From: Candidatus Zymogenaceae bacterium
Lineage (GTDB): Bacteria > Desulfobacterota > Zymogenia > Zymogenales > Zymogenaceae
Assembly: GCA_016931225.1 (NCBI GenBank)
Contig: JAFGFE010000027.1
Coordinates: 1-64,000 of the forward strand
Direction: 5' to 3'
Length of the DNA stretch: 64,000 bases
Under the pieces are notes generated by a model. It made no database searches. It was not told where the DNA came from and saw only the letters and a list, made by a program, of their open reading frames with translations. Both the position numbers and the translations under genes were made by a program. The stretch's first letter is position 1; each line of letters begins with the position of its first letter. This document shows positions 1-64,000 of this stretch, piece after piece.

Positions 1-430
1 ATCGGCAGGTTATGACTGTGTAACCGCCATTGACATGCCGGGAGGTACGGCCACTGTCAACTCAAGTCTCGTTCAGGACAGTATAGTAGAACCGTCTTGC
101 AGGAAGGCAAACTGTCAACACAACTCGTGACTACCGCACTTTATTTAATCGCTTGATTTCCTTGTTCATCAAATACCCCTATTATAGTACCTTCTTAATA
201 AGCATCCTCACTCTTGTTATATTACTCAATTGCATACATTACCCAAGGCACTGCAGTTGCGCACACCAGGGCTGTTAATACCACACCGATTACCAGTCGT
301 CTTATATCATCACTCCGTTATTTAAATTATCAGTGTTCCCCGTCTTATCATATTTCTATGAAAGAATCAATTCTTATCCGTAAAAAAGACTAGTACACCG
401 CCGGCCTCATAATCACACTATTGATCGTTC
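1..430. other. Left-edge region without a supported gene
   Basis: No open frame longer than a few dozen codons with a credible start is visible on either strand. On the minus strand there is a short hydrophobic reading frame around 240-325, but it lacks an ATG, GTG or TTG start with a ribosome site. The base composition is lower in GC than the genes to the right. The region lies downstream of the minus-strand operon that ends at 431. I see no clear intrinsic terminator, tRNA or repeat. Confidence 0.5.
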
Positions 431-664
431 TCATTCATCCTCACTCTGGATTCTATCGAAACGATACCTATCCTTCACGGAAAAAGTGCCGTCCGGGTTT
501 TTTTTATACATCGAGGGCGGGTCGAACAGGTCCATCACAAATTCCCACTCGAAATCCAAGCGGGATCTGTTTTCCTCAAACCATTCTTCACCACGCCTGT
601 CTATCAATCGCTGGTCAAGAAACGCTTTTAGCCCCTGTTCGTCTACCCTTTGTTCGTAAGGCAT
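431..664 (-). CDS. Small hypothetical protein, 77 aa
   Basis: The start ATG shares one base with the stop of the upstream transglutaminase-like gene (a TAATG junction at 662-666), which implies translational coupling and the same mRNA. The product is short, highly charged and rich in aromatic residues (for example EEWFEENR and FEWEFVMD), with no signal peptide or membrane segment. A longer minus-strand frame reaching 919 is only a shadow of the neighbouring gene upstream of this ATG. I do not recognise a family. Its last position in the operon, after two dehydratase subunits and a transglutaminase-like protein, suggests an accessory role, but no function can be assigned. Confidence 0.55.
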   Translation of the reverse strand: MPYEQRVDEQGLKAFLDQRLIDRRGEEWFEENRSRLDFEWEFVMDLFDPPSMYKKNPDGTFSVKDRYRFDRIQSEDE

Positions 665-1365
665 TATTCCTTGCCCGCTCCCAGAAGCGTCATTGCCCCG
701 TCGAAGCCGTGCTCCTCGATGAGCGCGAGAAGTAAGTTCATCCGATCTTCCCCGAACAGCCGAAAGAAGGCGTCGATAATGTGATCGAAGGGGAGGTCCG
801 GCCAGTGCCCCACGTCTTTCAGGTACACGATGGAGAGGTTTCCCGATCGGTCGTATTTCGGGAAGACGCCGTCGTGTACACCGTCGAACTCCACGGGAAT
901 GAGCCCCAATAGATCGCACATCTCGATGTTGAAGGCCGGGGTGGCCTTTCGCCAGCGGCCTTCGATGAAAAATTCCGTGAAGCCGTGGCTGAAGATGATG
1001 TCCGTACCCTGGAGTTCCAAGAGCTTCTTTGGGAGCTGGTGGTTTTGAATGTCCGCAAAGCCGAGGCGGGTGGGGATATTCACGGCCCGGCCCAGGGCGG
1101 CCAGAACCACCGCCTTCTGGATACAGTAGCCGTATCCCCGTTTCAGCACCGTGCTTGCCCGGTAGAAATCCGGGTGGTGAAAGGGGGAGTAGGGATTATA
1201 CCTGACGGCGTCCCGGGCATGATAGAACAAACGCGACGCCCTCTCGGCGTCGGTGGATGCGGCGGCCGTGAGCGACTGTGCCAGTTCGACGATCGTCGGG
1301 TGATCGCTGTCGATAATGTCCGTGGGATTGATGTACTGTTCCATCGAATTTTTTTCGTCTGTCAT
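664..1365 (-). CDS. Transglutaminase-like cysteine protease-fold protein
   Basis: The 233-residue protein has the transglutaminase-core layout. A catalytic-type Cys lies in the segment YGYCIQKAVVLAALGRA near residue 81, followed by IPTRLGFADIQNH. A downstream His lies in SHGFTEFFIEGRW near residue 125. The third acidic position of the triad is less clear (ATPAFN). There is no signal peptide, so the protein is predicted to be cytoplasmic. A ribosome site GGAG lies five bases before the ATG. It sits 36 bases after the dehydratase subunit gene and overlaps the next small gene, so it is part of the 3784-431 operon. Family members act as peptidases or amide-forming enzymes; the substrate here is unknown. 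Confidence 0.8.
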   Translation of the reverse strand: MTDEKNSMEQYINPTDIIDSDHPTIVELAQSLTAAASTDAERASRLFYHARDAVRYNPYSPFHHPDFYRASTVLKRGYGYCIQKAVVLAALGRAVNIPTRLGFADIQNHQLPKKLLELQGTDIIFSHGFTEFFIEGRWRKATPAFNIEMCDLLGLIPVEFDGVHDGVFPKYDRSGNLSIVYLKDVGHWPDLPFDHIIDAFFRLFGEDRMNLLLALIEEHGFDGAMTLLGAGKE

Positions 1366-1401
1366 ATGTTCTCCGATCGGAATTGAAGACGGATTGCTCG
1401 G

Positions 1402-2652
1402 TTACAAAAGGCCCTTTTTTTCAAGGAGCATCTCCATGAAGGCGTCCACCCTGGTTTGGAACTGGGCGGGGGAAAAATTGCGATCATCCATGTGATCGGC
1501 GTCGATGACCACCGACGGGATGTCCAGCTCCTCCTCCAGCGCCCGCTTGATGTCCGCCTGTCCCAGGGTGATGGGAACGCATGACTTGTTGGAATGGAGC
1601 AGCGCTCCGTCGATCTTGTATTCCCTGCATGCCTTGAGGACCATCTCTTTTCTGGTCTCCACGGACACGCAGGAGACCAGCGGATAGGACTTGAGGGTTT
1701 TCATCGCTAAAGCCTTTAGGGGATCGGACGTGTCCATGCGGATGGACCAGGCCGCCGAGTAGGTCTCGGCCACCACAACGGCCCCCATTTTTTCAAAGTA
1801 GTTAAACAGGCCCATATTGTACCAGAGGGGGATGTTGTCCCAGAAGAGGCGAAGCCGCTCGTCCTCGATAATGCCGACGCCGTTTTCCGCCCGTTCTTTC
1901 AGCTCGTCCCGCACCTTGGTGAGAAAGTCGACGGCGATCTGGGTTCCCTGGCGGGTCACCAGCACGAACATGATGCCGATCTCCGCCGCCGAGATGGGCG
2001 TGGGCACATGGCGGCGATAGGTGCAGATCTCATCCCACAGGGCGCAGGATTCATCCGAGAGCCGCACGACGTCCGCGAGGCGGTCGTAATCGAGCTTTCT
2101 GCCGGTGGTTTCGGTGAGAAATTCGATGAGCTGTTTCATCTGGTGTACGGCGTATTCCACGTGGTGGGGCTGGATATGTTCCAGGGCCACCTGGGGCAGG
2201 TCCCCGCGAAACACTTTCGCGTTGGGGAAGCGATGCTCCATGATCTGGAAAATCTTCATGGCGGGTATGCACCCGCCGCTGGCGTATACCAAAAGATCCG
2301 GCTCCGGGAGCCCCCCCAGGGGGACCTGATCCCCCCCCATCATGCCGTGGACGAAGCCGACGATGTTCCGAAGGTACCCGCATAAATCCTGGGAATATCC
2401 CATGCCCTCGGCCACCTCGAAATTGGCCGGCGTCAGGCCGAAGGCGGCGCAGACCGGTGACCAGTTCTCCGGGAAGACCGGCTGCAGGTCCATGGCGTAA
2501 AACAGCTCGATGGCCCCGTTCATGGGGGGCATCCAACCCACCGGTTTTCCCTCGGCCTTCGCCTGATGACATTCCAGGTAAAACTCCGTGACCACCCGGT
2601 TCAGTTCCTTCGCCGTGGCCAGCCGTTTGGTGGACTTTTTCGTCTTTTCCAT
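1402..2652 (-). CDS. 2-hydroxyacyl-CoA dehydratase / benzoyl-CoA reductase family subunit (first type)
   Basis: About 416 residues, matching the HgdA/HgdB, BcrB/BcrC superfamily (2-hydroxyacyl-CoA dehydratase D-component). These proteins bind a [4Fe-4S] cluster and, after ATP-driven one-electron activation, catalyse radical dehydration or ring reduction of acyl-CoA thioesters. Visible Cys positions include SQDLCGYLRN, ASGGCIPAM and SNKSCVPI. The N-terminal position where the partner subunit has Cys (YFCTYTP) carries Pro in GWMPPMNGAIELF. The ATG at 2652, one base after the stop of the upstream gene and preceded by GGGG, is preferred over an upstream TTG at 2664. No activator ATPase (HgdC type) is adjacent, so the reaction cannot be named. 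Confidence 0.85.
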   Translation of the reverse strand: MEKTKKSTKRLATAKELNRVVTEFYLECHQAKAEGKPVGWMPPMNGAIELFYAMDLQPVFPENWSPVCAAFGLTPANFEVAEGMGYSQDLCGYLRNIVGFVHGMMGGDQVPLGGLPEPDLLVYASGGCIPAMKIFQIMEHRFPNAKVFRGDLPQVALEHIQPHHVEYAVHQMKQLIEFLTETTGRKLDYDRLADVVRLSDESCALWDEICTYRRHVPTPISAAEIGIMFVLVTRQGTQIAVDFLTKVRDELKERAENGVGIIEDERLRLFWDNIPLWYNMGLFNYFEKMGAVVVAETYSAAWSIRMDTSDPLKALAMKTLKSYPLVSCVSVETRKEMVLKACREYKIDGALLHSNKSCVPITLGQADIKRALEEELDIPSVVIDADHMDDRNFSPAQFQTRVDAFMEMLLEKKGLL

Positions 2653-2653
2653 T

Positions 2654-3784
2654 TCAATCCCCAATCATCTCGAAAAAACCCTGCAGACGGGTGGCCGCCT
2701 GTCCTTCCATGACACCGGTCTCCTCAATCTCAATAACGAGATACGGCACGCCCTCCTCCCGAAGACTCCGGCCCACAATGGGGATATCCGTCAGGTGCGG
2801 GGTGCAGAATTTCTGGATGAGGAACACCACGCCCCGGGCGCCGGAGCGACGGGCCAGGTCCAAAAGCAGCGGCGCCCTTGTTTTCGCCAATTGCCGTGAG
2901 GGGCACGGAAAATGGGCGATGGAGCGCTCGATGAGCCGATGGACGGCCTTTTTGCCGTCACCGGAAGGGGGGTCGAAATAACGAAAGCCGGTGCACAGGT
3001 CGTCGGCCACAATCCTGCCGCCGGATCGCTCGATAAGGTCGAATATACTCCGATCCTCCACCAGGCTTCCGGATACCAGTATCGGCGTGCCGTCCTGTGT
3101 GTGTGATCCCTTTTCGGTGTTTGCCTTCAGGGATGAAACCAACTCGGAGAGGAGTTTCTCCGCCCGCTCCGGCGGCGTCACCTGGACGCCCCGTATCACC
3201 GTGTAGAAATCCCCGGCGGAAAGAAGGAGTTCTCCCTTGTACCTTTTGTCGTAAAGCCACAGGACCGTAAGGCGTATGTCGTCGTAGATATCCAGGGAAT
3301 TTGAAAGTGCGGTGTCGGAGAATTCCAGGCCGTGATCGGCCAGGCGCTCGGTCAGGTTCTTAAGCTCCTGTTCGAAAAAGAGCTTCGCGGATGAACTGTC
3401 CCCATATGGCAGAGATAGAATATGATAGAAAGAAAGCGGGATGTTTCCCTTCCAGACGTTGAACATGCCGCACGCGACATCGCAACTGTATCCCTGTACC
3501 AGACCGAAGAGGTTCTCATAGTCACCGGAGAGGGCCCGCTCTAATCCTGCGCGCATGTAGGGGCAGACGAACGAGGGAACGAGCCCGTCGGCGCGGTCGA
3601 TGCGCATCGGGCCGCCGCTGATGCGCACAGGTACTGCGCCGGTGGCGTGGATCAATTCCACGGGCGTATAGGTACAGAAGTACCCGATGGCCTTTTTCCC
3701 GCTTTGGGATATCTCGTCGATCAGCTCCCCGGGATGTTCCAGCGCCCGGGTGAATTCGGACATGAAGTCTGTGGGAGAAGACAT
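2654..3784 (-). CDS. 2-hydroxyacyl-CoA dehydratase / benzoyl-CoA reductase family subunit (second type)
   Basis: 376 residues of the same superfamily as the next gene, presumably its heterodimer partner. Three Cys are spaced as expected for a cluster-binding subunit: IGYFCTYTPVELIHA near residue 35, YSCDVACGMFNV near 110, and LIQKFCTPHLTDIP near 340. The open frame extends to 3958, but the ATG at 3784 has a GAGG site eight bases upstream and begins just before the conserved domain, so it is chosen. It leads the four-gene minus-strand operon and is divergent from the GTPase gene at 3949, with about 160 bases between for both promoters. Whether the pair acts on an aromatic, a hydroxyacyl-CoA or another substrate is unknown. 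Confidence 0.85.
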   Translation of the reverse strand: MSSPTDFMSEFTRALEHPGELIDEISQSGKKAIGYFCTYTPVELIHATGAVPVRISGGPMRIDRADGLVPSFVCPYMRAGLERALSGDYENLFGLVQGYSCDVACGMFNVWKGNIPLSFYHILSLPYGDSSSAKLFFEQELKNLTERLADHGLEFSDTALSNSLDIYDDIRLTVLWLYDKRYKGELLLSAGDFYTVIRGVQVTPPERAEKLLSELVSSLKANTEKGSHTQDGTPILVSGSLVEDRSIFDLIERSGGRIVADDLCTGFRYFDPPSGDGKKAVHRLIERSIAHFPCPSRQLAKTRAPLLLDLARRSGARGVVFLIQKFCTPHLTDIPIVGRSLREEGVPYLVIEIEETGVMEGQAATRLQGFFEMIGD

Positions 3785-3948
3785 GCTCGCCTCTTCTGTC
3801 AGGATATCAATTCTCCTCAGAATAGCGGGAACCGAAGGCAAAATCAAGGGAAAGATATGCCTTTCGGCGATGGCGGGGTGAAAAACTTCTTGCCAAGCGA
3901 GACGGTTTTTTCTATCATCAAGGGAGGAAACAAGGAGTGTTGTGTGAC

Positions 3949-4941
3949 ATGTCGGCAAATCTGACCCCGGAATATTTAAAGGCGGAAGAGAGCTACAAAC
4001 AGGCCAAGGAGCCCGAGGAGAAGCTTCGCTATCTGGAGATGATGCTCTCCACGATCCCGAAACACAAAGGGACCGACAAGATGCAGGCGGACATCAAGCG
4101 GCGCATCTCCCGAACCAAGGAGTCCCTTGAAAAGCGGTCGAAGTCGAAGCGATACAACCCGTACCAGGTCGAGCGGGAGGGCATCGCCCAGATCGCCGTG
4201 GTGGGGGCGCCCAATGCCGGGAAGTCCTGCCTGGTTTCGGCCCTGACCAACGCAAAGTGCCAGGTGGCCGACTATCCGTACACCACCGTCAAGCCGGTGC
4301 CTGGCATGATGCAGTTTGAAAACGTTCAGATACAGCTTGTGGATCTGCCCCCCGTCTCGGAGGAGTTTACCGAGGCGGCGATGGTCTCCATGATCAGAAA
4401 CGCCGACAGGGTGCTTTTTGTCTTCGACGCGTCAGATCCCGACCCGATGGCGAAAATCGAGGAGGTCAGGGACGTGCTCAAAGAGCACAAGGTGTTTATC
4501 CACAGGGACCCGGAGAGGAAATTTAACCCGGACGGAGACGCATATTTAAAGGGAATGCTGCTTGCCAACAAGGCCGACGCCGAGGGTGCCGAAGCGAACA
4601 TAGCGGAGATCACAGAGCTCTACGGCGAGGAATATCCGATCCACATCGTTTCCGCCCTGAGGGGAGACGGGCTGGAGGATCTCAGGCGGATGATCTTCGA
4701 TACGCTGGGAGTCATCCGGATTTATACCAAGTCCAGGGGGAAGGAGCCGAATTTCGACGAGCCGGTGGTGCTCAAGCGGGGGGCGACGCTTTTGGACTTC
4801 GCCGCGGAGATTCACAAGGATTTCGTGAAGTCGATGAAGTATGCGAAAATCTGGTCCAAGAACACGGACAAATATGACGGTCAGATGGTCAACCGGGACG
4901 AGGTCCTGGCGGATGAGGATATTATACAGCTTCACATGTAA
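3949..4941 (+). CDS. TGS-domain OBG/DRG-type GTPase
   Basis: 330 residues. An N-terminal helical region of about 70 residues precedes a G domain with the P loop GAPNAGKS near residue 82, a DxPP-type G3 region (LVDLPPV), the G4 motif NKAD, and a C-terminal TGS domain (VVLKRGATLLDFAAEIH) of about 65 residues. The layout matches the archaeal and bacterial DRG-like GTPases linked to ribosome function. The ATG at 3949 has AAGGAG eleven bases upstream; an earlier GTG at 3937 is also possible. It is followed by a CoA-binding-fold gene and a membrane-anchored protein on the same strand, probably in one unit. Confidence 0.88.
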   Translation: MSANLTPEYLKAEESYKQAKEPEEKLRYLEMMLSTIPKHKGTDKMQADIKRRISRTKESLEKRSKSKRYNPYQVEREGIAQIAVVGAPNAGKSCLVSALTNAKCQVADYPYTTVKPVPGMMQFENVQIQLVDLPPVSEEFTEAAMVSMIRNADRVLFVFDASDPDPMAKIEEVRDVLKEHKVFIHRDPERKFNPDGDAYLKGMLLANKADAEGAEANIAEITELYGEEYPIHIVSALRGDGLEDLRRMIFDTLGVIRIYTKSRGKEPNFDEPVVLKRGATLLDFAAEIHKDFVKSMKYAKIWSKNTDKYDGQMVNRDEVLADEDIIQLHM

Positions 4942-4997
4942 TCTTCCGGAAGGTGCGAGGTTCCATTCCCGCAAGCGGTGACAGAAGGAGAAAAAAG

Positions 4998-5444
4998 ATG
5001 ACCGACGTCCCCCGGCCGGGGAGGGACACTCCCTCCGATGACCTCGTTCGTTCGCTGTTGGAACAGTCATGTACCATCGCCGTTGTCGGTCTTTCGCCGA
5101 AGGAAACCCTGCCCAGCCATCGGGTGGCCGCATACATGAAGGGTGCGGGGTTCCGCATCATCCCGGTGCGGCCGCTGGTGAAAGAGGTATTGGGGGAGGC
5201 GGCCTACGGCGATCTTGCGGATATTCCTCTTTCTGTAGACGTTGACATTGTCAATATCTTCCGTCGTTCCCAGGAGGTTGTGCCCATTGTGGAGGCCGCC
5301 GTGACGCGAAACGGCCTTCGGGCGGTATGGATCCAGGAAGGGGTTATCAATCGGGAAGCGGCCCGGATCGCCCGGGAGGCGGGCGTGCTGGTGATCATGG
5401 ATCGCTGTATTTTAAAAGAACATGCAAGATTAATAGGGGGATGA
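4998..5444 (+). CDS. CoA-binding (Rossmann) domain protein, YccU type
   Basis: 148 residues matching the stand-alone CoA-binding domain family: IAVVGLSPKETLPSH near residue 27 (nucleotide-binding loop), IIPVRP, VDIVNIFRRSQEV and VWIQEGVINREAARIAREAG. Members bind CoA or related nucleotides; their physiological role is poorly defined. It is cytoplasmic and lacks the catalytic domains of succinyl-CoA ligase. AAGGAG lies seven bases before the ATG at 4998. The stop is one base before the next ATG, so it is coupled with the following gene. Confidence 0.85.
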   Translation: MTDVPRPGRDTPSDDLVRSLLEQSCTIAVVGLSPKETLPSHRVAAYMKGAGFRIIPVRPLVKEVLGEAAYGDLADIPLSVDVDIVNIFRRSQEVVPIVEAAVTRNGLRAVWIQEGVINREAARIAREAGVLVIMDRCILKEHARLIGG

Positions 5445-5445
5445 C

Positions 5446-5910
5446 ATGATATCTGCTGCTGATGGTCAGGTACGGGGAGGGGGCTGGCGCTTCGTCGTCG
5501 CCGTCGTCATCGTGGGAGCGGTTTTATATTTCTTCTTTCTGAGGGAAAAAGAGGTTGTAGAATGGGCGCCGGTTGAGGATACCGGATGGCCCTCGAAGAC
5601 AGAGGCGGTTACCGAGATGCGCCTGAATCTGAGCGCCGTCGTCAACGCCGAGAAAAATTACCACCAGCTCAACGGCATATATATTCCCTGCGGCCCGAAC
5701 CCGGCTGAGATGCCGACAGAACGGGTGCCGTGGAATCCATCGGCCGCCGCGGGCTGGGACGATTTGATGGTATCCCTTCCGGGAAACACCTGGTTTCAGT
5801 ACGAGGTGGTGGTGACCGGGGATCATTTCGAGGCGTTCGCCCGCACCCGGGTCGGGGGTGAGGAGTTGGTCTATTCCATGGATAAAAACGGGACGCTGAA
5901 CTCCAGGTAG
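5446..5910 (+). CDS. Membrane-anchored hypothetical protein with pilin-like periplasmic part
   Basis: 154 residues. One N-terminal membrane segment (WRFVVAVVIVGAVLYFFFL, residues 14-32) is followed by a soluble domain. That domain has a helix (EAVTEMRLNLSAVVNAEKNYH) and a region resembling the variable part of type IV pilin-like proteins (NGIYIPCGPNP, TWFQYEVVVTGDHFEAFA). There is no prepilin peptidase motif. GGGGG serves as ribosome site and the ATG begins one base after the preceding stop. Function unknown; an inner-membrane protein facing the periplasm is the most that can be said. Confidence 0.7.
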   Translation: MISAADGQVRGGGWRFVVAVVIVGAVLYFFFLREKEVVEWAPVEDTGWPSKTEAVTEMRLNLSAVVNAEKNYHQLNGIYIPCGPNPAEMPTERVPWNPSAAAGWDDLMVSLPGNTWFQYEVVVTGDHFEAFARTRVGGEELVYSMDKNGTLNSR

Positions 5911-5975
5911 AAAAGGACCCGGTGTCGTCGGGCCGATTCCCAACATCCAGAGTTATCCAGAAGAAATAAAAATAC

Positions 5976-6010
5976 ACAGGCCGGAGAGGATGCCCTCTCC
6001 GGCCTGTTTT
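5976..6010. terminator. Strong intrinsic terminator, likely bidirectional
   Basis: A perfect 14-base-pair GC-rich stem (ACAGGCCGGAGAGG with its complement), a four-base loop and TTTT on the plus side. It lies between the plus-strand operon ending at 5910 and the convergent SPFH gene ending at 6101, so it can close both units. Confidence 0.9.
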
Positions 6011-6100
6011 CTTACATGATATCGATCCGATCCCGACGGGTCGCATCCTCTGCGGGATGTGCGCCCGGGTTCCAAGCGAAATCCTCGCGGCGATGTCCGG

Positions 6101-6982
6101 CTATTTCGCCTCTTTGTCCTTGAACAGCTCGCCGATGCCGCCGATACTGCCCAGCACCCCCGATGCCTCGATGGGGAGGAATATCTTCGTCGCCTGGCCG
6201 TTTGCGATGGTGCCCAGGGTCTCCAGGTACCTGATGGCGATGAGGTCGTTGGTGGGGTTGCCGTTGTGGATGGCCCCGTATACCGTTTCGATGGCTTCCG
6301 CCTCCCCCTGGGCGATGGCGATCTTCTGGTACTTTTCCGCGTCCGCCACCTTGCAGATGGCTTCCGCCTGCCCCTCGGCCTTCAGGATGGCCGCCTGCTT
6401 GGTTCCCTCTGCCTCCAGGATCGTCGCCCGCCGATCCCGCTCCGCCTTCATCTGGCGGTGCATGGCGTCGGTCACGTCCGCCGGCGGCTCGATGCGCTGG
6501 AGCTCCACCCGGGTGACCTTTGTCCCCCACTTGTCGGTGGCCTCGTCGAGAATCTCCCGCAGCTTCGAGTTGATCAGTTCCCGGGACGTTAGGGATTGAT
6601 CCAGGGCCAGGTCGCCCACGAGGTTCCTCAGGTTTGTCTGGGCAAGCTTCGTGGCGGCGGTATAGAAGTTGGTCACATTGTAGGCCACCTTGACCGGATC
6701 GGTCACCTCGTAGTAGACCACGGCGTCCACCTCCACCACCACGTTGTCCTTCGTGATCACGTCCTGGGGGGGGACGTCCACCACCTGTTCCCGCATGTCG
6801 ATTTTTCTCATGGTCTCCAGGAACGGGATGACGATTGTCAGGCCGCTGTCGACGGTGCGCGTGTATCTTCCCAGCCGCTCTATCAGCCCCTTTTCCCAGG
6901 GCCGGACGATCCGTATGCCGGTGGCCATGATGATAAAGACAAGAATAAACAAAAAGACCAGAAGCGCAATGACTCCACCCAT
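6101..6982 (-). CDS. SPFH/band-7 membrane protein (stomatin/QmcA type)
   Basis: 293 residues. An N-terminal membrane anchor (residues 3-25) is followed by the SPFH domain ([21 protein letters not shown] through the inner-leaf sheet) and a long Ala/Glu-rich coiled coil ([21 protein letters not shown]) that drives oligomerisation. Such proteins form ring-like membrane microdomain scaffolds and associate with FtsH or NfeD partners. The gene starts four bases after the NfeD-like gene, the classic NfeD-stomatin operon. Confidence 0.93.
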
Positions 6983-6986
6983 GATA

Positions 6987-7427
6987 TTATTTCTCCTCTT
7001 TTTTTTGTACGATCAGGTGTGTTCCCTCTATCCCGGTCACGAAGATGGGCGTCCCCTCGGGGATGACCTCGCCGGATTCGCTTTCCGCCCGCCACTCGTC
7101 ATAATCGACGCGCACCCTGCCGGTGTTCTTCTTTGGGTCGATCTCGACAATGACCACCCCCGACTTATTGACGAACCGATCCGCGCCGATTCCCGGCGGC
7201 TGGGATCCGGTGATCCGGTCGGCGAGTTTTCGGGTTGAGGCGAAGAGTATACCCGAAAGCACCACGAACACCGTAACCTGCACTATGGGACCCACACCCA
7301 GGAGGGCAAGAACTCCGGTGACCGCGGCGCCGACTCCGAACCATAAAAGAAAGAATCCCGTGGTGAATATCTCGCCGATAACACACAGTATGGCGAGAGC
7401 GAACCAGATGAGCCAAATCTTCTCCAT
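6987..7427 (-). CDS. NfeD-like membrane protein (short form)
   Basis: 146 residues. Membrane segments occupy residues 4-22, 24-45 and 48-66, followed by a C-terminal OB-fold of about 65 residues ([30 protein letters not shown]). The ClpP-like protease domain of long NfeD is absent, as in the short subclass that pairs with SPFH proteins. It is translated just before the SPFH gene with a four-base gap. Upstream at 7449-7462 lies a short inverted repeat (ATATGT, two bases, ACATAT) that could be an operator. Confidence 0.92.
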
Positions 7428-7612
7428 CGGCCTCCCCTCTCATGACGATATGTACACATATTGATACACCAGGCAGTTAATGATACATGTCGTCGTTTGA
7501 GATGTCAAGGGTTGTAATGAAAGGCGGTTGATGAGTTGTACACCGAGGGGAAAATCACACGATATCGCCGTCCTTCGCGGGGCGCTCACGGTCTTTTCTC
7601 CTCCCATTCTCC

Positions 7613-9256
7613 TTGTGTTTTTCTGTGTTGGTCGATACAATCAAAGGGAGATATCTTTCATACGGTATTGATGGGTTGTGCGACACGGTGGCTATCAAGC
7701 GGACACCACTTTACAAAAGCGGAATCTCTCTCGTCGAAGACGGCTTAAATCGATGGGTTGAATACACCCGCTATCCGGGCATGCGGTATGAGTATCTGGA
7801 GATCGGCGAAACAGAGCGAAGGATTCTCAACGGGGAGACCATTCGGAAGGCCTTCGTGACGGGGCTTACCACCGAGGGCTTTTCCCGGGTCATGGCGGAT
7901 ACGGGGATGGGGGAACGCGATTCCATCAGGATCGAGGGGGAATCTCTCACCGTCTGCGTTCCGATCGTCATCAAGGAGTCCATCATTCATGTAACGGCGC
8001 TCCAGGGGTTGATCCTCGACCCCACCCACGGAGACATGGCCCTGGACGCCTCATTTAATCCCAAGACGGATGCCGCGCCCAATCATTTTCTGAGCGCGGT
8101 CAATTGTACGGGCACGCAGTTTCAGGGGAGCGTGAGTGTCACGGGGGCGGAGTTCTCCAACCTGATTTTTTTCGAGGGGACCGGATTTCATGACGTCGCC
8201 GATTTCACGGGCGCCGTCTTCTTTGACACCGCGGTGTTCAAGGGAGCCCGTTTTATAAAAGATACGACATTCGACCGCGCGACGTTTCACGGTACGGCCC
8301 AATTTGTAGCAGTCGAGTTTCAAGGGAGGGCGTCGTTTGAAGACGCCGTCTTTTTTGAAAACGCATTCTTTACCGAAACCCGATTTTTCGACGAAGCTCG
8401 AATGGTCGGCTCCCACTTCGCACAAATGTTGTATGCTCCCGCATCGGTGTTCGGGAAGGACGCGCTCTTCGATCGCTCCTGTTTCTGCCTGGTCGTAGAG
8501 ATGAAGGACGCGGTTTTTAAAGGTGTGCTGTCGGTCGGCAATGCGGTGGGAAATGTCTTGTCCCTCGATGGGGCACAGGCAAGCGGGCCCGTTCGGATAG
8601 TAGACACCCCCTTTTCCGTGTTGGATTTTACCGGCGCCCGGTGCGAACGGGACGTGACTCTCTTCGGGAGCCGCTGGGAGGAGAGCATGGATGATATCTG
8701 CAATGTCGTGTCCCGAGGCATGGACATTCAGGAAGGCGGGACGTCCGATGAAAGAGAAGGTGATGAGCGGGAGCGGTGGGTAAAGCGGCGTATTGAAGAG
8801 ACGGAAACCGTGGCGGCGATGCATCGGGAACGGGGGCGTATTGTCGATATGGTGGGACTTGAAGACATCCGTGTGGATGGATGCTTTCGCTGTGATTTTT
8901 CACACCTTGAGCCGTCGAGCCGGGAGTTCCCGGTGCTGGACAGCCACCGCCGGGCGTTGAAAAACAGGGACCCGGAAGGGAGCGAGGGAAATCGCGCGGC
9001 ATGGCGTCGGGCGGAGGGGGAGTACGCCTGGCTCGTCGATCAATACGACCGACAGGGCATGGTTGATGATGAAGAGTCAGCGAGGCTCTGGCAGAGCGAG
9101 TGCAGGATTCGGGGGCTTTCCGGCTGGAAGATGCGGCTTTTCAGGATTCACCAGCAGAACGTGAAATGGAGAAGGGACAGGAAAAAGAAAAAGGAGTCAT
9201 CCAATACGGAAAAAAATCGGAAAGGCGGAGTCTCTCCCGGTTCGAAGAATGATTGA
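7613..9256 (+). CDS. Pentapeptide-repeat protein
   Basis: Up to 547 residues. A unique N-terminal region of about 160 residues is followed by a block of about 200 residues with Phe recurring every five positions (for example TGAVFFDTAVFKGARF and FEDAVFFENAFF), the hallmark of a right-handed quadrilateral beta-helix. A charged C-terminal part ends in a Lys-rich tail (DRKKKKESS). No signal peptide is evident. The start is uncertain: the frame opens with TTG at 7613 and no candidate has a well-placed ribosome site; GTG 7687 and ATG 7781 are alternatives. Pentapeptide proteins can mimic DNA or act as protein scaffolds. No function is proposed. Confidence 0.75.
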   Translation: MCFSVLVDTIKGRYLSYGIDGLCDTVAIKRTPLYKSGISLVEDGLNRWVEYTRYPGMRYEYLEIGETERRILNGETIRKAFVTGLTTEGFSRVMADTGMGERDSIRIEGESLTVCVPIVIKESIIHVTALQGLILDPTHGDMALDASFNPKTDAAPNHFLSAVNCTGTQFQGSVSVTGAEFSNLIFFEGTGFHDVADFTGAVFFDTAVFKGARFIKDTTFDRATFHGTAQFVAVEFQGRASFEDAVFFENAFFTETRFFDEARMVGSHFAQMLYAPASVFGKDALFDRSCFCLVVEMKDAVFKGVLSVGNAVGNVLSLDGAQASGPVRIVDTPFSVLDFTGARCERDVTLFGSRWEESMDDICNVVSRGMDIQEGGTSDEREGDERERWVKRRIEETETVAAMHRERGRIVDMVGLEDIRVDGCFRCDFSHLEPSSREFPVLDSHRRALKNRDPEGSEGNRAAWRRAEGEYAWLVDQYDRQGMVDDEESARLWQSECRIRGLSGWKMRLFRIHQQNVKWRRDRKKKKESSNTEKNRKGGVSPGSKND

Positions 9257-9382
9257 AATATGTCGGCGCTTCGCCTTGTTTCCGTGTCATTTATATATAT
9301 CACTATCGCCTCATGTCTTCCTGACGAGCGGTGCCGCGCCCAACCGATCCGTTATATAACCGGATAAAAGTCCCCGGTGAGG

Positions 9383-9407
9383 GGCGGCGCGTGTGCCGCC
9401 GCTTTTT
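9383..9407 (+). terminator. Intrinsic terminator
   Basis: GGCGGC stem, six-base loop, GCCGCC, then GC and five T. It lies downstream of the pentapeptide-repeat gene and just before the convergent nitroreductase gene. Confidence 0.8.
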
Positions 9408-9424
9408 GTCTGCGATGATGGTTT

Positions 9425-10003
9425 TCAGAACCGATTCGTGTGCATGACATCCGAAAGCTTCCGCTTGGGGACCATGTGGGTGCCGTCCGGCTCCCGGTAG
9501 TATCGCGTGTCTTCGCCCTCGGTATCAATGGCCACGGCCCGTTCCGCCGGGTGCCCCAGGGCGATGACCGCGTCGACGGCGTACCCCTTTGGGATTGAGA
9601 GAAGCTTCGTCATGCCCTCGCGGTCCACGTTGACCACAAAACAGCTCCCCAGCCCCCGGGCGGTCGCCTCAAGCATGATATTCTCCCCCGCCGCTCCTAC
9701 GTCCCACTGATAACCGCTCTTCATGATGCGTGTGTTCACCAGGATCACGATGTATGCCGACGGACGCTCGTCGAACGTCGGCCTTTCTTCGTCCGAAAGA
9801 AGAGCCGCCAACCGGATGAGGGAAAAACACTCGTCCACCGGTCCGTCTTCATCCACGATGATATATTCGAGGGGCTGGAGGTTCGCCGCCGCCGGCCCCA
9901 ATCTTGCCAGGTCCACGAGAGTGACGAGGAGGCTCTTCTCCACCGGCATTCTCTGAAACCGCCGTATGGTCCTTCTTGTCCGTATTGCATCGGCCACATT
10001 CAT
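9425..10003 (-). CDS. Nitroreductase-family FMN oxidoreductase
   Basis: 192 residues with the nitroreductase fold. The N-terminal TRRTIRRFQRMPVEK gives the Arg residues that contact FMN phosphate, LARLGPAAANLQPLEY is the flavin-binding Asn/Gln region, and DVGAAGENIMLEATARGLGSC is the second conserved helix. The C-terminal GHPAERA element is typical. Members are NAD(P)H-dependent homodimeric reductases of quinones, nitro compounds or enones. It is a single gene divergent from the phage-like block that starts at 10140. Confidence 0.9.
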   Translation of the reverse strand: MNVADAIRTRRTIRRFQRMPVEKSLLVTLVDLARLGPAAANLQPLEYIIVDEDGPVDECFSLIRLAALLSDEERPTFDERPSAYIVILVNTRIMKSGYQWDVGAAGENIMLEATARGLGSCFVVNVDREGMTKLLSIPKGYAVDAVIALGHPAERAVAIDTEGEDTRYYREPDGTHMVPKRKLSDVMHTNRF

Positions 10004-10139
10004 AGACGTCCTCCATGAAACATGTTTCCCATCTTACCGGCGAATCGGGCCGTTGTCCAGCCCCGTTCATAAATTTTATATTTCCATCGGTTGCTTCATA
10101 CAATTGAGCGGTGATTATTCTTACATAAGGAGCGACGAT

Positions 10140-10877
10140 ATGGATGACACATATGTCATGGGCGCTTCCGGATCGATTGCGGGAAACGAGACGATTCCCG
10201 CCTCCCCGGCCGGAGAGACGACCGCACCCGTTCCCGGGGATGACACCGGACAGCGACAATTTTCCGAGGAGTACGTGCGGGAGCTTCGCGAGGAGAACAA
10301 GGCCAGACGCCTGGAAAACCTGAAGCTTAAAGAAGAGATCGACGGCCTGAAGACGAAACTGACCGAGGCCGTGCGGGAGATTTCCGCGGCCCTGGGATTG
10401 GATAACACGCAATCGATGGAGACGGTCATCCGGGCGGCGGTGGAGGGCGTGAACACCGCCCGGGAAGCCCTGATATTCGCCGCGTTTCAGGCGGAGGCCC
10501 AAAACGCCGGCATGGCCGATGATGTGATCGGTGATGCCTTCGCCCTGGCGGACACCGGCGGCATTGCGGTGGATCCGGTCACCCGGGAGGTGACCGGCGC
10601 GGCCCAGGCCGTGTCGGACCTGTTCGACCGAAAGCCCTATCTCTTCGAAAATCCGTATGCAAAAAAGGACGTAGGCGCCGAGACGAACCCAGCGTCGGAT
10701 CGAATGATCCCGTCGGCGGATGTGGAGAGGCTGGCGGCGGAGCTGGGGGTGAGCCCCGAGTTTGCCCGGGAGCTCTCCCGCTCGAGAAGCGATCGCCTGG
10801 GGAAAGGCGTTCCCCTGGCGGACCTGTGGCGGCGTCCCAGGATACGGAAGCTCTCGATTTTTTCACAAGACACATGA
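10140..10877 (+). CDS. Phage scaffolding-like head assembly protein (candidate)
   Basis: 245 residues: an acidic, Ala/Pro/Gly-rich N terminus, a coiled coil (residues about 40-80, RELREENKARRLENLKLKEEI), then a helical C-terminal half. The layout, small size and position directly before decoration and major capsid genes match phage scaffold proteins; sequence identity to a named family is not claimed. The ATG at 10140 has AAGGAG nine bases upstream; the frame's earlier ATG at 9966 overlaps the divergent gene and is rejected. First gene of head block 1. Confidence 0.6.
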   Translation: MDDTYVMGASGSIAGNETIPASPAGETTAPVPGDDTGQRQFSEEYVRELREENKARRLENLKLKEEIDGLKTKLTEAVREISAALGLDNTQSMETVIRAAVEGVNTAREALIFAAFQAEAQNAGMADDVIGDAFALADTGGIAVDPVTREVTGAAQAVSDLFDRKPYLFENPYAKKDVGAETNPASDRMIPSADVERLAAELGVSPEFARELSRSRSDRLGKGVPLADLWRRPRIRKLSIFSQDT

Positions 10878-10900
10878 TTGACTGAAAGAAGGAGATTTAT

Positions 10901-11371
10901 ATGGCACCCTATATGAAATACGGCTATTCATACGGCCCCAGGGTGGTGATTACGGCGAAGGTGGCCGATACTGGCGCCATCGATGACGGAGATATTGTGG
11001 TGCTGGACGCCGTCGGCGGAGCGACCGGCTCCGGATACGTCAAGAAGTGGTCCGCGGCCACGGACGCGGTGGTGGGGGCGGCCCTGGAGAGCGTCGAGAC
11101 CGCACCGGCGGCGGACGGCGGCGATACCGTCCAGGTGGTCCTGGCACTCCCCGGCACGGTCTTCGTGTATCCGGCGTCGGGCGTCACCCAGGCCGCGTGT
11201 TTTCAGTGCTGTGACATCGACGGCGGACAATCCATCGATTTCGACGCGGACACCTATCAGAACGCATGGATCGTTGAGGTGGACGAGGACATGGATTTGG
11301 CGTATGTGATGTTCAAGGGCCCCTTCACCGATGTGGGTGCGGCCGGCACCATCGACTACGGCGTGGCCTAA
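10901..11371 (+). CDS. Phage head decoration-like protein
   Basis: 156 residues, beta-rich and without Lys-rich or membrane segments. The motifs VADTGAIDDGDIVVLDAVGG, VVGAALESVETA and VQVVLALPGTVFVYPASG resemble the capsid decoration fold (gpD or DUF2190-like) that binds capsid three-fold axes. AAGGAG lies before the ATG. It is placed immediately before the major capsid gene, the usual position. Confidence 0.7.
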   Translation: MAPYMKYGYSYGPRVVITAKVADTGAIDDGDIVVLDAVGGATGSGYVKKWSAATDAVVGAALESVETAPAADGGDTVQVVLALPGTVFVYPASGVTQAACFQCCDIDGGQSIDFDADTYQNAWIVEVDEDMDLAYVMFKGPFTDVGAAGTIDYGVA

Positions 11372-11382
11372 GGAGGAACGAC

Positions 11383-12366
11383 ATGGGAATAATGGTAGGC
11401 AGTAACTTTCCCCGGGCTCTGGCCCAGGATCTGTACGAGTGGTACTTCGAGGCGTACGACGCCGAGGAGACCGTGTACGACAAGATCATCGAGGTCATCC
11501 CGATGGATTCCGGCGACGGAATCAAGGGGACGGAGGTCATCGGCGTCTCGAAGCTCAAAGAGGTACCGGACGGCCAGGAAATCCCCCTGACCGAGCCGCT
11601 GGAGGGCTGGACCTGGTACATCAAGTTCAAGACATACAAGGACCAGATCGCCGTCACCGACGATATGCTCTCGGACCTGATGGGCGGGAAGATCAGCGGC
11701 GACCTGATGGAGTTCGCCCGGGGCTGGGGCGAGGGGGTGCGCATCACCGAGGAGGAGGCCGTGGCCCGGCTCTTCAACGCGGGAACCCTCACCGCGGGGG
11801 ATAAACCAGCGTTCGACGGGAGCTTCACCGGCGAGGACGATCCGCATCCCGCCCACATCTACGACGGGAAGCCGTTTTTTGCGCCCTCGGGCTCGGGCCA
11901 CCCCTTCAAGCTCGACGCATCCAGCGTGCTGGGGAATCTCACGGAGTCGCTCAACCTTGATTACTCGAACATCCAGACGGTTTATACGGCCATGAGCGTC
12001 GCCAACGCAAAAAACGAGCGGGGCGACAACATCAGGATCGAGCCGAACGTGATCGTCACCAATCCGAACAATCGCTTCGTGCTGGATCAGATCCTCAAGA
12101 GCGACTACGAGATCGACAACTACGGCAACAAGAACGTCATCGGAAACCTGTTTGTGCCGGTCTACTGGCGGTATCTCGAGGATACCGACGCCTGGTTCAT
12201 GGGCGTGGCCAAGCGCGGCATCCGCTTTTACGACAGGATGCCTCCCAAGATCACCGTCTACCGGGACGAGAAGACCGACACCTGGTTTGCGAAGGTCAAG
12301 CGCCGTTTCGGTGTGGGCGTGGTCCAGTGGCGTTACTGGTACGGCTGCAACCAGGCCGCCAGTTAA
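11383..12366 (+). CDS. Major capsid protein, HK97-fold type
   Basis: 327 residues. The N-terminal helix (FPRALAQDLYEWYFEAYDAEE), the E-loop-like region (YIKFKTYKDQIAVTDDM), the peptide NVIVTNPNNRFVLDQILKS of the A domain and the C-terminal PPKITVYRDEKTDTWFAKVKR fit the HK97-like major head proteins of tailed phages. AGGAGG precedes the ATG, and 11 bases separate it from the decoration gene. No protease gene is visible nearby, and no portal or terminase lies upstream, where a phage would have them; upstream is a bacterial nitroreductase instead. Confidence 0.85.
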   Translation: MGIMVGSNFPRALAQDLYEWYFEAYDAEETVYDKIIEVIPMDSGDGIKGTEVIGVSKLKEVPDGQEIPLTEPLEGWTWYIKFKTYKDQIAVTDDMLSDLMGGKISGDLMEFARGWGEGVRITEEEAVARLFNAGTLTAGDKPAFDGSFTGEDDPHPAHIYDGKPFFAPSGSGHPFKLDASSVLGNLTESLNLDYSNIQTVYTAMSVANAKNERGDNIRIEPNVIVTNPNNRFVLDQILKSDYEIDNYGNKNVIGNLFVPVYWRYLEDTDAWFMGVAKRGIRFYDRMPPKITVYRDEKTDTWFAKVKRRFGVGVVQWRYWYGCNQAAS

Positions 12367-12428
12367 TTTATAATTCGTGTCCCGGGGGAGTGGCTCCCCC
12401 GGGATGCATCGCTTGAAGGAACAGGAGC

Positions 12429-12716
12429 ATGGCGATTATCAGCGATATTCAGCTTTCCACCAATCGGTATTTCGAAGACCAATCCGGTACCGCGCTGACC
12501 GGGTCCTTTACGGCCCAGTCCTTTGGGTTTTCGTCGTTCTCCATACTGATCATCAACGACGACGCCGCGGGGCATATCGAATATTCGTTCGACGGCGAGC
12601 ACGTCCACGGGCGGCTTCTTGCCGGGGAGTCGAGGGTGATGGACTTTCGCCGCCAGCGCCGGATGTGGCTTAGAGGCGAGAGCGGCGGCGAATTGTATCG
12701 GCTGGAGGTGTATTGA
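12429..12716 (+). CDS. Small phage structural protein
   Basis: 95 residues, beta-rich, ending HVHGRLLAGESRVMDFRRQRRMWLRGE. It follows the capsid gene by about 60 bases and its stop overlaps the next start (TGATG). Comparable small beta proteins after the capsid gene in tailed phages serve as head fibres or vertex proteins. No family is recognised. Confidence 0.65.
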   Translation: MAIISDIQLSTNRYFEDQSGTALTGSFTAQSFGFSSFSILIINDDAAGHIEYSFDGEHVHGRLLAGESRVMDFRRQRRMWLRGESGGELYRLEVY

Positions 12717-12982
12717 TGAGCGGATTTTTACGGAGGGCCGATGCGCCCGGCCCGAAGAGGAAGACGGCGAAGAGGCGCGCCGAGAGGCCACAGAAAAAGC
12801 AGGCGATGAACAAGACGGCGAAAAAGGCCGGTGGGGTGACGGCGGAGGAGACGGGAAGGGGAGCGACGGGACAGGCAGTGAGGGAGACGGATCAGGAGAC
12901 GATGAAGGGGACGGAAACGGAGACGGCGGCGAAGGGAACACGACAAGAAGACTTCGATGCACGGGACAGGCGGGGGGGATGA
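12716..12982 (+). CDS. Low-complexity charged protein in phage head block
   Basis: 88 residues beginning at an ATG that overlaps the previous stop. It is dominated by Lys, Arg, Thr, Glu and Gly (for example ETMKGTETETAAKGTRQ), predicted disordered, with no hydrophobic core. Its DNA is repetitive in GACGG and GGAGAC words. Coupling at both ends (the next ATG starts one base after its stop) supports it being translated. It may be a flexible linker or a head-associated basic protein. Confidence 0.5.
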   Translation: MSGFLRRADAPGPKRKTAKRRAERPQKKQAMNKTAKKAGGVTAEETGRGATGQAVRETDQETMKGTETETAAKGTRQEDFDARDRRGG

Positions 12983-12983
12983 C

Positions 12984-13190
12984 ATGGGATTCACGAAAGA
13001 ACAGCTCGACGCCGTTGAGGAACAGATCGCAAGCCTCAAGGCCGAGAGCTTCAGCGTGGGTGAGCTGAGCGTCGATCAGGAGAAGACGCTGGCCGCCCTC
13101 ATCCGCATGCGGGATGTCATCCGGGCGGGACTCAACAGGGGCGGGGGGATTTCTTTCGGAAGGTCCCGGCTCACCGGTGTGGACGAGTGA
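12984..13190 (+). CDS. Small helical phage protein, possible connector
   Basis: 68 residues: FTKEQLDAVEEQIASLKAES, then a short beta element, then TLAALIRMRDVIRAGLNR. The helix-hairpin-helix layout and position at the end of the head block recall small head-tail connectors such as gpW, but sequence similarity is too weak to call. Translationally coupled to the preceding gene. Block 1 of phage genes ends here. Confidence 0.55.
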   Translation: MGFTKEQLDAVEEQIASLKAESFSVGELSVDQEKTLAALIRMRDVIRAGLNRGGGISFGRSRLTGVDE

Positions 13191-13276
13191 GATGTCCCGA
13201 TACAAACATGTTTTTTACACAAAAACCGCCCGCCTCTCGGGGCCGCCGGTCCATACTCCTTTTGGATATGACGGGA

Positions 13277-13771
13277 TCACGGGGAGGCGGGTGATGTATT
13301 GTTGTTTTTTTCATTCCCCTTCCTCATAAACACCAGCGTCAGTGTGTCCGACTCCTTCTTGGTTCGAAAAATCTCATACCCCAGCTTTTTGTAGAGGCCG
13401 ATGCTTTTTTCGCTCTTGTGGCCGGTGAAGAGGTCGAAGGAGCGGGCCTCGGGGAAGCGTGACTCAATTTCCCTCATCAACATCCTCCCGATGCCGCGGT
13501 TCTGGAGCTCAGGCAAAACAGAGAGCCGCCCGATCAGGCATCTTTCCCCTTTCATCCTTCCCCGGACCGCCCCCACGATAACGCCGTTTTTCACCGCCTT
13601 CAGAACTGTGTACGCTTCAAAGCTCTCCCGTATTGTCTCCTCGGTCTCTGTCAGCGGCGGAAGCGCAGGATCGCCGTAGAGCTCCCCCTGGGGAGCGAAG
13701 GCCCGTTTCTGGACCGCCAGGATCTCTTTTGCGTCGTCGGGATGGGCTTCCGTGATGGTGATCGTCTCCAT
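13277..13771 (-). CDS. GNAT-family N-acetyltransferase
   Basis: 164 residues with the GNAT core: LIGRLSVLPELQNRGIGRMLMREIESRF near residues 80-107 contains the acetyl-CoA pyrophosphate loop (Q/RxxGxG/A as QNRGIG), followed by LYKKLGYEIF. It is the second gene of a two-gene minus-strand unit, starting two bases after the stop of the secreted-protein gene. Substrate unknown. Confidence 0.9.
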   Translation of the reverse strand: METITITEAHPDDAKEILAVQKRAFAPQGELYGDPALPPLTETEETIRESFEAYTVLKAVKNGVIVGAVRGRMKGERCLIGRLSVLPELQNRGIGRMLMREIESRFPEARSFDLFTGHKSEKSIGLYKKLGYEIFRTKKESDTLTLVFMRKGNEKNNNTSPASP

Positions 13772-13773
13772 CG

Positions 13774-14298
13774 CTATTCCATTGCGCCCGGAACTCTGAA
13801 CTCCCCGCTGATGTGGGCGGTGATGGGGTTGAAGATATCGGACAGCGTTTCGTCGTAGACGATATAGAAGGTATAGAAGATGTCATCAACCAGATACGTG
13901 CGTATGTAGAATATCCTGCCGTCGATGTATCCGGAAATCACAAACCAGTCGTTTTGTGTCGCCTCATAGGTGACGGTGCGGTCGGGATCACTCTTTTCCG
14001 ACGCCATGCGCCCGGCCAGGGTCTCCTCCATGATGTTGAATGTTCCCCAGGCGCTCATCTGAGACTGCTTGTCGTGGGAGAGGAACTCCCGCCCGTCGTT
14101 GTTGGAGGGGGGCGGCTGGGGAATGAGGAGCTCGGACGGATAGGGAATGGAAAAGCCGTACCGGGTGTTGATATAGCGGCTGTATCTCACACCGTTGTCG
14201 ACATATTCAGTTTCGGCGCCACAGGCGGCGTTCGAGAAAAACAGCAGTGCGGCCGCGGCCAGGGCGACAATAAAGATCGGAGTGGCGATATGTTTCAT
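13774..14298 (-). CDS. Secreted hypothetical protein
   Basis: 174 residues with a classical signal peptide (KHIATPIFIVALAAAALLFF, cleavage predicted after ACGA). The mature part has YINTRYGFSIPYPSEL, a motif seen in PsbP-like/DcrB-like secreted domains, and a beta-rich C-terminal half. Likely periplasmic; not a lipoprotein, as the Cys position lacks a proper lipobox. Co-transcribed with the GNAT gene. Confidence 0.75.
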   Translation of the reverse strand: MKHIATPIFIVALAAAALLFFSNAACGAETEYVDNGVRYSRYINTRYGFSIPYPSELLIPQPPPSNNDGREFLSHDKQSQMSAWGTFNIMEETLAGRMASEKSDPDRTVTYEATQNDWFVISGYIDGRIFYIRTYLVDDIFYTFYIVYDETLSDIFNPITAHISGEFRVPGAME

Positions 14299-14432
14299 CG
14301 ATATTCACCATGATTCTTTTTGAAGGGAGAAAACAACTATACCATATCACGGAGTAGTATTTTTTAGAAAAAACGCTGCTGAAGGCCGCAATGGGATCGG
14401 TTGAAACATACCCGTAAAAAAATCGTCAATTG

Positions 14433-14448
14433 TGTGATGTATGTCACA
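14433..14448. promoter_or_regulatory. CRP/FNR-type palindrome TGTGA-N6-TCACA
   Basis: A perfect inverted repeat of the CRP consensus. It lies between the minus-strand secreted-protein gene (start 14298) and the plus-strand small ORF (14544), so it could act on either. Its centre is about 70 bases upstream of a TATACT element at 14515-14520. Confidence 0.5.
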
Positions 14449-14543
14449 TAAGTATCTGTATTTATTGAGTTTTTGTGATGCGGGTTACAGTGGCCGTCAT
14501 GATATGTGATATCTTATACTCAACATAAGAGAGTATATATCGA

Positions 14544-14705
14544 ATGATTCAGATAACAGGAAAATACGAGTCGCGATCGAAAGGTCCACGGAAACAGCAG
14601 GGGAAGGCACCGGAATCAACCGGGCGCGACGGAAAGCAACAACAGAGGACCGGACGGAAAAAAGTCGTGAACAAAAAAATGCCATTCACTCAGCCCACAT
14701 CATAA
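14544..14705 (+). CDS. Possible small basic protein, 53 aa, or sRNA-spanning frame
   Basis: An ATG at 14544 opens 53 codons (start MIQITGKYES, end FTQPTS), strongly basic and Gln/Gly-rich with no hydrophobic stretch. A weak AGAGAG site lies upstream, a TATACT -10 element at 14515-14520, and a strong terminator ends the unit at 14760. The tight promoter-to-terminator layout (about 235 bases) supports a discrete transcript; it could equally be a non-coding RNA. Confidence 0.35.
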   Translation: MIQITGKYESRSKGPRKQQGKAPESTGRDGKQQQRTGRKKVVNKKMPFTQPTS

Positions 14706-14730
14706 CCCTCCATACTTACCCTTATGGTTT

Positions 14731-14760
14731 TGCCCGGATCCCCATCCGGGCCTTTTTTTT
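14731..14760 (+). terminator. Intrinsic terminator
   Basis: CCCGGAT stem, CCCC loop, ATCCGGG, CC and eight T. It closes the short transcript that would begin near 14527. Confidence 0.88.
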
Positions 14761-14799
14761 GGAAAAAAACGGGGGTGCTCTTGAGATGACGCCCCCGTT
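14761..14799 (-). terminator. Minus-strand hairpin with T tract
   Basis: AACGGGGG and CCCCCGTT arms separated by about 16 bases, with a run of T on the minus strand after the stem. It would stop antisense transcription entering from the right. Confidence 0.5.
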
Positions 14800-14810
14800 C
14801 CAGTGTAACG

Positions 14811-14862
14811 TTTTTCACATTCTGAAAAAGCTTTTGACATCACATGCGCTTCCTTTTATACT
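14811..14862 (+). promoter_or_regulatory. Sigma70-type promoter with adjacent palindrome
   Basis: TTGACA at 14834-14839, 17-base spacer, TATACT at 14857-14862: a near-consensus promoter for the secreted repeat protein starting at 14906. A perfect palindrome TTTTTCA-N5-TGAAAAA lies at 14811-14829, just upstream of the -35 box, where an activator could bind. Confidence 0.7.
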
Positions 14863-14905
14863 TGATGAAGGACAGAGAGAAGAATAATACAGTCGGGAAT
14901 GTAGG

Positions 14906-16354
14906 ATGAAAAATCGGTTCGAAAGGTGTGCGCTGGTGATCGCGGCGACACTTTTTGTTGCGGTATGGGCCGTGTCCTCGCCAGCCTTCGGGGAGCGGAT
15001 TCGCGAGGGAGGATTCCTCGATCAAACCGGCGATGTCGACACCTTCACCGTAGACAATCCCGGAGAAAACCTGCAGCTCACCTTCGAATACCTGGGTCCT
15101 GGTGCCGGGTACGGACTGAGTGTTGTCGACTCGTATGGTCTTGCGACCGAGTATACCCTGAACAGGGGGGATATCATCACGCTGACCGGCCCCGGACGGT
15201 ATACCCTCTCGGTCTTTTCCCGGTCAGGATCGGGCGGTTGGACCCTTTTCTACGACGTCGAGACAACACCCGCCACCGGCTCCGGGGATGAGACCGTTCC
15301 CGGGGGGGATGAAATCACCATCCACGGCACCATCAGCGGTCCCGGGGATGAATATACGTTTCGGATTCCCGCCGTCTCCAACTATGTGGAGGTGGCGTTT
15401 GACTATCCCCGGGGCGGCGCATCGTTCCATGTCAGGGTGGTGGGGAAGGACAAGATCACCATCCTGGGAGACTACGACCTGGAACGGGGGGAACTCATTC
15501 AGCTTTTCGGCGGCGATAATTTTTACGTGACCGTGTACACCACCGAGGGCGGGGGGCGTTTCAGCGCCACTTTCAATCCCCAGGGCGCCCCGGTTCCCGA
15601 AGAGAGCATCCTTGCCCAGGGGATCCTTTCGGGGGTGTGGGACACAAAAGAGGTGATATTTGAGGCCGAGCTCGATAATATGAGCATCCTCTTTGAGACG
15701 CCTGATGTGGGTACGGAGTTTTGGGTAAAAATCGCCGGCGATCACGGTAAGACCCTCTTGGGGGACTTCGATTTATCCGAAAGCAAGATCATCAACCTGG
15801 ATGAAAAGGGCGTATATCTCATTACCATCTATTCCCGGAGCGGATCCGGATCGTATCGGGCGTTCTACTTCGGCGGCGAGGACCTGGATCGAATGGCACG
15901 GATCACGCCGCCTCCGGAGACTCTGCCCACGGAGCCGCGTATCGGTCCCAAGTTCCCTCCGAAGATTCCGGGCAGGATGGAGCACACGGTACCCGAGATC
16001 GCAGGGCTCCCGCCGGGAAGCGTCCACGAGACCGGATTCCTGAATGGGAGCGGCGATTTCAAGACATTCATCATCAACGCCCACATCGATTACGTTGAGG
16101 TCACCTTCACGTATCCCGCGGGCGGGGTTGATTTTTGGGTGACGATCCTGGGCGAGGACGGCAAGTCCGAGCTTGGAGACTTCGATCTGGATAACGGTGA
16201 GATCATCCAGCTTATCGGCGGTGGAGTGTTTTACGTCAAGATATATTCCAAAGAGGGTGCGGGGGAATGGTCAGCCGTGTATAACGAGGGGAGAACCGGG
16301 CCCTACGGTACCGGAGAGGGCATGTCGTCCAGTCCGGGCGGATATATCTATTAG
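14906..16354 (+). CDS. Secreted four-repeat beta protein (PPC-like domains)
   Basis: 482 residues with a signal peptide (ALVIAATLFVAVWAVSSPAFG, cleaved near residue 29). The mature protein has four related units of about 90-100 residues, opening with GFLDQTGDVDTFTV, GTISGPGDEYTFRI, GILSGVWDTKEVIF and GFLNGSGDFKTFII; most then carry an LGDxDLxxxExIxL-type segment and YxVxIYSxxGxGxWxxxY. This is the jelly-roll pattern of bacterial pre-peptidase C-terminal domains. A Pro-rich linker precedes the last repeat. No enzymatic domain is present. It probably sits in the periplasm or outside the cell as a binding or scaffold protein. Confidence 0.75.
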   Translation: MKNRFERCALVIAATLFVAVWAVSSPAFGERIREGGFLDQTGDVDTFTVDNPGENLQLTFEYLGPGAGYGLSVVDSYGLATEYTLNRGDIITLTGPGRYTLSVFSRSGSGGWTLFYDVETTPATGSGDETVPGGDEITIHGTISGPGDEYTFRIPAVSNYVEVAFDYPRGGASFHVRVVGKDKITILGDYDLERGELIQLFGGDNFYVTVYTTEGGGRFSATFNPQGAPVPEESILAQGILSGVWDTKEVIFEAELDNMSILFETPDVGTEFWVKIAGDHGKTLLGDFDLSESKIINLDEKGVYLITIYSRSGSGSYRAFYFGGEDLDRMARITPPPETLPTEPRIGPKFPPKIPGRMEHTVPEIAGLPPGSVHETGFLNGSGDFKTFIINAHIDYVEVTFTYPAGGVDFWVTILGEDGKSELGDFDLDNGEIIQLIGGGVFYVKIYSKEGAGEWSAVYNEGRTGPYGTGEGMSSSPGGYIY

Positions 16355-16457
16355 ATAGCATGTACCTGTCAGACGCGGATCATTCCTCCGCTCACGATAC
16401 CACGACACACGCCGGTTTGCACCGTAGCGGTTATTTTAAGGACGCTCTTTTTTACAT

Positions 16458-17678
16458 GTGAATAGTCAGCAAATGAATCTACCCAACATCGATCGATTTC
16501 AATGTGCGTCCATCCCCGCCGTCTATTTCGGCGCCGGTGTCATCAAAAACATCGGAGCCACCGCATCCCGGTATGGGACATCGGCGCTTCTGGTAACCGG
16601 CGGCAGCTCTCTGGCCCGCACGGGCAACCTTGAGGTCATCGTCTCTCGACTGAAAGATGCGAATATAACCGTATCCCACACGACGGTCACGGGCGAGCCC
16701 TCCCCGGAGGGTGTGGACGAGGTGGTAAGCGAGTACCGTGGGAAAGGGGTGGATCTCGTCATCTCCATAGGCGGCGGCAGCGTCATTGACTTCGGCAAGG
16801 CGGTCAGCGCCATGATGCCGGCCGAGGGTTCCGTCCTCGATTACCTGGAGGGTGTGGGGACGAAATCCCCGGATGGGAAGAAGCTCCCCTTTCTGGCGTG
16901 TCCCACCACCGCCGGGACCGGCAGCGAGGCCACGAAAAACGCGGTTTTAAGCCGGGTGGGGGATGCCGGCTTTAAAAAATCCCTTAGGCATGACAAGTAC
17001 ATCCCCGATGCGGCGATTATCGATCCGGAGCTTGCCGTCGATTGTCCCCACAATATTACCGCCGCCTGCGGTATGGATGCGTTTACCCAGCTTCTTGAGG
17101 CGTACGTGTCCACGAAGGCGAATCCGATGACCGACGCTCTTTCCGAGAACGGGCTTCGGTACATCACGGATGCTCTCGTCTCCTCGGCGACGGAGGGGAA
17201 AGGGAATGTGGCCGTGCGGGGGAGCATGGCGTATGCCGCATTTCTCTCCGGCGTCACCCTGGCGAACGCCGGTTTGGGCGTCGTCCACGGGCTCGCCGCC
17301 CCCGTCGGCGGTCGCTTTCCGATTCCCCACGGCGTGGTGTGCGCAAACCTCATGGGCCCCGCCCTGCGCCTGACCGTGGCGGAACTCATTGAGGCGGGCG
17401 ATGATCCCGAATCGTACACCGTCCTGAATAAAATCGCCCGCATCGGTATGCTCTTTTCGGACGGACGTGACCGCGACGCGCTGGATGTAATCGGCGGCGC
17501 CCGACGGCTGGTCGACGGCGTACATGATATTACGGACAGGCTCGACATCCCCCGGCTGGGGACATACGGCATGACCGAAAAGGATGTGGACGCAATCGTC
17601 AAAAAAGCGGACAACAAGAACAACCCGGCACCGCTCACGGCCGACCAGATGCGCCAGATACTGCTCGAGAGGATATAA
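16458..17678 (+). CDS. Iron-containing (group III) alcohol dehydrogenase
   Basis: 406 residues. NAD-binding motif DLVISIGGGSVIDFGKA near residue 97, conserved CPTTAGTGSEAT, and metal-binding AACGMDAFTQLLEAY plus HGLAAPVGGRFPIPHG, whose Asp and His residues bind Fe2+. The class reduces aldehydes or oxidises alcohols with NAD(P)H. The start is GTG 16458 or ATG 16473; neither has an ideal ribosome site. First gene of an operon with an FGGY kinase and a DERA-type aldolase, suggesting that it handles the aldehyde released by the aldolase. Confidence 0.9.
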   Translation: MNSQQMNLPNIDRFQCASIPAVYFGAGVIKNIGATASRYGTSALLVTGGSSLARTGNLEVIVSRLKDANITVSHTTVTGEPSPEGVDEVVSEYRGKGVDLVISIGGGSVIDFGKAVSAMMPAEGSVLDYLEGVGTKSPDGKKLPFLACPTTAGTGSEATKNAVLSRVGDAGFKKSLRHDKYIPDAAIIDPELAVDCPHNITAACGMDAFTQLLEAYVSTKANPMTDALSENGLRYITDALVSSATEGKGNVAVRGSMAYAAFLSGVTLANAGLGVVHGLAAPVGGRFPIPHGVVCANLMGPALRLTVAELIEAGDDPESYTVLNKIARIGMLFSDGRDRDALDVIGGARRLVDGVHDITDRLDIPRLGTYGMTEKDVDAIVKKADNKNNPAPLTADQMRQILLERI

Positions 17679-17702
17679 AAAAACAAAGGACACGCTCCCG
17701 GC

Positions 17703-19196
17703 ATGAGTGACCAATACATACTCGCCGTAGACCTGGGGACCCAGAGCGTCCGGGCGGCGCTCCTTTCCGTTGATGCGCATATCATCGGCATCGAGCAGCT
17801 CCCCCAGGAAGTTCACAGCCCGAATCCCGGATGGGCCCAGCAGAAGCCCGATGCCTGGTGGCTGAAGGTATGCGGGGTTATCAAGGGGGTCTTGAAGAGG
17901 AGCGGTATCGATCCGAAGCAGGTCGCCGGTGTTATTTCCTGCGGCCAGATGCACGGCCCGGTGGGGCTGGATGAGTCCGGCACCGTGACTACGGAGTGGA
18001 CGCATATCTGGAGCGACAAGCGCTGTCAGGATCAGGTCGACCATCTCAGGAGTACCTACGAACAGACGGTGCTCTCGTCTTTGACCGGCAATCCCCCCAC
18101 AGCGGGGTGGACCGGCATCAAGGTTATGTGGCTCAAGCGTCACCAGGCCAAGATCTATGATAAAAGCCGGTGGTTTCTGGTGCCCAAGGATTTTATCAAT
18201 TATATGCTCACCGACGTGGCCGCCACCGATCCCAGCGAGGCGTCCGGCACATACCTCTGGGACGCGGGGAAGGATACCTATTCCCAAAGCATGGCGGAGA
18301 AGCTGGGCGTCGATCTGAGTAAATTCGCCCCGGTACACAAGTCCCACGAGGTTATCGGCGAGGTGACAAAAAGCGCCGCGTCGACGACGGGATTGGCCGC
18401 AGGGACCCCGGTAATGGCCGGCGGCGGCGACTTTCTGGTGTCGCTCCTTGGCATGGGGATGGTCGGGACCGACGCCGCCGTGGATATCACCGGCACGGTC
18501 ACCCTGTTTGTCGTCCATAAGGACGAGCCGATCGTCCACCCCACCATGCAGAACCTCCGCTACGTCACAGGTGGCTGGGTGCCCTTTGTGATGCTCGATT
18601 GCGGCGGGCTGTCGGTCAAGTGGTGTTTGGACCTGATGAGTTCGGCGAGAAAGAAGGATTTGTCCTATGAGACATTGATCTCAATGGCCGAGCAGGCGCC
18701 TCCCGGCAGCGACGGTCTGATTTTTTATCCCTACATGCTCGGGGAACGGCGACCGGACAATACCGCCGCCCGGGGCGGATTCTTCGGAATCACCATCAAT
18801 CACAAGGCGCATCATTTCGCCCGGGCGGTGATGGAGGGTGTCGCCCTGGCGATGGGTATGAATCTTATGCATTTTCGGAATCGGCAAGTGGACATAGACA
18901 AGGTCTACTGTGTGGGGGGCGGCACCCGGAACTATTTACTCAACCAGATAAAGGCGGATGTGTTGAAACTGCCGCTCTATATCGCCGACGAGCCGGAGGC
19001 GACCCTCAAGGGGGCGGGGCTTTTAGGGGCCTACGGTTTGGGATTTATCGACAATATTGCAGACGCCGCTCAGAAGTGCTGCGGGTATACGACGATCATC
19101 AAGCCGGATAAGAAGAACTCCCGTCTCTACGAGCGTTACCAGGAGAACTTCAACAGGGTATACGAGCACATGGTCGGATTCTATCAGGATACCTGA
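17703..19196 (+). CDS. FGGY-family carbohydrate kinase (xylulokinase-like)
   Basis: 497 residues. ILAVDLGTQSVRAALL at the N terminus is the phosphate-1 motif, GVISCGQMHGPVGLD the family motif, and CVGGGTRNYLLNQIKADV the adenosine-binding motif of the second domain. Overall length and motifs match xylulokinases and related ketose/polyol kinases, but family members are too diverse to fix the substrate. It starts 24 bases after the alcohol dehydrogenase stop and is followed 48 bases later by the aldolase; the trio points to phosphorylation of a sugar before cleavage. Confidence 0.88.
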   Translation: MSDQYILAVDLGTQSVRAALLSVDAHIIGIEQLPQEVHSPNPGWAQQKPDAWWLKVCGVIKGVLKRSGIDPKQVAGVISCGQMHGPVGLDESGTVTTEWTHIWSDKRCQDQVDHLRSTYEQTVLSSLTGNPPTAGWTGIKVMWLKRHQAKIYDKSRWFLVPKDFINYMLTDVAATDPSEASGTYLWDAGKDTYSQSMAEKLGVDLSKFAPVHKSHEVIGEVTKSAASTTGLAAGTPVMAGGGDFLVSLLGMGMVGTDAAVDITGTVTLFVVHKDEPIVHPTMQNLRYVTGGWVPFVMLDCGGLSVKWCLDLMSSARKKDLSYETLISMAEQAPPGSDGLIFYPYMLGERRPDNTAARGGFFGITINHKAHHFARAVMEGVALAMGMNLMHFRNRQVDIDKVYCVGGGTRNYLLNQIKADVLKLPLYIADEPEATLKGAGLLGAYGLGFIDNIADAAQKCCGYTTIIKPDKKNSRLYERYQENFNRVYEHMVGFYQDT

Positions 19197-19244
19197 CGCC
19201 CCGGCGATCCACAGCACACAGGACGACAGACGAAGGACGAACCC

Positions 19245-19943
19245 ATGAAACTGACCAGGAATGACATCGCCGGAATGATCGATTCGAGCATCGTGCGGCC
19301 GGAAGTGGACGAGGCGGAGCTGTTGTGGTTTGCGGAATCGGTGAAGAAATATCAATATATCGGCGCACATGTGCTCCCCTACTTCGTGGCGGAGCTGAAC
19401 TCCTTGCTTGCCGGCGAGGAGGATATCCTCATCGGCACCGGGATCGGGTTTCCCTTCGGCAACAATAAGACGCCGGTGAAGGTCAAGGAGGCCGAGCTGG
19501 CGCTCAATGACGGCTGCCGGGAGCTGGATATGGTTATCAACGTCAGCGCCCTCAAGAGCGGACGCACGGATTACGTGGTGGACGATATCAGGGCGCTGAA
19601 GGACGTCACCGGGGAGAGGACCCTCAAGGTTATCTTGGAGGTCCACTGGCTGACCGACGATCAGATAAAGAGGGGTTGTGAGTGCGTCATGAGGGGGGGG
19701 GCGGATTTCGTGAAGACCGCCACCGGACACACCCCCACCGGGGCCACGCCGGAAAACATCGCGCTCATCAAGTCCGTGGTGGGCGATGACCTCTCCATAA
19801 AGGCCTCCGGCGGCGTGAGAAGTCTCGAGACGCTCGTCGATCTCTATCGCCTGGGGGCGCGCCGCTTCGGCATCGGTGCGGTGACCGCCGAGAACATCAT
19901 GGCCGAATGTGACGCCAGGCCCGGATCGTCGGTCGAAGTATAG
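19245..19943 (+). CDS. deoC: Deoxyribose-phosphate aldolase family (DERA, DeoC-like)
   Basis: 232 residues with the DERA TIM barrel. CRELDMVINVSALK carries the Asp of the proton relay, GADFVKTATGHTP the Schiff-base Lys, and LSIKASGGVRS the second active-site Lys. The canonical enzyme cleaves 2-deoxyribose-5-phosphate to acetaldehyde and glyceraldehyde-3-phosphate. Co-occurrence with an FGGY kinase and an alcohol dehydrogenase is consistent with catabolism of a deoxysugar whose aldehyde fragment is reduced to an alcohol, but a relaxed-specificity paralogue is possible. GAAGGA precedes the ATG. Confidence 0.88.
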   Translation: MKLTRNDIAGMIDSSIVRPEVDEAELLWFAESVKKYQYIGAHVLPYFVAELNSLLAGEEDILIGTGIGFPFGNNKTPVKVKEAELALNDGCRELDMVINVSALKSGRTDYVVDDIRALKDVTGERTLKVILEVHWLTDDQIKRGCECVMRGGADFVKTATGHTPTGATPENIALIKSVVGDDLSIKASGGVRSLETLVDLYRLGARRFGIGAVTAENIMAECDARPGSSVEV

Positions 19944-20010
19944 TCGCCGGGAATTACCTCCTGTGAGCATCTATTTGTAACAAAAATCTGGTTTTTTTCA
20001 AAAAAGTATT

Positions 20011-20110
20011 TATAATTATTATGCACGATATGCCTGTGTCGGGCATGTATACGGGCTTTTCCTCTCGAAAAGCCGGTGGCGGCGGGCCCGGTGGGCCCGT
20101 TTTATTTTTT
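20011..20110 (+). promoter_or_regulatory. Hairpin-rich leader with terminator before the P460 gene
   Basis: TATAAT at 20011-20016 is a good -10 without a clear -35. Downstream lie three stems: ATGCC/GGCAT near 20030-20047, GGCTTTT/AAAAGCC at 20054-20074, and CGGGCCC/GGGCCCG at 20083-20099 followed by TTTTATTTTTT. The last is a textbook terminator placed just before the ribosome site of the next gene, so either the leader attenuates that gene or the element ends the upstream aldolase operon. No known riboswitch consensus is recognised. Confidence 0.55.
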
Positions 20111-20129
20111 GAGGAAAGGAGGTACGCAC

Positions 20130-20672
20130 ATGAGGGTGAACATGAAATGGATCATGGTGAGTGTCGCCATTGTCCTGGCTTTTGGAGCGGCGCTGCTCCT
20201 TCATCCTGTCATTTCGGCCGAAGAGATGATGACCGTCGACCCGGATAAGTTATTTATGGAATACACCGACGACGAGGGTTCATTCGTGCTGTTTCCCGGT
20301 ACCGCCGAAATGCAGGAAGGCAATTCCCCCCACGGAGCGTTTGTGACCATCCTCGTCAATGATGTCGCCATGGAAAGCATCGAGGCCGGAAACGACGTAT
20401 TCGATTACGGTTCCCATATCATGAAGAAGAACTACACACCGGAAGGAGAATTGGCTGCGTACACCAACATGATCAAGATTGAGGGCTACGATCCGATGAG
20501 GGACGACTGGTACTGGGTCAAGTATAAAGCCGACGGGACGGTTTCCACCGCCGAGGACGGCACGCTTTTGGCCGGGGATACGTTCAAGGTCATGGCCGAG
20601 GAAAACGAGTCGGGGTGTATTGCCTGTCATTCAGCGGTTTCGGATACGGACTGGGTCTTCACGCCGTTCTGA
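20130..20672 (+). CDS. Exported cytochrome P460-like haem protein
   Basis: 180 residues. A signal peptide (MVSVAIVLAFGAALLLHPVISA) is followed by a P460-type domain (GTAEMQEGNSPHGAFVTILVN, DDWYWVKYKADG) and one haem c attachment motif CIACH near the C terminus (residue about 165). The family includes periplasmic hydroxylamine- or NO-related haem enzymes and simple electron-transfer proteins. The Lys cross-linking to the haem cannot be confirmed by eye. AAAGGAGG lies eight bases before the ATG. Single gene, bounded by a hairpin leader and a strong terminator. Confidence 0.82.
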   Translation: MRVNMKWIMVSVAIVLAFGAALLLHPVISAEEMMTVDPDKLFMEYTDDEGSFVLFPGTAEMQEGNSPHGAFVTILVNDVAMESIEAGNDVFDYGSHIMKKNYTPEGELAAYTNMIKIEGYDPMRDDWYWVKYKADGTVSTAEDGTLLAGDTFKVMAEENESGCIACHSAVSDTDWVFTPF

Positions 20673-20703
20673 TGCACAATACCGGATAAATTGCGCAATA
20701 GCT

Positions 20704-20732
20704 GCGGGGGATGTGTCCCCCGCTTTTTTTTG
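20704..20732 (+). terminator. Intrinsic terminator
   Basis: GCGGGGG stem, six-base loop, CCCCCGC, nine T. It closes the P460 gene and separates it from phage block 2. Confidence 0.92.
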
Positions 20733-20947
20733 GGAAAAGTCTGCCCGTCGATTCATATTCTTCATGATGCTATTCCTTATGGGTCATACTGTCGGTACGG
20801 TGAGCATGAGGGACGTTTCAACTCTGTGTCTCCGGACCCGCCGGTAGGTCCCGCACATCACCAAGCTCAGTGTAAATAAGGTTAGGGCGCGGCGGGTCCG
20901 GGGGCGGCAGAGACGTGAACAACCGGAACGAAAGAGAGATAAGAGAT

Positions 20948-21289
20948 ATGGCGGATATCCCGACCGGCGGCATGAAGGCCACAGTGATGCGGATCATCGA
21001 GACGCTGGGCGAATCGATGGATTTCCAGCGCCGGGACGCCCTGGGGGAATGGGGGGCCGCGTCTACGGGTGTTGTGGTACACACCCAACCCGTCGGTTCC
21101 ACCCACATGCGGGATCATACGGGCATCGGCGTTGAGGGATGCCGGTTGTGTTTTGCCGGGTCCGATGCGGATATCCTCCCCGGAGACAGGACGGCCCTCG
21201 AGGGATCATGGCACCTGGTGACGCGGCTTTTGGACCGAGAGACGCATCTCGAGTTTCAACTGGAAAAGACAGCCGAGGCGGTGGAGTGA
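20948..21289 (+). CDS. Phage head-tail joining-like protein (candidate)
   Basis: 113 residues from ATG 20948 (an in-frame GTG at 20915 is possible). The pattern MRIIETLGESMDFQRRDALGEW, then beta strands, then CRLCFAGSDADILPGDRTALEG resembles small head-closure or stopper proteins in which an OB/SH3-like barrel carries an oxidised Cys pair, but the match is by layout only. It is followed by tail-terminator-like and tail-tube-like genes in the order used by tailed phages. Confidence 0.55.
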   Translation: MADIPTGGMKATVMRIIETLGESMDFQRRDALGEWGAASTGVVVHTQPVGSTHMRDHTGIGVEGCRLCFAGSDADILPGDRTALEGSWHLVTRLLDRETHLEFQLEKTAEAVE

Positions 21290-21323
21290 TATCACACCTG
21301 CACCGGTTTTTTAAGCGGGCGAC

Positions 21324-21770
21324 ATGGCACAGACATTTGAGACGGAAATTGAACGGCTGCTGTACGAGACGCTGACCGGGGACGACGCCCTGGCGACTCT
21401 TCTGGGCGCGGACGAAATGGATCCGCGGGTATATCTCTCGTGGAGGACGAAAGAGTGCCCCCTGATATCGGATTCCAAGCCCGGATACGTGATGATACGG
21501 CTCGATTCAGCCGATCAGCCCCAGAGGGTGGGCGGGACCGTGGACGACTGGCGGGAGCGCTATCTTGTGAGTCTTTTCTCGCTGCCCGAGAAGAGGGAGC
21601 TTCGCCGTGAGGTCGTCGATCGGTTTCGCACGCTGTTTCACCGACAAAGCTTTGTGACCGAGAGCTTTCTTGTCTATGATACGGTCGAGATCGCGAGGGA
21701 GGAGCGGGCGACGGATGATCGGATCGTGGAGCTGATGTATACCCTTTCGATACGATTTCTACCGCGGTAG
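21324..21770 (+). CDS. Phage tail terminator-like protein
   Basis: 148 residues: the N-terminal helix FETEIERLLYETLTGDDALATLLG, then PRVYLSWRTKECPLISDSKPGYVMIRLDS, then ERYLVSLFSLPEKRELRREVVDRFRTLFHR. This arrangement is characteristic of tail completion/terminator proteins (gpU or DUF3168-like) that cap the tail tube. Located between a head-closure-like and a tail-tube-like gene. Confidence 0.65.
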   Translation: MAQTFETEIERLLYETLTGDDALATLLGADEMDPRVYLSWRTKECPLISDSKPGYVMIRLDSADQPQRVGGTVDDWRERYLVSLFSLPEKRELRREVVDRFRTLFHRQSFVTESFLVYDTVEIAREERATDDRIVELMYTLSIRFLPR

Positions 21771-21813
21771 ATCCGACCGACATGGTTTTAACACCGCGAC
21801 AACGGAAAGAGAG

Positions 21814-22584
21814 ATGGGAAGCGACAAACTGGACAGATCGGCGGTGGGCGTTATTGAGGTGTTCACCGACGAGGGATGGGTCGATCTCGGCATTATCCAT
21901 GAGGAGGTCATTCGGGTAAACGGTGTGGAGATGCCCCATATCGACACAACCGACCGCCCCTTCGGCATCGACCGGATACTGGTGAAGGATGTGTCGGTGG
22001 ATATCGATTTCATCTGGGCGGAAGTGGGAGATATCGCCCTCTGGAGGCTGGTGATGGGCGGAGGGGCCGTGACCGTGACCGAATCCGGAACCGAGGATGT
22101 CGCCGACGAGGAGGTGACCCTTTCAGGCACCGCATGGACGCCTATTTTCCACGCCGCGGACTTTATGACCGACTGCACGGTATCGGTACACGATACGGCG
22201 GGGGGCGGCGTGGCGTATGCACAGGATGTCGACTACTACCTGGATCGCAGGGGGGGACACCTCGTGCGCATTCCGGGGGGCGCGATAACCGACGGACAGA
22301 CGGTCTTCGTCGATTATCGGCGGCGGTGTCTCTCCGGCCGCTGTTTCCATCCCTGGGAGGGGGGTGAGGCATACACTACTTCCCTTCGCCTGACGAAGCC
22401 GCTCACGGGCGGGGACGTCTTTCGCGTCACCCACAGCCGGGTTGTTTTCTCATGTTCCGTCGAGCTTCCCCTGGCGCCGGGGAGTGAGGGGAAATGGGCC
22501 GGGGTGAAGAGTGGCGTCAGGTTCCTTAAGGATATAGAAGGCATATACGGGCCCTTCGGCCGATGGGAGATATACACGCCGTGA
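21814..22584 (+). CDS. Phage tail tube-like protein
   Basis: 256 residues, almost entirely beta: VGVIEVFTDEGWVDLGIIHEE, ILVKDVSVDIDFIWAEVGD, an inserted immunoglobulin-like part (AWTPIFHAADFMTDCTVSVHD), and the C-terminal GDVFRVTHSRVVFSCSVELPL. This fits phage major tail proteins that polymerise into the tube. No sheath gene is seen, so a siphovirus-like tail is most likely. The next expected genes, tail chaperone and tape measure, are absent or truncated. Confidence 0.65.
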   Translation: MGSDKLDRSAVGVIEVFTDEGWVDLGIIHEEVIRVNGVEMPHIDTTDRPFGIDRILVKDVSVDIDFIWAEVGDIALWRLVMGGGAVTVTESGTEDVADEEVTLSGTAWTPIFHAADFMTDCTVSVHDTAGGGVAYAQDVDYYLDRRGGHLVRIPGGAITDGQTVFVDYRRRCLSGRCFHPWEGGEAYTTSLRLTKPLTGGDVFRVTHSRVVFSCSVELPLAPGSEGKWAGVKSGVRFLKDIEGIYGPFGRWEIYTP

Positions 22585-22595
22585 GGGGCAACAGA

Positions 22596-22778
22596 ATGAG
22601 AGAAGACTCCGATTCAAATGTACAGAAACCGGACCGAACATCGCAAAACGATGCCCTGCGGTATACGCTGGGCTTGGATATCATTAATGCGATGAATGAT
22701 GTGGGACTTGGAGGGTCGGTATCAATTTTTACTAACAAGAACTATGGCTCCAACGAGAAAAAGAATTCAGCCAGGTAA
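22596..22778 (+). pseudogene. Truncated phage gene at island junction (possible tail chaperone start)
   Basis: A 60-codon frame from ATG 22596 with a GAGGGG ribosome site. The first part (RTSQNDALRYTLGLDIINAM) has the GC-rich composition of the phage block; from about 22725 the sequence turns AT-rich and the protein ends in an unstructured NKNYGSNEKKNSAR. It lies where the tail assembly chaperone normally sits. I read it as the 5 prime end of a phage gene cut by insertion of the AT-rich island; a genuine small protein remains possible. Confidence 0.5.
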
Positions 22779-22948
22779 TATAGTGTGTAAAGTAATGATG
22801 AATTGAAAGGTTCCTAGATATTCTTATAAATATATTTTGATTTGCTTTTAATCCCTGCATTTGATATATATTTTAAGCCAAAAGAAATAATCATAAACTT
22901 TTGAAACATAGAGAAAAGATAAAAAACAATACATAACAAATATAAAAA

Positions 22949-23710
22949 ATGTACAAAGAAATTCAATACAAGAAAACTTATTTAAAAGAAGTCATTGTTC
23001 GCATTGATTTCTCTGCTCATTTCAAGAATCTACAAAAAAATATGCCTACAAACATATCTAATAAAGTTCTGGAACGCTTTTCTATTAGTGAGCCAGCAAA
23101 TATGATAGCACAAGAGTTCCAGGTTTCTCCAAAAGGAGTCAAACAGCAACAAGAACATTTTATGCAATGGAACTATTATGGACGTAATAGGGAAAAGAGA
23201 CTTACAATTGATATGGAAAAGTTTTTTATATCATATTCTCGATATTCGAACTTTGAAGAACTTAAAGAGGATTTTCTAGGAATACTAGACTTACTATTCA
23301 AGGAAGATATTGAACTTAGAGGAAAAAGATTAGGATTGCGATATATAAATAATATAAAAATGAAAGATTGTGATCCTTTCAATTGGGAGAAATATATTGA
23401 TAAAAAACTATTATGCCTATTTAACAGGTTTCATGATGAAAGAAGTTCTATTACTCGTATATTTCATGTCGTAGAGTATAAACATGATAATGAAATTCAA
23501 GTTAAATTCCAATTTGGAGTACCTAACCCCGATTTCCCGGCAAAAATTACTCGACCTTTATTTGTTTTAGACATTGATGCATATATTCAAGAGCTTCTTG
23601 ATTTTCAACAGATTAAAAATCATTTAGAAAATTCGCATGATTATATACAAAGATTATTTGAACAAAGCATTACTAGTGACTTGCGAGAAATTATGAATGA
23701 AGAAGAATAA
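22949..23710 (+). CDS. TIGR04255-family protein
   Basis: 253 residues, very AT-rich compared with its surroundings. The opening YLKEVIVRIDFSAHF and the central LRYINNIKM and FQFGVPNPDFPAKITRPLFVLDIDAY correspond to the sporadically distributed TIGR04255 family, found in mobile and defence-rich regions of bacteria and archaea; the molecular function is unknown. No membrane segment or nuclease motif is visible. It overlaps the next small ORF by 14 bases, so it may form an operon with the two ORFs that follow. Confidence 0.75.
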   Translation: MYKEIQYKKTYLKEVIVRIDFSAHFKNLQKNMPTNISNKVLERFSISEPANMIAQEFQVSPKGVKQQQEHFMQWNYYGRNREKRLTIDMEKFFISYSRYSNFEELKEDFLGILDLLFKEDIELRGKRLGLRYINNIKMKDCDPFNWEKYIDKKLLCLFNRFHDERSSITRIFHVVEYKHDNEIQVKFQFGVPNPDFPAKITRPLFVLDIDAYIQELLDFQQIKNHLENSHDYIQRLFEQSITSDLREIMNEEE

Positions 23711-23948
23711 TAATAACAACTCAGTGTACTTTAGAGAAGGGACTTCAACAGAAGAAGTCAGTTCCTTAGAATATACACTTGCACAAGAAACAACTTCTGG
23801 AGAAGATTCTCGGATAGAAGTATCAAAAAAGAAATCAACATCTACTGAACCTAGCAATGTAGGTGATTATCCTTTTTTAGATGATAAGGAATACGAAATC
23901 GGAAAACCCAAAAGAATTATCATACGAGGTAAGATTTTCTTTGGCTAG
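23697..23948 (+). CDS. Small Ser/Thr/Glu-rich protein in AT-rich island
   Basis: 83 residues, starting at an ATG that overlaps the TIGR04255 stop. It is rich in Ser, Thr, Glu, Lys and Asn (STEEVSSLEYTLAQETTSGE) and predicted largely disordered. Its 3 prime end overlaps the next frame by 68 bases. It may be an independent linker-type protein, or a frameshift in either may have split one longer gene, since the next frame starts in the same region without a good ribosome site. Confidence 0.45.
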   Translation: MKKNNNNNSVYFREGTSTEEVSSLEYTLAQETTSGEDSRIEVSKKKSTSTEPSNVGDYPFLDDKEYEIGKPKRIIIRGKIFFG

Positions 23949-24504
23949 AAAAGTAAGGGTTAGTAAAGAAGTAAGAGTATGCCAAGGTGACATTTTTAGT
24001 AATGTCGAAATGATCGAGTATGCAGTCGAGGATTCTGGAATATTTGAAGTATCAAAAATTGTCTTCCCATTAGTAATTGTACTTACACAAGATTGTGACC
24101 TAAAACAAGAATATAAAGTGCGATGGTCAAGAAATCCAAGTATTAAGCATGACAAATGGTTATTTTCTGTTCTTGTTGCTCCTTTATATAATTTGGATCA
24201 TGTTTTCAAAGGAGAGCACCTTTCTAGTCTTAATATGGAAATGTGGGTTATAGATTCAAAAACAACAAAAAAACATATTAGAAATAATGAAATCCCGAGA
24301 TATCATTTTATCACTGTTTCGGAAACAGACTCAAATTTGATTCCTGATTCTGTTATTGACTTCAAACATTATTTCTCTGTTAATGGCAATTATCTAAGAA
24401 GTCTACGAAAAGAGCATTTTGTTTGTCGTTTGGCTCCTCTTTTTAGAGAGGATGTTTCACAAAGATTTTCCCAATATCTTGCAAGAATTGGTCTTCCTGA
24501 TTAG
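23881..24504 (+). CDS. Unknown island protein with TQDCD motif
   Basis: Up to 207 residues; start ATG 23881, or TTG 23941 next to the stop of the previous ORF. The core VCQGDIFSNVEMIEYAV, then FPLVIVLTQDCDLKQEY, carries an acidic Cys-containing motif following two hydrophobic strands, and HDKWLFSVLVAPLYNLDHV follows. I recall proteins with this QDCD signature beside TIGR04255 genes, but I know of no experimental function. AT-rich, same strand and apparently co-transcribed with TIGR04255, so the two are probably a functional unit, plausibly in phage defence. Confidence 0.6.
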   Translation: MIRNTKSENPKELSYEVRFSLARKVRVSKEVRVCQGDIFSNVEMIEYAVEDSGIFEVSKIVFPLVIVLTQDCDLKQEYKVRWSRNPSIKHDKWLFSVLVAPLYNLDHVFKGEHLSSLNMEMWVIDSKTTKKHIRNNEIPRYHFITVSETDSNLIPDSVIDFKHYFSVNGNYLRSLRKEHFVCRLAPLFREDVSQRFSQYLARIGLPD

Positions 24505-24585
24505 AATTTGATATATCAAGCAATACCAAATATCCTTAAATTAGTGGTATAAGTCCTATAAATTAAAAAAGTTAAGGTTTTCACT

Positions 24586-24666
24586 AACAGTTGAGCGGCA
24601 AGAGGAATTGACTTCTTGTTATAAAAGGGCCATCCCCATGCAGTGACATGAGGATGGCGTACTGTT
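24586..24666. other. Structured element in the 24505-24894 gap
   Basis: No gene is seen between 24505 and 24894. Within it, AACAGT (24586-24591) pairs with ACTGTT (24661-24666), enclosing CAAGA/TCTTG (24599-24618) and a long hairpin with arms 24629-24640 and 24647-24658 (11 of 12 pairs, six-base loop). There is no T run, so it is not a normal terminator; a small RNA or a mobile-element remnant are options. Confidence 0.35.
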
Positions 24667-24894
24667 GACTGCTCTAGGAAAAAGGTATGAATTTAACAAC
24701 CTTTTACAGCCAGAAGAACATTATAACCATAGAGAAGAAGGTAATATAAAATAGGCTTTCGTCGCTATAGTTAAATGAAAAAGTCAAGAACCTTCCGTAC
24801 AGTATGACTTGTAGGAATTGCTGTTCAACAACTTTCTGACCCCCGCTTTTCCGTTTCCGCTCTCCTTTTGGAAACAGTCGTCAATATCCCGTCA

Positions 24895-26490
24895 TTATTC
24901 GGGGATTTTTCCATCGATGATGTCCAAGGCCACCTCCCGGTAGGCGTCCATGACGTAGGGAATACCGGTGACTTTTGTGCATTCCTCGGTCAAGGAGATT
25001 AGGTTGTCCCGGGAGATGAACGGGACGGCCCATTTGCGCGCCCCGGCCATGAGCTGTTGCAGTCCGACCCTGATTTTTTCCGTTGCGCTGTAGATACCGA
25101 CGGCGCCCAGGGGCAGAGAGTCCGTCTCTTTACCGAAGCGGGCCTTCAACTCCTCGTAGGCCACGAAAATCTCTTCCTTGGTGGAGCCGAACTTCGAGAC
25201 GGTTTTGGGCAGTCCTCCATCTTCTCCCTTGAGCCATTTCTGGATATTTTTTCCGACCATGCCCGGTATCATCAAGGCGCGACCCATGCACACCGCCTTG
25301 ACGTAGGGAGACCCCAGGGCCAGACACTTGAAAACGTGGTCTTCAGCGGAAAAGCCCCCGGCAAACGCCAGGTCCGGCACCGGCTCACCCCGATCGGCCA
25401 GGCGGTCGGCCAGCTCAGCGGCCATGGCGTGCAGATAGATGGCCGGGATGCCCCATTCGTTCATCATACGCCAGGGGCTCATGCCGGTGCCGCCCGGAGC
25501 GCCGTCAATGGTCAGAAGATCTATTCCCGCCTCGGAGGACCACTTGATGGCCAATGCAAGCTCCCGCATCGGGTACGCCCCGGTTTTGAGGGTTACCCGC
25601 TGAGCACCGAGCTTCCGCAGGCGTTTGACCTCATCCATGAATGATTCCTTGTCAATGAAGCCGAGACGGGAGTGGCGCTCGAACTGTTTGATGGCCCCGT
25701 CTTTGAAACCGGCCTGTATGGCAGGGTCCTCCGGATCCGGCGTAACGATATAACCCCGTTTTTTCAGCTCCTGGGCCCGCTCGAGATTGTCCACCTTGAT
25801 TTCTCCGCCGATGCACTTGGCCCCCTGACCCCATTTCAGCTCGATGGTGGTCACCCCCAGCTTTTCGATGACATATTCGGCGACTCCGAACGTGGTATCC
25901 TCCACATTGAGCTGTACCAATATATCGCCGTATCCGTCGTGGTAACGTCGATATTCCTCCACGCGGTTTCGCATGTTCGGCGCTTCTTTAACCTTGCCGT
26001 TTTTATCCAGCTCCAGTTTCGGATCGATGCCGCAGACGTTCTCGCCGCAGACCAGGCTGATGCCGCTGATGGCGGCGCCTATGGCGAAGTGTTCCCAGTT
26101 TACCCGGGCGATTTCTGTACTGCCCAGGGCGCCGGTAAAAATGGGGACCTTCATCTTAACCTTGTTTTTGGTACCGAATTCGGTCTCCGTATTCACCGCA
26201 GGGAATATTGCATGGTCGGAATTGGCTTTAATTCCCTCTGCACCCATGGCGTATCCCATGATGTTCAGGTGTGAATAGTCCACCGGATAGTCCTTGTCAG
26301 CCCCGGCGGTTATTTCTCCGTATGGCATGGGGTAGAGCAGTTCGCGTCCACGAAACGTGGATACAAACAGGTCACAACCGCCGCGGCATCCGTCAACGCA
26401 CCGGCTGCAGATGCCGGACTGGGGCGCCACGTTCCGGGAGCGATTCACGGTTAGAACCGCCTCGTTGGCGTTCGGTTTTTGCAGGTTCAT
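24895..26490 (-). CDS. FMN-binding glutamate synthase-family protein
   Basis: 531 residues corresponding to the FMN/[3Fe-4S] synthase domain of glutamate synthase large subunit. The Cys-rich N terminus (SGICSRCVDGCRGGCDLF) suggests an Fe-S site. VQLNVEDTTFGVAEY, IELKWGQGAKCIGGEI and TIDGAPGGTGMSPWRMMNEWG match the barrel that binds FMN and makes glutamate from 2-oxoglutarate and ammonia. The glutamine amidotransferase domain is missing, as in archaeal-type forms. AAGGAGAG lies before the ATG. Divergent from nrpR, with palindromic operators between, so nitrogen-controlled. The GltB partner subunit is not adjacent. Confidence 0.9.
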   Translation of the reverse strand: MNLQKPNANEAVLTVNRSRNVAPQSGICSRCVDGCRGGCDLFVSTFRGRELLYPMPYGEITAGADKDYPVDYSHLNIMGYAMGAEGIKANSDHAIFPAVNTETEFGTKNKVKMKVPIFTGALGSTEIARVNWEHFAIGAAISGISLVCGENVCGIDPKLELDKNGKVKEAPNMRNRVEEYRRYHDGYGDILVQLNVEDTTFGVAEYVIEKLGVTTIELKWGQGAKCIGGEIKVDNLERAQELKKRGYIVTPDPEDPAIQAGFKDGAIKQFERHSRLGFIDKESFMDEVKRLRKLGAQRVTLKTGAYPMRELALAIKWSSEAGIDLLTIDGAPGGTGMSPWRMMNEWGIPAIYLHAMAAELADRLADRGEPVPDLAFAGGFSAEDHVFKCLALGSPYVKAVCMGRALMIPGMVGKNIQKWLKGEDGGLPKTVSKFGSTKEEIFVAYEELKARFGKETDSLPLGAVGIYSATEKIRVGLQQLMAGARKWAVPFISRDNLISLTEECTKVTGIPYVMDAYREVALDIIDGKIPE

Positions 26491-26520
26491 GAAAACTCTC
26501 CTTGAAATAATTGCTTAATT

Positions 26521-26536
26521 CGGCAATAGAATGCCG
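26521..26536. promoter_or_regulatory. NrpR-type operator 1, CGGCA-N6-TGCCG
   Basis: Perfect 16-base palindrome in the leader of the glutamate synthase-like gene, about 30 bases before its start codon. Confidence 0.65.
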
Positions 26537-26621
26537 ATGTTTATATGTCCCGGAAACGGGAAACGATGCCTGTCGCGCCGTTTGCAATGAGGAAACATAT
26601 ACCGGGAAAAGGACCATGAAA

Positions 26622-26666
26622 CGGCATAGCATTGCCAATATATCCAAAGAGAAATGCTAATGTCAA
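26622..26666 (-). promoter_or_regulatory. Promoter of the glutamate synthase-like gene with operator 2
   Basis: On the minus strand TTGACA (26666-26661), 18-base spacer and TATATT (26642-26637), or ATATAT with 17. Operator CGGCA-N6-TGCCA (26622-26637) covers the -10 edge and the expected transcription start, a classic repressor position. The leader to the ATG is about 140 bases. Confidence 0.7.
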
Positions 26667-26734
26667 GATAAAATATTGATTTTATTTGCATAATATTCTT
26701 GGGAATTTCGCCTATCAAATTAAGGAAAATATAT

Positions 26735-26748
26735 CGGTATAAATGCCG
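26735..26748. promoter_or_regulatory. NrpR-type operator 3, CGGTA-N4-TGCCG
   Basis: A 14-base palindrome with one mismatch, extended by flanking TAT and ATA to an outer match of 20 bases. It lies midway in the intergenic region and carries the shorter four-base spacer. Confidence 0.55.
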
Positions 26749-26878
26749 ATAATCTTTCCTGCCATGTGACCCAACGGCAGACATACCGAATCCGGGACGA
26801 TCTCCGTATAATCTGATGAAAAAAGTGGTGTTATATTGGGGAAATATCTCGTTGAACGTATCGAAAAAACGCATATAA

Positions 26879-26892
26879 CGGCATTATTGCCG
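26879..26892. promoter_or_regulatory. NrpR-type operator 4, CGGCA-N4-TGCCG
   Basis: Perfect 14-base palindrome ten bases upstream of the nrpR -35 box. Confidence 0.6.
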
Positions 26893-26901
26893 AAAAGGTG
26901 G

Positions 26902-26930
26902 TTGACAATTGGCATGGTTGCCGATATTAT
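26902..26930 (+). promoter_or_regulatory. nrpR promoter containing operator 5
   Basis: TTGACA (26902-26907), exactly 17 bases, TATTAT (26925-26930). The spacer contains the palindrome TGGCA-N4-TGCCG (26910-26923), so a bound repressor would block RNA polymerase. The ATG at 26937 begins seven bases after the -10 box, at the expected transcription start. Confidence 0.75.
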
Positions 26931-26936
26931 GTGTCC

Positions 26937-27947
26937 ATGACGGAAAAAATTGAAAAGAAAAAACTGGCCATTCTTCGTATCCTCAATGACGAGAAAGCCC
27001 CCCTTTCCAGCCCCAGGATAACCGATTCCCTCAATGCGCTGGGCCACGATATCAGCGAGCGGACCGTTCGCCTCTACCTGGGAGAGCTTGATGATAACGG
27101 TTTAACCGAAAATTTGGGAAAACGCGGCAGAATGATTACCGATCTCGGGCGGCGGGAGCTCTCCTCCGCCCGGGTGTATGAAAAAGTGGGGTATCTTGCG
27201 TCAAAAATCGACCGGCTGACCTATCAGATGGATTTTGACCTGGCACGGAGATCCGGCACTGTCGTTTTAAACGCGAGCCTCATAGAAAGGGGAAATCTCG
27301 CCCGTTCCGTTCCGCTCATAGAGAAAGTGTATGCCCATAAGTACTCGATGGGCACGCTGACGGCACTCTTCGGAGAGAATGAACGTATCGGGGAAGTAAT
27401 CGTCCCTTCGGGATTCGTCGCCGTGGGTACCGTCTGTTCCGTGACCATCAACGGGGTGCTTCTCGCCCACGGTATTCCCACCCAGTCCCGCTTCGGGGGG
27501 CTCCTTGAGCTGATGGGGGGGCGCCCCACCCGCTTTGTAGAGCTCATACACTACGAGGGGACAACCCTTGATCCCCTTGAGGTGTTTATCAGGAGCGGAA
27601 TGACCGATTATACCGGAGCAACACAAACGGGATCCGGCCGCATCGGCGCCAGCTTTCGTGAGGTTCCCGCTGAGAGCCGATCCCGGGTGCTGGAGCTGGC
27701 GGAGTATCTGGAAGATGCGGGTCTCGGTGGATTTATGAGCGTTGGGTGGCCGGGGCAGCCGCTTTTGGAAATCCCCGTGGGGGAGGGACGGGTGGGCGTT
27801 GTGATTATCGGGGGTCTCAATCCGGTGGCCATCCTGGAGGAGCAGGGCATTCGCGTGCGACGCCCCGGCGCCCTCAGCGGCTTGATGGAATATTCCCGAC
27901 TGTTTCCCTTCCAGGAATTACAGGAGAGGGCCCGCCCCTTTCTCTAA
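26937..27947 (+). CDS. nrpR: NrpR-type nitrogen regulator (winged helix plus NrpR/DUF128 domain)
   Basis: 336 residues. An N-terminal winged helix (KKLAILRILNDEKAPLSSPR, LGHDISERTVRLYLGELDDN, residues 6-65) is followed by one NrpR domain (YAHKYSMGTLTALFGENERIG, VPSGFVAVGTVCSVTINGVL, GGLLELMGGRPTRF and VVIIGGLNPVAILEEQG). In methanogens NrpR represses nitrogen-assimilation genes and is relieved by 2-oxoglutarate; bacterial homologues usually have a single effector domain, as here. The frame's earlier start at 26898 lies inside the promoter and is rejected. No ribosome site precedes ATG 26937. Autoregulation and control of the divergent synthase are likely from the five operators. Confidence 0.9.
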   Translation: MTEKIEKKKLAILRILNDEKAPLSSPRITDSLNALGHDISERTVRLYLGELDDNGLTENLGKRGRMITDLGRRELSSARVYEKVGYLASKIDRLTYQMDFDLARRSGTVVLNASLIERGNLARSVPLIEKVYAHKYSMGTLTALFGENERIGEVIVPSGFVAVGTVCSVTINGVLLAHGIPTQSRFGGLLELMGGRPTRFVELIHYEGTTLDPLEVFIRSGMTDYTGATQTGSGRIGASFREVPAESRSRVLELAEYLEDAGLGGFMSVGWPGQPLLEIPVGEGRVGVVIIGGLNPVAILEEQGIRVRRPGALSGLMEYSRLFPFQELQERARPFL

Positions 27948-28216
27948 GTCAATCTTCGTCTCCCTAAAAAAATCCTCAACACTTTCATACTCATAGTGTC
28001 CTAGTCATGCATGTCATGCCGAAGACGTTCAGGATACCTGTACGTGTGCGGGTGTTCATACGTCCAGGTATGTCTCTCGGCTCGTCTTCCGACGAACCGT
28101 CTTTTTTTCCCCGTAAAAAATCCTTGTTTATATTTTCTATAGACGGAACGGGACTGTGTCATACTTGCCGCACATGTGAAGTGACACATGCAATCCTTTC
28201 TCGGGAGAGTTCTCCG

Positions 28217-28606
28217 ATGACCACGGTACTGGGCGGCGTCGCCCTTGATCACGATCCGATCTGGATCGATGAGTTCAATCAAGAAATATATCCGGGGACA
28301 TCATATGTCGCCCTGGATGGGACGGAAAACATGTATGTGGGATTTCGGATGGGACACTTTTCCATCACACTGGAGGCGACGGAAAAAACCGGCTGGCTTT
28401 CCAGAACAACGGTTGACGCCTTGATAGAGATGGCACGGGTGCGTGATGCCTCTTACACTCTCAGTCGTAACGGCGCGGATTGTACCGTACGTTTCAGGCA
28501 CGAGGTGTCCGGCGGGCCGATACAGATGGAACTGCTCGCCCCGACGGCGTTTCCGGAAGACGATACCTGGTATTATGGCAAAATTTTTTTGATGTGCACA
28601 GGATGA
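28217..28606 (+). CDS. Phage tail-associated protein (candidate)
   Basis: 129 residues from ATG 28217; the longer frame to 28007 lacks support. Beta-rich with FRMGHFSITLEATEKTGWLSR, TVDALIEMARVRDASYTLSR and DDTWYYGKIFLMCTG. It opens phage block 3 and its stop overlaps the next ATG (ATGA). It may be a distal-tail or tail-tube paralogue; identification rests on context. Confidence 0.55.
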   Translation: MTTVLGGVALDHDPIWIDEFNQEIYPGTSYVALDGTENMYVGFRMGHFSITLEATEKTGWLSRTTVDALIEMARVRDASYTLSRNGADCTVRFRHEVSGGPIQMELLAPTAFPEDDTWYYGKIFLMCTG

Positions 28607-28746
28607 TAACACTTTACTACAGAGGATGCGAGATTACGTTCCCGAATATCGAGGAATGTGAGAAATTCTGTATTCACAATGCCATCGCTGACCTGATTTG
28701 TGCCTATGAAGAGGCATGGGAGGCGTTGGCGAATGTTCAGGGATAA
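28603..28746 (+). CDS. Small phage protein, 47 aa
   Basis: Starts in a four-base ATGA overlap with the preceding stop and ends three bases before the next ATG. TLYYRGCEITFPNIEECEKF followed by an acidic helix (LICAYEEAWEALANVQG). Tight coupling on both sides is the main evidence; no family recognised. Confidence 0.55.
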   Translation: MITLYYRGCEITFPNIEECEKFCIHNAIADLICAYEEAWEALANVQG

Positions 28747-28749
28747 ACC

Positions 28750-30816
28750 ATGACGATTTCACGTTATTACCCAAACAGACGAACCGGTCCCACCTCTGGG
28801 GGTGGGATGAGCGACGATCAACTTCCCTCCAATGTGTCCCAAAACCTTTTTCCGAACGTCACCGAATCAGAAAGAACATCCGGGTTGACTCGAGTCGTAA
28901 AATACTTCGTTAAATGCATATCCGGCACGGCAAACAAGGCGAAGGAGTTCATCAGTAGGCTTTCCACCGCCGACGACCGGGTGGTGTTGAAAAAGGGGAC
29001 GGACCTTGATACAAGGGCGACGGCGAAGACGTACGGATGGATTGAATATGACATCGCTTGGTCGGCCCGGACCGTCACGATTGCAAATGCTGTGTCTCTG
29101 GCCAAAGGTGACGAGGTGTACTTCTTTAATCCCGACGGGACGTATAAGGGGTATGCCTTCGTTTCCTCTGACACATCACATTCCACAACCTTCGTTATCG
29201 ATGCGATGAGTGACGGCTCAGACCCGGTAGCGGGGGACATCGCCGCAACATTCTGGCACGGGGCGGGGGATTTGGCCGAAGCGATCACCGCGTCGAACAC
29301 CCCTTGTACCATCGTGGCCGACTTTGAGGACGCCGACGGGATATTTCCATCTTCCCTTGTCGGACTCATAAATCATGGTAATCCCAACCCGTCTACGGGC
29401 CGACCTCCCGTTGAATATCTGACGGTAGATAGATGCGCGTTCACAATAGGGCAGGGGAATGTGCATGATGACGACTGCTCATCTCTCACTGGATGGACCG
29501 ACGGCGACTTATCGGGAGAGAGCACACAGGAGACGTTTCAAGATAGAGATACGTTCAAGTTCACCATTGCATCCATCGGTGGCGGACACAAGGCCGAGCG
29601 ATATCGGAATGTAGGAACACTCGAAGATTCTTTCACGGTTCAGATTCGCACCTATTTTAATGATATAGGAACAACGGGAGACGCAGACAACTTTCTCCTG
29701 ATAGTGGACAACGGGACTATCGTTTTATCTGTACGATTCGGTACGGATGGGATGTTCATTTATGACGGGGCGGCATGGAATGAGGTGGGGACAAACATCG
29801 TAGAAGAGGATACATGGACGGTGTGGCGGCTTGTGGTGGACGGTTCCTTAAGTGGATCCGAAACCGTTGATCTCTACAAGGACGACTTTCTTATTGAATC
29901 CGGGATAGACTGTTCCGATGCCTCCGGTGCTACCGATGGGCTGGTGACGTTACGTCAGGAAGGGACAACGACGAGCGGAGTCACGTCATATATCGATTTT
30001 CTCAAAATTTCGGATGGGTCCCCTAACCTGACGGGAGAGTGTTTTATCGCTACGGAGACGACAATTCAATCAGACTACGCTGTCAAGACCCGTGCGGAAG
30101 TGCAGGGATCGGAAAGCGAAAACTTTAATGTGGACGGTCTCACCCTGATAGTCCAAGTTGATAGAGGCGACTCTCAGTCCGTGACCCTTTCGGGTAACGG
30201 CCAAACGGCCGCCCAAGTGGTGGCTCAAATTTCTCTCACAGGGGCGACGACATATGAATATACTTCGGGGAAAGTGGCAATTCGGTCGGATTCATACTAT
30301 ACCACCGGTTCCATCCAGATACTTTCAGCATCAACCGCCGATATAGTCCTCGGGCTTTCAAATTCCATTGTCTATGGAACCGACGGCATGGTGGCATCGT
30401 GTGTATTACAGTTGGGTGATATCGAACCGACTGTAACCACTCCCGTGGCTTCTGGATCGGGAATATACGATCATTCTACATATCCGATTTTGACATATAA
30501 AAAAGGGACTCTCACGGCTGATGTGACCGTGACGTTTTCCAATGATACAAACTTCACCGTGTCAATGGTGGTAGATGGGAATTCCACGAACCTGGGGGCG
30601 GGTGATATCAACACCGATTTTCAGATCCCGCACCAGGGAGAGTACTACTTCACGATTCAATCGGACGGTTGGGGTGGGACCTGGGTGGCGGCAAATACCT
30701 TATCGTTCTCCCTCGTTCAGAGCGCAAGGGGTGTGTGGGCGAAAGAGGTAGTCCCCGCCGCCACGGAGGCGAGTTCGGGGAACAAGGTGGAGATAAGTTG
30801 TCGGGCGCAGTCGTAA
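28750..30816 (+). CDS. Large phage tail/fibre-like protein with LamG-like domain
   Basis: 688 residues, acidic, Thr/Ser/Gly-rich, no signal peptide. Residues 60-180 form a beta domain (TYGWIEYDIAWSARTVTIAN, GDEVYFFNPDGTYKGYAFV). About 225-420 looks like a concanavalin/LamG-type sandwich (SFTVQIRTYFNDIG, DNFLLIVDNGTIVLSVRFG, TWTVWRLVVDGSLSG, VTSYIDFLKISDG). The C-terminal part is beta-rich. It probably forms a fibre or receptor-binding part of the tail. The stop is immediately followed by the next ATG. Confidence 0.65.
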   Translation: MTISRYYPNRRTGPTSGGGMSDDQLPSNVSQNLFPNVTESERTSGLTRVVKYFVKCISGTANKAKEFISRLSTADDRVVLKKGTDLDTRATAKTYGWIEYDIAWSARTVTIANAVSLAKGDEVYFFNPDGTYKGYAFVSSDTSHSTTFVIDAMSDGSDPVAGDIAATFWHGAGDLAEAITASNTPCTIVADFEDADGIFPSSLVGLINHGNPNPSTGRPPVEYLTVDRCAFTIGQGNVHDDDCSSLTGWTDGDLSGESTQETFQDRDTFKFTIASIGGGHKAERYRNVGTLEDSFTVQIRTYFNDIGTTGDADNFLLIVDNGTIVLSVRFGTDGMFIYDGAAWNEVGTNIVEEDTWTVWRLVVDGSLSGSETVDLYKDDFLIESGIDCSDASGATDGLVTLRQEGTTTSGVTSYIDFLKISDGSPNLTGECFIATETTIQSDYAVKTRAEVQGSESENFNVDGLTLIVQVDRGDSQSVTLSGNGQTAAQVVAQISLTGATTYEYTSGKVAIRSDSYYTTGSIQILSASTADIVLGLSNSIVYGTDGMVASCVLQLGDIEPTVTTPVASGSGIYDHSTYPILTYKKGTLTADVTVTFSNDTNFTVSMVVDGNSTNLGAGDINTDFQIPHQGEYYFTIQSDGWGGTWVAANTLSFSLVQSARGVWAKEVVPAATEASSGNKVEISCRAQS

Positions 30817-31320
30817 ATGGAAACTTATTATCTCACTCCCGTTGAATCTACACCCCAGGTGTACTATCTCAAACCGGTTGAGTCGAATAGACAGAACTAT
30901 TACTTAACTCCGATTAATTCGGCGGGGGATAAAAACGAGGAGTGGAAGTTTATTTGCACAATCGCGGTAGACAGTTCACTGTGGAATATGCTTTCTTTGA
31001 ATCCTGGAGATTACAGCGGCTATATCGGATACATTACGCTTCAATCATATGAATCCGTAAAAGTCGAAGCAGTAAGCGGTTACTTTAACGATGGGGCGGA
31101 AATAAGACCTTATAGAGCATTTGTCAATCTTGTTACCAAAGTTGATTATGCAACGCTCGGGACGTACGGTGAATATGACGATCCGTATTATGCGATACTT
31201 CAATTTGAGGGGAAAGCGGTGGAATTGACGATTGGAGACGATAAACAATTATGGTGGGGCGTTGATGGAATCGCAACACCGAATATCGGCGTGATGCTTA
31301 TAAGAGTTTACGCAAAATGA
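30817..31320 (+). CDS. Phage structural protein with YYLxPVES repeats
   Basis: 167 residues. The first 35 residues are three tandem 12-residue repeats, YYLTPVESTPQV, YYLKPVESNRQN, YYLTPINSAGDK, followed by a beta-rich domain (EEWKFICTIAVDSSLWNML, YSGYIGYITLQSYESVKVE). The gene overlaps the next by four bases. The repeats may be a trimerisation or docking element linking the neighbouring fibre and hub proteins. GC content falls here compared with the upstream gene. Confidence 0.6.
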   Translation: METYYLTPVESTPQVYYLKPVESNRQNYYLTPINSAGDKNEEWKFICTIAVDSSLWNMLSLNPGDYSGYIGYITLQSYESVKVEAVSGYFNDGAEIRPYRAFVNLVTKVDYATLGTYGEYDDPYYAILQFEGKAVELTIGDDKQLWWGVDGIATPNIGVMLIRVYAK

Positions 31321-34300
31321 GCTTTTTTGTAGTAGAACATTTCAATTTACCTAATGGTGCGGTTCAGGAATCGATTAAAACCGCAACGAAAAATGACGGT
31401 AATGTTTACACATCTAACGGGTGGGGCATAACTGCCACGTATGCAGACACAGACGCAGCAATGATTACGTGCGACAAGGGGTTGAAAAAAGCGGAATTTG
31501 TTACAATACCATTTCGAACATCTATAAAATACAAGCTGTCGGCATTGAGAGATGGTGATTATATCAGGCTGTTTGTTATTCAGTCGTTATCAGCACAGCC
31601 AGAGCCATCAGGTTCGTTCACCAATTGGGTATTATCATGTAACCTTTATCGAATTGGTTCTAACTATCGAGAATATTGGTTTATTACTAATTCATCGGGA
31701 ACAGCAAGAGGATACAACGGAATTGGTGGAACATGGGGGACTACAAGTAATTATGTCAGGACTGTAAGTCTTAACACAGAATACACACTTATAATTCAAT
31801 ATGATCCGACAACAAAGACCGTTTTTTTAAATAATGGTATACAATCAACCGATTCGGAGCAATTACAGTATTACGATGATCATTACTGGTGGTTTGTGGG
31901 GGACAACAACGATAATATTTGGCATGGTATAATTAAATTCGATTATATTATCGTTGAACAAACGGAAATCGCAAATACCTTTATCTCGCATAACAATCTC
32001 CTGACAGAGAAATATCACTCAAATCACTTCAACGGTTCCGCGCTGTGGGTTTTGAATGATTTCACAACGGAAGTTGCGGATACACTTACAATCAAAAACG
32101 ATATTCTTGATTATGATCTCGTTGAGTCGGATTCTATCGTCCTCAATCGCATCGGCGGGGGTGGATCGCAGGTATATATTCCATCAGTCAAGGTACTATT
32201 GAATGAAAGAGACGTTACCTCACAAGTGCTTTCGTACTTCATAGATTGGAGTGAGCGATTCGTCAAAATGTTGAGAATCGATTTTGACTGGTCAATCTCG
32301 GCGGAAATCTACCGAAAGAATAATGCCGACTTCAAGATCCCTCAGATAGAGATTCAGGTCGATCACGATTCATCGGGGATGTATATCACGCGGGGAGAAT
32401 TCTTTATCGAGGAAATCTCCGAAACCATGAGCAACGGAAGGCATGCAAAACGGATCTCAGGGAGAAGCAAAGCCGCACTCCTTGATAGGCCGTATTCCGC
32501 TCAGAACACCGTCTCCTATGAGAACACCACAAAGCGGGCGATAGTGACCAATTTGGTGGAGGAAGCCGGGCTTGAATATGAATGGTGCCTCCCCGACGGA
32601 CCGATTGAGTACCACACTTTCGATGCCCGCACTCCGATGGAAGTCATTAAAGAAGTAGTCTCGGCGGTCGGCGGGCATATTTCAACCGGCTATAATGACA
32701 AACTCTATTTTCATGCAAATGATTACACTCCGAGAAATCATCCTCCTGTGTTCTCTGTGGATTCTTCGGATATTCATCAGATAGAGATACTCGAAGAAAT
32801 CCCGCAGTCTTTCAACAAGATTGTAGTAAAGGGAAGGGCTAATAACGAGGCGACCTTTAGAGCATGGGCCGAAGTGGAGCTTGTCTCCGTGGATTCGCGG
32901 GGAAATTTTAAATCCACGTTGGCCGCCGATGGGAATGATTACACAGTGTTGATTGCAACCTGCTACGACTCTGAGGGGATGTTGGTGGATACAGGATTGA
33001 TTGAAGAAGAATCTGCCACACCTTCGAACGCAAATACAATCGCCGTCTTAAAGCGCATCGCAAACGGTGGGGTTGTGGGGATATGGCCGGACATCGGCGG
33101 CGGGGTGCCGGGCACGAAGGTCGACGGGCCGTATATCTTCGACGATTTTGTGATTACCACGACAGGGAATATGCTGGAAGGGCCGCACCTCGTCACCTAT
33201 CACGGCGGGGATTCGGTATCTTTCTCCGTAGAAGGACCGGGGATTGTAGAGGAAAACTCTGTTTTGGTCGAGAACGGGCAAGGGAGAACAAAGCTCTACG
33301 GAAACGAGCTTGGTGCGGGTACCATTTATGTCAAAGCCACCTATGACGGTCAGGAATCCAATCCCGTCGCTTTGATTCTCGGAGATCCGCGGGTGGGAGA
33401 TTTGGATGCGAACGCTAATCCCTCATCTCTCCTTGTCAAAGAGACGAGTGTTATCACTGCAAGAGTCTACGATCCCGACGGCGATCCTGTGGGGGATGGG
33501 TACACTGTCAAGTTCAAGATAATCGCCGGGAACGGTGCGCTTTCGGCAGACTTAGACATCACGACTACAAACACCATAGAAAACGAGGAGCAGGTGTCAA
33601 GCTCCTATACATCTATCAGGGTGCAAAACCCCATATCGAACCTCACACATATCTATGCACTGAAGGATGATTCCCATGAGTATCAGGGAAGAACGATTGA
33701 CGATGATGAGATAGATACTTCTTATGATTACGCAACCGGGGCCATAACGGAAGGGTCTACGATCACACTTTCAGACAATCTCCCGAAACCTCAGACGCGG
33801 GTAGTCGTCACCTATAAATCGGGCGGTACGGCGCAGATCGTATACACCGCACCGTCCTTTGTCGACAGGGAGGGGGAGGAAGTTGTCATAGAGGTGTGGG
33901 CAGGAGGCTTGAATCACCTGGTGTTCATTGATGTGGGGCGAAAAGAGGCTACAACCCCGTCGGTGGGCGGCGGTAAGCGGGTAGGCGTTGTTACTTTCCA
34001 CGTGGATCACACCCCAACAAGCGCGGAAAGGGGACGGATCACGCTTTCGGAGCCGATTCCCCAGGTTTCGGGATTTGTGGCGGTACTCGGGTCGTATACG
34101 CTTGACGGCCTTTCAGCCGGGGTCTCGAATGGTCAGGTAGTTGGATTAATGAAGATCGGTGAAAACGTGGTAGCCACGATTCATGGAGAGCGGGACACAT
34201 CGGCGAAAGGTGACTACTGGAACGGAGATTATATCCGAGGAAGTAGGCGGGTATATATCATCAATACCGAAACACCCGTGCCGAATGCAAGTGTGAAAAT

Positions 34301-34586
34301 AGAATGGAATGGAGGGGATGAATCCGGCGGCCACACCGAATCGGGTCTTAAAACTAACTCCGAAGGAGTATTCACCTTCACGATGGGGGTAAGCGGTACT
34401 CATATTATCACCATTACACACGATAATCCCCAGAGTCCGGATGCACCGCTGGGGTTTCTGGAATACTTGGGGACAATCACCATCCCAGGACAGGTCGGAG
34501 ATGAACGGGGGACCGTCGGAGATCAAGTTTTTTATAAGCATATGTCAGGGTCGTTTTCTGTGCCCATTATTTACGAGAAGATATGA
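31317..34586 (+). CDS. Multidomain phage tail hub/spike protein
   Basis: 1089 residues. Residues 1-225 form a lectin-like sandwich (FVTIPFRTSIKYKLSALRDG, YTLIIQYDPTTKTVFLNNG). About 290-520 resembles baseplate hub proteins (LNERDVTSQVLSYFIDWSE, RHAKRISGRSKAALLDRPYS, RTPMEVIKEVVSAVGGHIS). About 560-800 contains immunoglobulin-like invasin/Big_1-type repeats (PSSLLVKETSVITARVYDPD), and the end carries a carboxypeptidase-regulatory-like domain (NTETPVPNASVKIEWNGG). The first 700 bases are markedly AT-rich compared with the rest, consistent with a swapped receptor-binding module. Confidence 0.7.
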   Translation: MSFFVVEHFNLPNGAVQESIKTATKNDGNVYTSNGWGITATYADTDAAMITCDKGLKKAEFVTIPFRTSIKYKLSALRDGDYIRLFVIQSLSAQPEPSGSFTNWVLSCNLYRIGSNYREYWFITNSSGTARGYNGIGGTWGTTSNYVRTVSLNTEYTLIIQYDPTTKTVFLNNGIQSTDSEQLQYYDDHYWWFVGDNNDNIWHGIIKFDYIIVEQTEIANTFISHNNLLTEKYHSNHFNGSALWVLNDFTTEVADTLTIKNDILDYDLVESDSIVLNRIGGGGSQVYIPSVKVLLNERDVTSQVLSYFIDWSERFVKMLRIDFDWSISAEIYRKNNADFKIPQIEIQVDHDSSGMYITRGEFFIEEISETMSNGRHAKRISGRSKAALLDRPYSAQNTVSYENTTKRAIVTNLVEEAGLEYEWCLPDGPIEYHTFDARTPMEVIKEVVSAVGGHISTGYNDKLYFHANDYTPRNHPPVFSVDSSDIHQIEILEEIPQSFNKIVVKGRANNEATFRAWAEVELVSVDSRGNFKSTLAADGNDYTVLIATCYDSEGMLVDTGLIEEESATPSNANTIAVLKRIANGGVVGIWPDIGGGVPGTKVDGPYIFDDFVITTTGNMLEGPHLVTYHGGDSVSFSVEGPGIVEENSVLVENGQGRTKLYGNELGAGTIYVKATYDGQESNPVALILGDPRVGDLDANANPSSLLVKETSVITARVYDPDGDPVGDGYTVKFKIIAGNGALSADLDITTTNTIENEEQVSSSYTSIRVQNPISNLTHIYALKDDSHEYQGRTIDDDEIDTSYDYATGAITEGSTITLSDNLPKPQTRVVVTYKSGGTAQIVYTAPSFVDREGEEVVIEVWAGGLNHLVFIDVGRKEATTPSVGGGKRVGVVTFHVDHTPTSAERGRITLSEPIPQVSGFVAVLGSYTLDGLSAGVSNGQVVGLMKIGENVVATIHGERDTSAKGDYWNGDYIRGSRRVYIINTETPVPNASVKIEWNGGDESGGHTESGLKTNSEGVFTFTMGVSGTHIITITHDNPQSPDAPLGFLEYLGTITIPGQVGDERGTVGDQVFYKHMSGSFSVPIIYEKI

Positions 34587-35170
34587 TACCGTCAAAACTC
34601 TACGACATCACCGCCCGGCAGATCAAAAAGGAGGCGCCGGACAACATCGCGGTAGGAACCATCACCGCAGTGGTGGACACCCGCCGATACTCCGTATTGA
34701 TGGAGGGGAAATGGAGGGGGAGTGTGCGGGCGTCGGCCGATACGGAGTTTTCTGTCGGGGACCGGGTCAATCTGATTCTCCCCGGAGGCGATCTGAACAA
34801 CGCCCAAATTCTTGGACTGTCGTCAAAGACCAATCCGGTTATGGCGACGGTGATATACGGGGAGGGAGACTACGAGAAATCGGGGATCGAGGATCCCTTG
34901 ATCACGACGGAAGACGAAGCCTTTATCCGGGCGAAAGACGAGCTGAAAGCCGGGAAGATCGGGCTTCGTTTCACTGTGCCGTTCCTGACCCGGGCAGGAA
35001 TGGAGAACCTTCGTCCAGGCTCCGTCTTGAGAGTCGTCGCTCCGGAAGCCGGGCTTGTGGGGGACAATCTCTCCATTGAGAGCATGAGAGAATCCTTCGA
35101 TAGTAAAAACGGGCTTCTGGTAAGCGTGACCGGGGTTAAGTGGGAGGAGTGGGAAGGCGGGGAAATGTGA
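34583..35170 (+). CDS. Phage baseplate assembly-like OB-fold protein
   Basis: 195 residues. AVGTITAVVDTRRYSVLMEG and FSVGDRVNLILPGGDLNNAQILGLS form a small five-stranded barrel typical of gpV/gp5 N-terminal OB domains, followed by a helical and beta C-terminal part (AKDELKAGKIGLRFTVPFL). It overlaps the hub gene by four bases, as expected for hub and spike components that assemble together. Confidence 0.6.
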   Translation: MIPSKLYDITARQIKKEAPDNIAVGTITAVVDTRRYSVLMEGKWRGSVRASADTEFSVGDRVNLILPGGDLNNAQILGLSSKTNPVMATVIYGEGDYEKSGIEDPLITTEDEAFIRAKDELKAGKIGLRFTVPFLTRAGMENLRPGSVLRVVAPEAGLVGDNLSIESMRESFDSKNGLLVSVTGVKWEEWEGGEM

Positions 35171-35556
35171 TGGATGAATTGAGCGCGGTCGCAGTCACAG
35201 CGTTGTTCTCTCTTTTTGTGGGCGTGGTCGGCAAAATCCTATTCGACTGGCTCAAACATCGAAACGGCGCGAGGTTCGAGATCAAGGATATTGATATTAA
35301 GGATCTCGCTAAAACCGTTTATTCAGTAAGTGAGAGGGTGGGGCACATCATGGACATTCAGTGCAAAACCGATGGAGATGGACTGCCGATGGTCTACATG
35401 CCCAGGGGGTACAGGGACGTCATGGACAGGGTGGCGGAGAGTGTCGCAAAATTCGGCTGGGGTGTCGAACAAAACACAAAGGCGTTGAAGGAATTCACCG
35501 AACAGATGCGAAAACTCACCGGCGTTATCGAGAAACAGTCGAAGAATGGGAGATGA
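35170..35556 (+). CDS. Membrane-anchored phage accessory protein (holin/XhlA-like layout)
   Basis: 128 residues from ATG 35170, which overlaps the previous stop. One N-terminal membrane segment (AVTALFSLFVGVVGKILFDWL, residues 7-27), then a basic and helical cytoplasmic part ending in QMRKLTGVIEKQSKNGR. It is just before the endolysin gene. The layout recalls membrane-tethered lysis accessory proteins, but the length is greater than that of XhlA. Confidence 0.55.
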   Translation: MDELSAVAVTALFSLFVGVVGKILFDWLKHRNGARFEIKDIDIKDLAKTVYSVSERVGHIMDIQCKTDGDGLPMVYMPRGYRDVMDRVAESVAKFGWGVEQNTKALKEFTEQMRKLTGVIEKQSKNGR

Positions 35557-35561
35557 GGGGC

Positions 35562-36005
35562 ATGGCGAAGATGACGAGTGCCGATTGGCGGGCGGTGAAT
35601 TATTTCACGCCAAGAGAGTTCCATCATCCTGATAAAATGGAGACGGACATTATTGCATTGCTCGACGATCTCCGGGACGTGTTCAAATTCCAATTCGTTA
35701 TACACAGCGATTGGAGAAAACCGCCCGATGGCGTCCCGCCGGAACTGTGGCCGAGTGAGCACAATCACGGGAGGGCGGTGGATTTCCATGTGGAAAACCT
35801 TGACTATCTTGACGCGGCCGATCTGATGAAATTCAGCCTCCGGAGACTCGATGTGTGGCAGTCCGTCGGTCTTGGTCTATATCCGCACTGGAACAATCCG
35901 GGCTTTCACCTCGACACAAGGGGATATATGGCGCGGTGGGGGGCGGTACACAGGAACGGAAAACAAACGTACGTCACGTATAACGAGGCGTATAGACTCA
36001 TCTGA
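35562..36005 (+). CDS. Peptidase M15-type endolysin
   Basis: 147 residues. Zinc-binding SEHNHGRAVDF matches SxHxxGxAxD of the D-Ala-D-Ala carboxypeptidase/L-alanyl-D-Glu endopeptidase family, and PGFHLDTRGYMARWG supplies the second His. No signal peptide, so release needs a holin. GGGAG lies nine bases before ATG 35562; ATG 35553 is less likely. Members cut peptidoglycan stem peptides. It heads the lysis cassette. Confidence 0.85.
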   Translation: MAKMTSADWRAVNYFTPREFHHPDKMETDIIALLDDLRDVFKFQFVIHSDWRKPPDGVPPELWPSEHNHGRAVDFHVENLDYLDAADLMKFSLRRLDVWQSVGLGLYPHWNNPGFHLDTRGYMARWGAVHRNGKQTYVTYNEAYRLI

Positions 36006-36018
36006 TAGGAGAAGAACA

Positions 36019-36195
36019 ATGGGTTGTGTCATTGCAGGATGTATCTGTCTCTTTTTCGGTTTCGGCGGCGGTCTTTTTGTCGCCATCCGATACCTGGGAG
36101 ACTGGATGGACCATGTTGTGAAAAAGTATCACGAGGCCGACGGGAAGCTCGATTCCGTCATCGAGAGGGCGGCGGCGTGGATCAAGGGCGTGTAG
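36019..36195 (+). CDS. Small single-span membrane protein in lysis cassette
   Basis: 58 residues: one membrane segment (CVIAGCICLFFGFGGGLFVAI) and a basic-acidic amphipathic tail (HVVKKYHEADGKLDSVIERAAAW). AGGAG precedes the ATG. Small size, single span and location next to the endolysin suggest a holin or antiholin. Confidence 0.6.
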   Translation: MGCVIAGCICLFFGFGGGLFVAIRYLGDWMDHVVKKYHEADGKLDSVIERAAAWIKGV

Positions 36196-36244
36196 CCCGT
36201 CCGCCATTGGCGATGGAGTAACGGGCGATCCTGTGGGGCTGCCC

Positions 36245-36270
36245 GGCCGTATTAAAAGAAAACGGCCTTT
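36245..36270 (+). terminator. Weak hairpin between lysis genes
   Basis: GGCCGT and ACGGCC arms around an A-rich 11-base loop, followed by only three T. It may be a partial terminator or processing site. Confidence 0.35.
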
Positions 36271-36311
36271 ACATACATAACGGAATTGACTGTTTAATGA
36301 TCTGAAATGGT

Positions 36312-36635
36312 ATGAGAATCATCCTCATCAAAGACGACGGCACTCCGAAAGGCGCGTGGATCGCGGTGTTCATTACTTTCGTGTGGATTGTCGTACACGT
36401 TGCAGCGTTCTTCTGGAAAGCGGGAGCGGATAATCTTGCGCTGTTTGACGCCGCGTTCACCGCCGGGTGTCTGTCGTATGTTGGGATGTACTTTTTGAAA
36501 AAATACAAGGGGAATGAGGATGAGATTTCGTCACTGGGTGATGTTTGTAGAGGTCTTAGTCGTGATTGCCATGGTGGTAACGATAGCGATTCAGGTCCAC
36601 AACATATCACGGCTCCAGTCGAAAATCGAGAATAA
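36312..36635 (+). CDS. Two-span membrane protein, holin candidate
   Basis: 107 residues: membrane segments at 15-36 (WIAVFITFVWIVVHVAAFFW) and about 43-62 (FDAAFTAGCLSYVGMYFL), then a charged tail. The last 40 residues are encoded within the start of the next ORF in another frame, so the two genes overlap by about 115 bases. A two-span hydrophobic protein in this position is a good holin candidate. Confidence 0.6.
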   Translation: MRIILIKDDGTPKGAWIAVFITFVWIVVHVAAFFWKAGADNLALFDAAFTAGCLSYVGMYFLKKYKGNEDEISSLGDVCRGLSRDCHGGNDSDSGPQHITAPVENRE

Positions 36636-36747
36636 TCAGGCGTTTTCACTCCAAGGCTATCTCGAAGAGGAGTATGTCCCGGAACAGCTTGAAGCCCTGA
36701 CAGTCGATGATCTTTCACGAATGGGGGGTGTCGTATGGGGCGAGTGA
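36520..36747 (+). CDS. Single-span membrane protein with coiled-coil, possible i-spanin
   Basis: About 75 residues (ATG 36520, or 36514). One N-terminal span (VMFVEVLVVIAMVVTIAIQV) is followed by a short heptad region (HNISRLQSKIENNQAFSLQG). It overlaps the holin-like gene before it and the lipoprotein gene after it by 13 bases. Overlapping membrane genes ending in a lipoprotein recall Rz/Rz1 organisation. Confidence 0.5.
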   Translation: MRFRHWVMFVEVLVVIAMVVTIAIQVHNISRLQSKIENNQAFSLQGYLEEEYVPEQLEALTVDDLSRMGGVVWGE

Positions 36748-37166
36748 AATATCGTGTGACATCCATACAACTCACATCGCTTTGTGTGCTGTTGTTCCTG
36801 GTTTTTGCAACACAGGGTTGTTCGACCGCTTCCTGGATTGTCAACCCCCCGCCGCATATATCAGACCTGTACATGACGGAGGATGACGTCGTGGAATACT
36901 TCGGCCGTATCTCAAAGCAGGAACCATCCGATCCGGACGCGGTGCTCTACAATCCCGAAACGGATCGGTATGAGGTCAAGGCCCCGACATACAAGAAAGC
37001 CCTCACGAAAAGCGTCATGTACGAGATTCAGAAAGAGAAGATAATCGCATTCAGTAGGGACTATCACCGGGAGACGTTCGGGAAGGCGGTGAAGAAAGAC
37101 CTGGGGACGGCGGGGATTTGGAGTGTCATTATCGCTGTCGCAATCGCCGTCTTTTCGGGCTTATAA
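36735..37166 (+). CDS. Lipoprotein with C-terminal membrane segment, candidate u-spanin
   Basis: 143 residues. The N-terminal signal ends in a lipobox (FLVFATQGCS, Cys near residue 29), giving an outer-membrane lipoprotein. About 95 periplasmic residues follow, and the last 20 form a membrane span (GIWSVIIAVAIAVFSGL). A lipid anchor at one end and an inner-membrane span at the other is the defining layout of unimolecular spanins such as T1 gp11, of similar length, which fuse the two membranes at lysis. It implies a Gram-negative host. Last gene of block 3. Confidence 0.6.
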   Translation: MGRVKYRVTSIQLTSLCVLLFLVFATQGCSTASWIVNPPPHISDLYMTEDDVVEYFGRISKQEPSDPDAVLYNPETDRYEVKAPTYKKALTKSVMYEIQKEKIIAFSRDYHRETFGKAVKKDLGTAGIWSVIIAVAIAVFSGL

Positions 37167-37274
37167 TATCAGCTCCGTGCCGTAACGAGAGACTCCGGCC
37201 CAGACGGTTGGGATTACAATTTTGGATTGTCATACTTAGGGACTTGTTAATTGACAGATACTGTTATTTGCACA

Positions 37275-37310
37275 GAAAGGGGAACCCCATCGGGGTCCCC
37301 CTTTCCTTTT
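37275..37310 (+). terminator. Intrinsic terminator after the lysis genes
   Basis: GAAAGGGG and CCCCTTTC arms around an inner ACCCC/GGGGT stem, then TTTT. It ends the phage-like block and lies before the convergent mop gene. Confidence 0.8.
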
Positions 37311-37329
37311 GATCTCTTGATATGTCGTA

Positions 37330-37539
37330 TCAATCCACGGCGATCATCACGTTGGACGCCTTGATTACGGCGTACACATCCTTACCCTCGGCGAGTTTCA
37401 GTTTATCGGCTGATTCCTTGGTAATGATCGAGACGACCTCCGTCCCCCCATCGGTCACCATCAGCACCTCGGTATTGACCGCGCCGGGGGTGACCTTTTT
37501 CACCTTTCCCTTTATGACGTTTCGTGCGCTTATTTTCAT
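37330..37539 (-). CDS. Mop-type TOBE-domain molybdopterin/molybdate-binding protein
   Basis: 69 residues, one TOBE/Mop unit: ISARNVIKGKVKKVTPGAVN, TEVLMVTDGGTEVVSIITKES, DVYAVIKASNVMIAVD. Such proteins assemble as hexamers that store molybdate or tungstate. GGAGG lies nine bases before ATG 37539; the longer frame to 37638 is rejected. It stands alone; no mod transporter is in the window. Confidence 0.9.
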   Translation of the reverse strand: MKISARNVIKGKVKKVTPGAVNTEVLMVTDGGTEVVSIITKESADKLKLAEGKDVYAVIKASNVMIAVD

Positions 37540-38024
37540 GATAGCCTCCATGTGTGTGGTGTGTGCACCCATCGGACCCGGGTGCAGATTTCTATTTAAA
37601 TAGTCTATTGTCTTTATATTATACATCATAAATATCAATTTCCTACAATTTTTCTTATGTTTTGATGCGGTGGCCGTGTTTTCGTTTCACACATTATGTC
37701 TCTTTCTCCCGGCGGTTGCGGGTGAATGACCACCGTGGTAAGACACCACCTTCTTCACATATCTGGGATTTTGAATTGTTGAACGGAGAACGAGTACCTC
37801 AGAGCACGAAATCCGATGTTTAATTTCACCGAGACGGTCTGGGGTTCGCCGGCATCGGAAGGGGTTGTTCAAACGATCCCTCTTTTTCATTACGTGAAAG
37901 AGATCGTATATGCATGTGGGCTGTGTCGAACGAGGACGTTTCTATTACACCTTGTCATTTTCTTCCGGTTCGATTACACTGATCCTTCCTCCCCCGTTAT
38001 CTGTTATGAAATAGGACGATTGTC
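37540..38024. other. Long intergenic region without supported genes
   Basis: The minus strand near 37610-37660 contains TATAAT, a likely -10 for the mop gene. Between about 37690 and 37890 a minus-strand frame of 67 codons is open but lacks a ribosome site and family resemblance. I see no repeats or RNA genes. The last 100 bases presumably carry the promoter of the methyltransferase gene. Confidence 0.45.
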
Positions 38025-38879
38025 ATGAAAGAAGGCCTCCCGAGCGCCACGGCCGACAGCGTTGCACAGTGGCGGGCGGCCCATCAGCTCCTTGATAATC
38101 CCCTGGTCTTCGAAGACCCACTGGCCCTTCGCATCATCGGGAAGGAGGCGGCGTCACAGCTTACCGCCGACCCGCAGCGATTCGAGGCTACGTGGGTGTC
38201 GTCGTATCTCCGGGCCTTTCTGGCGGCGCGGAGCCGGATCGCCGAGGACGAGCTTGCCAAAAGGGTTTTGCACGGTGTACGGCAGTACGTTATCCTCGGG
38301 GCGGGGTTGGATACATTTGCCTATCGGAGTCCCTATCCGGAGGGGACGCTTACGATCTTCGAGGTCGATCACCCTACAACGCAGGCATACAAGCGGGAGC
38401 GGCTCAAAGAGGCCGACATCGCAATCTCTCTGGATGTCAGATTCGTCCCGATTGATTTCGAGACGCGGACCCTTTCCGACGGTTTGATTGCGGCGGGCTT
38501 CGCGTTCGATGCGCCTACCTTCTTTTCATGGCTCGGCGTGACGCTCTATCTCCCGGTGGAAGTGGTCATGTGGACTCTGCGTTTTGTTGCCTCGTTTCCA
38601 CACGAAAGCGGGATAGCCTTCGACTACACGATCTCCCCGTCGTTGATGACGGGGGCGGGTCGGGCGGCCTTTCATGCGTTGGCGGCACGAGTGGCGGAGA
38701 CCGGGGAGGTGTGGCGCACCTTCTTCGATCCCGCGCGGCTCGCGGAGGACGTCCGGGAAATGGGCTTTGGATGTGTCCGGGACTGGACGCCAGGCGAGAT
38801 CAACGCACACTACTTTTCAAACCGGGACGACGGGCTTATCGTCGGCGGCCTTTCCCATGTGATGTGTGCCCGGGTGTAA
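38025..38879 (+). CDS. SAM-dependent methyltransferase, leucine carboxyl methyltransferase/TIGR00027 family
   Basis: 284 residues. FEDPLALRIIG near residue 28, QYVILGAGLDTFAYRSPYP (SAM-binding motif I), FEVDHPTTQAYKRERL (motif II), FFSWLGVTLYLPVEVV and the C-terminal GLSHVMCARV are the standard signatures of this family. Substrates are mostly unknown O-methylation targets. Single gene; AGGA lies before the ATG. Confidence 0.92.
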   Translation: MKEGLPSATADSVAQWRAAHQLLDNPLVFEDPLALRIIGKEAASQLTADPQRFEATWVSSYLRAFLAARSRIAEDELAKRVLHGVRQYVILGAGLDTFAYRSPYPEGTLTIFEVDHPTTQAYKRERLKEADIAISLDVRFVPIDFETRTLSDGLIAAGFAFDAPTFFSWLGVTLYLPVEVVMWTLRFVASFPHESGIAFDYTISPSLMTGAGRAAFHALAARVAETGEVWRTFFDPARLAEDVREMGFGCVRDWTPGEINAHYFSNRDDGLIVGGLSHVMCARV

Positions 38880-39194
38880 CGGGGAAGGGAGAGGGAATAC
38901 GCAGAGGCGCATCGACATCACGCCGTTCAGGTCATAATCGGGCTTTCGGTACCATTTCACGTGTTGCTCGATGAACAGTGGCGCGAGACCGATTTTTATA
39001 TCATCAGTGCGAACAGGCCGAACTGTTTTAACGACGCCAGCGGATTGACGGGATGGTTTTCGGGCGGTCCTCCCTTGACGATGCTCGACACGCCCTCGGC
39101 TTTCTGGTATGATGGGCACCGGTGCGGGGCGGCCGGGATGCCGCCCGTACGTGCCGATGTCTTTTTGATCACCGATCTTCCGGAGGGAAATCCC

Positions 39195-39935
39195 GTGGAT
39201 ATGTCACTTTTGATCTCCTATTGCGCCCGCATCCTCCCCGGCCTGGTGGTGGGGATCGCCTTCGTGCTCCTCGTGGGAAAGCGCGATGCGGCCTATCGCG
39301 TCATGGCGTATATTCTCATGTTCGTCCTGATGCGTGACGCCATGACGCCTCTGGGGATGTGGCGGTTCGGGACGGAAGGGTTTTTCCGGATCAGGTTTGC
39401 TGATATGCCGCTTCTCTTGGTGGTGCTGGGTCTCTCCTCCGGAACGGGGGCGTGTGCGATCCTCCTTTTCGATAAGGAACTCCGGGGATTGATCGTCTGG
39501 TTCAAGGAAGGGGTAATCTCTTCTGTCATCATCGGATTATGTGGGGCGGCGGTGGTGGCGGCGCCGCTCCTCATCGGGTATCGATGGGTGGATATCGCCG
39601 CCCGGGGCGGGGCGGTGGCGACGTCTCTGGTTTTCCCCCTTCTCTGCGTGACGATCTTCGGCAATTTTCTGGAGGAAACCCTCTTTCGGGGCCTCTTTTA
39701 CGGCCACATGGAGCGGCTCACAACGCCGCTCAGGGCGGCGCTTACCTCCGGCGTCCTCTTCGCCTTTGCCCACGTCTTTCTTGCCTTCACCGTCACGAAC
39801 GTGGGACTACCGGTATTACTCTTCTGCCTGTGGGAGGGGACGATCTGCGGCCTGGTCAGGATGAAATGGGGCCTGGTTTCGGCCACCCTGGTTCACGGCG
39901 GGGCAATCTTTCTGTTGAGCGCGGGGCTGTGGTAG
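39195..39935 (+). CDS. CPBP-family intramembrane metalloprotease
   Basis: 246 residues from GTG 39195 with GGAGG eight bases upstream (ATG 39201 possible). Seven or eight membrane segments. The active-site motif FLEETLFRGLFYGHMER (EExxxR) and the later FAFAHVFLAF supply the catalytic Glu, Arg and His of the CAAX-protease/bacteriocin-processing (Abi) family. The upstream extension to 38961 is not supported; 38880-39194 appears non-coding. Confidence 0.85.
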   Translation: MDMSLLISYCARILPGLVVGIAFVLLVGKRDAAYRVMAYILMFVLMRDAMTPLGMWRFGTEGFFRIRFADMPLLLVVLGLSSGTGACAILLFDKELRGLIVWFKEGVISSVIIGLCGAAVVAAPLLIGYRWVDIAARGGAVATSLVFPLLCVTIFGNFLEETLFRGLFYGHMERLTTPLRAALTSGVLFAFAHVFLAFTVTNVGLPVLLFCLWEGTICGLVRMKWGLVSATLVHGGAIFLLSAGLW

Positions 39936-39977
39936 GGATAGGGAAAAGGATGTGAAGCTCATATTGATGTAACAAAA

Positions 39978-40835
39978 TCAGAAAGGTATTTCGTCAACTA
40001 CGACTTCAACTTCGAAATGGTAATCGTAATTACCCTCAGATGTCTGAAGACGTAGAAGTATTCTACCTTTTAGTGTATATTCATTAAGTATTTCGTCTCC
40101 AGCAAAAACAGAAGCTATTATTTTTCGTGATTTAAGATTTAATGGAGCCCATGACCCTTTAACAAATCTATTTAGGGGTGTTAATAAAAGATGGCGCGAC
40201 TCAAATCCTTCAATATCTGATTCCTTTGATGGACGTTTATTATCATCCTGATAAAAAGTCCAACCACTCGATGTATATATATAAATTGCTTCTATTGTTG
40301 GAGAAGGTATGTCAGAATCATTTGATAAGTCTATTTGGTAATAAACCTCTCCAGTGGCATCGAATTTGTCTATTTCTAAGTATCCTCTGACTGGTTTAAG
40401 AGTTACTTTTATATTTCTTGTTTTAATTTTTTCTATATCGTTTTTTATCCAACTTAATTCAGCCTTCAATTTTTCTTTTAGTGATGTTATTGAGTTTTCA
40501 TAAACAATGTGTCTATGATGTTTTAGATCAAAAGGAATATCCGATGAAGTTTTTGTCAGGTGAATACAAGTTTTATTTTTTGCATGTGCATAACCAACTT
40601 CATAGAAAACATTGGGATTTTGGTCTGACATATCAGCAATAACTACATCTGCTCCTTCTATTTGTCTATATATTCTATCAAGAATTCCCTCTCTGAATAT
40701 TTGTTCGTCAACTCTTTCAGCTTTAAAGTTTAACTCTTCTGCAACTGCCTTTATCCCAAGTTTATATATATCGTCATAAGTAGAGTCAAAAGGCATAAGA
40801 ACAAATGCAAACAAAGAATTGTCTTTTTTTACCAT
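39978..40835 (-). CDS. Nucleoside 2-deoxyribosyltransferase/TIR-like fold protein (defence candidate)
   Basis: 285 residues, AT-rich in a GC-rich context. The N-terminal 120 residues (FAFVLMPFDSTYDDIYKLGI, RVDEQIFREGILDRIYRQIE, ADVVIADMSDQNPNVFYEVG, YAHAKNKTCIHLTK) match the nucleoside 2-deoxyribosyltransferase-like Rossmann fold related to TIR and SLOG domains that split or bind NAD-like nucleotides; the Glu in FYEVGYAHA is the expected catalytic residue. The C-terminal half is an unknown beta-rich domain that may sense or bind a partner. AAGGTGACC precedes the ATG. It is an orphan with its own promoter. Confidence 0.75.
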   Translation of the reverse strand: MVKKDNSLFAFVLMPFDSTYDDIYKLGIKAVAEELNFKAERVDEQIFREGILDRIYRQIEGADVVIADMSDQNPNVFYEVGYAHAKNKTCIHLTKTSSDIPFDLKHHRHIVYENSITSLKEKLKAELSWIKNDIEKIKTRNIKVTLKPVRGYLEIDKFDATGEVYYQIDLSNDSDIPSPTIEAIYIYTSSGWTFYQDDNKRPSKESDIEGFESRHLLLTPLNRFVKGSWAPLNLKSRKIIASVFAGDEILNEYTLKGRILLRLQTSEGNYDYHFEVEVVVDEIPF

Positions 40836-40865
40836 ATGGTCACCTTAATCAAATAGGTGGATTTT

Positions 40866-40894
40866 ATTTTAGAGAATTAAATGGTTGCTGTCAA
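40866..40894 (-). promoter_or_regulatory. Promoter of the deoxyribosyltransferase-like gene
   Basis: Minus strand TTGACA (40894-40889), 17-base spacer, TAAAAT (40871-40866), about 30 bases before the start codon. The rest of the 40836-41103 gap is AT-rich with no gene. Confidence 0.7.
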
Positions 40895-41103
40895 TTTCAT
40901 ATTTGAACAATAAAAGATTAAGCTGACTATTATATTTATTTGCATCAAAAAAAGATCACAAATGTCTGTGGTTTAGTTTTACAAAGTGTTTGATTGAAAA
41001 TACTTAAAACTATTTCATTTATATCAATTTTGTTTTTTTTTGAGATATAGTATACTTCTAAAATACATCTTTATTTACTGCTTTTTGTGAGATTCATAAA
41101 ACA

Positions 41104-41568
41104 ATGAAAAGATATCGAACTTTATCAATTTCTTTATGCTTGGTTATAGTATTGGTAATTGCTCTGTTTAATATACTCGCCCTCTCCTTCGATCGGATGG
41201 GCAAGGAGCCGCCGATAATCTGGGACGTGCTGACCGTGGAATCCGGCGGCGTCTCCCTCTTCGCCGCGGTCCGGGGGATCGTGGAGGAGCACTACACCCT
41301 GGAGGAGGTCGACGAGACGACGGGCCGCATGGAGACCGCATGGCTCGTTGAGAGGGAGACCAAGGGGAGGTTCCGCTTCGTCATCGTGGTGGAGCCGGGG
41401 ATCGTGCATGTGGGGCGGGAGATTGTCTCTCCCCCAAAAGGGGACGCGGCCGACGACGTGTACGGATCGATGCTCTTTTTCTTTCTGGGAATCGCAAACA
41501 AAGAAAGGGATAAAATCCTTGAGTACATCCGCGAGGGGCTGACCCTCACGGAGGAGCCGGAGAATTGA
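41104..41568 (+). CDS. Hypothetical membrane-anchored protein with split base composition
   Basis: 154 residues: an N-terminal signal anchor (LSISLCLVIVLVIALFNILA) and a soluble GC-rich part (ESGGVSLFAAVRGIVEEHYT, RFRFVIVVEPGIVHVGREIV). The first about 60 bases are AT-rich like the island to the left, then the composition becomes GC-rich abruptly around 41170. Either the island boundary lies inside the gene, which would then have acquired a new signal anchor, or the start is artificial. Function unknown. Confidence 0.6.
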   Translation: MKRYRTLSISLCLVIVLVIALFNILALSFDRMGKEPPIIWDVLTVESGGVSLFAAVRGIVEEHYTLEEVDETTGRMETAWLVERETKGRFRFVIVVEPGIVHVGREIVSPPKGDAADDVYGSMLFFFLGIANKERDKILEYIREGLTLTEEPEN

Positions 41569-41750
41569 TTTCCGCCCGCCGGCTCCCGGAGAAATCATAA
41601 ACCCTCCTATCGACTATTCGGTCGGGGTGCACTTCCTCCCCCGCGCCGGTTCCACTCCGCCGCTGCCCCTGCAGGTTCTCAAAAACCCCGCCTCTTTCCT
41701 TTCGGGAGGGTCACCTCCCGCACCGTATTCCCTTCGGGAGGCTTGTATCC

Positions 41751-43091
41751 CTACAGCCTTTTTCTCCGGCTCATCCACCTAAAAAGCAAAAACGCGCCCA
41801 CACCCGAGATGATGTTGGCGAGCGCCATGCCGCAGAAAATCCCCGGCACCGAAAAGAGCCGCGCCCCCAGATACGCCAGCGGCACCGCCAAGAAAAACAT
41901 CCGCACCAGGTTTATCATGGCGGCGTGAATGGGGCGGTTGATGGAGTTGAAGGCGGCGATGGTCACATGCCCGATCCCCAGAAGCGGATACCCCCCCGGC
42001 ATAATCCTGACGAACCAGACGATATATCCGACGACCTCGGGATCGTCGCTGAAAAGGCCTGCGATGGGGTGCGCCAGGACGAAGAACAGCGCCCATATCA
42101 CAAGGCCGTAGTATACCGAGAACCGGGCGCTGAAGAAGTATCCCCCCCGGACCCGGTCCGGTCGTCCCGCCCCGTAGTTCTGTCCGATGAAGGGGATAAC
42201 CGCCGCGGCGAGGGCCAGCACGACCATGAGGGCCATGTTTTCCAGGCGTATTCCCGTCCCCACCGCCGCCACCGCACCCGGGCCGAAGCGGGACGCGAGG
42301 TTCGTGATGACGGCCATGGAAAGCGGCACCGAGAGGTTGGCCAGCGCTGCGGGAACGGCAACGATGAGTATCGGGCGCCAGGAGTCCCACGCGGCGCGCA
42401 GCCTCGGCCTGACCCGGACGAGCATGTGTTTTTTCCAGTGAAGCACCCAGATGGCCGCCACCAGAGAGGTGGACCGGGCGATGATGGTGGCCAGCGCCGC
42501 CCCGGCAAGCTCCATCCGGGGAAGGCCGAACAGGCCGTAGATCAGCACCGGATCGAGAAGCGCGTTGATGACGGCGGCCCCCATCATGATGATGCTGGGG
42601 GTCAGGGTGTCTCCATACCCCCGCATGGAGTGGTTGCCCAGGACCGGGACGATGAACACGAATATCCCGCCGAACAGGATGGACATGTACTGCCCGATGA
42701 GGGCGATGATGGGCGGGGAGGCGCCCATAAGGGAAAACAGCGGATCGATGGTGAGAAGCCCCAGGACGGAAATGACGATGGCCCACACGAACCCCAGGAG
42801 GATGGCGTCTGTGGTGAGGCGGCGTGCCCGATCGGCGTCGCCGGCCCCCACCGCCCGGGATATCACCGACGCGGTGCCGGTGCCCAGGCCCACCATCATG
42901 CCGGCAAGAAAGAAGATGACCGGAAAGGTGAAGCTCATCGCCGCAAGGGGATCTGTCCCCAGCTGCGCCACGAAGATCGTATCCACCAGGTTGAAGGCGA
43001 TCATGGAGAAGAAGCCGGCGATCATGGGGAGGGTCAGATTCCAGAGCGTTTTCCCCACCGGCCCTTCGGTCAGGTCTCTGGTGTGGGTCAT
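41751..43091 (-). CDS. MATE-family multidrug efflux transporter (second of tandem pair)
   Basis: 446 residues, 12 predicted membrane segments. LWNLTLPMIAGFFSMIAFNLVDTIF at the N terminus and DPLAAMSFTFPVIFFLAGMMV are standard MATE signatures. Na+- or H+-coupled exporter of drugs or metabolites in the inner membrane. Its ATG lies within the last four bases of the upstream MATE gene, so the pair is translationally coupled. Confidence 0.93.
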   Translation of the reverse strand: MTHTRDLTEGPVGKTLWNLTLPMIAGFFSMIAFNLVDTIFVAQLGTDPLAAMSFTFPVIFFLAGMMVGLGTGTASVISRAVGAGDADRARRLTTDAILLGFVWAIVISVLGLLTIDPLFSLMGASPPIIALIGQYMSILFGGIFVFIVPVLGNHSMRGYGDTLTPSIIMMGAAVINALLDPVLIYGLFGLPRMELAGAALATIIARSTSLVAAIWVLHWKKHMLVRVRPRLRAAWDSWRPILIVAVPAALANLSVPLSMAVITNLASRFGPGAVAAVGTGIRLENMALMVVLALAAAVIPFIGQNYGAGRPDRVRGGYFFSARFSVYYGLVIWALFFVLAHPIAGLFSDDPEVVGYIVWFVRIMPGGYPLLGIGHVTIAAFNSINRPIHAAMINLVRMFFLAVPLAYLGARLFSVPGIFCGMALANIISGVGAFLLFRWMSRRKRL

Positions 43092-44485
43092 GGAGTCGCC
43101 TCACCCTCCTCGGGGCAGGGCCATATCCGGGAAACGGGGAGATATGCGGCTTCGGAGCGCCTGCAGGTGCGCCTGGTCCAGAAAAGGCCCATGAGTCCGG
43201 TGATGTTGTTCGTCAGGGCGATGCCGCCGATGAGTCCCGGATATCCGAGGAGCAGTGTGCCCAGGAACGTCAGGGGGATGTAAAACAGGAACACCCGGAT
43301 GATGTTCAGGCCGGCGGCGTCGATGGGGCGGTTAATGGCGTTGAGGGTTGCGCTGATTACCTGGAATATCCCCTGGAGGGAGAGGCCCGCCGGCATGATG
43401 TAGAGATACATGACGATATAGGCGATGACGATCGGGTCCGTGCTGAAGAGCGACGCGATGGGCCGGGCGAGCAGCACGAACATGATCCAGCACCCCATCC
43501 CCCACCAGACGGTAAAGCGGTTGCTGTGATTGAGCCCGTCGTAGACCCGGTCGAAACGCTCGGCGCCCCAGTTCTGTCCGGTGAAGGGCACCATGGCCGT
43601 GGACAGGGCGATGATGACGATAAAGGCGAAGGATTCCACCCGGAGCCCCGCCCCCACGGCCCCCACCGCCTCGGGACCGAACCGGGAGGCAAGGTAGGTG
43701 ACCACCCCCATCGAGAGGGGAAAGAGGAGATTGGTGGCGGCGGCGGGAATCCCGATATACAGGATGTCCTTCCACGAGCGAACCACCTCTGCGATGCGGG
43801 GGAAGGAAAAATCGATCATTCGCTCCCGATAGACGAGGATATAGAGCGACATCACGAGGGTGATCGCCCGGGCGATAACGGTGGCCAGGGCCGCCCCGGC
43901 GAGCTCCATGCGGGGAAATCCCAGAAGGCCGAAGATCAGGATCGGGTCGAGGATGAGATTTGTCACGGAGCCCGTCACCATGATCAGTCCCGGATAGAGG
44001 GTGTCTCCCGTGGCCCGTATGGCGTGGTTGCCCATCATTGGGATGATCACGAACAGCATTCCCGGATACCAGATGAGCATGTATTGGTTGATCAGCGTGA
44101 TAATATCCGGGGTGGCGCCCAGGAGCGTAAACAAGGGACGGATGGTCAGCATTCCGGCGGTGACGAAGACTATCACGACGGCCATTGAGAGCACCAGGCT
44201 GTCTGTGGTGAGCCGCCGGACACGATCGGTATCTCCCCGGCCGATGGCCCGGGAGATGGTGGACCCCGCCCCCAGCCCCAGCCCCACAGAGAGGCTCACG
44301 ATCAGCATTACCACCGGAAAGGTGAAGCTGATGGCCGCCAGGGGTTCCGTCCCCAGCCGTCCCACGAAGATGGTGTCGACCAGGTTGAAGGTGATCCCCG
44401 ATGCGAACCCCATCACCATCGGCAGCGTAAGCCGTGTTAAGGTCTTGGGGATCGGGCCTGTGGTGAGATCTGTCGAACGGGACAT
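43088..44485 (-). CDS. MATE-family multidrug efflux transporter (first of tandem pair)
   Basis: 465 residues, 12 membrane segments, TRLTLPMVMGFASGITFNLVD and EPLAAISFTFPVVMLIVSLSV. It closely resembles its downstream neighbour over the whole length, which indicates a tandem duplication. The C terminus carries an extra cytoplasmic tail absent from the copy. The overlap of four bases suggests coordinated production, possibly of a heteromeric or functionally diverged pair. Confidence 0.92.
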   Translation of the reverse strand: MSRSTDLTTGPIPKTLTRLTLPMVMGFASGITFNLVDTIFVGRLGTEPLAAISFTFPVVMLIVSLSVGLGLGAGSTISRAIGRGDTDRVRRLTTDSLVLSMAVVIVFVTAGMLTIRPLFTLLGATPDIITLINQYMLIWYPGMLFVIIPMMGNHAIRATGDTLYPGLIMVTGSVTNLILDPILIFGLLGFPRMELAGAALATVIARAITLVMSLYILVYRERMIDFSFPRIAEVVRSWKDILYIGIPAAATNLLFPLSMGVVTYLASRFGPEAVGAVGAGLRVESFAFIVIIALSTAMVPFTGQNWGAERFDRVYDGLNHSNRFTVWWGMGCWIMFVLLARPIASLFSTDPIVIAYIVMYLYIMPAGLSLQGIFQVISATLNAINRPIDAAGLNIIRVFLFYIPLTFLGTLLLGYPGLIGGIALTNNITGLMGLFWTRRTCRRSEAAYLPVSRIWPCPEEGEATP

Positions 44486-44711
44486 GTAGTACGCTTTCGG
44501 AAAGGAAAAACCGTGCCGGAGTGATACGGCATCGGGTAAAAAGAATAATAGTATAACACGAAAGGGAGATTTTTGGAGGAACTTTGTACAATTGCCTGGC
44601 CGGATGGATATGCAATAACCGGCGCTGTTTCATTGCGGACATCAATTGACCGGTTTGTGGGGATGTGGTATGAGGGAGGAGTATTACTTATTTGGATAAG
44701 GGAATGATGAC

Positions 44712-44930
44712 ATGAAATGTCGGACACTGGCGGTCGTGCCGGCGGTTGCGGTCCTCGTGTGCACGGCGGCCGCCGCCGGTTTCAAAAGGGCCGTCGAGGT
44801 GGAGACCGGGAGGTCCGACATCGAGGCGAATATCGGAAAGCTTTCACACCTGAAAGACAGCCGGGTGATTTTCTATGCGGTGAATCGGGAGGTGGAGGAG
44901 AAGATCAATGGGATAACAAAGAATTTTTAA
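44712..44930 (+). CDS. Small exported protein, probably truncated at an island edge
   Basis: 72 residues: a signal peptide (LAVVPAVAVLVCTAAAAG) and a short soluble part (KRAVEVETGRSDIEANIGKL) ending in GITKNF. GC-rich until about 44915, then the AT-rich Qat island begins and supplies the last codons and the stop. It looks like the 5 prime end of a longer gene cut by the island; an intact small protein cannot be excluded. Confidence 0.5.
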   Translation: MKCRTLAVVPAVAVLVCTAAAAGFKRAVEVETGRSDIEANIGKLSHLKDSRVIFYAVNREVEEKINGITKNF

Positions 44931-44973
44931 TCATAGAAATGTTCAGGTTAAGAAAATCGATTATTAGGTTTTT

Positions 44974-45753
44974 TCAAGAATGAATAATACTATTTTGTAT
45001 AAGAGAATTAAAATTTGATTGTACCTTCTTATAAGTATTTTCCATTTCACAATCCCACACATTAGATAACAATTCAATAGTATATGGTATATCCAGAGGT
45101 CGGGATGGTTTTCCCTTAAAGATAATAAATGGACCATCACATTCTGTTAGGATCTTTTTGGGGGAAATATTCTTTATTAGACTAACACCTTTTTTTGTTT
45201 TAATCATTTTATAATTGATTGAAAAGTAACACCCAAGAGATTCAGCGTGTTTTGCATCGGATATATTACCTGTGTACCAATGGAGTACAACTTTGCATCT
45301 TTCAAAACTAAGGAATTTTTCAAGCAATTCAATAGTTTTCTTTGATGCTTTGTAACTATGAACAGATAAAACCAAATTGCCTTGTTCAGAGCATGTGCGA
45401 AGAATTTCTATAAAAATTTCTTCTTGTCTAGAAAAAGTATCGAGATAGGGAGCGCTACCATCAAGACCTATTTCCCCAACGAAAGTTGTTTCTTTTATTA
45501 GAGACTTGAAGAGCTTGATATCAGAGTATTTGCTGCAGACAATTGTAGGATGAAGTCCAAGTGAGCATTTTACATATTTTGAGTTTTTAACAAGTTGCTT
45601 GTTTCCTTTCCAAGCCAAAGGTGTAGTAGTAACACCGATTGTTTGTATTCCAAAATCTTCACATTCTTCAATAATTTCCTTTGGATTTGAGTAGAGGTCT
45701 ATATGACAATGAACATCAACAATCTTTTTATATGGTTTTTGTTTTTTCGTCAT
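44974..45753 (-). CDS. qatD: QatD, TatD-like metal-dependent hydrolase of the Qat defence system
   Basis: 259 residues with TatD amidohydrolase landmarks: VDVHCHIDLYSN (metal His pair), SLGLHPTI, FVGEIGLDGSAPY (metal Glu), LSVHSYKASKK, VVLHWYTGN and LTECDGPFI (metal Asp). TatD enzymes are magnesium-dependent nucleases or hydrolases. The start lies in a four-base overlap with qatC. Fourth gene of the Qat operon; AT-rich like the rest of the island. The nuclease is presumed to be an effector, though the mechanism is not established. Confidence 0.9.
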   Translation of the reverse strand: MTKKQKPYKKIVDVHCHIDLYSNPKEIIEECEDFGIQTIGVTTTPLAWKGNKQLVKNSKYVKCSLGLHPTIVCSKYSDIKLFKSLIKETTFVGEIGLDGSAPYLDTFSRQEEIFIEILRTCSEQGNLVLSVHSYKASKKTIELLEKFLSFERCKVVLHWYTGNISDAKHAESLGCYFSINYKMIKTKKGVSLIKNISPKKILTECDGPFIIFKGKPSRPLDIPYTIELLSNVWDCEMENTYKKVQSNFNSLIQNSIIHS

Positions 45754-47129
45754 TTTAATTCAGAAGATTTTGTTTCAATACCTTCAACGAAATCACTTAA
45801 TTCTATGATTCCTCGACGATATATATCTATATATTCAATAATGTCATCTTCTATCTCAAATAGAGGTCCCGATCTATATACATTATATTTCGCTAAATTA
45901 GGATTTCCTTCTATTTCCTCGATATGACGTTTTAGAGAGTGTATATCCTTGCCCTCAGCTTTTTTAGAATCAAGTATTCTTGACCATAAATCCTCTAAAA
46001 CATAATTTGTCAAATCTTCTATTTCAGCGTGTTTGAAAGCAGCACGGCGAATAATACAAGGGAAGCATCTACCACAATGTTGATAAGGGCTCTGATTGGG
46101 CGAGTATCTGCTATTTGAAGGGTGTGCACAGGACATAGTAATACTCGCATGCTTTTTAACTATTTCTTGATTCATACATCCTTGAAGCATTTCACCTTTC
46201 GTTTTAAAACGATATCTATTCTCCAATTTCACTTCCAATCCAAGATGATCTAATAGTTTCTGAAATTTGTCTATAAAGAAGGGGTGTGTTGTTCTAGTGC
46301 TATTTGCACCAATTCTTAGTGGATCTATTGGCACATTCAAAGAGATCAGACCATTTTCTGGAATGAATAATGTCATTTTATCAGAGACTGTGGACGCGGC
46401 AAGAACTCCCAAGGAAATAAATAGCATAGATCGCGATCTTAGACTATCCTCTTTTTCGCCCTCCGTTATTGTATTTTTTTTAAAACCGATTTTACTTTTA
46501 ATATGTATATCAGTATCATTATTATATTCATTTCTGAGTATATCAAAACAAGCTTTCTGTATTTTACTATCAATGTAATTACTGTAATGGCTTATAAGAA
46601 GAGGTTTTGTCCCATTTTGGAAGAGATCTAATGCGCCTATAAAGCTATCAAGTCCGCCTGAAAAAAGGCATACAGCATCAATTTTATTTAGAGTTTTTTC
46701 TTGATTACAAGGAATGAATTTTAGAATATCTTCAATATGTCTACGAAATCTTATTCGCCATATATCACCTGTAAGAAATCTCAGCATAGGCTCGAGAATA
46801 TTATCTCTTGCTTTATCCCAAAGATCAGGATTGCCTACTGGCAAATAGAGATCAATCTCTCTAGACCAGCCATCTTGAGAATGAGTAATTCTTTCAATTT
46901 TTGTATCGACTGCATATACTATTGAAGCAAGAACCAAGAGATCCACGGCATCGGTATGAGGAATTAATCCAATTTTGCTTAAAGAATGAAAAGCTTCGTT
47001 TAATCCATATTTCCATTGAGTACTATTTCTAATAAAACTAAGTTCAACCATCTTGGAAGATTTATCGAGTAATTCAATCTCTGAAGTGTCGGTGCTTCCT
47101 ACCCTTGCCACAATACTAAATCGTTTCAT
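45750..47129 (-). CDS. qatC: QatC, QueC-like PP-loop protein of the Qat defence system
   Basis: 459 residues. The PP-loop ATPase motif CLFSGGLDSFIGALDLF near residue 150, and a C-terminal Cys cluster (SCAHPSNSRYSPNQ, then HCGRCFPCIIRRAAF) like the zinc site of QueC, the 7-cyano-7-deazaguanine synthase. An N-terminal domain of about 140 residues is unique to this family. It shares one base with qatB (TAATG) and overlaps qatD. Presumed to modify a nucleobase or protein target with ATP. Confidence 0.9.
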   Translation of the reverse strand: MKRFSIVARVGSTDTSEIELLDKSSKMVELSFIRNSTQWKYGLNEAFHSLSKIGLIPHTDAVDLLVLASIVYAVDTKIERITHSQDGWSREIDLYLPVGNPDLWDKARDNILEPMLRFLTGDIWRIRFRRHIEDILKFIPCNQEKTLNKIDAVCLFSGGLDSFIGALDLFQNGTKPLLISHYSNYIDSKIQKACFDILRNEYNNDTDIHIKSKIGFKKNTITEGEKEDSLRSRSMLFISLGVLAASTVSDKMTLFIPENGLISLNVPIDPLRIGANSTRTTHPFFIDKFQKLLDHLGLEVKLENRYRFKTKGEMLQGCMNQEIVKKHASITMSCAHPSNSRYSPNQSPYQHCGRCFPCIIRRAAFKHAEIEDLTNYVLEDLWSRILDSKKAEGKDIHSLKRHIEEIEGNPNLAKYNVYRSGPLFEIEDDIIEYIDIYRRGIIELSDFVEGIETKSSELK

Positions 47130-47941
47130 TACTGCACCTCTTCAATTTCGAGTATCTCGAAAGCATTTTCATAGATAAGCTTCAATTTTTTATCAAGGAA
47201 TTCCATATTCAAGATATTTACATTTTTAATCGCCAGATCAACGCATCCTCTAATATGCGAATGTAATATTTCTTCGATAGTTTTGTAATCAGATAAAGTT
47301 CTAGGTAGTTCAATAATCCTTAAAGCAATATCAACTATTAATCTGCGTTCAATGGTTTTGGCTATAAAATTGATAGTATATTCTCTTAATTGTGATTCAT
47401 TCAATTCCTCAAGATTCTCAAATCCTTGTTCGATCAATTCTATTGTAGCGTCGATTAAAGATTGACGAGCTATAGCCTCGTCGATTAGTCCTCCTGGTGG
47501 CGCAAAAAAATCGATTAAACCAACAATAATAGCTTCATGTGTTTGACCTATTAAGTAATCTAAATTAAGTTGTTGGAGAGTTGTTTCTGTTCCTGTATTT
47601 CTAATATTTTGAAGAGTCTGCAGAAGCTCTAATGCTGTAACATTTGATACATTCATTCGTTTTGCAGCTGTTTTTGGACCTCCAAGACCATGTTTAACAT
47701 ATTGTCTAATTGAATTGGTTAGATGATACTTTTTTGTACCTTTCGAATTAATAAAATGAGTGAAATAGGATCGAGGATTAGTAAACCTATTATTGATTGG
47801 TATTGTTATGGAAGAAGTATCATTATCTTCAACTATCTCTGATTCTTCATCTTCATTTGAAATATTGTCAAATTCTTCTATCCAACTTGGAACCAAAGGT
47901 GTTCCATTTGGTATGCCCCCAAAAGGTTTTGAAGTTCCCAT
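47129..47941 (-). CDS. qatB: QatB, helical partner protein of the Qat defence system
   Basis: 270 residues. Opening GTSKPFGGIPNGTPLVPSWI is characteristic of QatB, followed by an acidic linker, a short conserved PRSYFTHFINSKGTKKYHLT element and a helical C-terminal part. No catalytic motif is visible. Positioned between qatA and qatC exactly as in described Qat operons; 26 bases follow the qatA stop. Confidence 0.88.
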   Translation of the reverse strand: MGTSKPFGGIPNGTPLVPSWIEEFDNISNEDEESEIVEDNDTSSITIPINNRFTNPRSYFTHFINSKGTKKYHLTNSIRQYVKHGLGGPKTAAKRMNVSNVTALELLQTLQNIRNTGTETTLQQLNLDYLIGQTHEAIIVGLIDFFAPPGGLIDEAIARQSLIDATIELIEQGFENLEELNESQLREYTINFIAKTIERRLIVDIALRIIELPRTLSDYKTIEEILHSHIRGCVDLAIKNVNILNMEFLDKKLKLIYENAFEILEIEEVQ

Positions 47942-47967
47942 AAAAAACCTCCATGAAGGATAGTTGT

Positions 47968-49893
47968 TTACTTTTTAATCTTAATAACAGCAGACGCAGA
48001 TTTTGCTAATTTAGTATTTTCTTCGCTTTGTGACCACCTTTCTAACAATTCTCTTGTGGCTTCTTCCAATTCATGAGATCCACAAGAGTTTGTTAATGCT
48101 GAAGCAGCCCAAGGGCCAAGCTTCTCAACAGGGAAACTATTTAGTAAAAGGTAAAAGGGTTTTTGAAGATGAATATGTTCTTTGCATAGAGTAACTATTC
48201 CATCGATTTCCTTTGGTTGGTTAGACAAATCATCAACAACTGAAATCAATTCCCTTAATTTATTGAAAAGTTCTTCAGAATCTTGTTTTGAAAGACCTTT
48301 AATACCATTCGAAATCTCAGCTATTTTATATTTTTCACCGGACGCAAGGACTTCTAAAGTATCTTTAAGATGATCAGATAGGAGTGTAGAACTATAAAGC
48401 CTTCGTTTTTCGCGTGATATAAAATAGTAAGGTCTCAAGTCTATGTCAGAAATATCTGGTTTGATGTCTAGCCAATTTCTAAACCAGTTATCTTTTTCCA
48501 AATCACCAAAAAAATCATCAGGTACCTGCATGTTATCCTTGTCAGTTTTAACTTTTCCCCTATTTGCTTCATCTTCATTATAATAAGTACTTATTAGTAG
48601 CTTAAGGTTCTCGCTTTTTCCTTCTATAGAGGAAATAATCTCTTCACCAATTTTCTGATAAGTATCTGGTTTGAAATACTCTAGAAGCATGAGCTTGGAT
48701 AAAATTCTAATTTTTATGTATTCATCCAATCCACGTTCTTTCGCAAAATCTTGGCGCAAAAATAGTGTATTTATAAACCTTTTTATTTGACGAGGATTTC
48801 CTTTAGTCCCTTCTGTAAGAATGGTTGCTATCTGATTTGCGATAAAAATGCTTTCTTTTATGGATTCGCTTTCTATTTCAACACTATTTTTAAAAAAGTC
48901 CGCATCTATTGAAGAAGTAGTCCATGGTAGTCCTATTTTTTCAAACAACAAATTCCGCAATTCTTTAAATTTATTTTTTTCAGCTAATTCATTATAGGTT
49001 AAAAGAAGTAATAAATATGCTAGTGTCTCTTTTTGTCCTAAAGACGGAATTCGAAACGGGATTTGTATTAGCTTTTCTAAGTAATTTTTTGCGTAATTTT
49101 GTTGAGTTACAGAAAGTGGAATATCAGGGAAATACTGTTTAACTGAATACTCGATTATTGATTCATCAGCACCGATAATAAAAACCATGTTTGGAACGAA
49201 GAGGAAGAGTTTTATTGCTTCAAGAGTTTGAATTATTGTTTTTGGAAGGCAGCGATCCAGATCGTCTATCAATACAATAAGCTGGTCAATTTTTGCTTTA
49301 GAAAGTAGTTCTTCAAAACTTTTTCTTATTTCTTGTATTTGCTTAGGTACATTTGATCCTGTTTCTTTCAGCTCCGATATCACATTAACAAATTCTTCAA
49401 TCTTTCTTTTTTTTATCTCATCATTGTTTATAGTAGTTATATTATTAAACAATGGGAGAAGTGCCAAGAACTCAGGGTATCCAGTTGCTTGTGATAAAGC
49501 TAGGGTTCCTATACTTCCACCTACTTTAATTAATTTCAGCCAATTTATTTTTAGAATTAAACTATAAATTTCATCTAGAAACTTATCATGTATTTTTCTT
49601 GATTCTAAAAGCTGAGTTAAAATATTTTCTAATAGAACAATTTTTGAATCTTCGAAATCTTGAAAAAGCCAGCTATTAAACCAAATACATACTACTTTAT
49701 CATCCTTCTCAAATGAATTTTCTAGCATTTTTAAGATACTTGTTTTACCGGCTCCCCAATCGCCGTGGACTCCGATTGTTATAGGTGAACCTTTTGTACT
49801 AATGATTAAGTTTTTGATAGTTCTTACAATAACCTCGAAATTCAATAAGTCTATATCTGTTTCATTATCATGAAAAATCATTGAATACCTCAA
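47968..49893 (-). CDS. qatA: QatA, KAP-family P-loop NTPase of the Qat defence system
   Basis: 641 residues. Walker A GVHGDWGAGKTS at residues 41-52, Walker B LIVLIDDLDRCLP near 220, and the KAP-type insert with hydrophobic segments around residues 110-145 (INWLKLIKVGGSIGTLALSQ), which may touch the membrane. GNPRQIKRFINTLFLRQ is the sensor-like KAP motif. First gene of the operon; GAGGT precedes the ATG. KAP ATPases are probable phage sensors or signal switches. Confidence 0.92.
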   Translation of the reverse strand: MRYSMIFHDNETDIDLLNFEVIVRTIKNLIISTKGSPITIGVHGDWGAGKTSILKMLENSFEKDDKVVCIWFNSWLFQDFEDSKIVLLENILTQLLESRKIHDKFLDEIYSLILKINWLKLIKVGGSIGTLALSQATGYPEFLALLPLFNNITTINNDEIKKRKIEEFVNVISELKETGSNVPKQIQEIRKSFEELLSKAKIDQLIVLIDDLDRCLPKTIIQTLEAIKLFLFVPNMVFIIGADESIIEYSVKQYFPDIPLSVTQQNYAKNYLEKLIQIPFRIPSLGQKETLAYLLLLLTYNELAEKNKFKELRNLLFEKIGLPWTTSSIDADFFKNSVEIESESIKESIFIANQIATILTEGTKGNPRQIKRFINTLFLRQDFAKERGLDEYIKIRILSKLMLLEYFKPDTYQKIGEEIISSIEGKSENLKLLISTYYNEDEANRGKVKTDKDNMQVPDDFFGDLEKDNWFRNWLDIKPDISDIDLRPYYFISREKRRLYSSTLLSDHLKDTLEVLASGEKYKIAEISNGIKGLSKQDSEELFNKLRELISVVDDLSNQPKEIDGIVTLCKEHIHLQKPFYLLLNSFPVEKLGPWAASALTNSCGSHELEEATRELLERWSQSEENTKLAKSASAVIKIKK

Positions 49894-49915
49894 AAAAATA
49901 TAATAACTTAATAGA

Positions 49916-49944
49916 AAAATACATAATTAGTTGATATATGTCAA
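49916..49944 (-). promoter_or_regulatory. Promoter of the qat operon
   Basis: Minus strand TTGACA (49944-49939), 17-base spacer, TATTTT (49921-49916), about 25 bases before the qatA start. Confidence 0.7.
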
Positions 49945-50068
49945 GTTTAATGCTTTTTATAAATATTGGTCTATTACGGAGCCGAAATCAGAATATATTA
50001 CTTCCTATCAGATTTTACTGACCACAACCCTTACATACAACCTTCCCCACCTAAAGAGAAAAGAAAAA

Positions 50069-50106
50069 AAGGAGAACTCATACGCACGATACGTAGAGTT
50101 CTCCTT
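50069..50106 (-). terminator. Intrinsic terminator at the right edge of the Qat island
   Basis: Perfect 11-base-pair stem AAGGAGAACTC with its complement around a 16-base loop; on the minus strand it is followed by a run of seven T. It stops transcription from the gene at 50137-50574 before the qat promoter. Confidence 0.85.
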
Positions 50107-50136
50107 CTCTTTAAAGATCAGGCTTTAAAACGGCGT

Positions 50137-50574
50137 TTAGGAAGAAATGCCTCTCTTCAATCCGAGGACCTTGAACAGCCGCCCATAGAGGCGGGTGCGC
50201 TTGGACATCCAGGATTCGAAACGGTCGATGGAAGAGGGGAACTTTTTGTAGAGCTTTTCCAGACGCTTCGCGATCAGGAATACCCGGGAAACCGTGATGA
50301 AAAGCCCCCTATGGTCCCGGCTGCTCCGAAACTTTTCAATGCGCTCCCGTATGGTGTAGTCATATGTTTTGTCACTCCACAGGGCGCTGAACTCCCTTGC
50401 GCCCGTGTTGATATTCCCACAGACCCGAGAGGCGGCGCAGTACGTCCGTTTATTTCCACTTGCGGGTTGTCCTCCCCTTCGATATGATGGATGGAGGGAA
50501 GGGGGAGGATTGCAGAACGACACACCACAGCGGATGGACCGGCCGATTTCCCCCTCGTGATGCATACCACACAC
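50137..50574 (-). CDS. Hypothetical helical protein with uncertain start
   Basis: The frame gives 145 residues, but only the last about 85 look natural: YDYTIRERIEKFRSSRD, FLIAKRLEKLYKKFPSSIDR, RLYGRLFKVLGLKRGISS. The N-terminal part is Pro/Ser/Arg-rich and overlaps the upstream region of the divergent DUF2156 gene, so translation probably begins at an internal codon. A strong minus-strand terminator directly follows the stop, supporting a real transcript. Confidence 0.45.
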   Translation of the reverse strand: MCGMHHEGEIGRSIRCGVSFCNPPPSLHPSYRRGGQPASGNKRTYCAASRVCGNINTGAREFSALWSDKTYDYTIRERIEKFRSSRDHRGLFITVSRVFLIAKRLEKLYKKFPSSIDRFESWMSKRTRLYGRLFKVLGLKRGISS

Positions 50575-50594
50575 CCGAAAAGGAGCCGCCGCAC

Positions 50595-51530
50595 ATGCCC
50601 GCGTATCCCGAGTTCAAGCCCCTGGCCCTGGATGACCGCCCGGAGATCGTGAGATACCTGGAGGCGTACCGCCCCGAGACCAGCGAGCTGACGTTTACGA
50701 ATCTCTTTATCTGGCGCCATCATTTCTGGTGGGAGTGGTCGGTGTTGGACGACCTCCTGGTGCTGGTATCCCCAAAGAGGCCGCACACGCTGCCCGGGGA
50801 TGTCGAGGGAAGCCAGGCCTTCGCGATGATGCCGGTGGGATCGGCGCCCCGGGTCGACGCCGTCCGAGAGCTGTTTCGTCACCTTGCGGATGTCCGGGGG
50901 GCGAAGGACCCCGCGATTCGCCGGGCGGACGGGCGACTTGTCGACGAGCTTTCCGGTGCGGAGGATGTCGCCGTCGAGGCCTGTCGGGAACACTTCGACT
51001 ACGTCTATCGGATCGATGATCTTGTGGCGCTTTCCGGGAAAAAGTACCATTCGAAGAAGAACTTCGTCAACCGGTTCAGGAAGGAAGGGAACTTTCGCTA
51101 CGCGCCCGTGGACGCGTCGAACATCTCCCAGTGCCGGGATCTGGTGGACTGCTGGTGTGAGGTGCGCCGGTGCGAGGACGACCTGAACCTGATGGGCGAG
51201 TGGGACGCGGTGTACGAGGCGCTGGATCACATGACGGAGCTTTCATTGATCGGCGGCGCAATTATCATCGATGATCGCGTGGCGGCGTTTTCTTTTGCAG
51301 AGCCGCTCACGAACGATACGGCGGTGACCCACGTGGAAAAGGCCGACCCGGACATGCCGGGACTCTACGCCCTCATCAACCAGCAGTTCTGCGAGCACGA
51401 GTTCGCGCACCGGGACTCCATACGCTTCATGAACCGTGAGCAGGACCTGGGCGTGGAGGGGCTTCGCCGGGCGAAGGAATCCTACCACCCGGTGAAGATG
51501 GTGGAAAAATTCGTGATCCGTCCCCGGTAG
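50595..51530 (+). CDS. DUF2156-family protein (phosphatidylglycerol lysyltransferase C-terminal type)
   Basis: 311 residues. The opening EFKPLALDDRPEIVRYLEAY, ELTFTNLFIWRHHFWWEWSV, then KYHSKKNFVNRFRKEGNF, HVEKADPDMPGLYALINQQF and EQDLGVEGLRRAKESYHPVK match the GNAT-fold DUF2156 family related to MprF catalytic domains that transfer amino acids from tRNA to lipids. It lacks the membrane flippase part. AGGAG precedes ATG 50595. Followed by a scramblase-like gene. Confidence 0.88.
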   Translation: MPAYPEFKPLALDDRPEIVRYLEAYRPETSELTFTNLFIWRHHFWWEWSVLDDLLVLVSPKRPHTLPGDVEGSQAFAMMPVGSAPRVDAVRELFRHLADVRGAKDPAIRRADGRLVDELSGAEDVAVEACREHFDYVYRIDDLVALSGKKYHSKKNFVNRFRKEGNFRYAPVDASNISQCRDLVDCWCEVRRCEDDLNLMGEWDAVYEALDHMTELSLIGGAIIIDDRVAAFSFAEPLTNDTAVTHVEKADPDMPGLYALINQQFCEHEFAHRDSIRFMNREQDLGVEGLRRAKESYHPVKMVEKFVIRPR

Positions 51531-51600
51531 GCGGTGCGTCGGCCGGTCATTCATGCCGGTCCGATGCACGCGGGCTGTGGGATGAGCGTTTCTTTTGCCT

Positions 51601-52164
51601 ATGATCCGCTTCGACGACGATCGATATATCGCACGGCGGGACGTGACGTTTCTCCGTCCCCGGGTGTATCTGAAAGACACCGGCGGAACGGTGATCGCCG
51701 CGGCCCGGGCGGATATGACCCGCCTGAGGCGGCGGATCACCGTTTATTCGGACATCGACCTCACTCGCCCGATTCTCACAATCACCGGACGGGAGATCGT
51801 CGGGTTTTGCATGAGGTACGACGTCACCGACACGGCGGCCCGCACTCCCCTTGGAAGCGTGTGCCGCCCGGGGTTTCTCTCGACGGATCGGGCCAGGTGG
51901 CGCCTGTGTGACACCGCCGGGCGGGAAGTCGCCCGTATTCGTATGACGTCGGCGGCGTCTCTTTTCTCCTCGGCGCTTTCGAGGATAGTCCCCCGAACCT
52001 GGGAGGTGGTGGATGTGTCCTCGGGCCGGGTCGCGGCGGGATTTAAAGAAAAATGGGCCGCCGGGGGAATTGAGTGCGACGTGGAGTTCTGCCCGGAAGG
52101 CGAAGGTTTTTTGGACCGGCGGTGTGTCGTGGCGGGGCTGATGCTGCTCTTGTATGTCAGGTAA
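51601..52164 (+). CDS. LURP-one/scramblase-like (tubby-fold) protein
   Basis: 187 residues starting at ATG 51601. RFDDDRYIARRDVTFLRPRV, YLKDTGGTVIAAARADMTRL, repeats of beta strands and RWRLCDTAGREVARIRM follow the LURP-one-related pattern of a 12-stranded barrel around a C-terminal hydrophobic helix (VVAGLMLLLYVR). Such proteins bind membranes or lipids. Context next to a lipid-modifying candidate suggests an envelope role. Confidence 0.7.
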   Translation: MIRFDDDRYIARRDVTFLRPRVYLKDTGGTVIAAARADMTRLRRRITVYSDIDLTRPILTITGREIVGFCMRYDVTDTAARTPLGSVCRPGFLSTDRARWRLCDTAGREVARIRMTSAASLFSSALSRIVPRTWEVVDVSSGRVAAGFKEKWAAGGIECDVEFCPEGEGFLDRRCVVAGLMLLLYVR

Positions 52165-52220
52165 AGGGGGCAGGTGAATGGTGATGGGAGGCGTCCCGCA
52201 CGTGTTCCGCACGGAATATG

Positions 52221-52250
52221 AAAACCCCCGTCCTTCGAACGGGGGTTTTT
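52221..52250. terminator. Bidirectional intrinsic terminator
   Basis: AACCCCCGT and ACGGGGGTT arms with a short loop, A tract on the left and five T on the right. Between the convergent scramblase-like and bactofilin genes. Confidence 0.92.
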
Positions 52251-52290
52251 CAATGAGACCCCGGATTCTCCGGGCGTCTGGTGTTGCGGA

Positions 52291-52785
52291 TCAGTAGTTG
52301 GAAATCGGGCCGAGATCTTCTTCCGGCTCCTCCTCATCGGGCGTCGGCTCGGGAGGAGAATAGGGCTCCGGTGATTGCTCCCGGCTCATGGTGATATTTC
52401 CCTCGAAGATAACGCCGTCGGCGATGACCAGACGGTTGGCATAGATATCCCCGTGGATCTTTCCGGTGGGGTGGACCTCCAACAGGTTTTCCGCGGCGAT
52501 ATTGCCCTTCACCGTTCCCGAGATTACCACATCCTTGGCCTTGATTTCACCCTGGAACGTGCCGGCTTCACCGATCATCAGCGTGGATGAAATATCGAGC
52601 TGTCCGTCGAAGTCACCGTCGATACCGACGCTGGCCGATCCGGTTATCTTTCCTTCCACCGTAACCCCGCTGGCGATGTAGCATTCGCAGTCACGGCGGG
52701 GGCGGATATCGTCATTCGAGCTTTTTGGTGTGTATACGGGTTCGACTTTCGGCTCCTCGTCGATCTTTTTATCGAAAAAACCCAT
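52291..52785 (-). CDS. Bactofilin
   Basis: 164 residues. The central 100 residues form the polymerising beta-helix with the bactofilin repeats: SGVTVEGKITGSASVGIDGD, FDGQLDISSTLMIGEAGTFQ, GEIKAKDVVISGTVKGNI, HGDIYANRLVIADGVIFEGN. N- and C-terminal tails are acidic and disordered. Bactofilins form filaments that shape cells or organise envelope enzymes. The gene stands alone. Confidence 0.95.
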   Translation of the reverse strand: MGFFDKKIDEEPKVEPVYTPKSSNDDIRPRRDCECYIASGVTVEGKITGSASVGIDGDFDGQLDISSTLMIGEAGTFQGEIKAKDVVISGTVKGNIAAENLLEVHPTGKIHGDIYANRLVIADGVIFEGNITMSREQSPEPYSPPEPTPDEEEPEEDLGPISNY

Positions 52786-52929
52786 GAGTTGTGTGTCCTC
52801 CTTTTATAGTAAAAACAAGATATACCAATCTCCTCATACTTGTCAAGCATTTCTTAAGGACAACGAGGATGCACACAGGCGCATCCCCTCCCTGCGGGAG
52901 GCGGGACGGCCCCCGAGGCGTACGACCCG

Positions 52930-53382
52930 TCAGAAGCGTATATTCAGATTGAGGTAATATACCTCGTCGTCGTTGTGGTTGCTGTCCGTTGCCCGGTGAA
53001 ATTCGCTGGGGCTGTCGTAAGAGGCGCCCCGTCGGTTCACTCCGGCATCCACCGAAGAGTTGGAGCTGGCGGGAACCGACAGAAGCGGGGGCATCTCGTG
53101 TCTGTTGGATATGGAGGTCGAGATATCGTCGGCGTTTCGTGTATCCGCATCCGGATGAAGCGACATCGCATCATCCGTGACCGGCTCCGGCGCACCTGTC
53201 TTCAGCCTGTCGCCCGGCGGGGTCGGTGTGTCATGGAGGGATTCATAGACGGCATCGTATTTTCCCTCCTGGGCCAAGACCAAAAGCGAACAGGCACATA
53301 CCATAAGACCGTACAGAAGCAGGGCCGTAACCGAAAAAGGCGGACCCGCCCGCCTTTTTCGAGACGGGTATGAACGTCCCAT
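52930..53382 (-). CDS. Exported hypothetical protein
   Basis: 150 residues. A signal peptide or anchor (FSVTALLLYGLMVCACSLLV) is followed by a hydrophilic, Asp/Ser/Pro-rich disordered region and ends in DDEVYYLNLNIRF, a pattern of beta-signal type in some outer-membrane proteins, but the length is far too short for a barrel. No family recognised. Confidence 0.55.
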   Translation of the reverse strand: MGRSYPSRKRRAGPPFSVTALLLYGLMVCACSLLVLAQEGKYDAVYESLHDTPTPPGDRLKTGAPEPVTDDAMSLHPDADTRNADDISTSISNRHEMPPLLSVPASSNSSVDAGVNRRGASYDSPSEFHRATDSNHNDDEVYYLNLNIRF

Positions 53383-53643
53383 GAAGCCCCCCGATTAAAA
53401 TATATAGTATAATATAGCTAAATTATATATAAAATGATACATAAGTCAACTAAAATTATTATTAAAATATGCTTATGAAGAAGGCGCGTGGGAAGCCGTC
53501 GTCGGTTCGTTCGCGATGCCCTGCGGCTCATTTTCACCGTTGACAGCATGGATGCCTCACCATACACTGATAGTGTGGGTGTATCGACGGGATTCATCCA
53601 CCGTGATGAAAAAAACCGACATACATACAGGCAAGGAGAAACC

Positions 53644-54189
53644 ATGGCTCAGACCGATGCGGGGGAACACTCCCGCCTGAAGGAATTGCGGGAAATACCC
53701 AAATCCACCCTAGGATTGATCGTGACGATACTCACGGTCGTCACGCTGCTGCTCGTGGCGGGGTTGATACTGTTATCTTTAAACGTCTCGAGCATGCGGA
53801 AGGATTCGGCCGCAGCGCTGCTGGGGACGGATGCGGACCTGGCGGCGCTCACGGAGGCCCAGGAGCGGGCCCAGCCCGGCTGGGTCAGGTCGGATTTCAC
53901 CGACGTGCAGCCCTTGGGGTGGGGATTTTTGCTCGTGGACCTGACGATGGAAGAAACTGAAGACGGGACGACGTTGAACGGCTCCGTTATCAATTCAACG
54001 GCCCTGGATCATTACAACGCGACGTTTCGGGTGGCGCTGACCGATGAATACACAGGCGAGTTCGTTCTGGATGCGCTGGAATCCGGCGCCAGTGATTCGT
54101 TTGAGGTGACGATTCCCGATACCGGGGAGCTGTCGATGCCGGGAGAGGTGAGGATTATCTATCTCGGCTCGGAGGTCGTATACTATTAA
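53644..54189 (+). CDS. Membrane-anchored FxLYD-like protein
   Basis: 181 residues from ATG 53644 with AAGGAG seven bases before it. One membrane span (LIVTILTVVTLLLVAGLILL) followed by a domain resembling FxLYD (GTTLNGSVINSTALDHYNATF, VTIPDTGELSMPGEVRIIYL). Such domains appear in bacterial envelope proteins. It faces the periplasm. Function unknown. Confidence 0.7.
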   Translation: MAQTDAGEHSRLKELREIPKSTLGLIVTILTVVTLLLVAGLILLSLNVSSMRKDSAAALLGTDADLAALTEAQERAQPGWVRSDFTDVQPLGWGFLLVDLTMEETEDGTTLNGSVINSTALDHYNATFRVALTDEYTGEFVLDALESGASDSFEVTIPDTGELSMPGEVRIIYLGSEVVYY

Positions 54190-54240
54190 GGGCGGGGGAG
54201 CCGATTTCGTTTAATTCGCCTTGGGTGATCGGGTGATGTT

Positions 54241-55062
54241 CTATCTCCCGATGACCTCACAGGCATCGATCATCCCGTAGTCGCAGGCGGTATTCAGGTC
54301 CGAAACGGCCTTGTCTTCTTTGCCCGTGCGGGAATACGCGAGGGCGCGGCAATAATACGCCAGGGCGAATTCATCATCCAGCTTGATGGCGGTTGAGAAA
54401 TCATCGATCGCCCGGTCGTATTGCTCAAGGCTGCCGTAGGCGATGCCGCGGTTGATGTAGGCCATGATTGCGTTCGATTCCAATTCGATGAAGTCCGTCA
54501 AATCTTCGATCGCCTTGTCATACTCACCCAGGTCGATATAGGTGTTGCCCCGATCATACAGCGCGTCCAGATCGTTCGGGGAGAGAGCCAGCGCCCGGGA
54601 GAAGTCATCCACGGCGTTTTCCAGGCCCCCCGAAACGGTATAGACGACACCGCGATTATACCAAATATCGGGGTCGTTCTGTTCCATGCTGAGGGCCGTT
54701 GTGTAATCCTCGATGGCCTCATCGAGCATGTTCATATTGAAGTAGGCGTTTCCCCGGTTGGCGTAGGCGGAGACGCTCTCCGGCACAAGCTCGATGTATC
54801 TGGTCAGGTCGTCCGCCGCAACGTCGTATTTCGCCAGTATCGAGTACACCATACCCCGCATCTTGTAGGCGGGTGCGTATTTTGGATCTGCCGCGATGGC
54901 AGCATCGTAGGATTCCAGCGCGCCCTTGACGTCGCCTTCCGTATACAGACGATTGCCCTGGTCGGTCAGCTCCGCGGCCGACTGGGCGAACGACGGTGTG
55001 CCTGCGGCCAGAACGATGCCGAAGAGGGCGACGATGATAAAGACGATTCGATTTTCACGCAT
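54241..55062 (-). CDS. Exported tetratricopeptide-repeat protein
   Basis: 273 residues from ATG 55062. A signal peptide (IVFIIVALFGIVLAAGTPSF) is followed by seven TPR units of 34 residues, with repeated motifs such as AYANRGNAYFNMNMLDEAIE and AYINRGIAYGSLEQYDRAID. TPR solenoids bind partner proteins in the periplasm. The longer frame to 55128 lacks a ribosome site. Confidence 0.92.
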   Translation of the reverse strand: MRENRIVFIIVALFGIVLAAGTPSFAQSAAELTDQGNRLYTEGDVKGALESYDAAIAADPKYAPAYKMRGMVYSILAKYDVAADDLTRYIELVPESVSAYANRGNAYFNMNMLDEAIEDYTTALSMEQNDPDIWYNRGVVYTVSGGLENAVDDFSRALALSPNDLDALYDRGNTYIDLGEYDKAIEDLTDFIELESNAIMAYINRGIAYGSLEQYDRAIDDFSTAIKLDDEFALAYYCRALAYSRTGKEDKAVSDLNTACDYGMIDACEVIGR

Positions 55063-55565
55063 CCCAAAGGTCCCGTATCGTTTGAGAGAAAGGCACAAAA
55101 CTATAACAGATGGGGGGTCTCCGTGCAAGGATAAAGTCTTCGGATATTCTCACAAGGAAGCGGCCCCGTGTCTGCGGGTATGCACCGGAATCGGGAATCG
55201 GAGCTTCACACAGAGGAGATATTTTGATCAATATACGGTCGATTTCCTCTACTCGGGGAAGCGTCCTATCCCGGGTGGGAGGGTGCCTTCATGTTGTTAT
55301 TGCCGTGGCCGCGGGGAGACGATATCCCATCGTAGACGGAGAGGGGAGACGGGGGATGGCGGAGGCCCGTCTTCCCACAGCCGATCGGGCCGGGTGTGCC
55401 GTCCCTTCTACGGACGCCGTTCTCATATCTGCATGTTGTTCTACCCGTTCCCGGCGAGATCCGTACACCCTCCGTATGCACCTATGGTCTACATAGACAC
55501 GCACGTGATGCCCGTATCGGAATTTGTGGGACACGGCCCGCGCCGCGTATCGGTGCGCCCCGTCG
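55063..55565. other. Intergenic region without supported genes
   Basis: Several GC-rich open frames exist, but none has a ribosome site, signal or protein-like composition; they are high in Arg and Pro as expected from random GC-rich DNA. No repeats or terminator were found. Confidence 0.5.
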
Positions 55566-56387
55566 CTACCCGCCCGACGCCCTGCTTCGTCTCGGATTCG
55601 TCCGGGAGCAGGGCACGGCGGTCTGGCACTTGCCGCAGCCTCCCGCGTGGATGTTCCCGTGGCGCGGCGGATAGTTCGTGAGCACCTCATCAAGGAGATA
55701 CTGAAGACAGAGGCCGTGATCCTTCTTCTCGGGAGTGACGGCCCCGGCGGGACAACGCTGGATGCATATCCCGCAGGCGCCGTCGTTGTCGTAGATGCAG
55801 TTCTCCATCAGGGAGACCGCCGTTCGGGGGGTGAGCGTGAGGGCGAGGTCGGTCACCACCGAGCCGAACCGCCCGGCGCATCCCTTCTCCGTGATGAAGG
55901 AGTAGGTCAGACAGAAGGTCCCCAGACCGGCGGCATAGGCGGCGTGGCGCTCCGACCAGTTGCTGGTGACCCCGAAAAGCGATTCGAACCGCTCATCGAT
56001 GATCGGCGCCACGGCGCTCCCGCCGGAGGATTCAATGTGATCCCGAAGATACCCCCGCAGGGCGTCGTTGAACACCTCCCCCCAGTACCGTGCCAGGTAC
56101 CACTCGTCGGACGGGGGACCGGGCGCCTCGTTGCTTTCGACAATCGGTTCTGAAAAGGGGAGAAAATAGCTGATGACGGTTTGGGCGGACTCCAGCCAGT
56201 CCGTCGGGAGGAAATGGTGCGGGCCGACGATCCCCTCCTGTTTATACTCGCAAAAGATCGGGTCGTCGGCGGCCGCCGCCCCCACCAGGGGATCGTCGTA
56301 TATGGGGTAGCCGCCGTTGGGGAGGCGATTTCGTGTGTCCGTTCGTACGAAATCGGTTATGACCGCGGTAAGATCATGGATATCCAT
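55566..56387 (-). CDS. Epoxyqueuosine reductase-like 4Fe-4S protein
   Basis: 273 residues from ATG 56387 with AAGGA upstream; the longer frame to 56459 is rejected. The N-terminal cobalamin-binding-type domain of QueG-related proteins (FITEKGCAGRFGSVVTDLAL) precedes a ferredoxin-like cluster (ACGICIQRCPAGAV) and a second Cys set (GGCGKCQTAVPC). This QueG-like family contains many uncharacterised Fe-S reductases in anaerobes; shorter than QueG and without the HEAT domain, so not assigned to tRNA modification. Confidence 0.8.
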   Translation of the reverse strand: MDIHDLTAVITDFVRTDTRNRLPNGGYPIYDDPLVGAAAADDPIFCEYKQEGIVGPHHFLPTDWLESAQTVISYFLPFSEPIVESNEAPGPPSDEWYLARYWGEVFNDALRGYLRDHIESSGGSAVAPIIDERFESLFGVTSNWSERHAAYAAGLGTFCLTYSFITEKGCAGRFGSVVTDLALTLTPRTAVSLMENCIYDNDGACGICIQRCPAGAVTPEKKDHGLCLQYLLDEVLTNYPPRHGNIHAGGCGKCQTAVPCSRTNPRRSRASGG

Positions 56388-56444
56388 CGGAGCGTTCCTT
56401 ATCGAAGAGATCGGTATCGGTGCCGATACGGTGTCGAAAGGCGA

Positions 56445-56470
56445 CCGCCGCCCGGACATGCGGGCGGCGG
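56445..56470 (-). terminator. GC-rich hairpin after the SCP2 gene
   Basis: CCGCCGCCCG and CGGGCGGCGG arms with a six-base loop, downstream of the minus-strand SCP2 gene. The T tract is weak, so termination efficiency is uncertain. Confidence 0.45.
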
Positions 56471-56504
56471 CGTGTGAAAACCGGCTTGGTCATCGGTCGG
56501 TGCG

Positions 56505-56942
56505 CTACTTTTTGATGACCTTGTCCTCATACCCCATTTCCTTGAGCACCTCCGGGAAGCGCTTGAAGGACGGACGCACCACAGGCAGCAGCTTCATCAT
56601 GGCGGTGATCTTTCCACCCTGTTTGACCTTCCCCTTGGCTATGGCCGCCACCGGGTTTTCGTGGCCGTGCCAGAAGCTGTGGGAAAAATCCGCCGCCTGA
56701 GAGGACCACACGTCCTCCTTGATCTCGCAGGGGCCCAGATAGTAGGTGCCGAAGCTTCCTTCTTCCTTCGGTGGATTCTTCAAATCGATGGTGATCTCGG
56801 TATCCGGGTCGGTATAGATGAACTTGATGACGATGCCGGCCTTGGCCATCTTGGGGCCGATCTTCGGGTCCTTGAGGATCTGGTCCAGGAAGTAGCCGTA
56901 TATCTCGTAGAGCTGGTCGGCGTCTTTATAGTATGTTCCCAT
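56505..56942 (-). CDS. SCP2 sterol-binding domain protein
   Basis: 145 residues consisting of a single SCP2 domain: IVIKFIYTDPDTEITIDLKN, GSFGTYYLGPCEIKEDVW and the C-terminal AIAKGKVKQGGKITAMMKLLPV. SCP2 proteins form a hydrophobic pocket for lipids or acyl-CoA. AGGAGG precedes the ATG. It follows the acyl-CoA dehydrogenase gene in the same direction, suggesting that it delivers a hydrophobic acyl substrate. Confidence 0.88.
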   Translation of the reverse strand: MGTYYKDADQLYEIYGYFLDQILKDPKIGPKMAKAGIVIKFIYTDPDTEITIDLKNPPKEEGSFGTYYLGPCEIKEDVWSSQAADFSHSFWHGHENPVAAIAKGKVKQGGKITAMMKLLPVVRPSFKRFPEVLKEMGYEDKVIKK

Positions 56943-57029
56943 AAGGCCTCCTTGTATGTGAAAATAATATACATCCCGTGAATGTGACGACGGGGCACGG
57001 AAGCCGTGCGGCTCCCGCGCTCTGTCTGA

Positions 57030-58196
57030 TTACTTTCCGGGCCGCTGGTCGAAGCGTCGGCCGAACATGAGGCTTGCCATGGTGATGCGCAGCATCTGCA
57101 CCGTTCCCCCGGCGACCCGCCAGGCGTTGGCGTCCCGGGCCATCCGCTCCACCGGGAACTCCGTGGAGTAGCCGTAGCCGCCGAAGACCTGCATGGCCAT
57201 GTTGGTGACCTCAATCGCCATCTCGTTGGCGTAGCACTTGCCCATTGCCGCTTCGTAAATTGAGGGCAATCCCCGCCCCGCCCCGGAGGCGGCCCGATAG
57301 ACCAAGAGCCGCGCCGCGTCCAGCTTCATGGCCATGTCCACTATCATGAACTGCACCGCCTGGAACTCATTGATGGGCCGCCCGAAGGCCTGGCGCTCCA
57401 TGGAATAGGCCTTTGCTGCGTCCAAGGCGCCTCCCGCGGTGCCCAGGCACATGGCGGCGTTGCCGCAGCGCTCCACGTCGAAGGTGCTCATGAGGTTTCT
57501 GAACTCACCTTCTTTCACGATCAGGTTTTTCTTGGGCACCCGGACATCCTCGAAGATGAGGTCGCACGACGGCATCCCCCGAAGGCCCATGAAGACCTCC
57601 TGCTTGCCGAAGGAAAAACCGGGGGTGTCCTTTTCCACCAGGATGCCGCCGACTCCCTTGTATCCAGGGGTGTCGCCGATGCGGCAGTAGACCATATAGT
57701 GGCTGGCGTGGCCGCCGCCGGTGATGAAGGTCTTGGTGCCGTTGAGGATGTAGTCGTCGCCGTCGTCTGTAATTTTCGTGGTGAGCGACGTCAGGTCACT
57801 CCCCGCCTCGGGCTCTGTCATGCAGACCGATACCGACGACTCCCCTGCGCAGACCTTGGGGATGATCTGTTTTTTCTGCTCTTCCGATCCGAACATATCA
57901 ATGACCCTGACCGGCCCCACGTTCGATTCGAAGACCGGGGCGGCGATCATGGGGCTGAATTTCGCCAGCTCCTCAATGGCCAGGACGGCGTTCATGACCG
58001 GCTGTCCGCCGCCGCCGTATTCCTCGGACAGGGTCATGCCCAAGAGGCCCAGATCGGCGTATTTCGGCAGGAGATCCCAGGGGAATTCTCCGGTCTCGTC
58101 GATCTTCTTCGCCAGGTCACGAAATTTTTCCCGCTCACCCATGGTGCGCAGGGTATCGATGAGCATCTGCTGCTCTTCAGTCAGGTTGAAGTCCAT
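57030..58196 (-). CDS. Acyl-CoA dehydrogenase
   Basis: 388 residues with FAD-binding motifs VCMTEPEAGSDLTSL, TFITGGGHASHYMVY and the C-terminal AMQVFGGYGYSTEFPVERM. In most family members the base Glu sits in an IYEGT motif near residue 370; here the matching segment is WRVAGGTVQML with no Glu. A Glu in FDVERCGNAAMCLG near residue 240 aligns instead with the isovaleryl-CoA dehydrogenase position, so catalysis is probably retained. Part of the acyl-CoA cluster between SCP2 and MmgE/PrpD genes. Confidence 0.92.
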   Translation of the reverse strand: MDFNLTEEQQMLIDTLRTMGEREKFRDLAKKIDETGEFPWDLLPKYADLGLLGMTLSEEYGGGGQPVMNAVLAIEELAKFSPMIAAPVFESNVGPVRVIDMFGSEEQKKQIIPKVCAGESSVSVCMTEPEAGSDLTSLTTKITDDGDDYILNGTKTFITGGGHASHYMVYCRIGDTPGYKGVGGILVEKDTPGFSFGKQEVFMGLRGMPSCDLIFEDVRVPKKNLIVKEGEFRNLMSTFDVERCGNAAMCLGTAGGALDAAKAYSMERQAFGRPINEFQAVQFMIVDMAMKLDAARLLVYRAASGAGRGLPSIYEAAMGKCYANEMAIEVTNMAMQVFGGYGYSTEFPVERMARDANAWRVAGGTVQMLRITMASLMFGRRFDQRPGK

Positions 58197-58223
58197 GTGC
58201 TGTCCTCTTCATGGTGGTTTTGT

Positions 58224-59591
58224 TTAGAGCGCTTCCGAGAGCTCCCGGATGTCCGAGAGCGTCTCGAGGTGCGTGATCATATCGATAACTCGGTCGAGCC
58301 GTTTTTTATCCCTTTCGCCTGCGAAACGGTGGATCTTCGCGGCCAGATCAGTGGCTTCCATCGGGTCCCGGGGATCTCCCTTCGGGATTTCCACCCGTTT
58401 CGTCAGGGTTTTTTTATCTTTCATCGTCAGGGTGACGGCGCTGGCGGTTTTTTCCGGATACATGGAGTTGAGTTCGTCGTCGTAGGTCACGGTCACCTTT
58501 GTGGTAAAGTCGATGAGTGTTTTGTCCGCCAGGCGCTTTTCCGCAAGCTGGGCCGGCCCCAGCTCCCTATCGAAGAGGCACACGCTCACGACGTATGGAA
58601 TGGAGAACTGGGCGTTGACGAAGGAGTCACCCAAAACAACCTTTTTCCCCACGGCGATCAGGGCGATGCCGTAGGTGAAGACCTCCACCGCCTCGATGTC
58701 ACCGGGGGAGATATCCTCCGCTTCTTGAAGCTCCAGCGCCGCCTGGGCCGCGCCGTGGGTGTGACGGCATGCGGTGTAGGGCTTGAAGTAGATGTCCATG
58801 ATGGTGAAGTGTTCGCCCAGTCGGTCGATGATGCGGTCCAGGTTCGGCTCCTGGTCTATGGTGATCTTCGCAAAGCCGCCCCCCAGTTCCGTCCCCTCGA
58901 GGACGCCGGGGAGGCCGGTGAGACCCGCCCCCGCAAGCGATGCAGCGCGGATTCCCGCCGATGCGGCCTGGCCGCCCTGGACGATCTTGATGGTGTAGCC
59001 GCCCATGAGCTGTTCCGCCATGGAAAGGGGGAGCAGGTAGCCGGCGTTGCCGATCGCGCTGATGAAGGCGTCCCCGGAAAGGCCTATGAGCTTTCCCGCC
59101 GCCGCAGCGGCGCCGAAGGTGCTGGTGGTCCCTGTGGGCAGAAAGCCGGAGAGGGTATGGCGGGGATGGACCGCCGCCGCCGCCCGGTTCGCCGCCTCAT
59201 AGCCCGCCACCACCGCCTCCAGAAAGGCTCGTCCGTCACATCCCCCGTTTTCCGCGCACGCGAAGGCTGCGGGGATGACGGCGGTGCCCGGGTGGTTCCC
59301 TCCGAACCGGAGGCCGTCCTGGGCCTCGATGGCTTCGGCCAGGGTGCCGTTCAGAAACGCCGCCTCCTCGACCCCCGCCTTGAAATCGAGGCCGTGACAC
59401 GACACCTTCGCCTGTCCCCCCAGGGACTTGACATAGCCGGCGGTGTTCCGGGCGGCGTCCAGAAACAGCGAGCCGTATACATTGGCGACATAATCCAGAA
59501 CACAGAGCTTGGCCTTGTGGACGACCTCCTTCGGGAGATCGTCGAAGGTCAGGTCCCGGCAGAATTCGGCCAGTTTCTTTGAATATTCCAT
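58224..59591 (-). CDS. MmgE/PrpD family protein
   Basis: 455 residues. FNGTLAEAIEAQDGLRFGG-type and GNHPGTAVIPAAFACAE segments, SGFLPTGTTSTFGAAAAAGK and FKPYTACRHTHGAAQAALEL are the family signatures. Members include 2-methylcitrate dehydratase and cis-aconitate decarboxylase. The gene is followed after 27 bases by the acyl-CoA dehydrogenase. Its role is probably a lyase, hydratase or isomerase step on a CoA or acid intermediate; the substrate is not deducible. Confidence 0.9.
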   Translation of the reverse strand: MEYSKKLAEFCRDLTFDDLPKEVVHKAKLCVLDYVANVYGSLFLDAARNTAGYVKSLGGQAKVSCHGLDFKAGVEEAAFLNGTLAEAIEAQDGLRFGGNHPGTAVIPAAFACAENGGCDGRAFLEAVVAGYEAANRAAAAVHPRHTLSGFLPTGTTSTFGAAAAAGKLIGLSGDAFISAIGNAGYLLPLSMAEQLMGGYTIKIVQGGQAASAGIRAASLAGAGLTGLPGVLEGTELGGGFAKITIDQEPNLDRIIDRLGEHFTIMDIYFKPYTACRHTHGAAQAALELQEAEDISPGDIEAVEVFTYGIALIAVGKKVVLGDSFVNAQFSIPYVVSVCLFDRELGPAQLAEKRLADKTLIDFTTKVTVTYDDELNSMYPEKTASAVTLTMKDKKTLTKRVEIPKGDPRDPMEATDLAAKIHRFAGERDKKRLDRVIDMITHLETLSDIRELSEAL

Positions 59592-59705
59592 GAGTTCTCT
59601 CCGCGAATGAATGATGGAATACGTGTATGAATCAAATGAAGCGGGCGTATCTTTGGTTTTTTAAAGGGTGCGGCCGCCCCTCCTCATTTCCCGTACCCTC
59701 GCCGA

Positions 59706-60506
59706 TTAGACGTATCCCCGCTTCTCGTATATTTTTATCATCCGGTTCGGGTCGAGTATTTCCCTGAGCGCCCGAAGCTCATCGGCCCTGGGCGGCTCGG
59801 TTTCACAGACGTCGTCCGACACTTTCAACTTCCAGGGCGTGTTCTTGACCACCTCGTCGACGGTGGTGTCCGGGTGGTATGACGCAAGATACGCCTCTTT
59901 CGTTTTGTCGTCGAATTTCATGACCGCCTTGTTGGTGATGATGGCGTGGGGCCCGGTATTGGGGGGGAGCCCCCACTTTTCCCGGCTGCCGGGGCCGTCG
60001 ATATAGCCGGGGGTGGTGATGAAATCGACCCGCTCCGCCAGACGGCGGGTATCGTGCAGGGCGATGATGAGCACCCGCTTGACCAAGGACCCGATGGGAT
60101 TGGCGCCGCCGCTGCCGGGAAGCCTACTCTTGGGGGCGTTGTAATCCCCAATGACGGTGGTATTGATGTTACCGTATTTATCGACCTGACTGCCCGAGAG
60201 AAATCCCACGTCCACCCATCCCGCCTGGAGGAACATCCCCATGATCTCGATGAGTCCGCCGATCATGGCGGCCCCCGGGTTCAGGCAGGGATCGCCCACC
60301 GATAATGCGGGGCGCCTGGGCTGGGCGTCGTAGGAGCCCGCCTCCTGCATCATCGTGGCGGTGGGGGCGTGGGTGTACTTGGCGATGTTGGCGGCCATGG
60401 TCGGAAAGCCGGTACCCACAATGACCAGGTCGCCGTCGTATATTTCCCTGGCGCCGCAGCACGCCATCAGTTCCGGCTTGATATAATCGTCGGGATGGGT
60501 GGTCAT
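59706..60506 (-). CDS. CoA transferase beta subunit, GctB/IpdB type
   Basis: 266 residues: DGDLVIVGTGFPTMAANIAK, then TMMQEAGSYDAQP, GDPCLNPGAAMIGG and GSQVDKYGNINTTVIGDYN. E55 in QEAG corresponds to the Glu position used for catalysis in glutaconate-CoA transferase beta. IpdB-type members act in ring cleavage of steroids, so a hydrolase function is possible. AAAGGAGG precedes the ATG; paired with the alpha subunit 31 bases upstream. Confidence 0.88.
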   Translation of the reverse strand: MTTHPDDYIKPELMACCGAREIYDGDLVIVGTGFPTMAANIAKYTHAPTATMMQEAGSYDAQPRRPALSVGDPCLNPGAAMIGGLIEIMGMFLQAGWVDVGFLSGSQVDKYGNINTTVIGDYNAPKSRLPGSGGANPIGSLVKRVLIIALHDTRRLAERVDFITTPGYIDGPGSREKWGLPPNTGPHAIITNKAVMKFDDKTKEAYLASYHPDTTVDEVVKNTPWKLKVSDDVCETEPPRADELRALREILDPNRMIKIYEKRGYV

Positions 60507-60536
60507 TGAGACCTCCTTTGTTGCGTTCGCTCTTAT

Positions 60537-61472
60537 TTAATACTCATAGCTGACCGACGGACTGTGCCCGAAGGCGGCGTGGAGCTTTTTGAATTGGGCG
60601 TAGCCGAACTTCTCGATGTAGTGCTGGATGTAGCCGTCGCGATCGTCGGTGCCGAAGACCCACTCGTCAAGAAAGGCTTCAAATCCATCCACGGTATTCG
60701 ACGCCTGCTGGTAGAGGGAGCCGAAGACGAAGTCGACGTCGTAAAAGCCCGGCGTGTATCCGGGATGCGCCCCGAAGGGATCCTCCACCACCGCCACGAC
60801 CTTGAAGTCCGGCACGATGGTTCGTGAGGGATCCAGGCCGATGACGTCACGGGAGACGATGCGCTCAGCGGTGATGATGACCTGTTTCGAGGCGTTTGCC
60901 CCCCACTGGCAGTCCCCGCCGATGCCCCAGATTTGTGCGTTGCCGTTCTCGTCGGCCTGCTGGACGTGGATGATGCCAACGTCCGGCTTCAGCGCCGGGA
61001 CCAGGAGGGTGGGGGAGCCGTCGAAGGGGGAGTCGATGAGCTTGTACTTGTCGTCACCCATGAAGGACTTCACGTTCAAAAGGTCCGTGCCCGCCATATC
61101 CTTGACCGGTATGAAGGGCATGCCCAAGGATCCGGCAAGGAACATCATCGGAAGCGACAGGTTCGTGTATTCCTCCACCTCGATTTTGTGAGGAACGCCC
61201 TTCTCGATGGAGCGGCGATAGCACCGGGCGAGGCCGTAGAGCCCCAGGGACAGAAATGTGCTGATAAACCGATCCACGCATCCGGCACCGATGAGCATGT
61301 CGAATCCGTCGGCGGCGTTGCTCCGGGAGATGGTGAGGTGCCTTTTATTCTGTCTGATGATTTCGTGTATGGCCGAAAAGGGCGGGCGGCAGATATACCC
61401 CCCGATGTAGACGAAGGCGCCGTCCGGTACGAACCGCTCCACGGCCTCCTTGACGGACATGAGTTTACTCAT
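60537..61472 (-). CDS. CoA transferase alpha subunit, GctA/IpdA type
   Basis: 311 residues with GAFVYIGGYICRPPFSAIHE near residue 18, SLGMPFIPVKDMAGTDLL, LVPALKPDVGIIHVQQADEN and ISRDVIGLDPSRTIVPDF. Pairs with the beta subunit in the same order as in glutaconate CoA transferase operons. First gene of the operon, downstream of the terminator after the glycyl radical enzyme gene. Confidence 0.9.
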   Translation of the reverse strand: MSKLMSVKEAVERFVPDGAFVYIGGYICRPPFSAIHEIIRQNKRHLTISRSNAADGFDMLIGAGCVDRFISTFLSLGLYGLARCYRRSIEKGVPHKIEVEEYTNLSLPMMFLAGSLGMPFIPVKDMAGTDLLNVKSFMGDDKYKLIDSPFDGSPTLLVPALKPDVGIIHVQQADENGNAQIWGIGGDCQWGANASKQVIITAERIVSRDVIGLDPSRTIVPDFKVVAVVEDPFGAHPGYTPGFYDVDFVFGSLYQQASNTVDGFEAFLDEWVFGTDDRDGYIQHYIEKFGYAQFKKLHAAFGHSPSVSYEY

Positions 61473-61535
61473 GATGACTCCATATTAACAGTAATGATAT
61501 CCAGTACTATATACTATAGTCATAGGTTGATGTGA

Positions 61536-61575
61536 AAAGGGGGAGGATCGTTCTCGATCCTCCCCCTTTCTTTTT
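61536..61575. terminator. Strong intrinsic terminator
   Basis: A 14-base-pair stem (AAAGGGGGAGGATC with its complement) and six-base loop, T tracts on both sides. It separates the glycyl radical enzyme gene from the CoA transferase operon, so the two are likely distinct transcripts. Confidence 0.9.
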
Positions 61576-61576
61576 G

Positions 61577-63964
61577 TTAGAGATTGTACTCGGTGCGGCT
61601 GATGATCTCGTCCTGGGCGGTATCGGAAAGCCCCGTGAAGAGGACCGAATACCCGCTGATGCGCACCACAAGATCCCGGTAATTATCCGGGTTCTTCTGG
61701 GCATTCCTCAAGGTGTCTGAATCGACCATGTTGAACTGTACCTGGAGGCCGCCCTTTTCGAAGTAGGTGCGGATGAACGCACTGAGCGCGTCCGTCCCGA
61801 CGTTCTTTCCCGGGAGTCTCAGGTTCAGGTTTGCGCCGTTGAATATCCGCGTCAGCGGGAGCTTCGTGATTGAGTTGACCACCGACGTGGGACCCTTGAG
61901 GGCGTTGCCGGTGGTGGGGGTCAGACCGTTGCCCAAGATATCACCGGAGGCCCGGCCGTCCGGCGTGGCGGCGGTAAAGGAGCCCATCGCCAGGTGAAAC
62001 CCGACCGAGAAAACCCCGGGCCAGAACGCCCCGCCCCGGTAGTTTTTATGGGTCGCCAGGACATCGCAGAAGTGGGTGAGAACTTTTGCCGCCATCTCGT
62101 CCACTTCATCGACGTCGTTACCGAACTTGGGAAGCTTCTTCAGAAAATAGGCCCGCTTCTCCTCGGTGTCCGTCCAGTCATCGCTCAACATCTCCGCCAG
62201 CTCCCCGATGGTGAGGACGTTATCCTCGAAGACCGCCTTTTTCACGGCGTAGAGACTGTCGGCCACATTGGCGAACCCCATGTACTGCACACCCGTGGAG
62301 TTGTATACGGCGCCGCCGGAGGTGACGTCAATCCCTTTGTCCATCGCCCCCTCGATCATCGCAGAGGCAAACGGTGAGGGGACGTTTTCGGCGAGAATTT
62401 CATCAAGGACGTTCATCCCCTTAACCATCTGACCGATGAAGTGGGAGACCTGTGAGGCGTAGGCGTCCCAGACGTCCTCGAAGGAGGTAAAGTCCGCGGG
62501 GTCGCCGGTCTCCAGCCCGGACTGGTAGCCGAAAGTGTTGTCGATGCCGCCGGAGAGGGCGAACTCCATGCACTTGATGCCGTTGAACTGCACGGCGAAG
62601 GTGGAGCCGAAGGTCTTGCCCTGGGCGTTCGGCTCCAGGCACCCCACCACGCCGTAGTTGCGGGCGTCGGCCGGCGTGTGTCCGCCTTCTATCAGTGTCG
62701 GGATGATGGCGTCGTCGTTGTGGAAATGCATGAGGACGCCGTCCCGGACGTAGTCCGCGGCTTTTGTCAGAAAGTCGTGGGGCGTGTTTTTATTGATGCG
62801 CACGCCGAAGTTGGGCTGGACGGTGTTGATTTTGGCGAAGGCGTCCAGACCCGCGAAGGACAGCTCGGTGGTGGCGTCGTTTCCATCCTCGTCCACTCCC
62901 CCCACGATCACGTTCTGGGTGGTTTTTCCCTCGGTGCCCTCGCCCCCGGGGATGAAGGCCTCCTCAAGGACGTTCCATATCTCGTTGGTCTTGAGGAACA
63001 TGAGCGATAACAGCTCGACGGCCTGTTCGTAGTCGACGGCGCCGGTCTCCCGGTCGCGGTCGTAATAGGGCTGGAGGATCCGGTCGATGCGGCCCAGGGA
63101 GATGGAATTTCCCCCGCTCTCAAGCTGTGACATCAAGTGGATGAAGTAGACGGCCTGGACCGCCTCGTGAAAGGTTTCTGCCGGGTGCTCGGGCACTTTT
63201 TTGCATATCTCGGCGATCTTTTTCAGCTCTTCTTTCCGGACCGGGTCCTTTTCCGTCTCGGCCATCCGGGCCGCCTTCTCGGCGTACCTGTGTGAGTGGC
63301 GGATGACCGCCTCCATGGAGCGGATCATGGCCTGGTAGAGGATGCCTTTTTTACCCTCCTTGTCCTGCGCCGAAAGCGCATCAAATTTCTCCCGCGCCCG
63401 GGCGATGACGCCCGAGAGGCCGATGGACAGCACCATGTCGTGATCCATGGTGAAATGACCGATGCCGTAGGTAATCTCCAGCATCATGGTGAAGATATAT
63501 TTATCCATATCCTCGCCCACGTCCTCGGGCAGACGCTCTTCCAGGAGATATTCCACCGATTTCCCCTCCCAGAAGGGGAGGATGTCGTCGGTGATCTCCT
63601 TTTTCTCCTTCTCCGTAATGAGCGCCCGCTGGAGCACCCGGGTGTCGAAGTTGTCTACGTCACCCTCGATCCAGCGCATTTTGTTTTCCGGGAAGAGCGG
63701 TGCGCCCTTGAGCTTTTCGGTGCGACTGCCCACGATCAGCTCGTCGTCGTGGATGACCACGCTGATGTTGTCCAGCACGTCCGAAAAGGCCATACTTATG
63801 CGCTCTAATGGGTGCCGATCCCAATTATTTTTCATGGATCGGGTCAGGTATCTGGCCCGTTCTATACTTACCTCCTGGGGCGCATTGATGATGCGCTCCC
63901 GAAGCCGCCCGACCCGGCTGTCCGGGAGTTTTCGTGCGGGGGTTGTGCCGCCTCCAGTAGCCAT
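61577..63964 (-). CDS. Glycyl radical enzyme, dehydratase/lyase clade
   Basis: 795 residues. The active-site Cys sits in NYGVVGCLEPNAQGKT near residue 441; the GCxE pattern is that of glycerol dehydratase, choline lyase and isethionate lyase relatives rather than formate acetyltransferase. The glycyl radical loop LVVRISGYSVLFTGLS lies near residue 770, with the radical Gly in RISGY. AGGAGG before the ATG. No activating radical SAM enzyme is in the window; it may lie upstream beyond the edge. The substrate is not assignable, but the neighbouring acyl-CoA genes are consistent with anaerobic catabolism of an alcohol or acid. Confidence 0.93.
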   Translation of the reverse strand: MATGGGTTPARKLPDSRVGRLRERIINAPQEVSIERARYLTRSMKNNWDRHPLERISMAFSDVLDNISVVIHDDELIVGSRTEKLKGAPLFPENKMRWIEGDVDNFDTRVLQRALITEKEKKEITDDILPFWEGKSVEYLLEERLPEDVGEDMDKYIFTMMLEITYGIGHFTMDHDMVLSIGLSGVIARAREKFDALSAQDKEGKKGILYQAMIRSMEAVIRHSHRYAEKAARMAETEKDPVRKEELKKIAEICKKVPEHPAETFHEAVQAVYFIHLMSQLESGGNSISLGRIDRILQPYYDRDRETGAVDYEQAVELLSLMFLKTNEIWNVLEEAFIPGGEGTEGKTTQNVIVGGVDEDGNDATTELSFAGLDAFAKINTVQPNFGVRINKNTPHDFLTKAADYVRDGVLMHFHNDDAIIPTLIEGGHTPADARNYGVVGCLEPNAQGKTFGSTFAVQFNGIKCMEFALSGGIDNTFGYQSGLETGDPADFTSFEDVWDAYASQVSHFIGQMVKGMNVLDEILAENVPSPFASAMIEGAMDKGIDVTSGGAVYNSTGVQYMGFANVADSLYAVKKAVFEDNVLTIGELAEMLSDDWTDTEEKRAYFLKKLPKFGNDVDEVDEMAAKVLTHFCDVLATHKNYRGGAFWPGVFSVGFHLAMGSFTAATPDGRASGDILGNGLTPTTGNALKGPTSVVNSITKLPLTRIFNGANLNLRLPGKNVGTDALSAFIRTYFEKGGLQVQFNMVDSDTLRNAQKNPDNYRDLVVRISGYSVLFTGLSDTAQDEIISRTEYNL

Positions 63965-64000
63965 GAGATCCCTCCTTCTCCTGCTGGTTCGGTAATTAGT

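Follow-up and report, generated by a model that had tools for sequence, protein, structure and literature searches.

A candidate gene transfer agent encoded by dispersed operons in Candidatus Zymogenaceae

Phage gene blocks among host genes

The window, a stretch of 64,000 nucleotides, lies on contig C27 of a Candidatus Zymogenaceae genome (GCA_016931225.1; G000). It carries three blocks of phage genes, all on the plus strand: scaffold, decoration and capsid genes at 10.1–13.2 kb (the head block), stopper, terminator and tail tube genes at 20.9–22.6 kb, and distal tail and lysis genes at 28.2–37.2 kb. The initial annotation had proposed three such blocks in phage order with bacterial genes between them. 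The blocks were recovered at nearly the same coordinates with open reading frames, and family matches show the intervening genes to be bacterial: an iron-alcohol-dehydrogenase family member, a sugar kinase (xylulokinase-like, below cut-off), deoC (above cut-off), a glutamate-synthase domain protein and NrpR. Three relatives were compared. G000, G001 and G002 represent three genera of the family, and G003 (88% complete) belongs to the genus of G002; the relatives' assemblies are drafts of many contigs. The features are as follows.

9425..10003, minus: nitroreductase (PF00881, 1.2e-19), next to the head block and divergent from it in three genera
10066..10104, plus: head-block promoter-like site, TTCATA...AT...TACAAT (exact genome-wide pattern match; matrix rank 2 of 446,680)
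10140..10877, plus: scaffold-like protein (PF06810, Phage_scaffold, 1.2e-3, below the Pfam cut-off; phrog_2303, 0.0095)
10901..11371, plus: decoration-like protein, named by position (phrog_3351 at 0.092)
11383..12366, plus: major capsid protein (Phage_capsid_4, PF25209, 9.2e-15, above cut-off)
12429..12716, plus: conserved head-block ORF (56–63% identity across three genera; no PHROG match)
12713..12982, plus: low-complexity head-block ORF, without an orthologue in the loci compared
12984..13190, plus: conserved small head-block ORF (orthologues in G001, with 67% identity, and in G002)
14906..16354, plus: 482-aa ORF between the head and tail-tube blocks in G000 and G001 (49% identity)
20752..20790, plus: stopper/terminator/tube promoter-like site (pattern match; matrix rank 1 of 446,680)
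20915..21289, plus: head-closure (stopper) protein, by predicted fold alone (pLDDT 78)
21324..21770, plus: tail terminator, by predicted fold alone (pLDDT 74)
21814..22584, plus: tail tube protein (weak; phrog_807, 1.9e-3)
28127..28165, plus: distal tail/lysis promoter-like site (exact genome-wide pattern match; outside the best 14 of the matrix scan)
28217..28606, plus: tail-block ORF (phrog_4408, 7.4e-14, a family of unknown function)
28750..30816, plus: tail-block structural ORF, common to prophages on C82 (G002) and C6 (G000)
30817..31320, plus: small tail-block ORF (weakly similar to its positional counterpart in G001: 22% over 164 aa)
31317..34586, plus: tail hub/baseplate protein (phrog_1887, PHROG tail protein, 1.5e-10; 31–37% among copies)
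34583..35170, plus: tail-block ORF (matches two pieces of G002 C29 at 32%)
35140..35556, plus: tail-block ORF, by position alone (no confident family)
35553..36005, plus: endolysin (phrog_894, 2.3e-7)
36312..36635, plus: small lysis-region ORF, by position alone (no family match)
36514..36747, plus: small lysis-region ORF (G001 orthologue, 28.6% over 77 aa, 1.1e-8)
36735..37166, plus: lipoprotein-like ORF, last of the block (orthologues in G001 and G002 C29)

The scaffold-like gene, whose ATG was set at 10140, there being no start codon at 10143, has orthologues at the corresponding position of G001 and G002 (31–42% identity). The decoration-like protein is strongly conserved, with 69–80% identity across three genera, and its Pfam search was empty. 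The low-complexity ORF may be no gene at all. The small head ORFs had been called connectors, a function that the searches do not support: 12429–12716 has no PHROG match and 12957–13190 no Pfam family. The capsid block is present in three of the four family genomes, each time adjoining the same nitroreductase. Capsid homologues were found in 3 of 59 genomes searched, all Candidatus Zymogenaceae, and a capsid search of genome contigs matched one relative, on the G001 contig. The 482-aa ORF has its own housekeeping-type promoter (by eye) and so is probably a bystander.

The predicted fold of the stopper (31% identity to G001) matches the phage stoppers SPP1 gp16 and PBSX XkdH with modest TM scores of 0.4–0.5. 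That of the terminator (40%) resembles tail terminators and the native GTA virion chain 6tba_4A (TM 0.63). The tail tube is 50% identical to that of G001 and has a homologue in the C82 prophage of G002, the sole tail tube found in that genome, whose head block has no adjoining tail block. Endolysin orthologues occur in G001 and on G002 C29 (47–63% identity). For the tail hub, identity to the C82 prophage copy (32–37%) is on a par with that between host genera (31–35%). Judged by such identities, the tail block does not appear to track the host, its similarity across genera not exceeding that to a prophage.

No direct repeats longer than 10 bases were found at the block edges, and no tRNA genes within the window. 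The segment at 22.9–24.5 kb looks like a recent low-GC insertion; a defence role considered for it drew no PADLOC match.

The packaging block and its inheritance

The initial annotation saw no terminase or portal. This holds for the window; profile matches place both elsewhere in the genome, at G000:C20:96819-99620. This fourth block consists of a small HTH gene, a TerS-like gene, TerL, a small ORF and the portal gene, and is divergent from gltX. TerL was found with the broad family phrog_2 (1.9e-44), while PF03354 detected no terminase in G000. Across the four genomes the portal matches phrog_104/64 at between 1.9e-7 and 2.8e-5, and it is intact in all four family genomes found. Among 297 genomes of the phylum, portal homologues occur in five, four being Candidatus Zymogenaceae and the fifth a weak match. 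Two further weak phrog_2 matches lie on G000:C15 and G001:C25 (3.9e-5 and 8.8e-5). The block adjoins gltX (by NCBIfam TIGR00464) in G000, G001 and G002. In G001 and G002 it precedes the head block by 12–23 kb, both lying on one strand, and in G001, where the two loci are about 23 kb apart, the whole set is carried on one 160,855-base contig. G003 has the portal and small ORF on a 4-kb contig, whose end cuts TerL.

These arrangements bear on whether blocks of different origins were joined during metagenome assembly, an explanation the initial annotation had raised, or by contamination. Although the relatives are themselves draft genomes, G001 is an independent assembly with the same block order that shares just one intervening gene found (14906–16354). 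The order in the window is thus not due to chance. The packaging block lies by gltX and the head block by the nitroreductase in three genomes, the G001 set is on a single contig and the head genes have a host-like base composition. Misassembly or contamination is therefore highly improbable.

In a TerL tree, the four family proteins form one clade (95/97) within which the two genomes of the same genus are sisters (100/99); the fork placing the TerL of the C82 prophage outside this clade sits on a long branch. Identity is 63–70% for the portal, similar to 66–67% for gltX, and the capsid is more conserved than gltX, at 73–78% across the three genera. Frames are open despite mostly saturated synonymous divergence, and dN/dS values, 0.04–0.54 where computable, were used only qualitatively. 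Capsid, portal and tail tube were not confirmed in any of the viral contigs scanned. The packaging block in four of four family genomes, the head block in three of four and the TerL tree are all as expected of vertical inheritance and co-diversification with the host, the tail hub excepted.

A shared promoter and the nature of the element

A common promoter architecture, TTYATA-N6-AT-N19-YANAMT, is found at all ten complete block starts in the three genera, nine of them exactly. This pattern was derived by eye from the very sites it was later said to fit, and the matrix test alone was held out. With a leave-one-genome-out matrix, three of the four G000 sites rank 1–3 among 446,680 positions and all four G001 sites rank 1–4 among 321,634, the scan covering stretches of the genomes. 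The pattern matches 15 times genome-wide in the four genomes against 5 for a reversed control, and a second pattern 13 times against 1. For four of the 15 matches (C40, C44, C69 and C86), no connection with the element is apparent. Motif discovery on the real data outscored 20 shuffles, which were run with fewer seeds.

A prophage on C82 of G002 carries homologues of the element's tail tube, distal tail ORFs, hub and endolysin, arranged as in the element. It differs in having its own capsid, a portal of another family and its own tape measure, and in lacking the block promoter in the matrix scan. As in the window, no tape measure was found in the rest of G000, apart from that of a prophage on C6 distinct from the element. 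This prophage has a tape measure (phrog_167, 1.5e-18), a capsid (phrog_334, 8.4e-27) and a TerL-like match. The C82 tape measure as query found nothing in G000, G001 or G003. A phrog_4200 search matched C418 of G003 alone, and was insensitive, since it also missed the C6 tape measure. The C418 match, a 577-aa ORF, resembles tape-measure PHROGs (4e-14) and also coiled-coil families; as a query it finds a TPR-linked family, with multiple copies, in G002 and G003 and nothing in G000 or G001. It is kept as no more than a candidate tape measure because of the coiled-coil matches and because a G002 copy with the same promoter has no tape-measure match. A 309-aa ORF on G002 C84 had no match in G000, G001 or G003.

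It is possible to see the blocks, as the initial annotation also considered, as a decaying prophage, broken up by inserted bacterial genes and on the way to being lost. The tape measure is missing at the very junction where the C82 prophage has one, host genes and the recent low-GC insertion intervene, and searches for capsid, tail tube and hub in G003 found none. However, the gltX and nitroreductase neighbours recur in three genera with frames open at saturated synonymous divergence, the capsid is better conserved than gltX and has a third-position GC of 0.86, and promoters are retained at every block. Independent decay would not be expected to preserve places, open frames, capsid conservation and promoters, and this explanation is unlikely.

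PMC9662315 lists, as features of gene transfer agents (GTAs), a caudoviricete-derived tailed particle, fully endogenized genes often in several loci and mostly vertical inheritance alongside host co-diversification, with particles that contain mostly random host DNA, cannot package their own genome in full and deliver DNA to other cells. The element encodes tailed-particle proteins recognized by sequence (capsid, portal, TerL and hub) or predicted fold (stopper and terminator), without a tape measure. Its genes lie in several loci, C20 and three blocks on C27, and are split in G001 and G002 too. An intact or decaying prophage would be expected as a contiguous element, sporadic in related hosts; these genes occupy two contigs in G000 and have the same host neighbours in three genera. 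Loci on separate contigs in G000, and about 23 kb apart in G001, presumably cannot travel as one compact piece.

The blocks are thus likely to represent a vertically inherited, co-regulated and dispersed GTA of Candidatus Zymogenaceae, as the initial annotation had suspected. This reading is favoured because in three genera the packaging block is at gltX, the fourth genome has it on a short contig, the capsid block is beside the nitroreductase in three genera, frames are open, one promoter architecture is shared and none of the genes was confirmed in viral contigs. It is weakened by the missing tape measure and by the tail block, which resembles that of a prophage at least as closely as it does its counterparts in other genera. 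Genes for phage packaging, head and tail would have joined the host chromosome in an ancestor of the family and then split up into four or more operons with host genes between them. One promoter type would read each operon so that all are made together, perhaps activated by the small HTH protein heading the packaging operon. Using its own TerS-like, TerL and portal proteins, the particle would be filled with host DNA; lysis by the endolysin block would release it, and the DNA would then pass to other cells.

A domesticated phage particle with some job other than DNA transfer, its tail block taken from another lineage of prophages, is quite improbable. Head and packaging genes do track the host when tail genes do not, and in G002 the head block has no tail block next to it, the one tail tube found being in a prophage. 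On the other hand, TerL has recognizable motifs, which we take to be the ATPase and nuclease motifs, and these argue for DNA packaging; the tail and head blocks also share a promoter in G000 and G001.

More tentatively, the GTA may be an independently evolved lineage whose scattered operons form a dedicated regulon of one promoter class (TTYATA near -45, AT at -33 and a TATA-like box), switched by the sigma-region-4-like HTH protein of the packaging operon and possibly also by its paralogue. Such a regulon might include a 108-aa membrane protein (G002 and G003) and, in that genus, the TPR-linked long helical protein as, perhaps, a relocated tape measure. The paralogue has as neighbours an XRE repressor and also an IrrE/ImmA-type peptidase; the two HTH proteins are encoded at C20:99848-100078 and C20:113036-113290. 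The 108-aa protein is conserved in G002 and G003.

Comparison with known gene transfer agents

The main structural cluster of RcGTA is contiguous, unlike the packaging, head, tail-tube and distal-tail genes of the Zymogenaceae element, which are themselves split. The terminator resembles the RcGTA virion chain in fold alone. Against sequences of solved structures, the capsid profile gave no match at E <= 0.01, and the portal profile gave two, both citrate synthases and taken as chance. Among phage records, TerL is closest to Halorubrum phage Hardycor1, Tunturi_4 and the Thermus phages phiFa and P23-45 (32–38%), the capsid shows 23–26% identity to 13 records such as Alcaligenes phage vB_Af_QDWS535, the portal has no match at E <= 1e-3 and the tail tube has one partial match. 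As the genes point to different phages, no single known ancestor emerges. No report for Zymogenaceae was among the matches listed in open-access literature searches, a search for Zymogenia within Desulfobacterota was empty, and matches for Desulfobacterota GTAs were unrelated by title.

RcGTA and the Rhodogtaviriformidae nevertheless resemble the element in having phage-derived genes at several chromosomal loci and in vertical inheritance; PMC9662315 and PMC9638019 describe RcGTA genes in five loci, with a direct regulator acting on several of them. BhGTA/VSH-1 of Brachyspira is likewise a GTA from outside the alphaproteobacteria, its gene set probably dispersed over several loci with a 16.3 kb structural cluster (PMC9662315). 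Dd1 of Desulfovibrio desulfuricans is a GTA of a delta-proteobacterial sulfate reducer. According to PMC11841831, GTAs such as Dd1 have had cursory characterization only, and GTAs arose several times and cannot be recognized through similarity to known ones. The present case was revealed by orthologous host neighbours together with one promoter common to the scattered operons, and others might be found in the same way. If the reading is correct, a GTA is added to an uncultured, anaerobic delta-proteobacterial family, with its gene set split further than usual; the promoter would predict further members, making the replacement of phage control by host control testable.

The phage gene blocks and their relatives

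The three blocks of phage genes proposed in the initial annotation are present in the window, with genes and order as described: head (10.1-13.2 kb), stopper, terminator and tail tube (20.9-22.6 kb) and distal tail and lysis (28.2-37.2 kb). Capsid, hub and endolysin are named from family matches, scaffold and tail tube from weak family matches, and stopper and terminator from predicted folds alone, with modest fold matches (mean pLDDT 78 for a stopper model from three sequences and 74 for a terminator model from two). The small head-block ORFs are conserved and carry no assigned name. The host genome, G000 (3.73 Mb, 46 contigs, 99% complete), falls in one family with three others returned by searches (G001-G003); NCBI lists this family, Candidatus Zymogenaceae, under Deltaproteobacteria, and its GTDB phylum is Desulfobacterota.

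Terminase and portal had been reported absent from the window, and a search of the remaining genome found both in a further operon. The terminase search of the four family genomes located TerL at G000:C20, G001:C72, G002:C27 and G003:C409, and also matched two prophages, C6 in G000 and C82 in G002. The operon runs from a 75-81-aa HTH gene through a TerS-like ORF, TerL and a small ORF to portal, and is divergent from gltX in G000, G001 and G002 (gltX above the family cut-off in all three); in G003, portal, small ORF and the last part of TerL are on a 4,012-base contig, whose end truncates TerL. In G001 and G002 the operon shares contig and strand with the head block and precedes it by 22.8 and 12.5 kb, respectively. 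In G000 it occupies a central position on a contig of 206,863 bases and is therefore truly elsewhere in the genome or far off.

G001 and G002 both have counterparts of the scaffold, decoration, capsid and two small ORFs, divergent from the nitroreductase gene that also flanks the block in G000. The head block of G001 is followed, within about 16 kb, by stopper, terminator and tube and then by distal tail and lysis genes; the bacterial genes that part the blocks in G000 (dehydrogenase, kinase, deoC, glutamate synthase, nrpR) were not found there. G002 has the head block without a following tail block, its hub and endolysin lying on a short contig, C29. One gene, of 482 aa (14906-16354), lies after the head block and before the tail-tube block in G000 as well as in G001; it has internally repeated segments and no Pfam match. 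The stretch 22949-24504, two genes of 29-33% GC against 53% for the window, is a recent insertion exactly between the tail-tube and distal-tail blocks; its first gene belongs to TIGR04255 (2.6e-29), and the whole stretch gave no PADLOC match.

Elsewhere in the window, a long ORF upstream of the nitroreductase (7613-9256) shows pentapeptide-like repeats by eye and no NCBIfam or PADLOC match, and ORF 39978-40835 matches a PADLOC TIR-type effector (2.2e-11), with a nucleoside deoxyribosyltransferase match below cut-off. The separate prophage on G000:C6 (about 108-154 kb) has a tape measure, capsid, TerL-like match and repressor-like ORF.

A shared promoter

Read by eye, the sequences upstream of the blocks show a TTCATA-like box preceding a TATA-like box at fixed distance (TTYATA, 5-6 bases, AT, 19 bases, YANAMT). 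This architecture occurs at 10/10 complete block starts (four each in G000 and G001, two in G002). The fit is exact at nine of them, and the G001 packaging operon has CTCATA; no such site occurs at the hub start on G002 C29, which is internal to its block and near a contig end. Motif discovery in 11 regions gave z of 7.1 and 13.3 against 20 shuffles each, the shuffles having fewer seeds. Across whole genomes the exact pattern matched six times in G000 (four block starts), three times in G001 (all block starts), six times in G002 (two block starts) and never in G003, against 1, 1, 1 and 2 matches for the reversed control; a second promoter pattern gave 13 matches against one. Matches at G000 C40 and C44, G002 C69, C86 and C89, and G003 C7 are taken as chance hits, with no evident link to the element.

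A matrix trained on the other genomes only was scored over stretches of each genome. Block sites ranked 1, 2 and 3 of 446,680 positions in G000, the fourth (28127) falling outside the best 14; 1-4 of 321,634 in G001; and 1 and 4 of 403,040 in G002. Ranks 2 and 3 in G002 were new sites. One, C27:64362, precedes a 108-aa membrane protein adjoining an IrrE-type peptidase (PF06114) and an XRE regulator, and the G003 orthologue of this membrane protein also bears the site. The other, C84:14896, precedes a 309-aa ORF adjoining a TPR gene, a layout repeated at G003 C418, where the ORF is helical, has 577 aa and matches families of tape measures.

Next to the peptidase-XRE pair is a paralogue of the packaging-operon HTH gene (G000 C20:113036-113290; XRE 113493-113942). 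This paralogue also occurs within G001:C72:136550-138100 and G002:C27:60835-62495, always followed by a LytR/CpsA/Psr-like gene (Pfam check in G000 only), and is divergent from an XRE regulator in G000 and G002. G002 and G003 also hold a multi-copy family of ORFs that resemble one another at their ends and vary in the middle. Several of them adjoin TPR genes, and the GTA-type promoter is present at two copies.

Inheritance and spread

In a TerL tree of 11 rows (C6 left out, G003 covering 44% of columns, long branches for the C82 prophage and an Alcaligenes phage), the four family proteins form one clade (support 95/97), within which those of two same-genus genomes are sisters (100/99). Portal identities (62.7-69.7%) may be set beside those of gltX (65.7-67.3%); capsid spans 73.4-77.7%, decoration 69.2-80.1% and scaffold 30.7-41.8%. 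Where computable, dN/dS was 0.04-0.54, with dS mostly above 1. The hub is 31.5-34.6% identical among the three genera versus 32.2-37.3% to the C82 prophage, as near to the prophage as the genera are to one another; the tail therefore either evolves fast or is exchanged with prophages.

Portal homologues occur in 5/297 genomes of the phylum, four being of this family and the fifth (G009) matching at 3.3e-6 over part of the length. Capsid was found in 3/59 genomes, every one of this family, and not in G003; a capsid search of genome contigs returned one relative, G001 itself. Capsid, portal and tail tube were not confirmed in the viral contigs scanned. Phage records gave 13 capsid matches (23-26% identity), none for portal, one partial match for tail tube and 2338 for TerL, the best among the matches listed at 38%.

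Proposed working as a gene transfer agent

From sequence, place, conservation and promoter we infer the following course. Host signals would turn on an HTH-type regulator, and the scattered operons would then be transcribed together. Scaffold, capsid and portal would make the head, which TerL would pack with host DNA, and stopper, terminator, tube and hub would complete the tail, no tape measure having been found for the element. Endolysin and small membrane proteins would open the cell.

Three of the six features of gene transfer agents (GTAs) set out in PMC9662315 were tested and all three were found, one only for the packaging and head genes. We place the element in no named GTA family. It is probably a known kind of system, a GTA, of independent origin, and its gene set is unusually broken up for one.

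Follow-up and report, generated by a model that had tools for sequence, protein, structure and literature searches.

In the 64,000-nucleotide stretch of Candidatus Zymogenaceae DNA analysed here (the window), three small genes are packed into an AT-rich insert, which raises the question of whether they act as one system and, if so, of which kind. The insert measures ~2.2 kb (22750..24900, borders approximate) and has a GC content of ~31% vs 57%, the GC profile running at 0.20-0.44 inside (0.20-0.38 from about 22.8 to 24.6 kb) and at ~0.6 on both sides; a search of its flanks for direct repeats yielded only an unconvincing 11-bp AT match. All three genes lie on the plus strand, each overlapping the next. 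Gene 1 (22949..23710) encodes a 253-aa protein of the TIGR04255 family (NCBIfam, 102.8 bits at a cut-off of 30) that aligns with profile positions 1-252 of 252 and is thus a full-length member. Gene 2 (23697..23948), which overlaps the end of gene 1 by 14 nt, encodes an 83-aa low-complexity protein with the tail YEIGKPKRIIIRGKI, kept in 25 relatives. Gene 3 (23941..24504) encodes a protein of 187 aa, counted from a TTG codon, with a TQDCD motif at 24085..24099. A first-pass annotation had described an AT-rich insert with a TIGR04255 gene, a small ORF and an LTQDCD ORF, and the ORFs, the GC profile and the NCBIfam score bear this out. The LTQDCD ORF is present, but its start, originally placed at ATG 23881, has been replaced by TTG 23941, which is probably correct because position 23881 is still within the conserved C-terminal region of gene 2 and the TQxCD protein of relatives starts where gene 2 ends; GAGGTAAG (23926..23933, plus strand) is, by sequence and spacing to this TTG, the probable ribosome-binding site of gene 3. 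Pfam, PADLOC and PHROGs gave no usable match for the three window proteins, PADLOC assigning none of them to a known anti-phage model, and NCBIfam gave no credible match for the small protein or the TQDCD protein.

The trio recurs far beyond the window. A TQxCD profile scan of ~85,000 species genomes, the pattern of which demands the core [VA][IV][VI][LM]TQ[DS]CD and samples only part of the TQxCD family, returned 60 loci, which are spread over many phyla of bacteria and also include archaea. TIGR04255 lies directly upstream on the same strand in 44 of these 60 loci (our own count), among them one in which gene 1 is split into two pieces (L060) and one from Gracilibacteria (L067:9023-10540) that is intact only when TGA is read as Gly (code 25). 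In the other 16, the contig end cuts the locus (3), gene 1 is lost and gene 2 kept (1, L046) or there is another or no gene 1 (12). Among 395 genomes of the window's own phylum, matches to the TQDCD protein occur in 6, several directly behind TIGR04255. Genes 1 and 3 have diverged together: their distance matrices over 36 loci correlate with r=0.86, a value that 0 of 5000 permutations reach. The identical order of the trio across dozens of unrelated genomes is more than chance. Of the earlier proposals, a recurrent TQDCD partner of TIGR04255 has thus been found, and a lack of recurrent association is clearly not what the survey gave; the suggestion of a stable multi-part system on mobile DNA, of toxin-antitoxin type, gains support from the survey and the correlated distances, with three parts.

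The loci that depart from the standard layout are instructive as well. At L086:9007-9423, a DUF6941 protein (34.3 bits, cut-off 27) precedes gene 2 and TQxCD in the usual position of TIGR04255, which suggests that it plays the part of TIGR04255 there, and proteins without assignment occupy the gene 1 position at L039, L070, L089 and L033. At L087, L095, L096 and L099, a small gene alone precedes a distant TQxCD gene; this layout resembles an ordinary two-gene toxin-antitoxin pair and counts for reading the trio as a toxin-antitoxin-like module. Two further copies may be inactivated toxins: a TQxCD gene cut short to 73 aa (L028:2439-2660) and one that has lost the motif cysteine, reading SNSDID (L124).

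The predicted structure of gene 3 points in the same direction. An AlphaFold2 model built from 55 aligned relatives, plasmid-collection rows being left out, has a mean pLDDT of 93, and a Foldseek search against the PDB places MazF toxins on top (E 2e-4, probability up to 1.00, TM by target length 0.55-0.71), the first 26 matches all being MazF or CcdB. Gene 3 is thus predicted to adopt the SH3 barrel fold of MazF/CcdB-like toxins. This link is invisible to sequence methods: gene 3 and its distant relatives match neither Pfam PemK_toxin nor the NCBIfam toxin models, hhalign finds no sequence link between TQxCD and the PemK proteins of sibling modules, and a profile search against PDB sequences returned no match. 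In the 55 TQxCD sequences, Q15, T49, Q50, C52, D53 and F141 are invariant, and G16, D17, L54, E170, F176, R182, L185 and P186 nearly so. By eye, the catalytic Arg and Thr of MazF are apparently replaced in this family, with FP for RP and A/C for T. Since these residues seem to be missing and a PemK/MazF sequence link was not found, gene 3 may be no RNase, or even no toxin; as an enzyme it would have an active site different from that of MazF. Profile comparison also relates the window family to larger WRQG...(T/S)(Q/H)xCD proteins (probability 95.9, E 6e-9). We propose TQxCD as a candidate, previously undescribed MazF-fold toxin class with its own QGD...TQxCD signature.

Between the two large genes, a short ORF of about 57-145 aa is nearly always found. 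An alignment of 25 window-clade members shows a shared ending that approximates Y..(s/g)KPrR.iIRakI, the remainder being of low complexity and little conserved; by this conserved tail, gene 2 qualifies as a genuine gene, and we propose it as the candidate antitoxin. Pfam and NCBIfam recognise no antitoxin domain in the gene 2 product of the window, which counts against this assignment. Gene 2 of the WRQG-type relatives gives weak helix-turn-helix (HTH) matches, and public plasmid annotation likewise says HTH. The middle genes of sister modules with PemK and PIN third genes (L007, L020) have no usable antitoxin match in Pfam or NCBIfam, and a plasmid search with one of them returned no match; their tails resemble what we take to be typical MazE and VapB tails.

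Such sister modules emerge when the survey is started from gene 1. From three samples, 68 TIGR04255 loci were parsed, of which 64 have enough flanking sequence. By loose ORF criteria, two close co-directional ORFs follow TIGR04255 in 60 of the 64 and one precedes it in 11, the background by similarly loose criteria being a further, fourth gene in 19 of 47 TIGR04255 loci. TIGR04255 thus generally heads three-gene operons. The third gene is exchangeable: among the 68 loci, it belongs to the TQxCD superfamily in 17, to a family with an SVTRH motif in 11, is HEPN-like in 6 (representatives just below the Pfam cut-off), PIN in 5 and PemK in 5 (representatives above the cut-off in both), and belongs to DUF7689 in 4 and to a two-member family in 2. 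Against reading this position as a toxin slot stand the remaining 18 third genes, which have no family assignment, and the 17 of the SVTRH, DUF7689 and L023 families, which have no known function.

One clear case of exchange, L005 vs L007, separates the parts of gene 2. The TIGR04255 proteins of these loci are 85% identical, and a TQDCD gene comes third in L005 and an unrelated PemK gene in L007; in gene 2, the N part matches at 46 of 80 positions, the C part at 9 of 39. In L007 vs L008, both with PemK, gene 2 is alike in both parts. Such a pattern would arise if TIGR04255 were matched to the N part of gene 2 and the toxin to its C part, and it suggests that the two parts are separable; L022/L125 is a second, weaker swap. 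Among the other third genes, those of the SVTRH type (L014-L018, L117, L138, L145 and others) carry motifs like LSVTRH and HANI.GW; L015, the one checked, matches no Pfam or NCBIfam model, and they are perhaps another toxin class. In L006, L009, L010 and L021, DUF7689-type proteins with a YNCIAWAA motif stand in the toxin place, a slot that suggests a toxin role for DUF7689.

Gene 1 is less easily placed. Its AlphaFold2 model is confident (pLDDT 95), and the PDB fold matches are weak (TM about 0.3) and scatter over AdoMet decarboxylase, TBP and guanidino kinases, with no informative relative among them; a viral fold library gave one better match, which is unnamed. A SecB-like chaperone was considered and rejected, as no SecB is among the PDB fold matches listed and both fold libraries yield weak or unnamed matches. 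In the alignments, few polar residues of TIGR04255 are invariant, as opposed to the invariant polar set of TQxCD. The family was found in 31 of 395, 28 of 274 and 16 of 297 genomes of the three groups sampled, about 5-10%, and its distribution is sporadic. No paper in the literature covered, which takes in no preprints and a minority of subscription papers, names TIGR04255 or DUF6941, and a prior description is possible. We propose gene 1 as the component that guards the antitoxin and senses the trigger.

Taken together, the three genes probably form a tripartite toxin-antitoxin-like module, which could work in the following manner: The product of gene 3 would be the toxin, with its MazF/CcdB fold and the QGD ... 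TQxCD signature. The product of gene 2 would be a small, largely disordered antitoxin, the conserved C-terminal strand of which neutralises the toxin, and its N part would be held by TIGR04255, which may thereby stabilise the antitoxin and serve as the trigger. When TIGR04255 is titrated or altered, for instance by a phage product, the antitoxin would be lost and the toxin freed.

The genomic surroundings are consistent with mobile cargo. In the window, phage tail-type genes precede the module (20915-22584; tail tube, sub-threshold), and a tail protein and an endolysin follow further downstream (28007-36002), so that the AT-rich module and two metabolic or regulatory genes (24895-27947) split a run of phage tail-type genes. 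About 20 kb from the module, another AT-rich insert holds a complete QatABCD anti-phage system on the minus strand (44974-49893; PADLOC scores of 668 bits for QatA, 224 for QatB, 539 for QatC and 297 for QatD). An AT-rich single gene on the minus strand (39978-40835) matches a TIR-type effector (PADLOC, 2e-11) and is a possible defence gene. In two IMG/VR contigs the trio adjoins an endolysin or a peptidase, one of them also having an integrase, and TIGR04255 is also present in an archaeal virus, there with a third gene that is HEPN-like by eye. On a Methylocystis plasmid, the trio stands behind an AbiJ-like gene, with two small WGR ORFs between. Unannotated operons on plasmids of Klebsiella, Pseudomonas putida, Acinetobacter and Meiothermus (L153, L154, L155, L156) run from TIGR04255 through gene 2 to a relative from the TQxCD superfamily; on the first three, gene 2 is either labelled HTH (L153 and L155) or unnamed. 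PADLOC on the 112 near neighbours detected restriction enzymes, MkoA and PD-T4-6 with 2-3 members each, as raw counts for near neighbours alone. The copies on phages and plasmids together with the nearby QatABCD fit mobile cargo and make an anti-phage function plausible, although they are no proof of it.

Several of these observations can be read differently. The phage tail-type genes on both sides of the module might mean that three unrelated cargo genes came to lie side by side by accident, which we regard as most improbable: the identical order in 44 of 60 loci, across many phyla, and the correlated divergence contradict it. A more serious contender is an addiction system, with which prophages, plasmids and islands stabilise themselves by the same biochemistry and without phage-triggered defence; phage contigs and plasmids carry the module, its distribution is sporadic, and we consider this account possible, if somewhat improbable. 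A dedicated third protein and toxins that change while gene 1 stays the same suggest selection on the trigger instead, and QatABCD is close by, neither of which is decisive.

It is also conceivable, though unlikely, that gene 3 is no toxin at all and uses its MazF/CcdB barrel for binding or regulation, TIGR04255 being the active part. The apparent absence of the MazF catalytic residues, as seen by eye, and of a sequence link to PemK would agree with this, as would the enzymes, AdoMet decarboxylase and guanidino kinases, among the weak fold matches of TIGR04255. PemK and PIN proteins, however, occupy the gene 3 slot in sister operons, and it is TQxCD that has a set of invariant polar residues, those of TIGR04255 being few.

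The tripartite toxin-antitoxin-like reading finds its closest parallel in the toxin-antitoxin-chaperone (TAC) systems, such as HigBA-SecB(TA) of M. tuberculosis and CmdTAC. In TAC, a dedicated antitoxin segment is bound by the chaperone, and this pair can be grafted onto other toxin-antitoxin systems (PMC5105189); in CmdTAC, the toxin is released once the capsid protein of a phage has titrated the chaperone (PMC11618068). Both arrangements have three small genes, which in the module would likewise code for a toxin, a partly disordered antitoxin and a third partner, and in both a single kind of third protein occurs with toxins or proposed toxins of several kinds. In TAC, the antitoxin segment bound by the chaperone and the portion that neutralises the toxin can be separated (PMC5105189, PMC11618068); for the module, the L005/L007 swap suggests the same of gene 2. 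Unlike in TAC, the third protein is TIGR04255, which has no SecB among its listed fold matches and is encoded by the first gene; the proposed binding segment lies, to judge from the same swap, in the N part of the antitoxin, whereas the ChAD of TAC is C-terminal; and the proposed toxin class is new. The module is not TAC by definition, since its third protein is not SecB-like; on present evidence it may be regarded as working like TAC without SecB, a variant of tripartite toxin-antitoxin systems. With MazEF, PemIK and CcdAB it shares the predicted fold of gene 3, an antitoxin-like small gene immediately ahead of the proposed toxin gene and, in sister modules, a canonical PemK in the same slot; it differs from them by a proposed toxin without sequence similarity, with the invariant QGD...TQxCD and a length of 187 aa vs about 110, and by the extra TIGR04255 gene.

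A wider proposal is tentative, and we hold it slightly more doubtful than not: TIGR04255 may be the antitoxin guard and infection sensor common to three-part immune toxin-antitoxin systems that form a large class not yet described, parallel to the SecB-based TAC and with exchangeable toxins; the commonest of these in our survey, QGD...TQxCD, would be an enzyme of MazF fold whose active site, of a new type, contains a cysteine. For TIGR04255, an NCBIfam family of unknown function, the tie to toxin-antitoxin-like operons offers a function open to direct testing and, if confirmed, would provide the first role for an orphan family, with SecB no longer the one type of third component. From the natural series of toxin swaps one could learn how toxins are held and let go in these modules, and TQxCD, if the prediction is true, would be a new kind of toxin with a MazF fold, relatives of which reside unannotated on plasmids of clinical bacteria.
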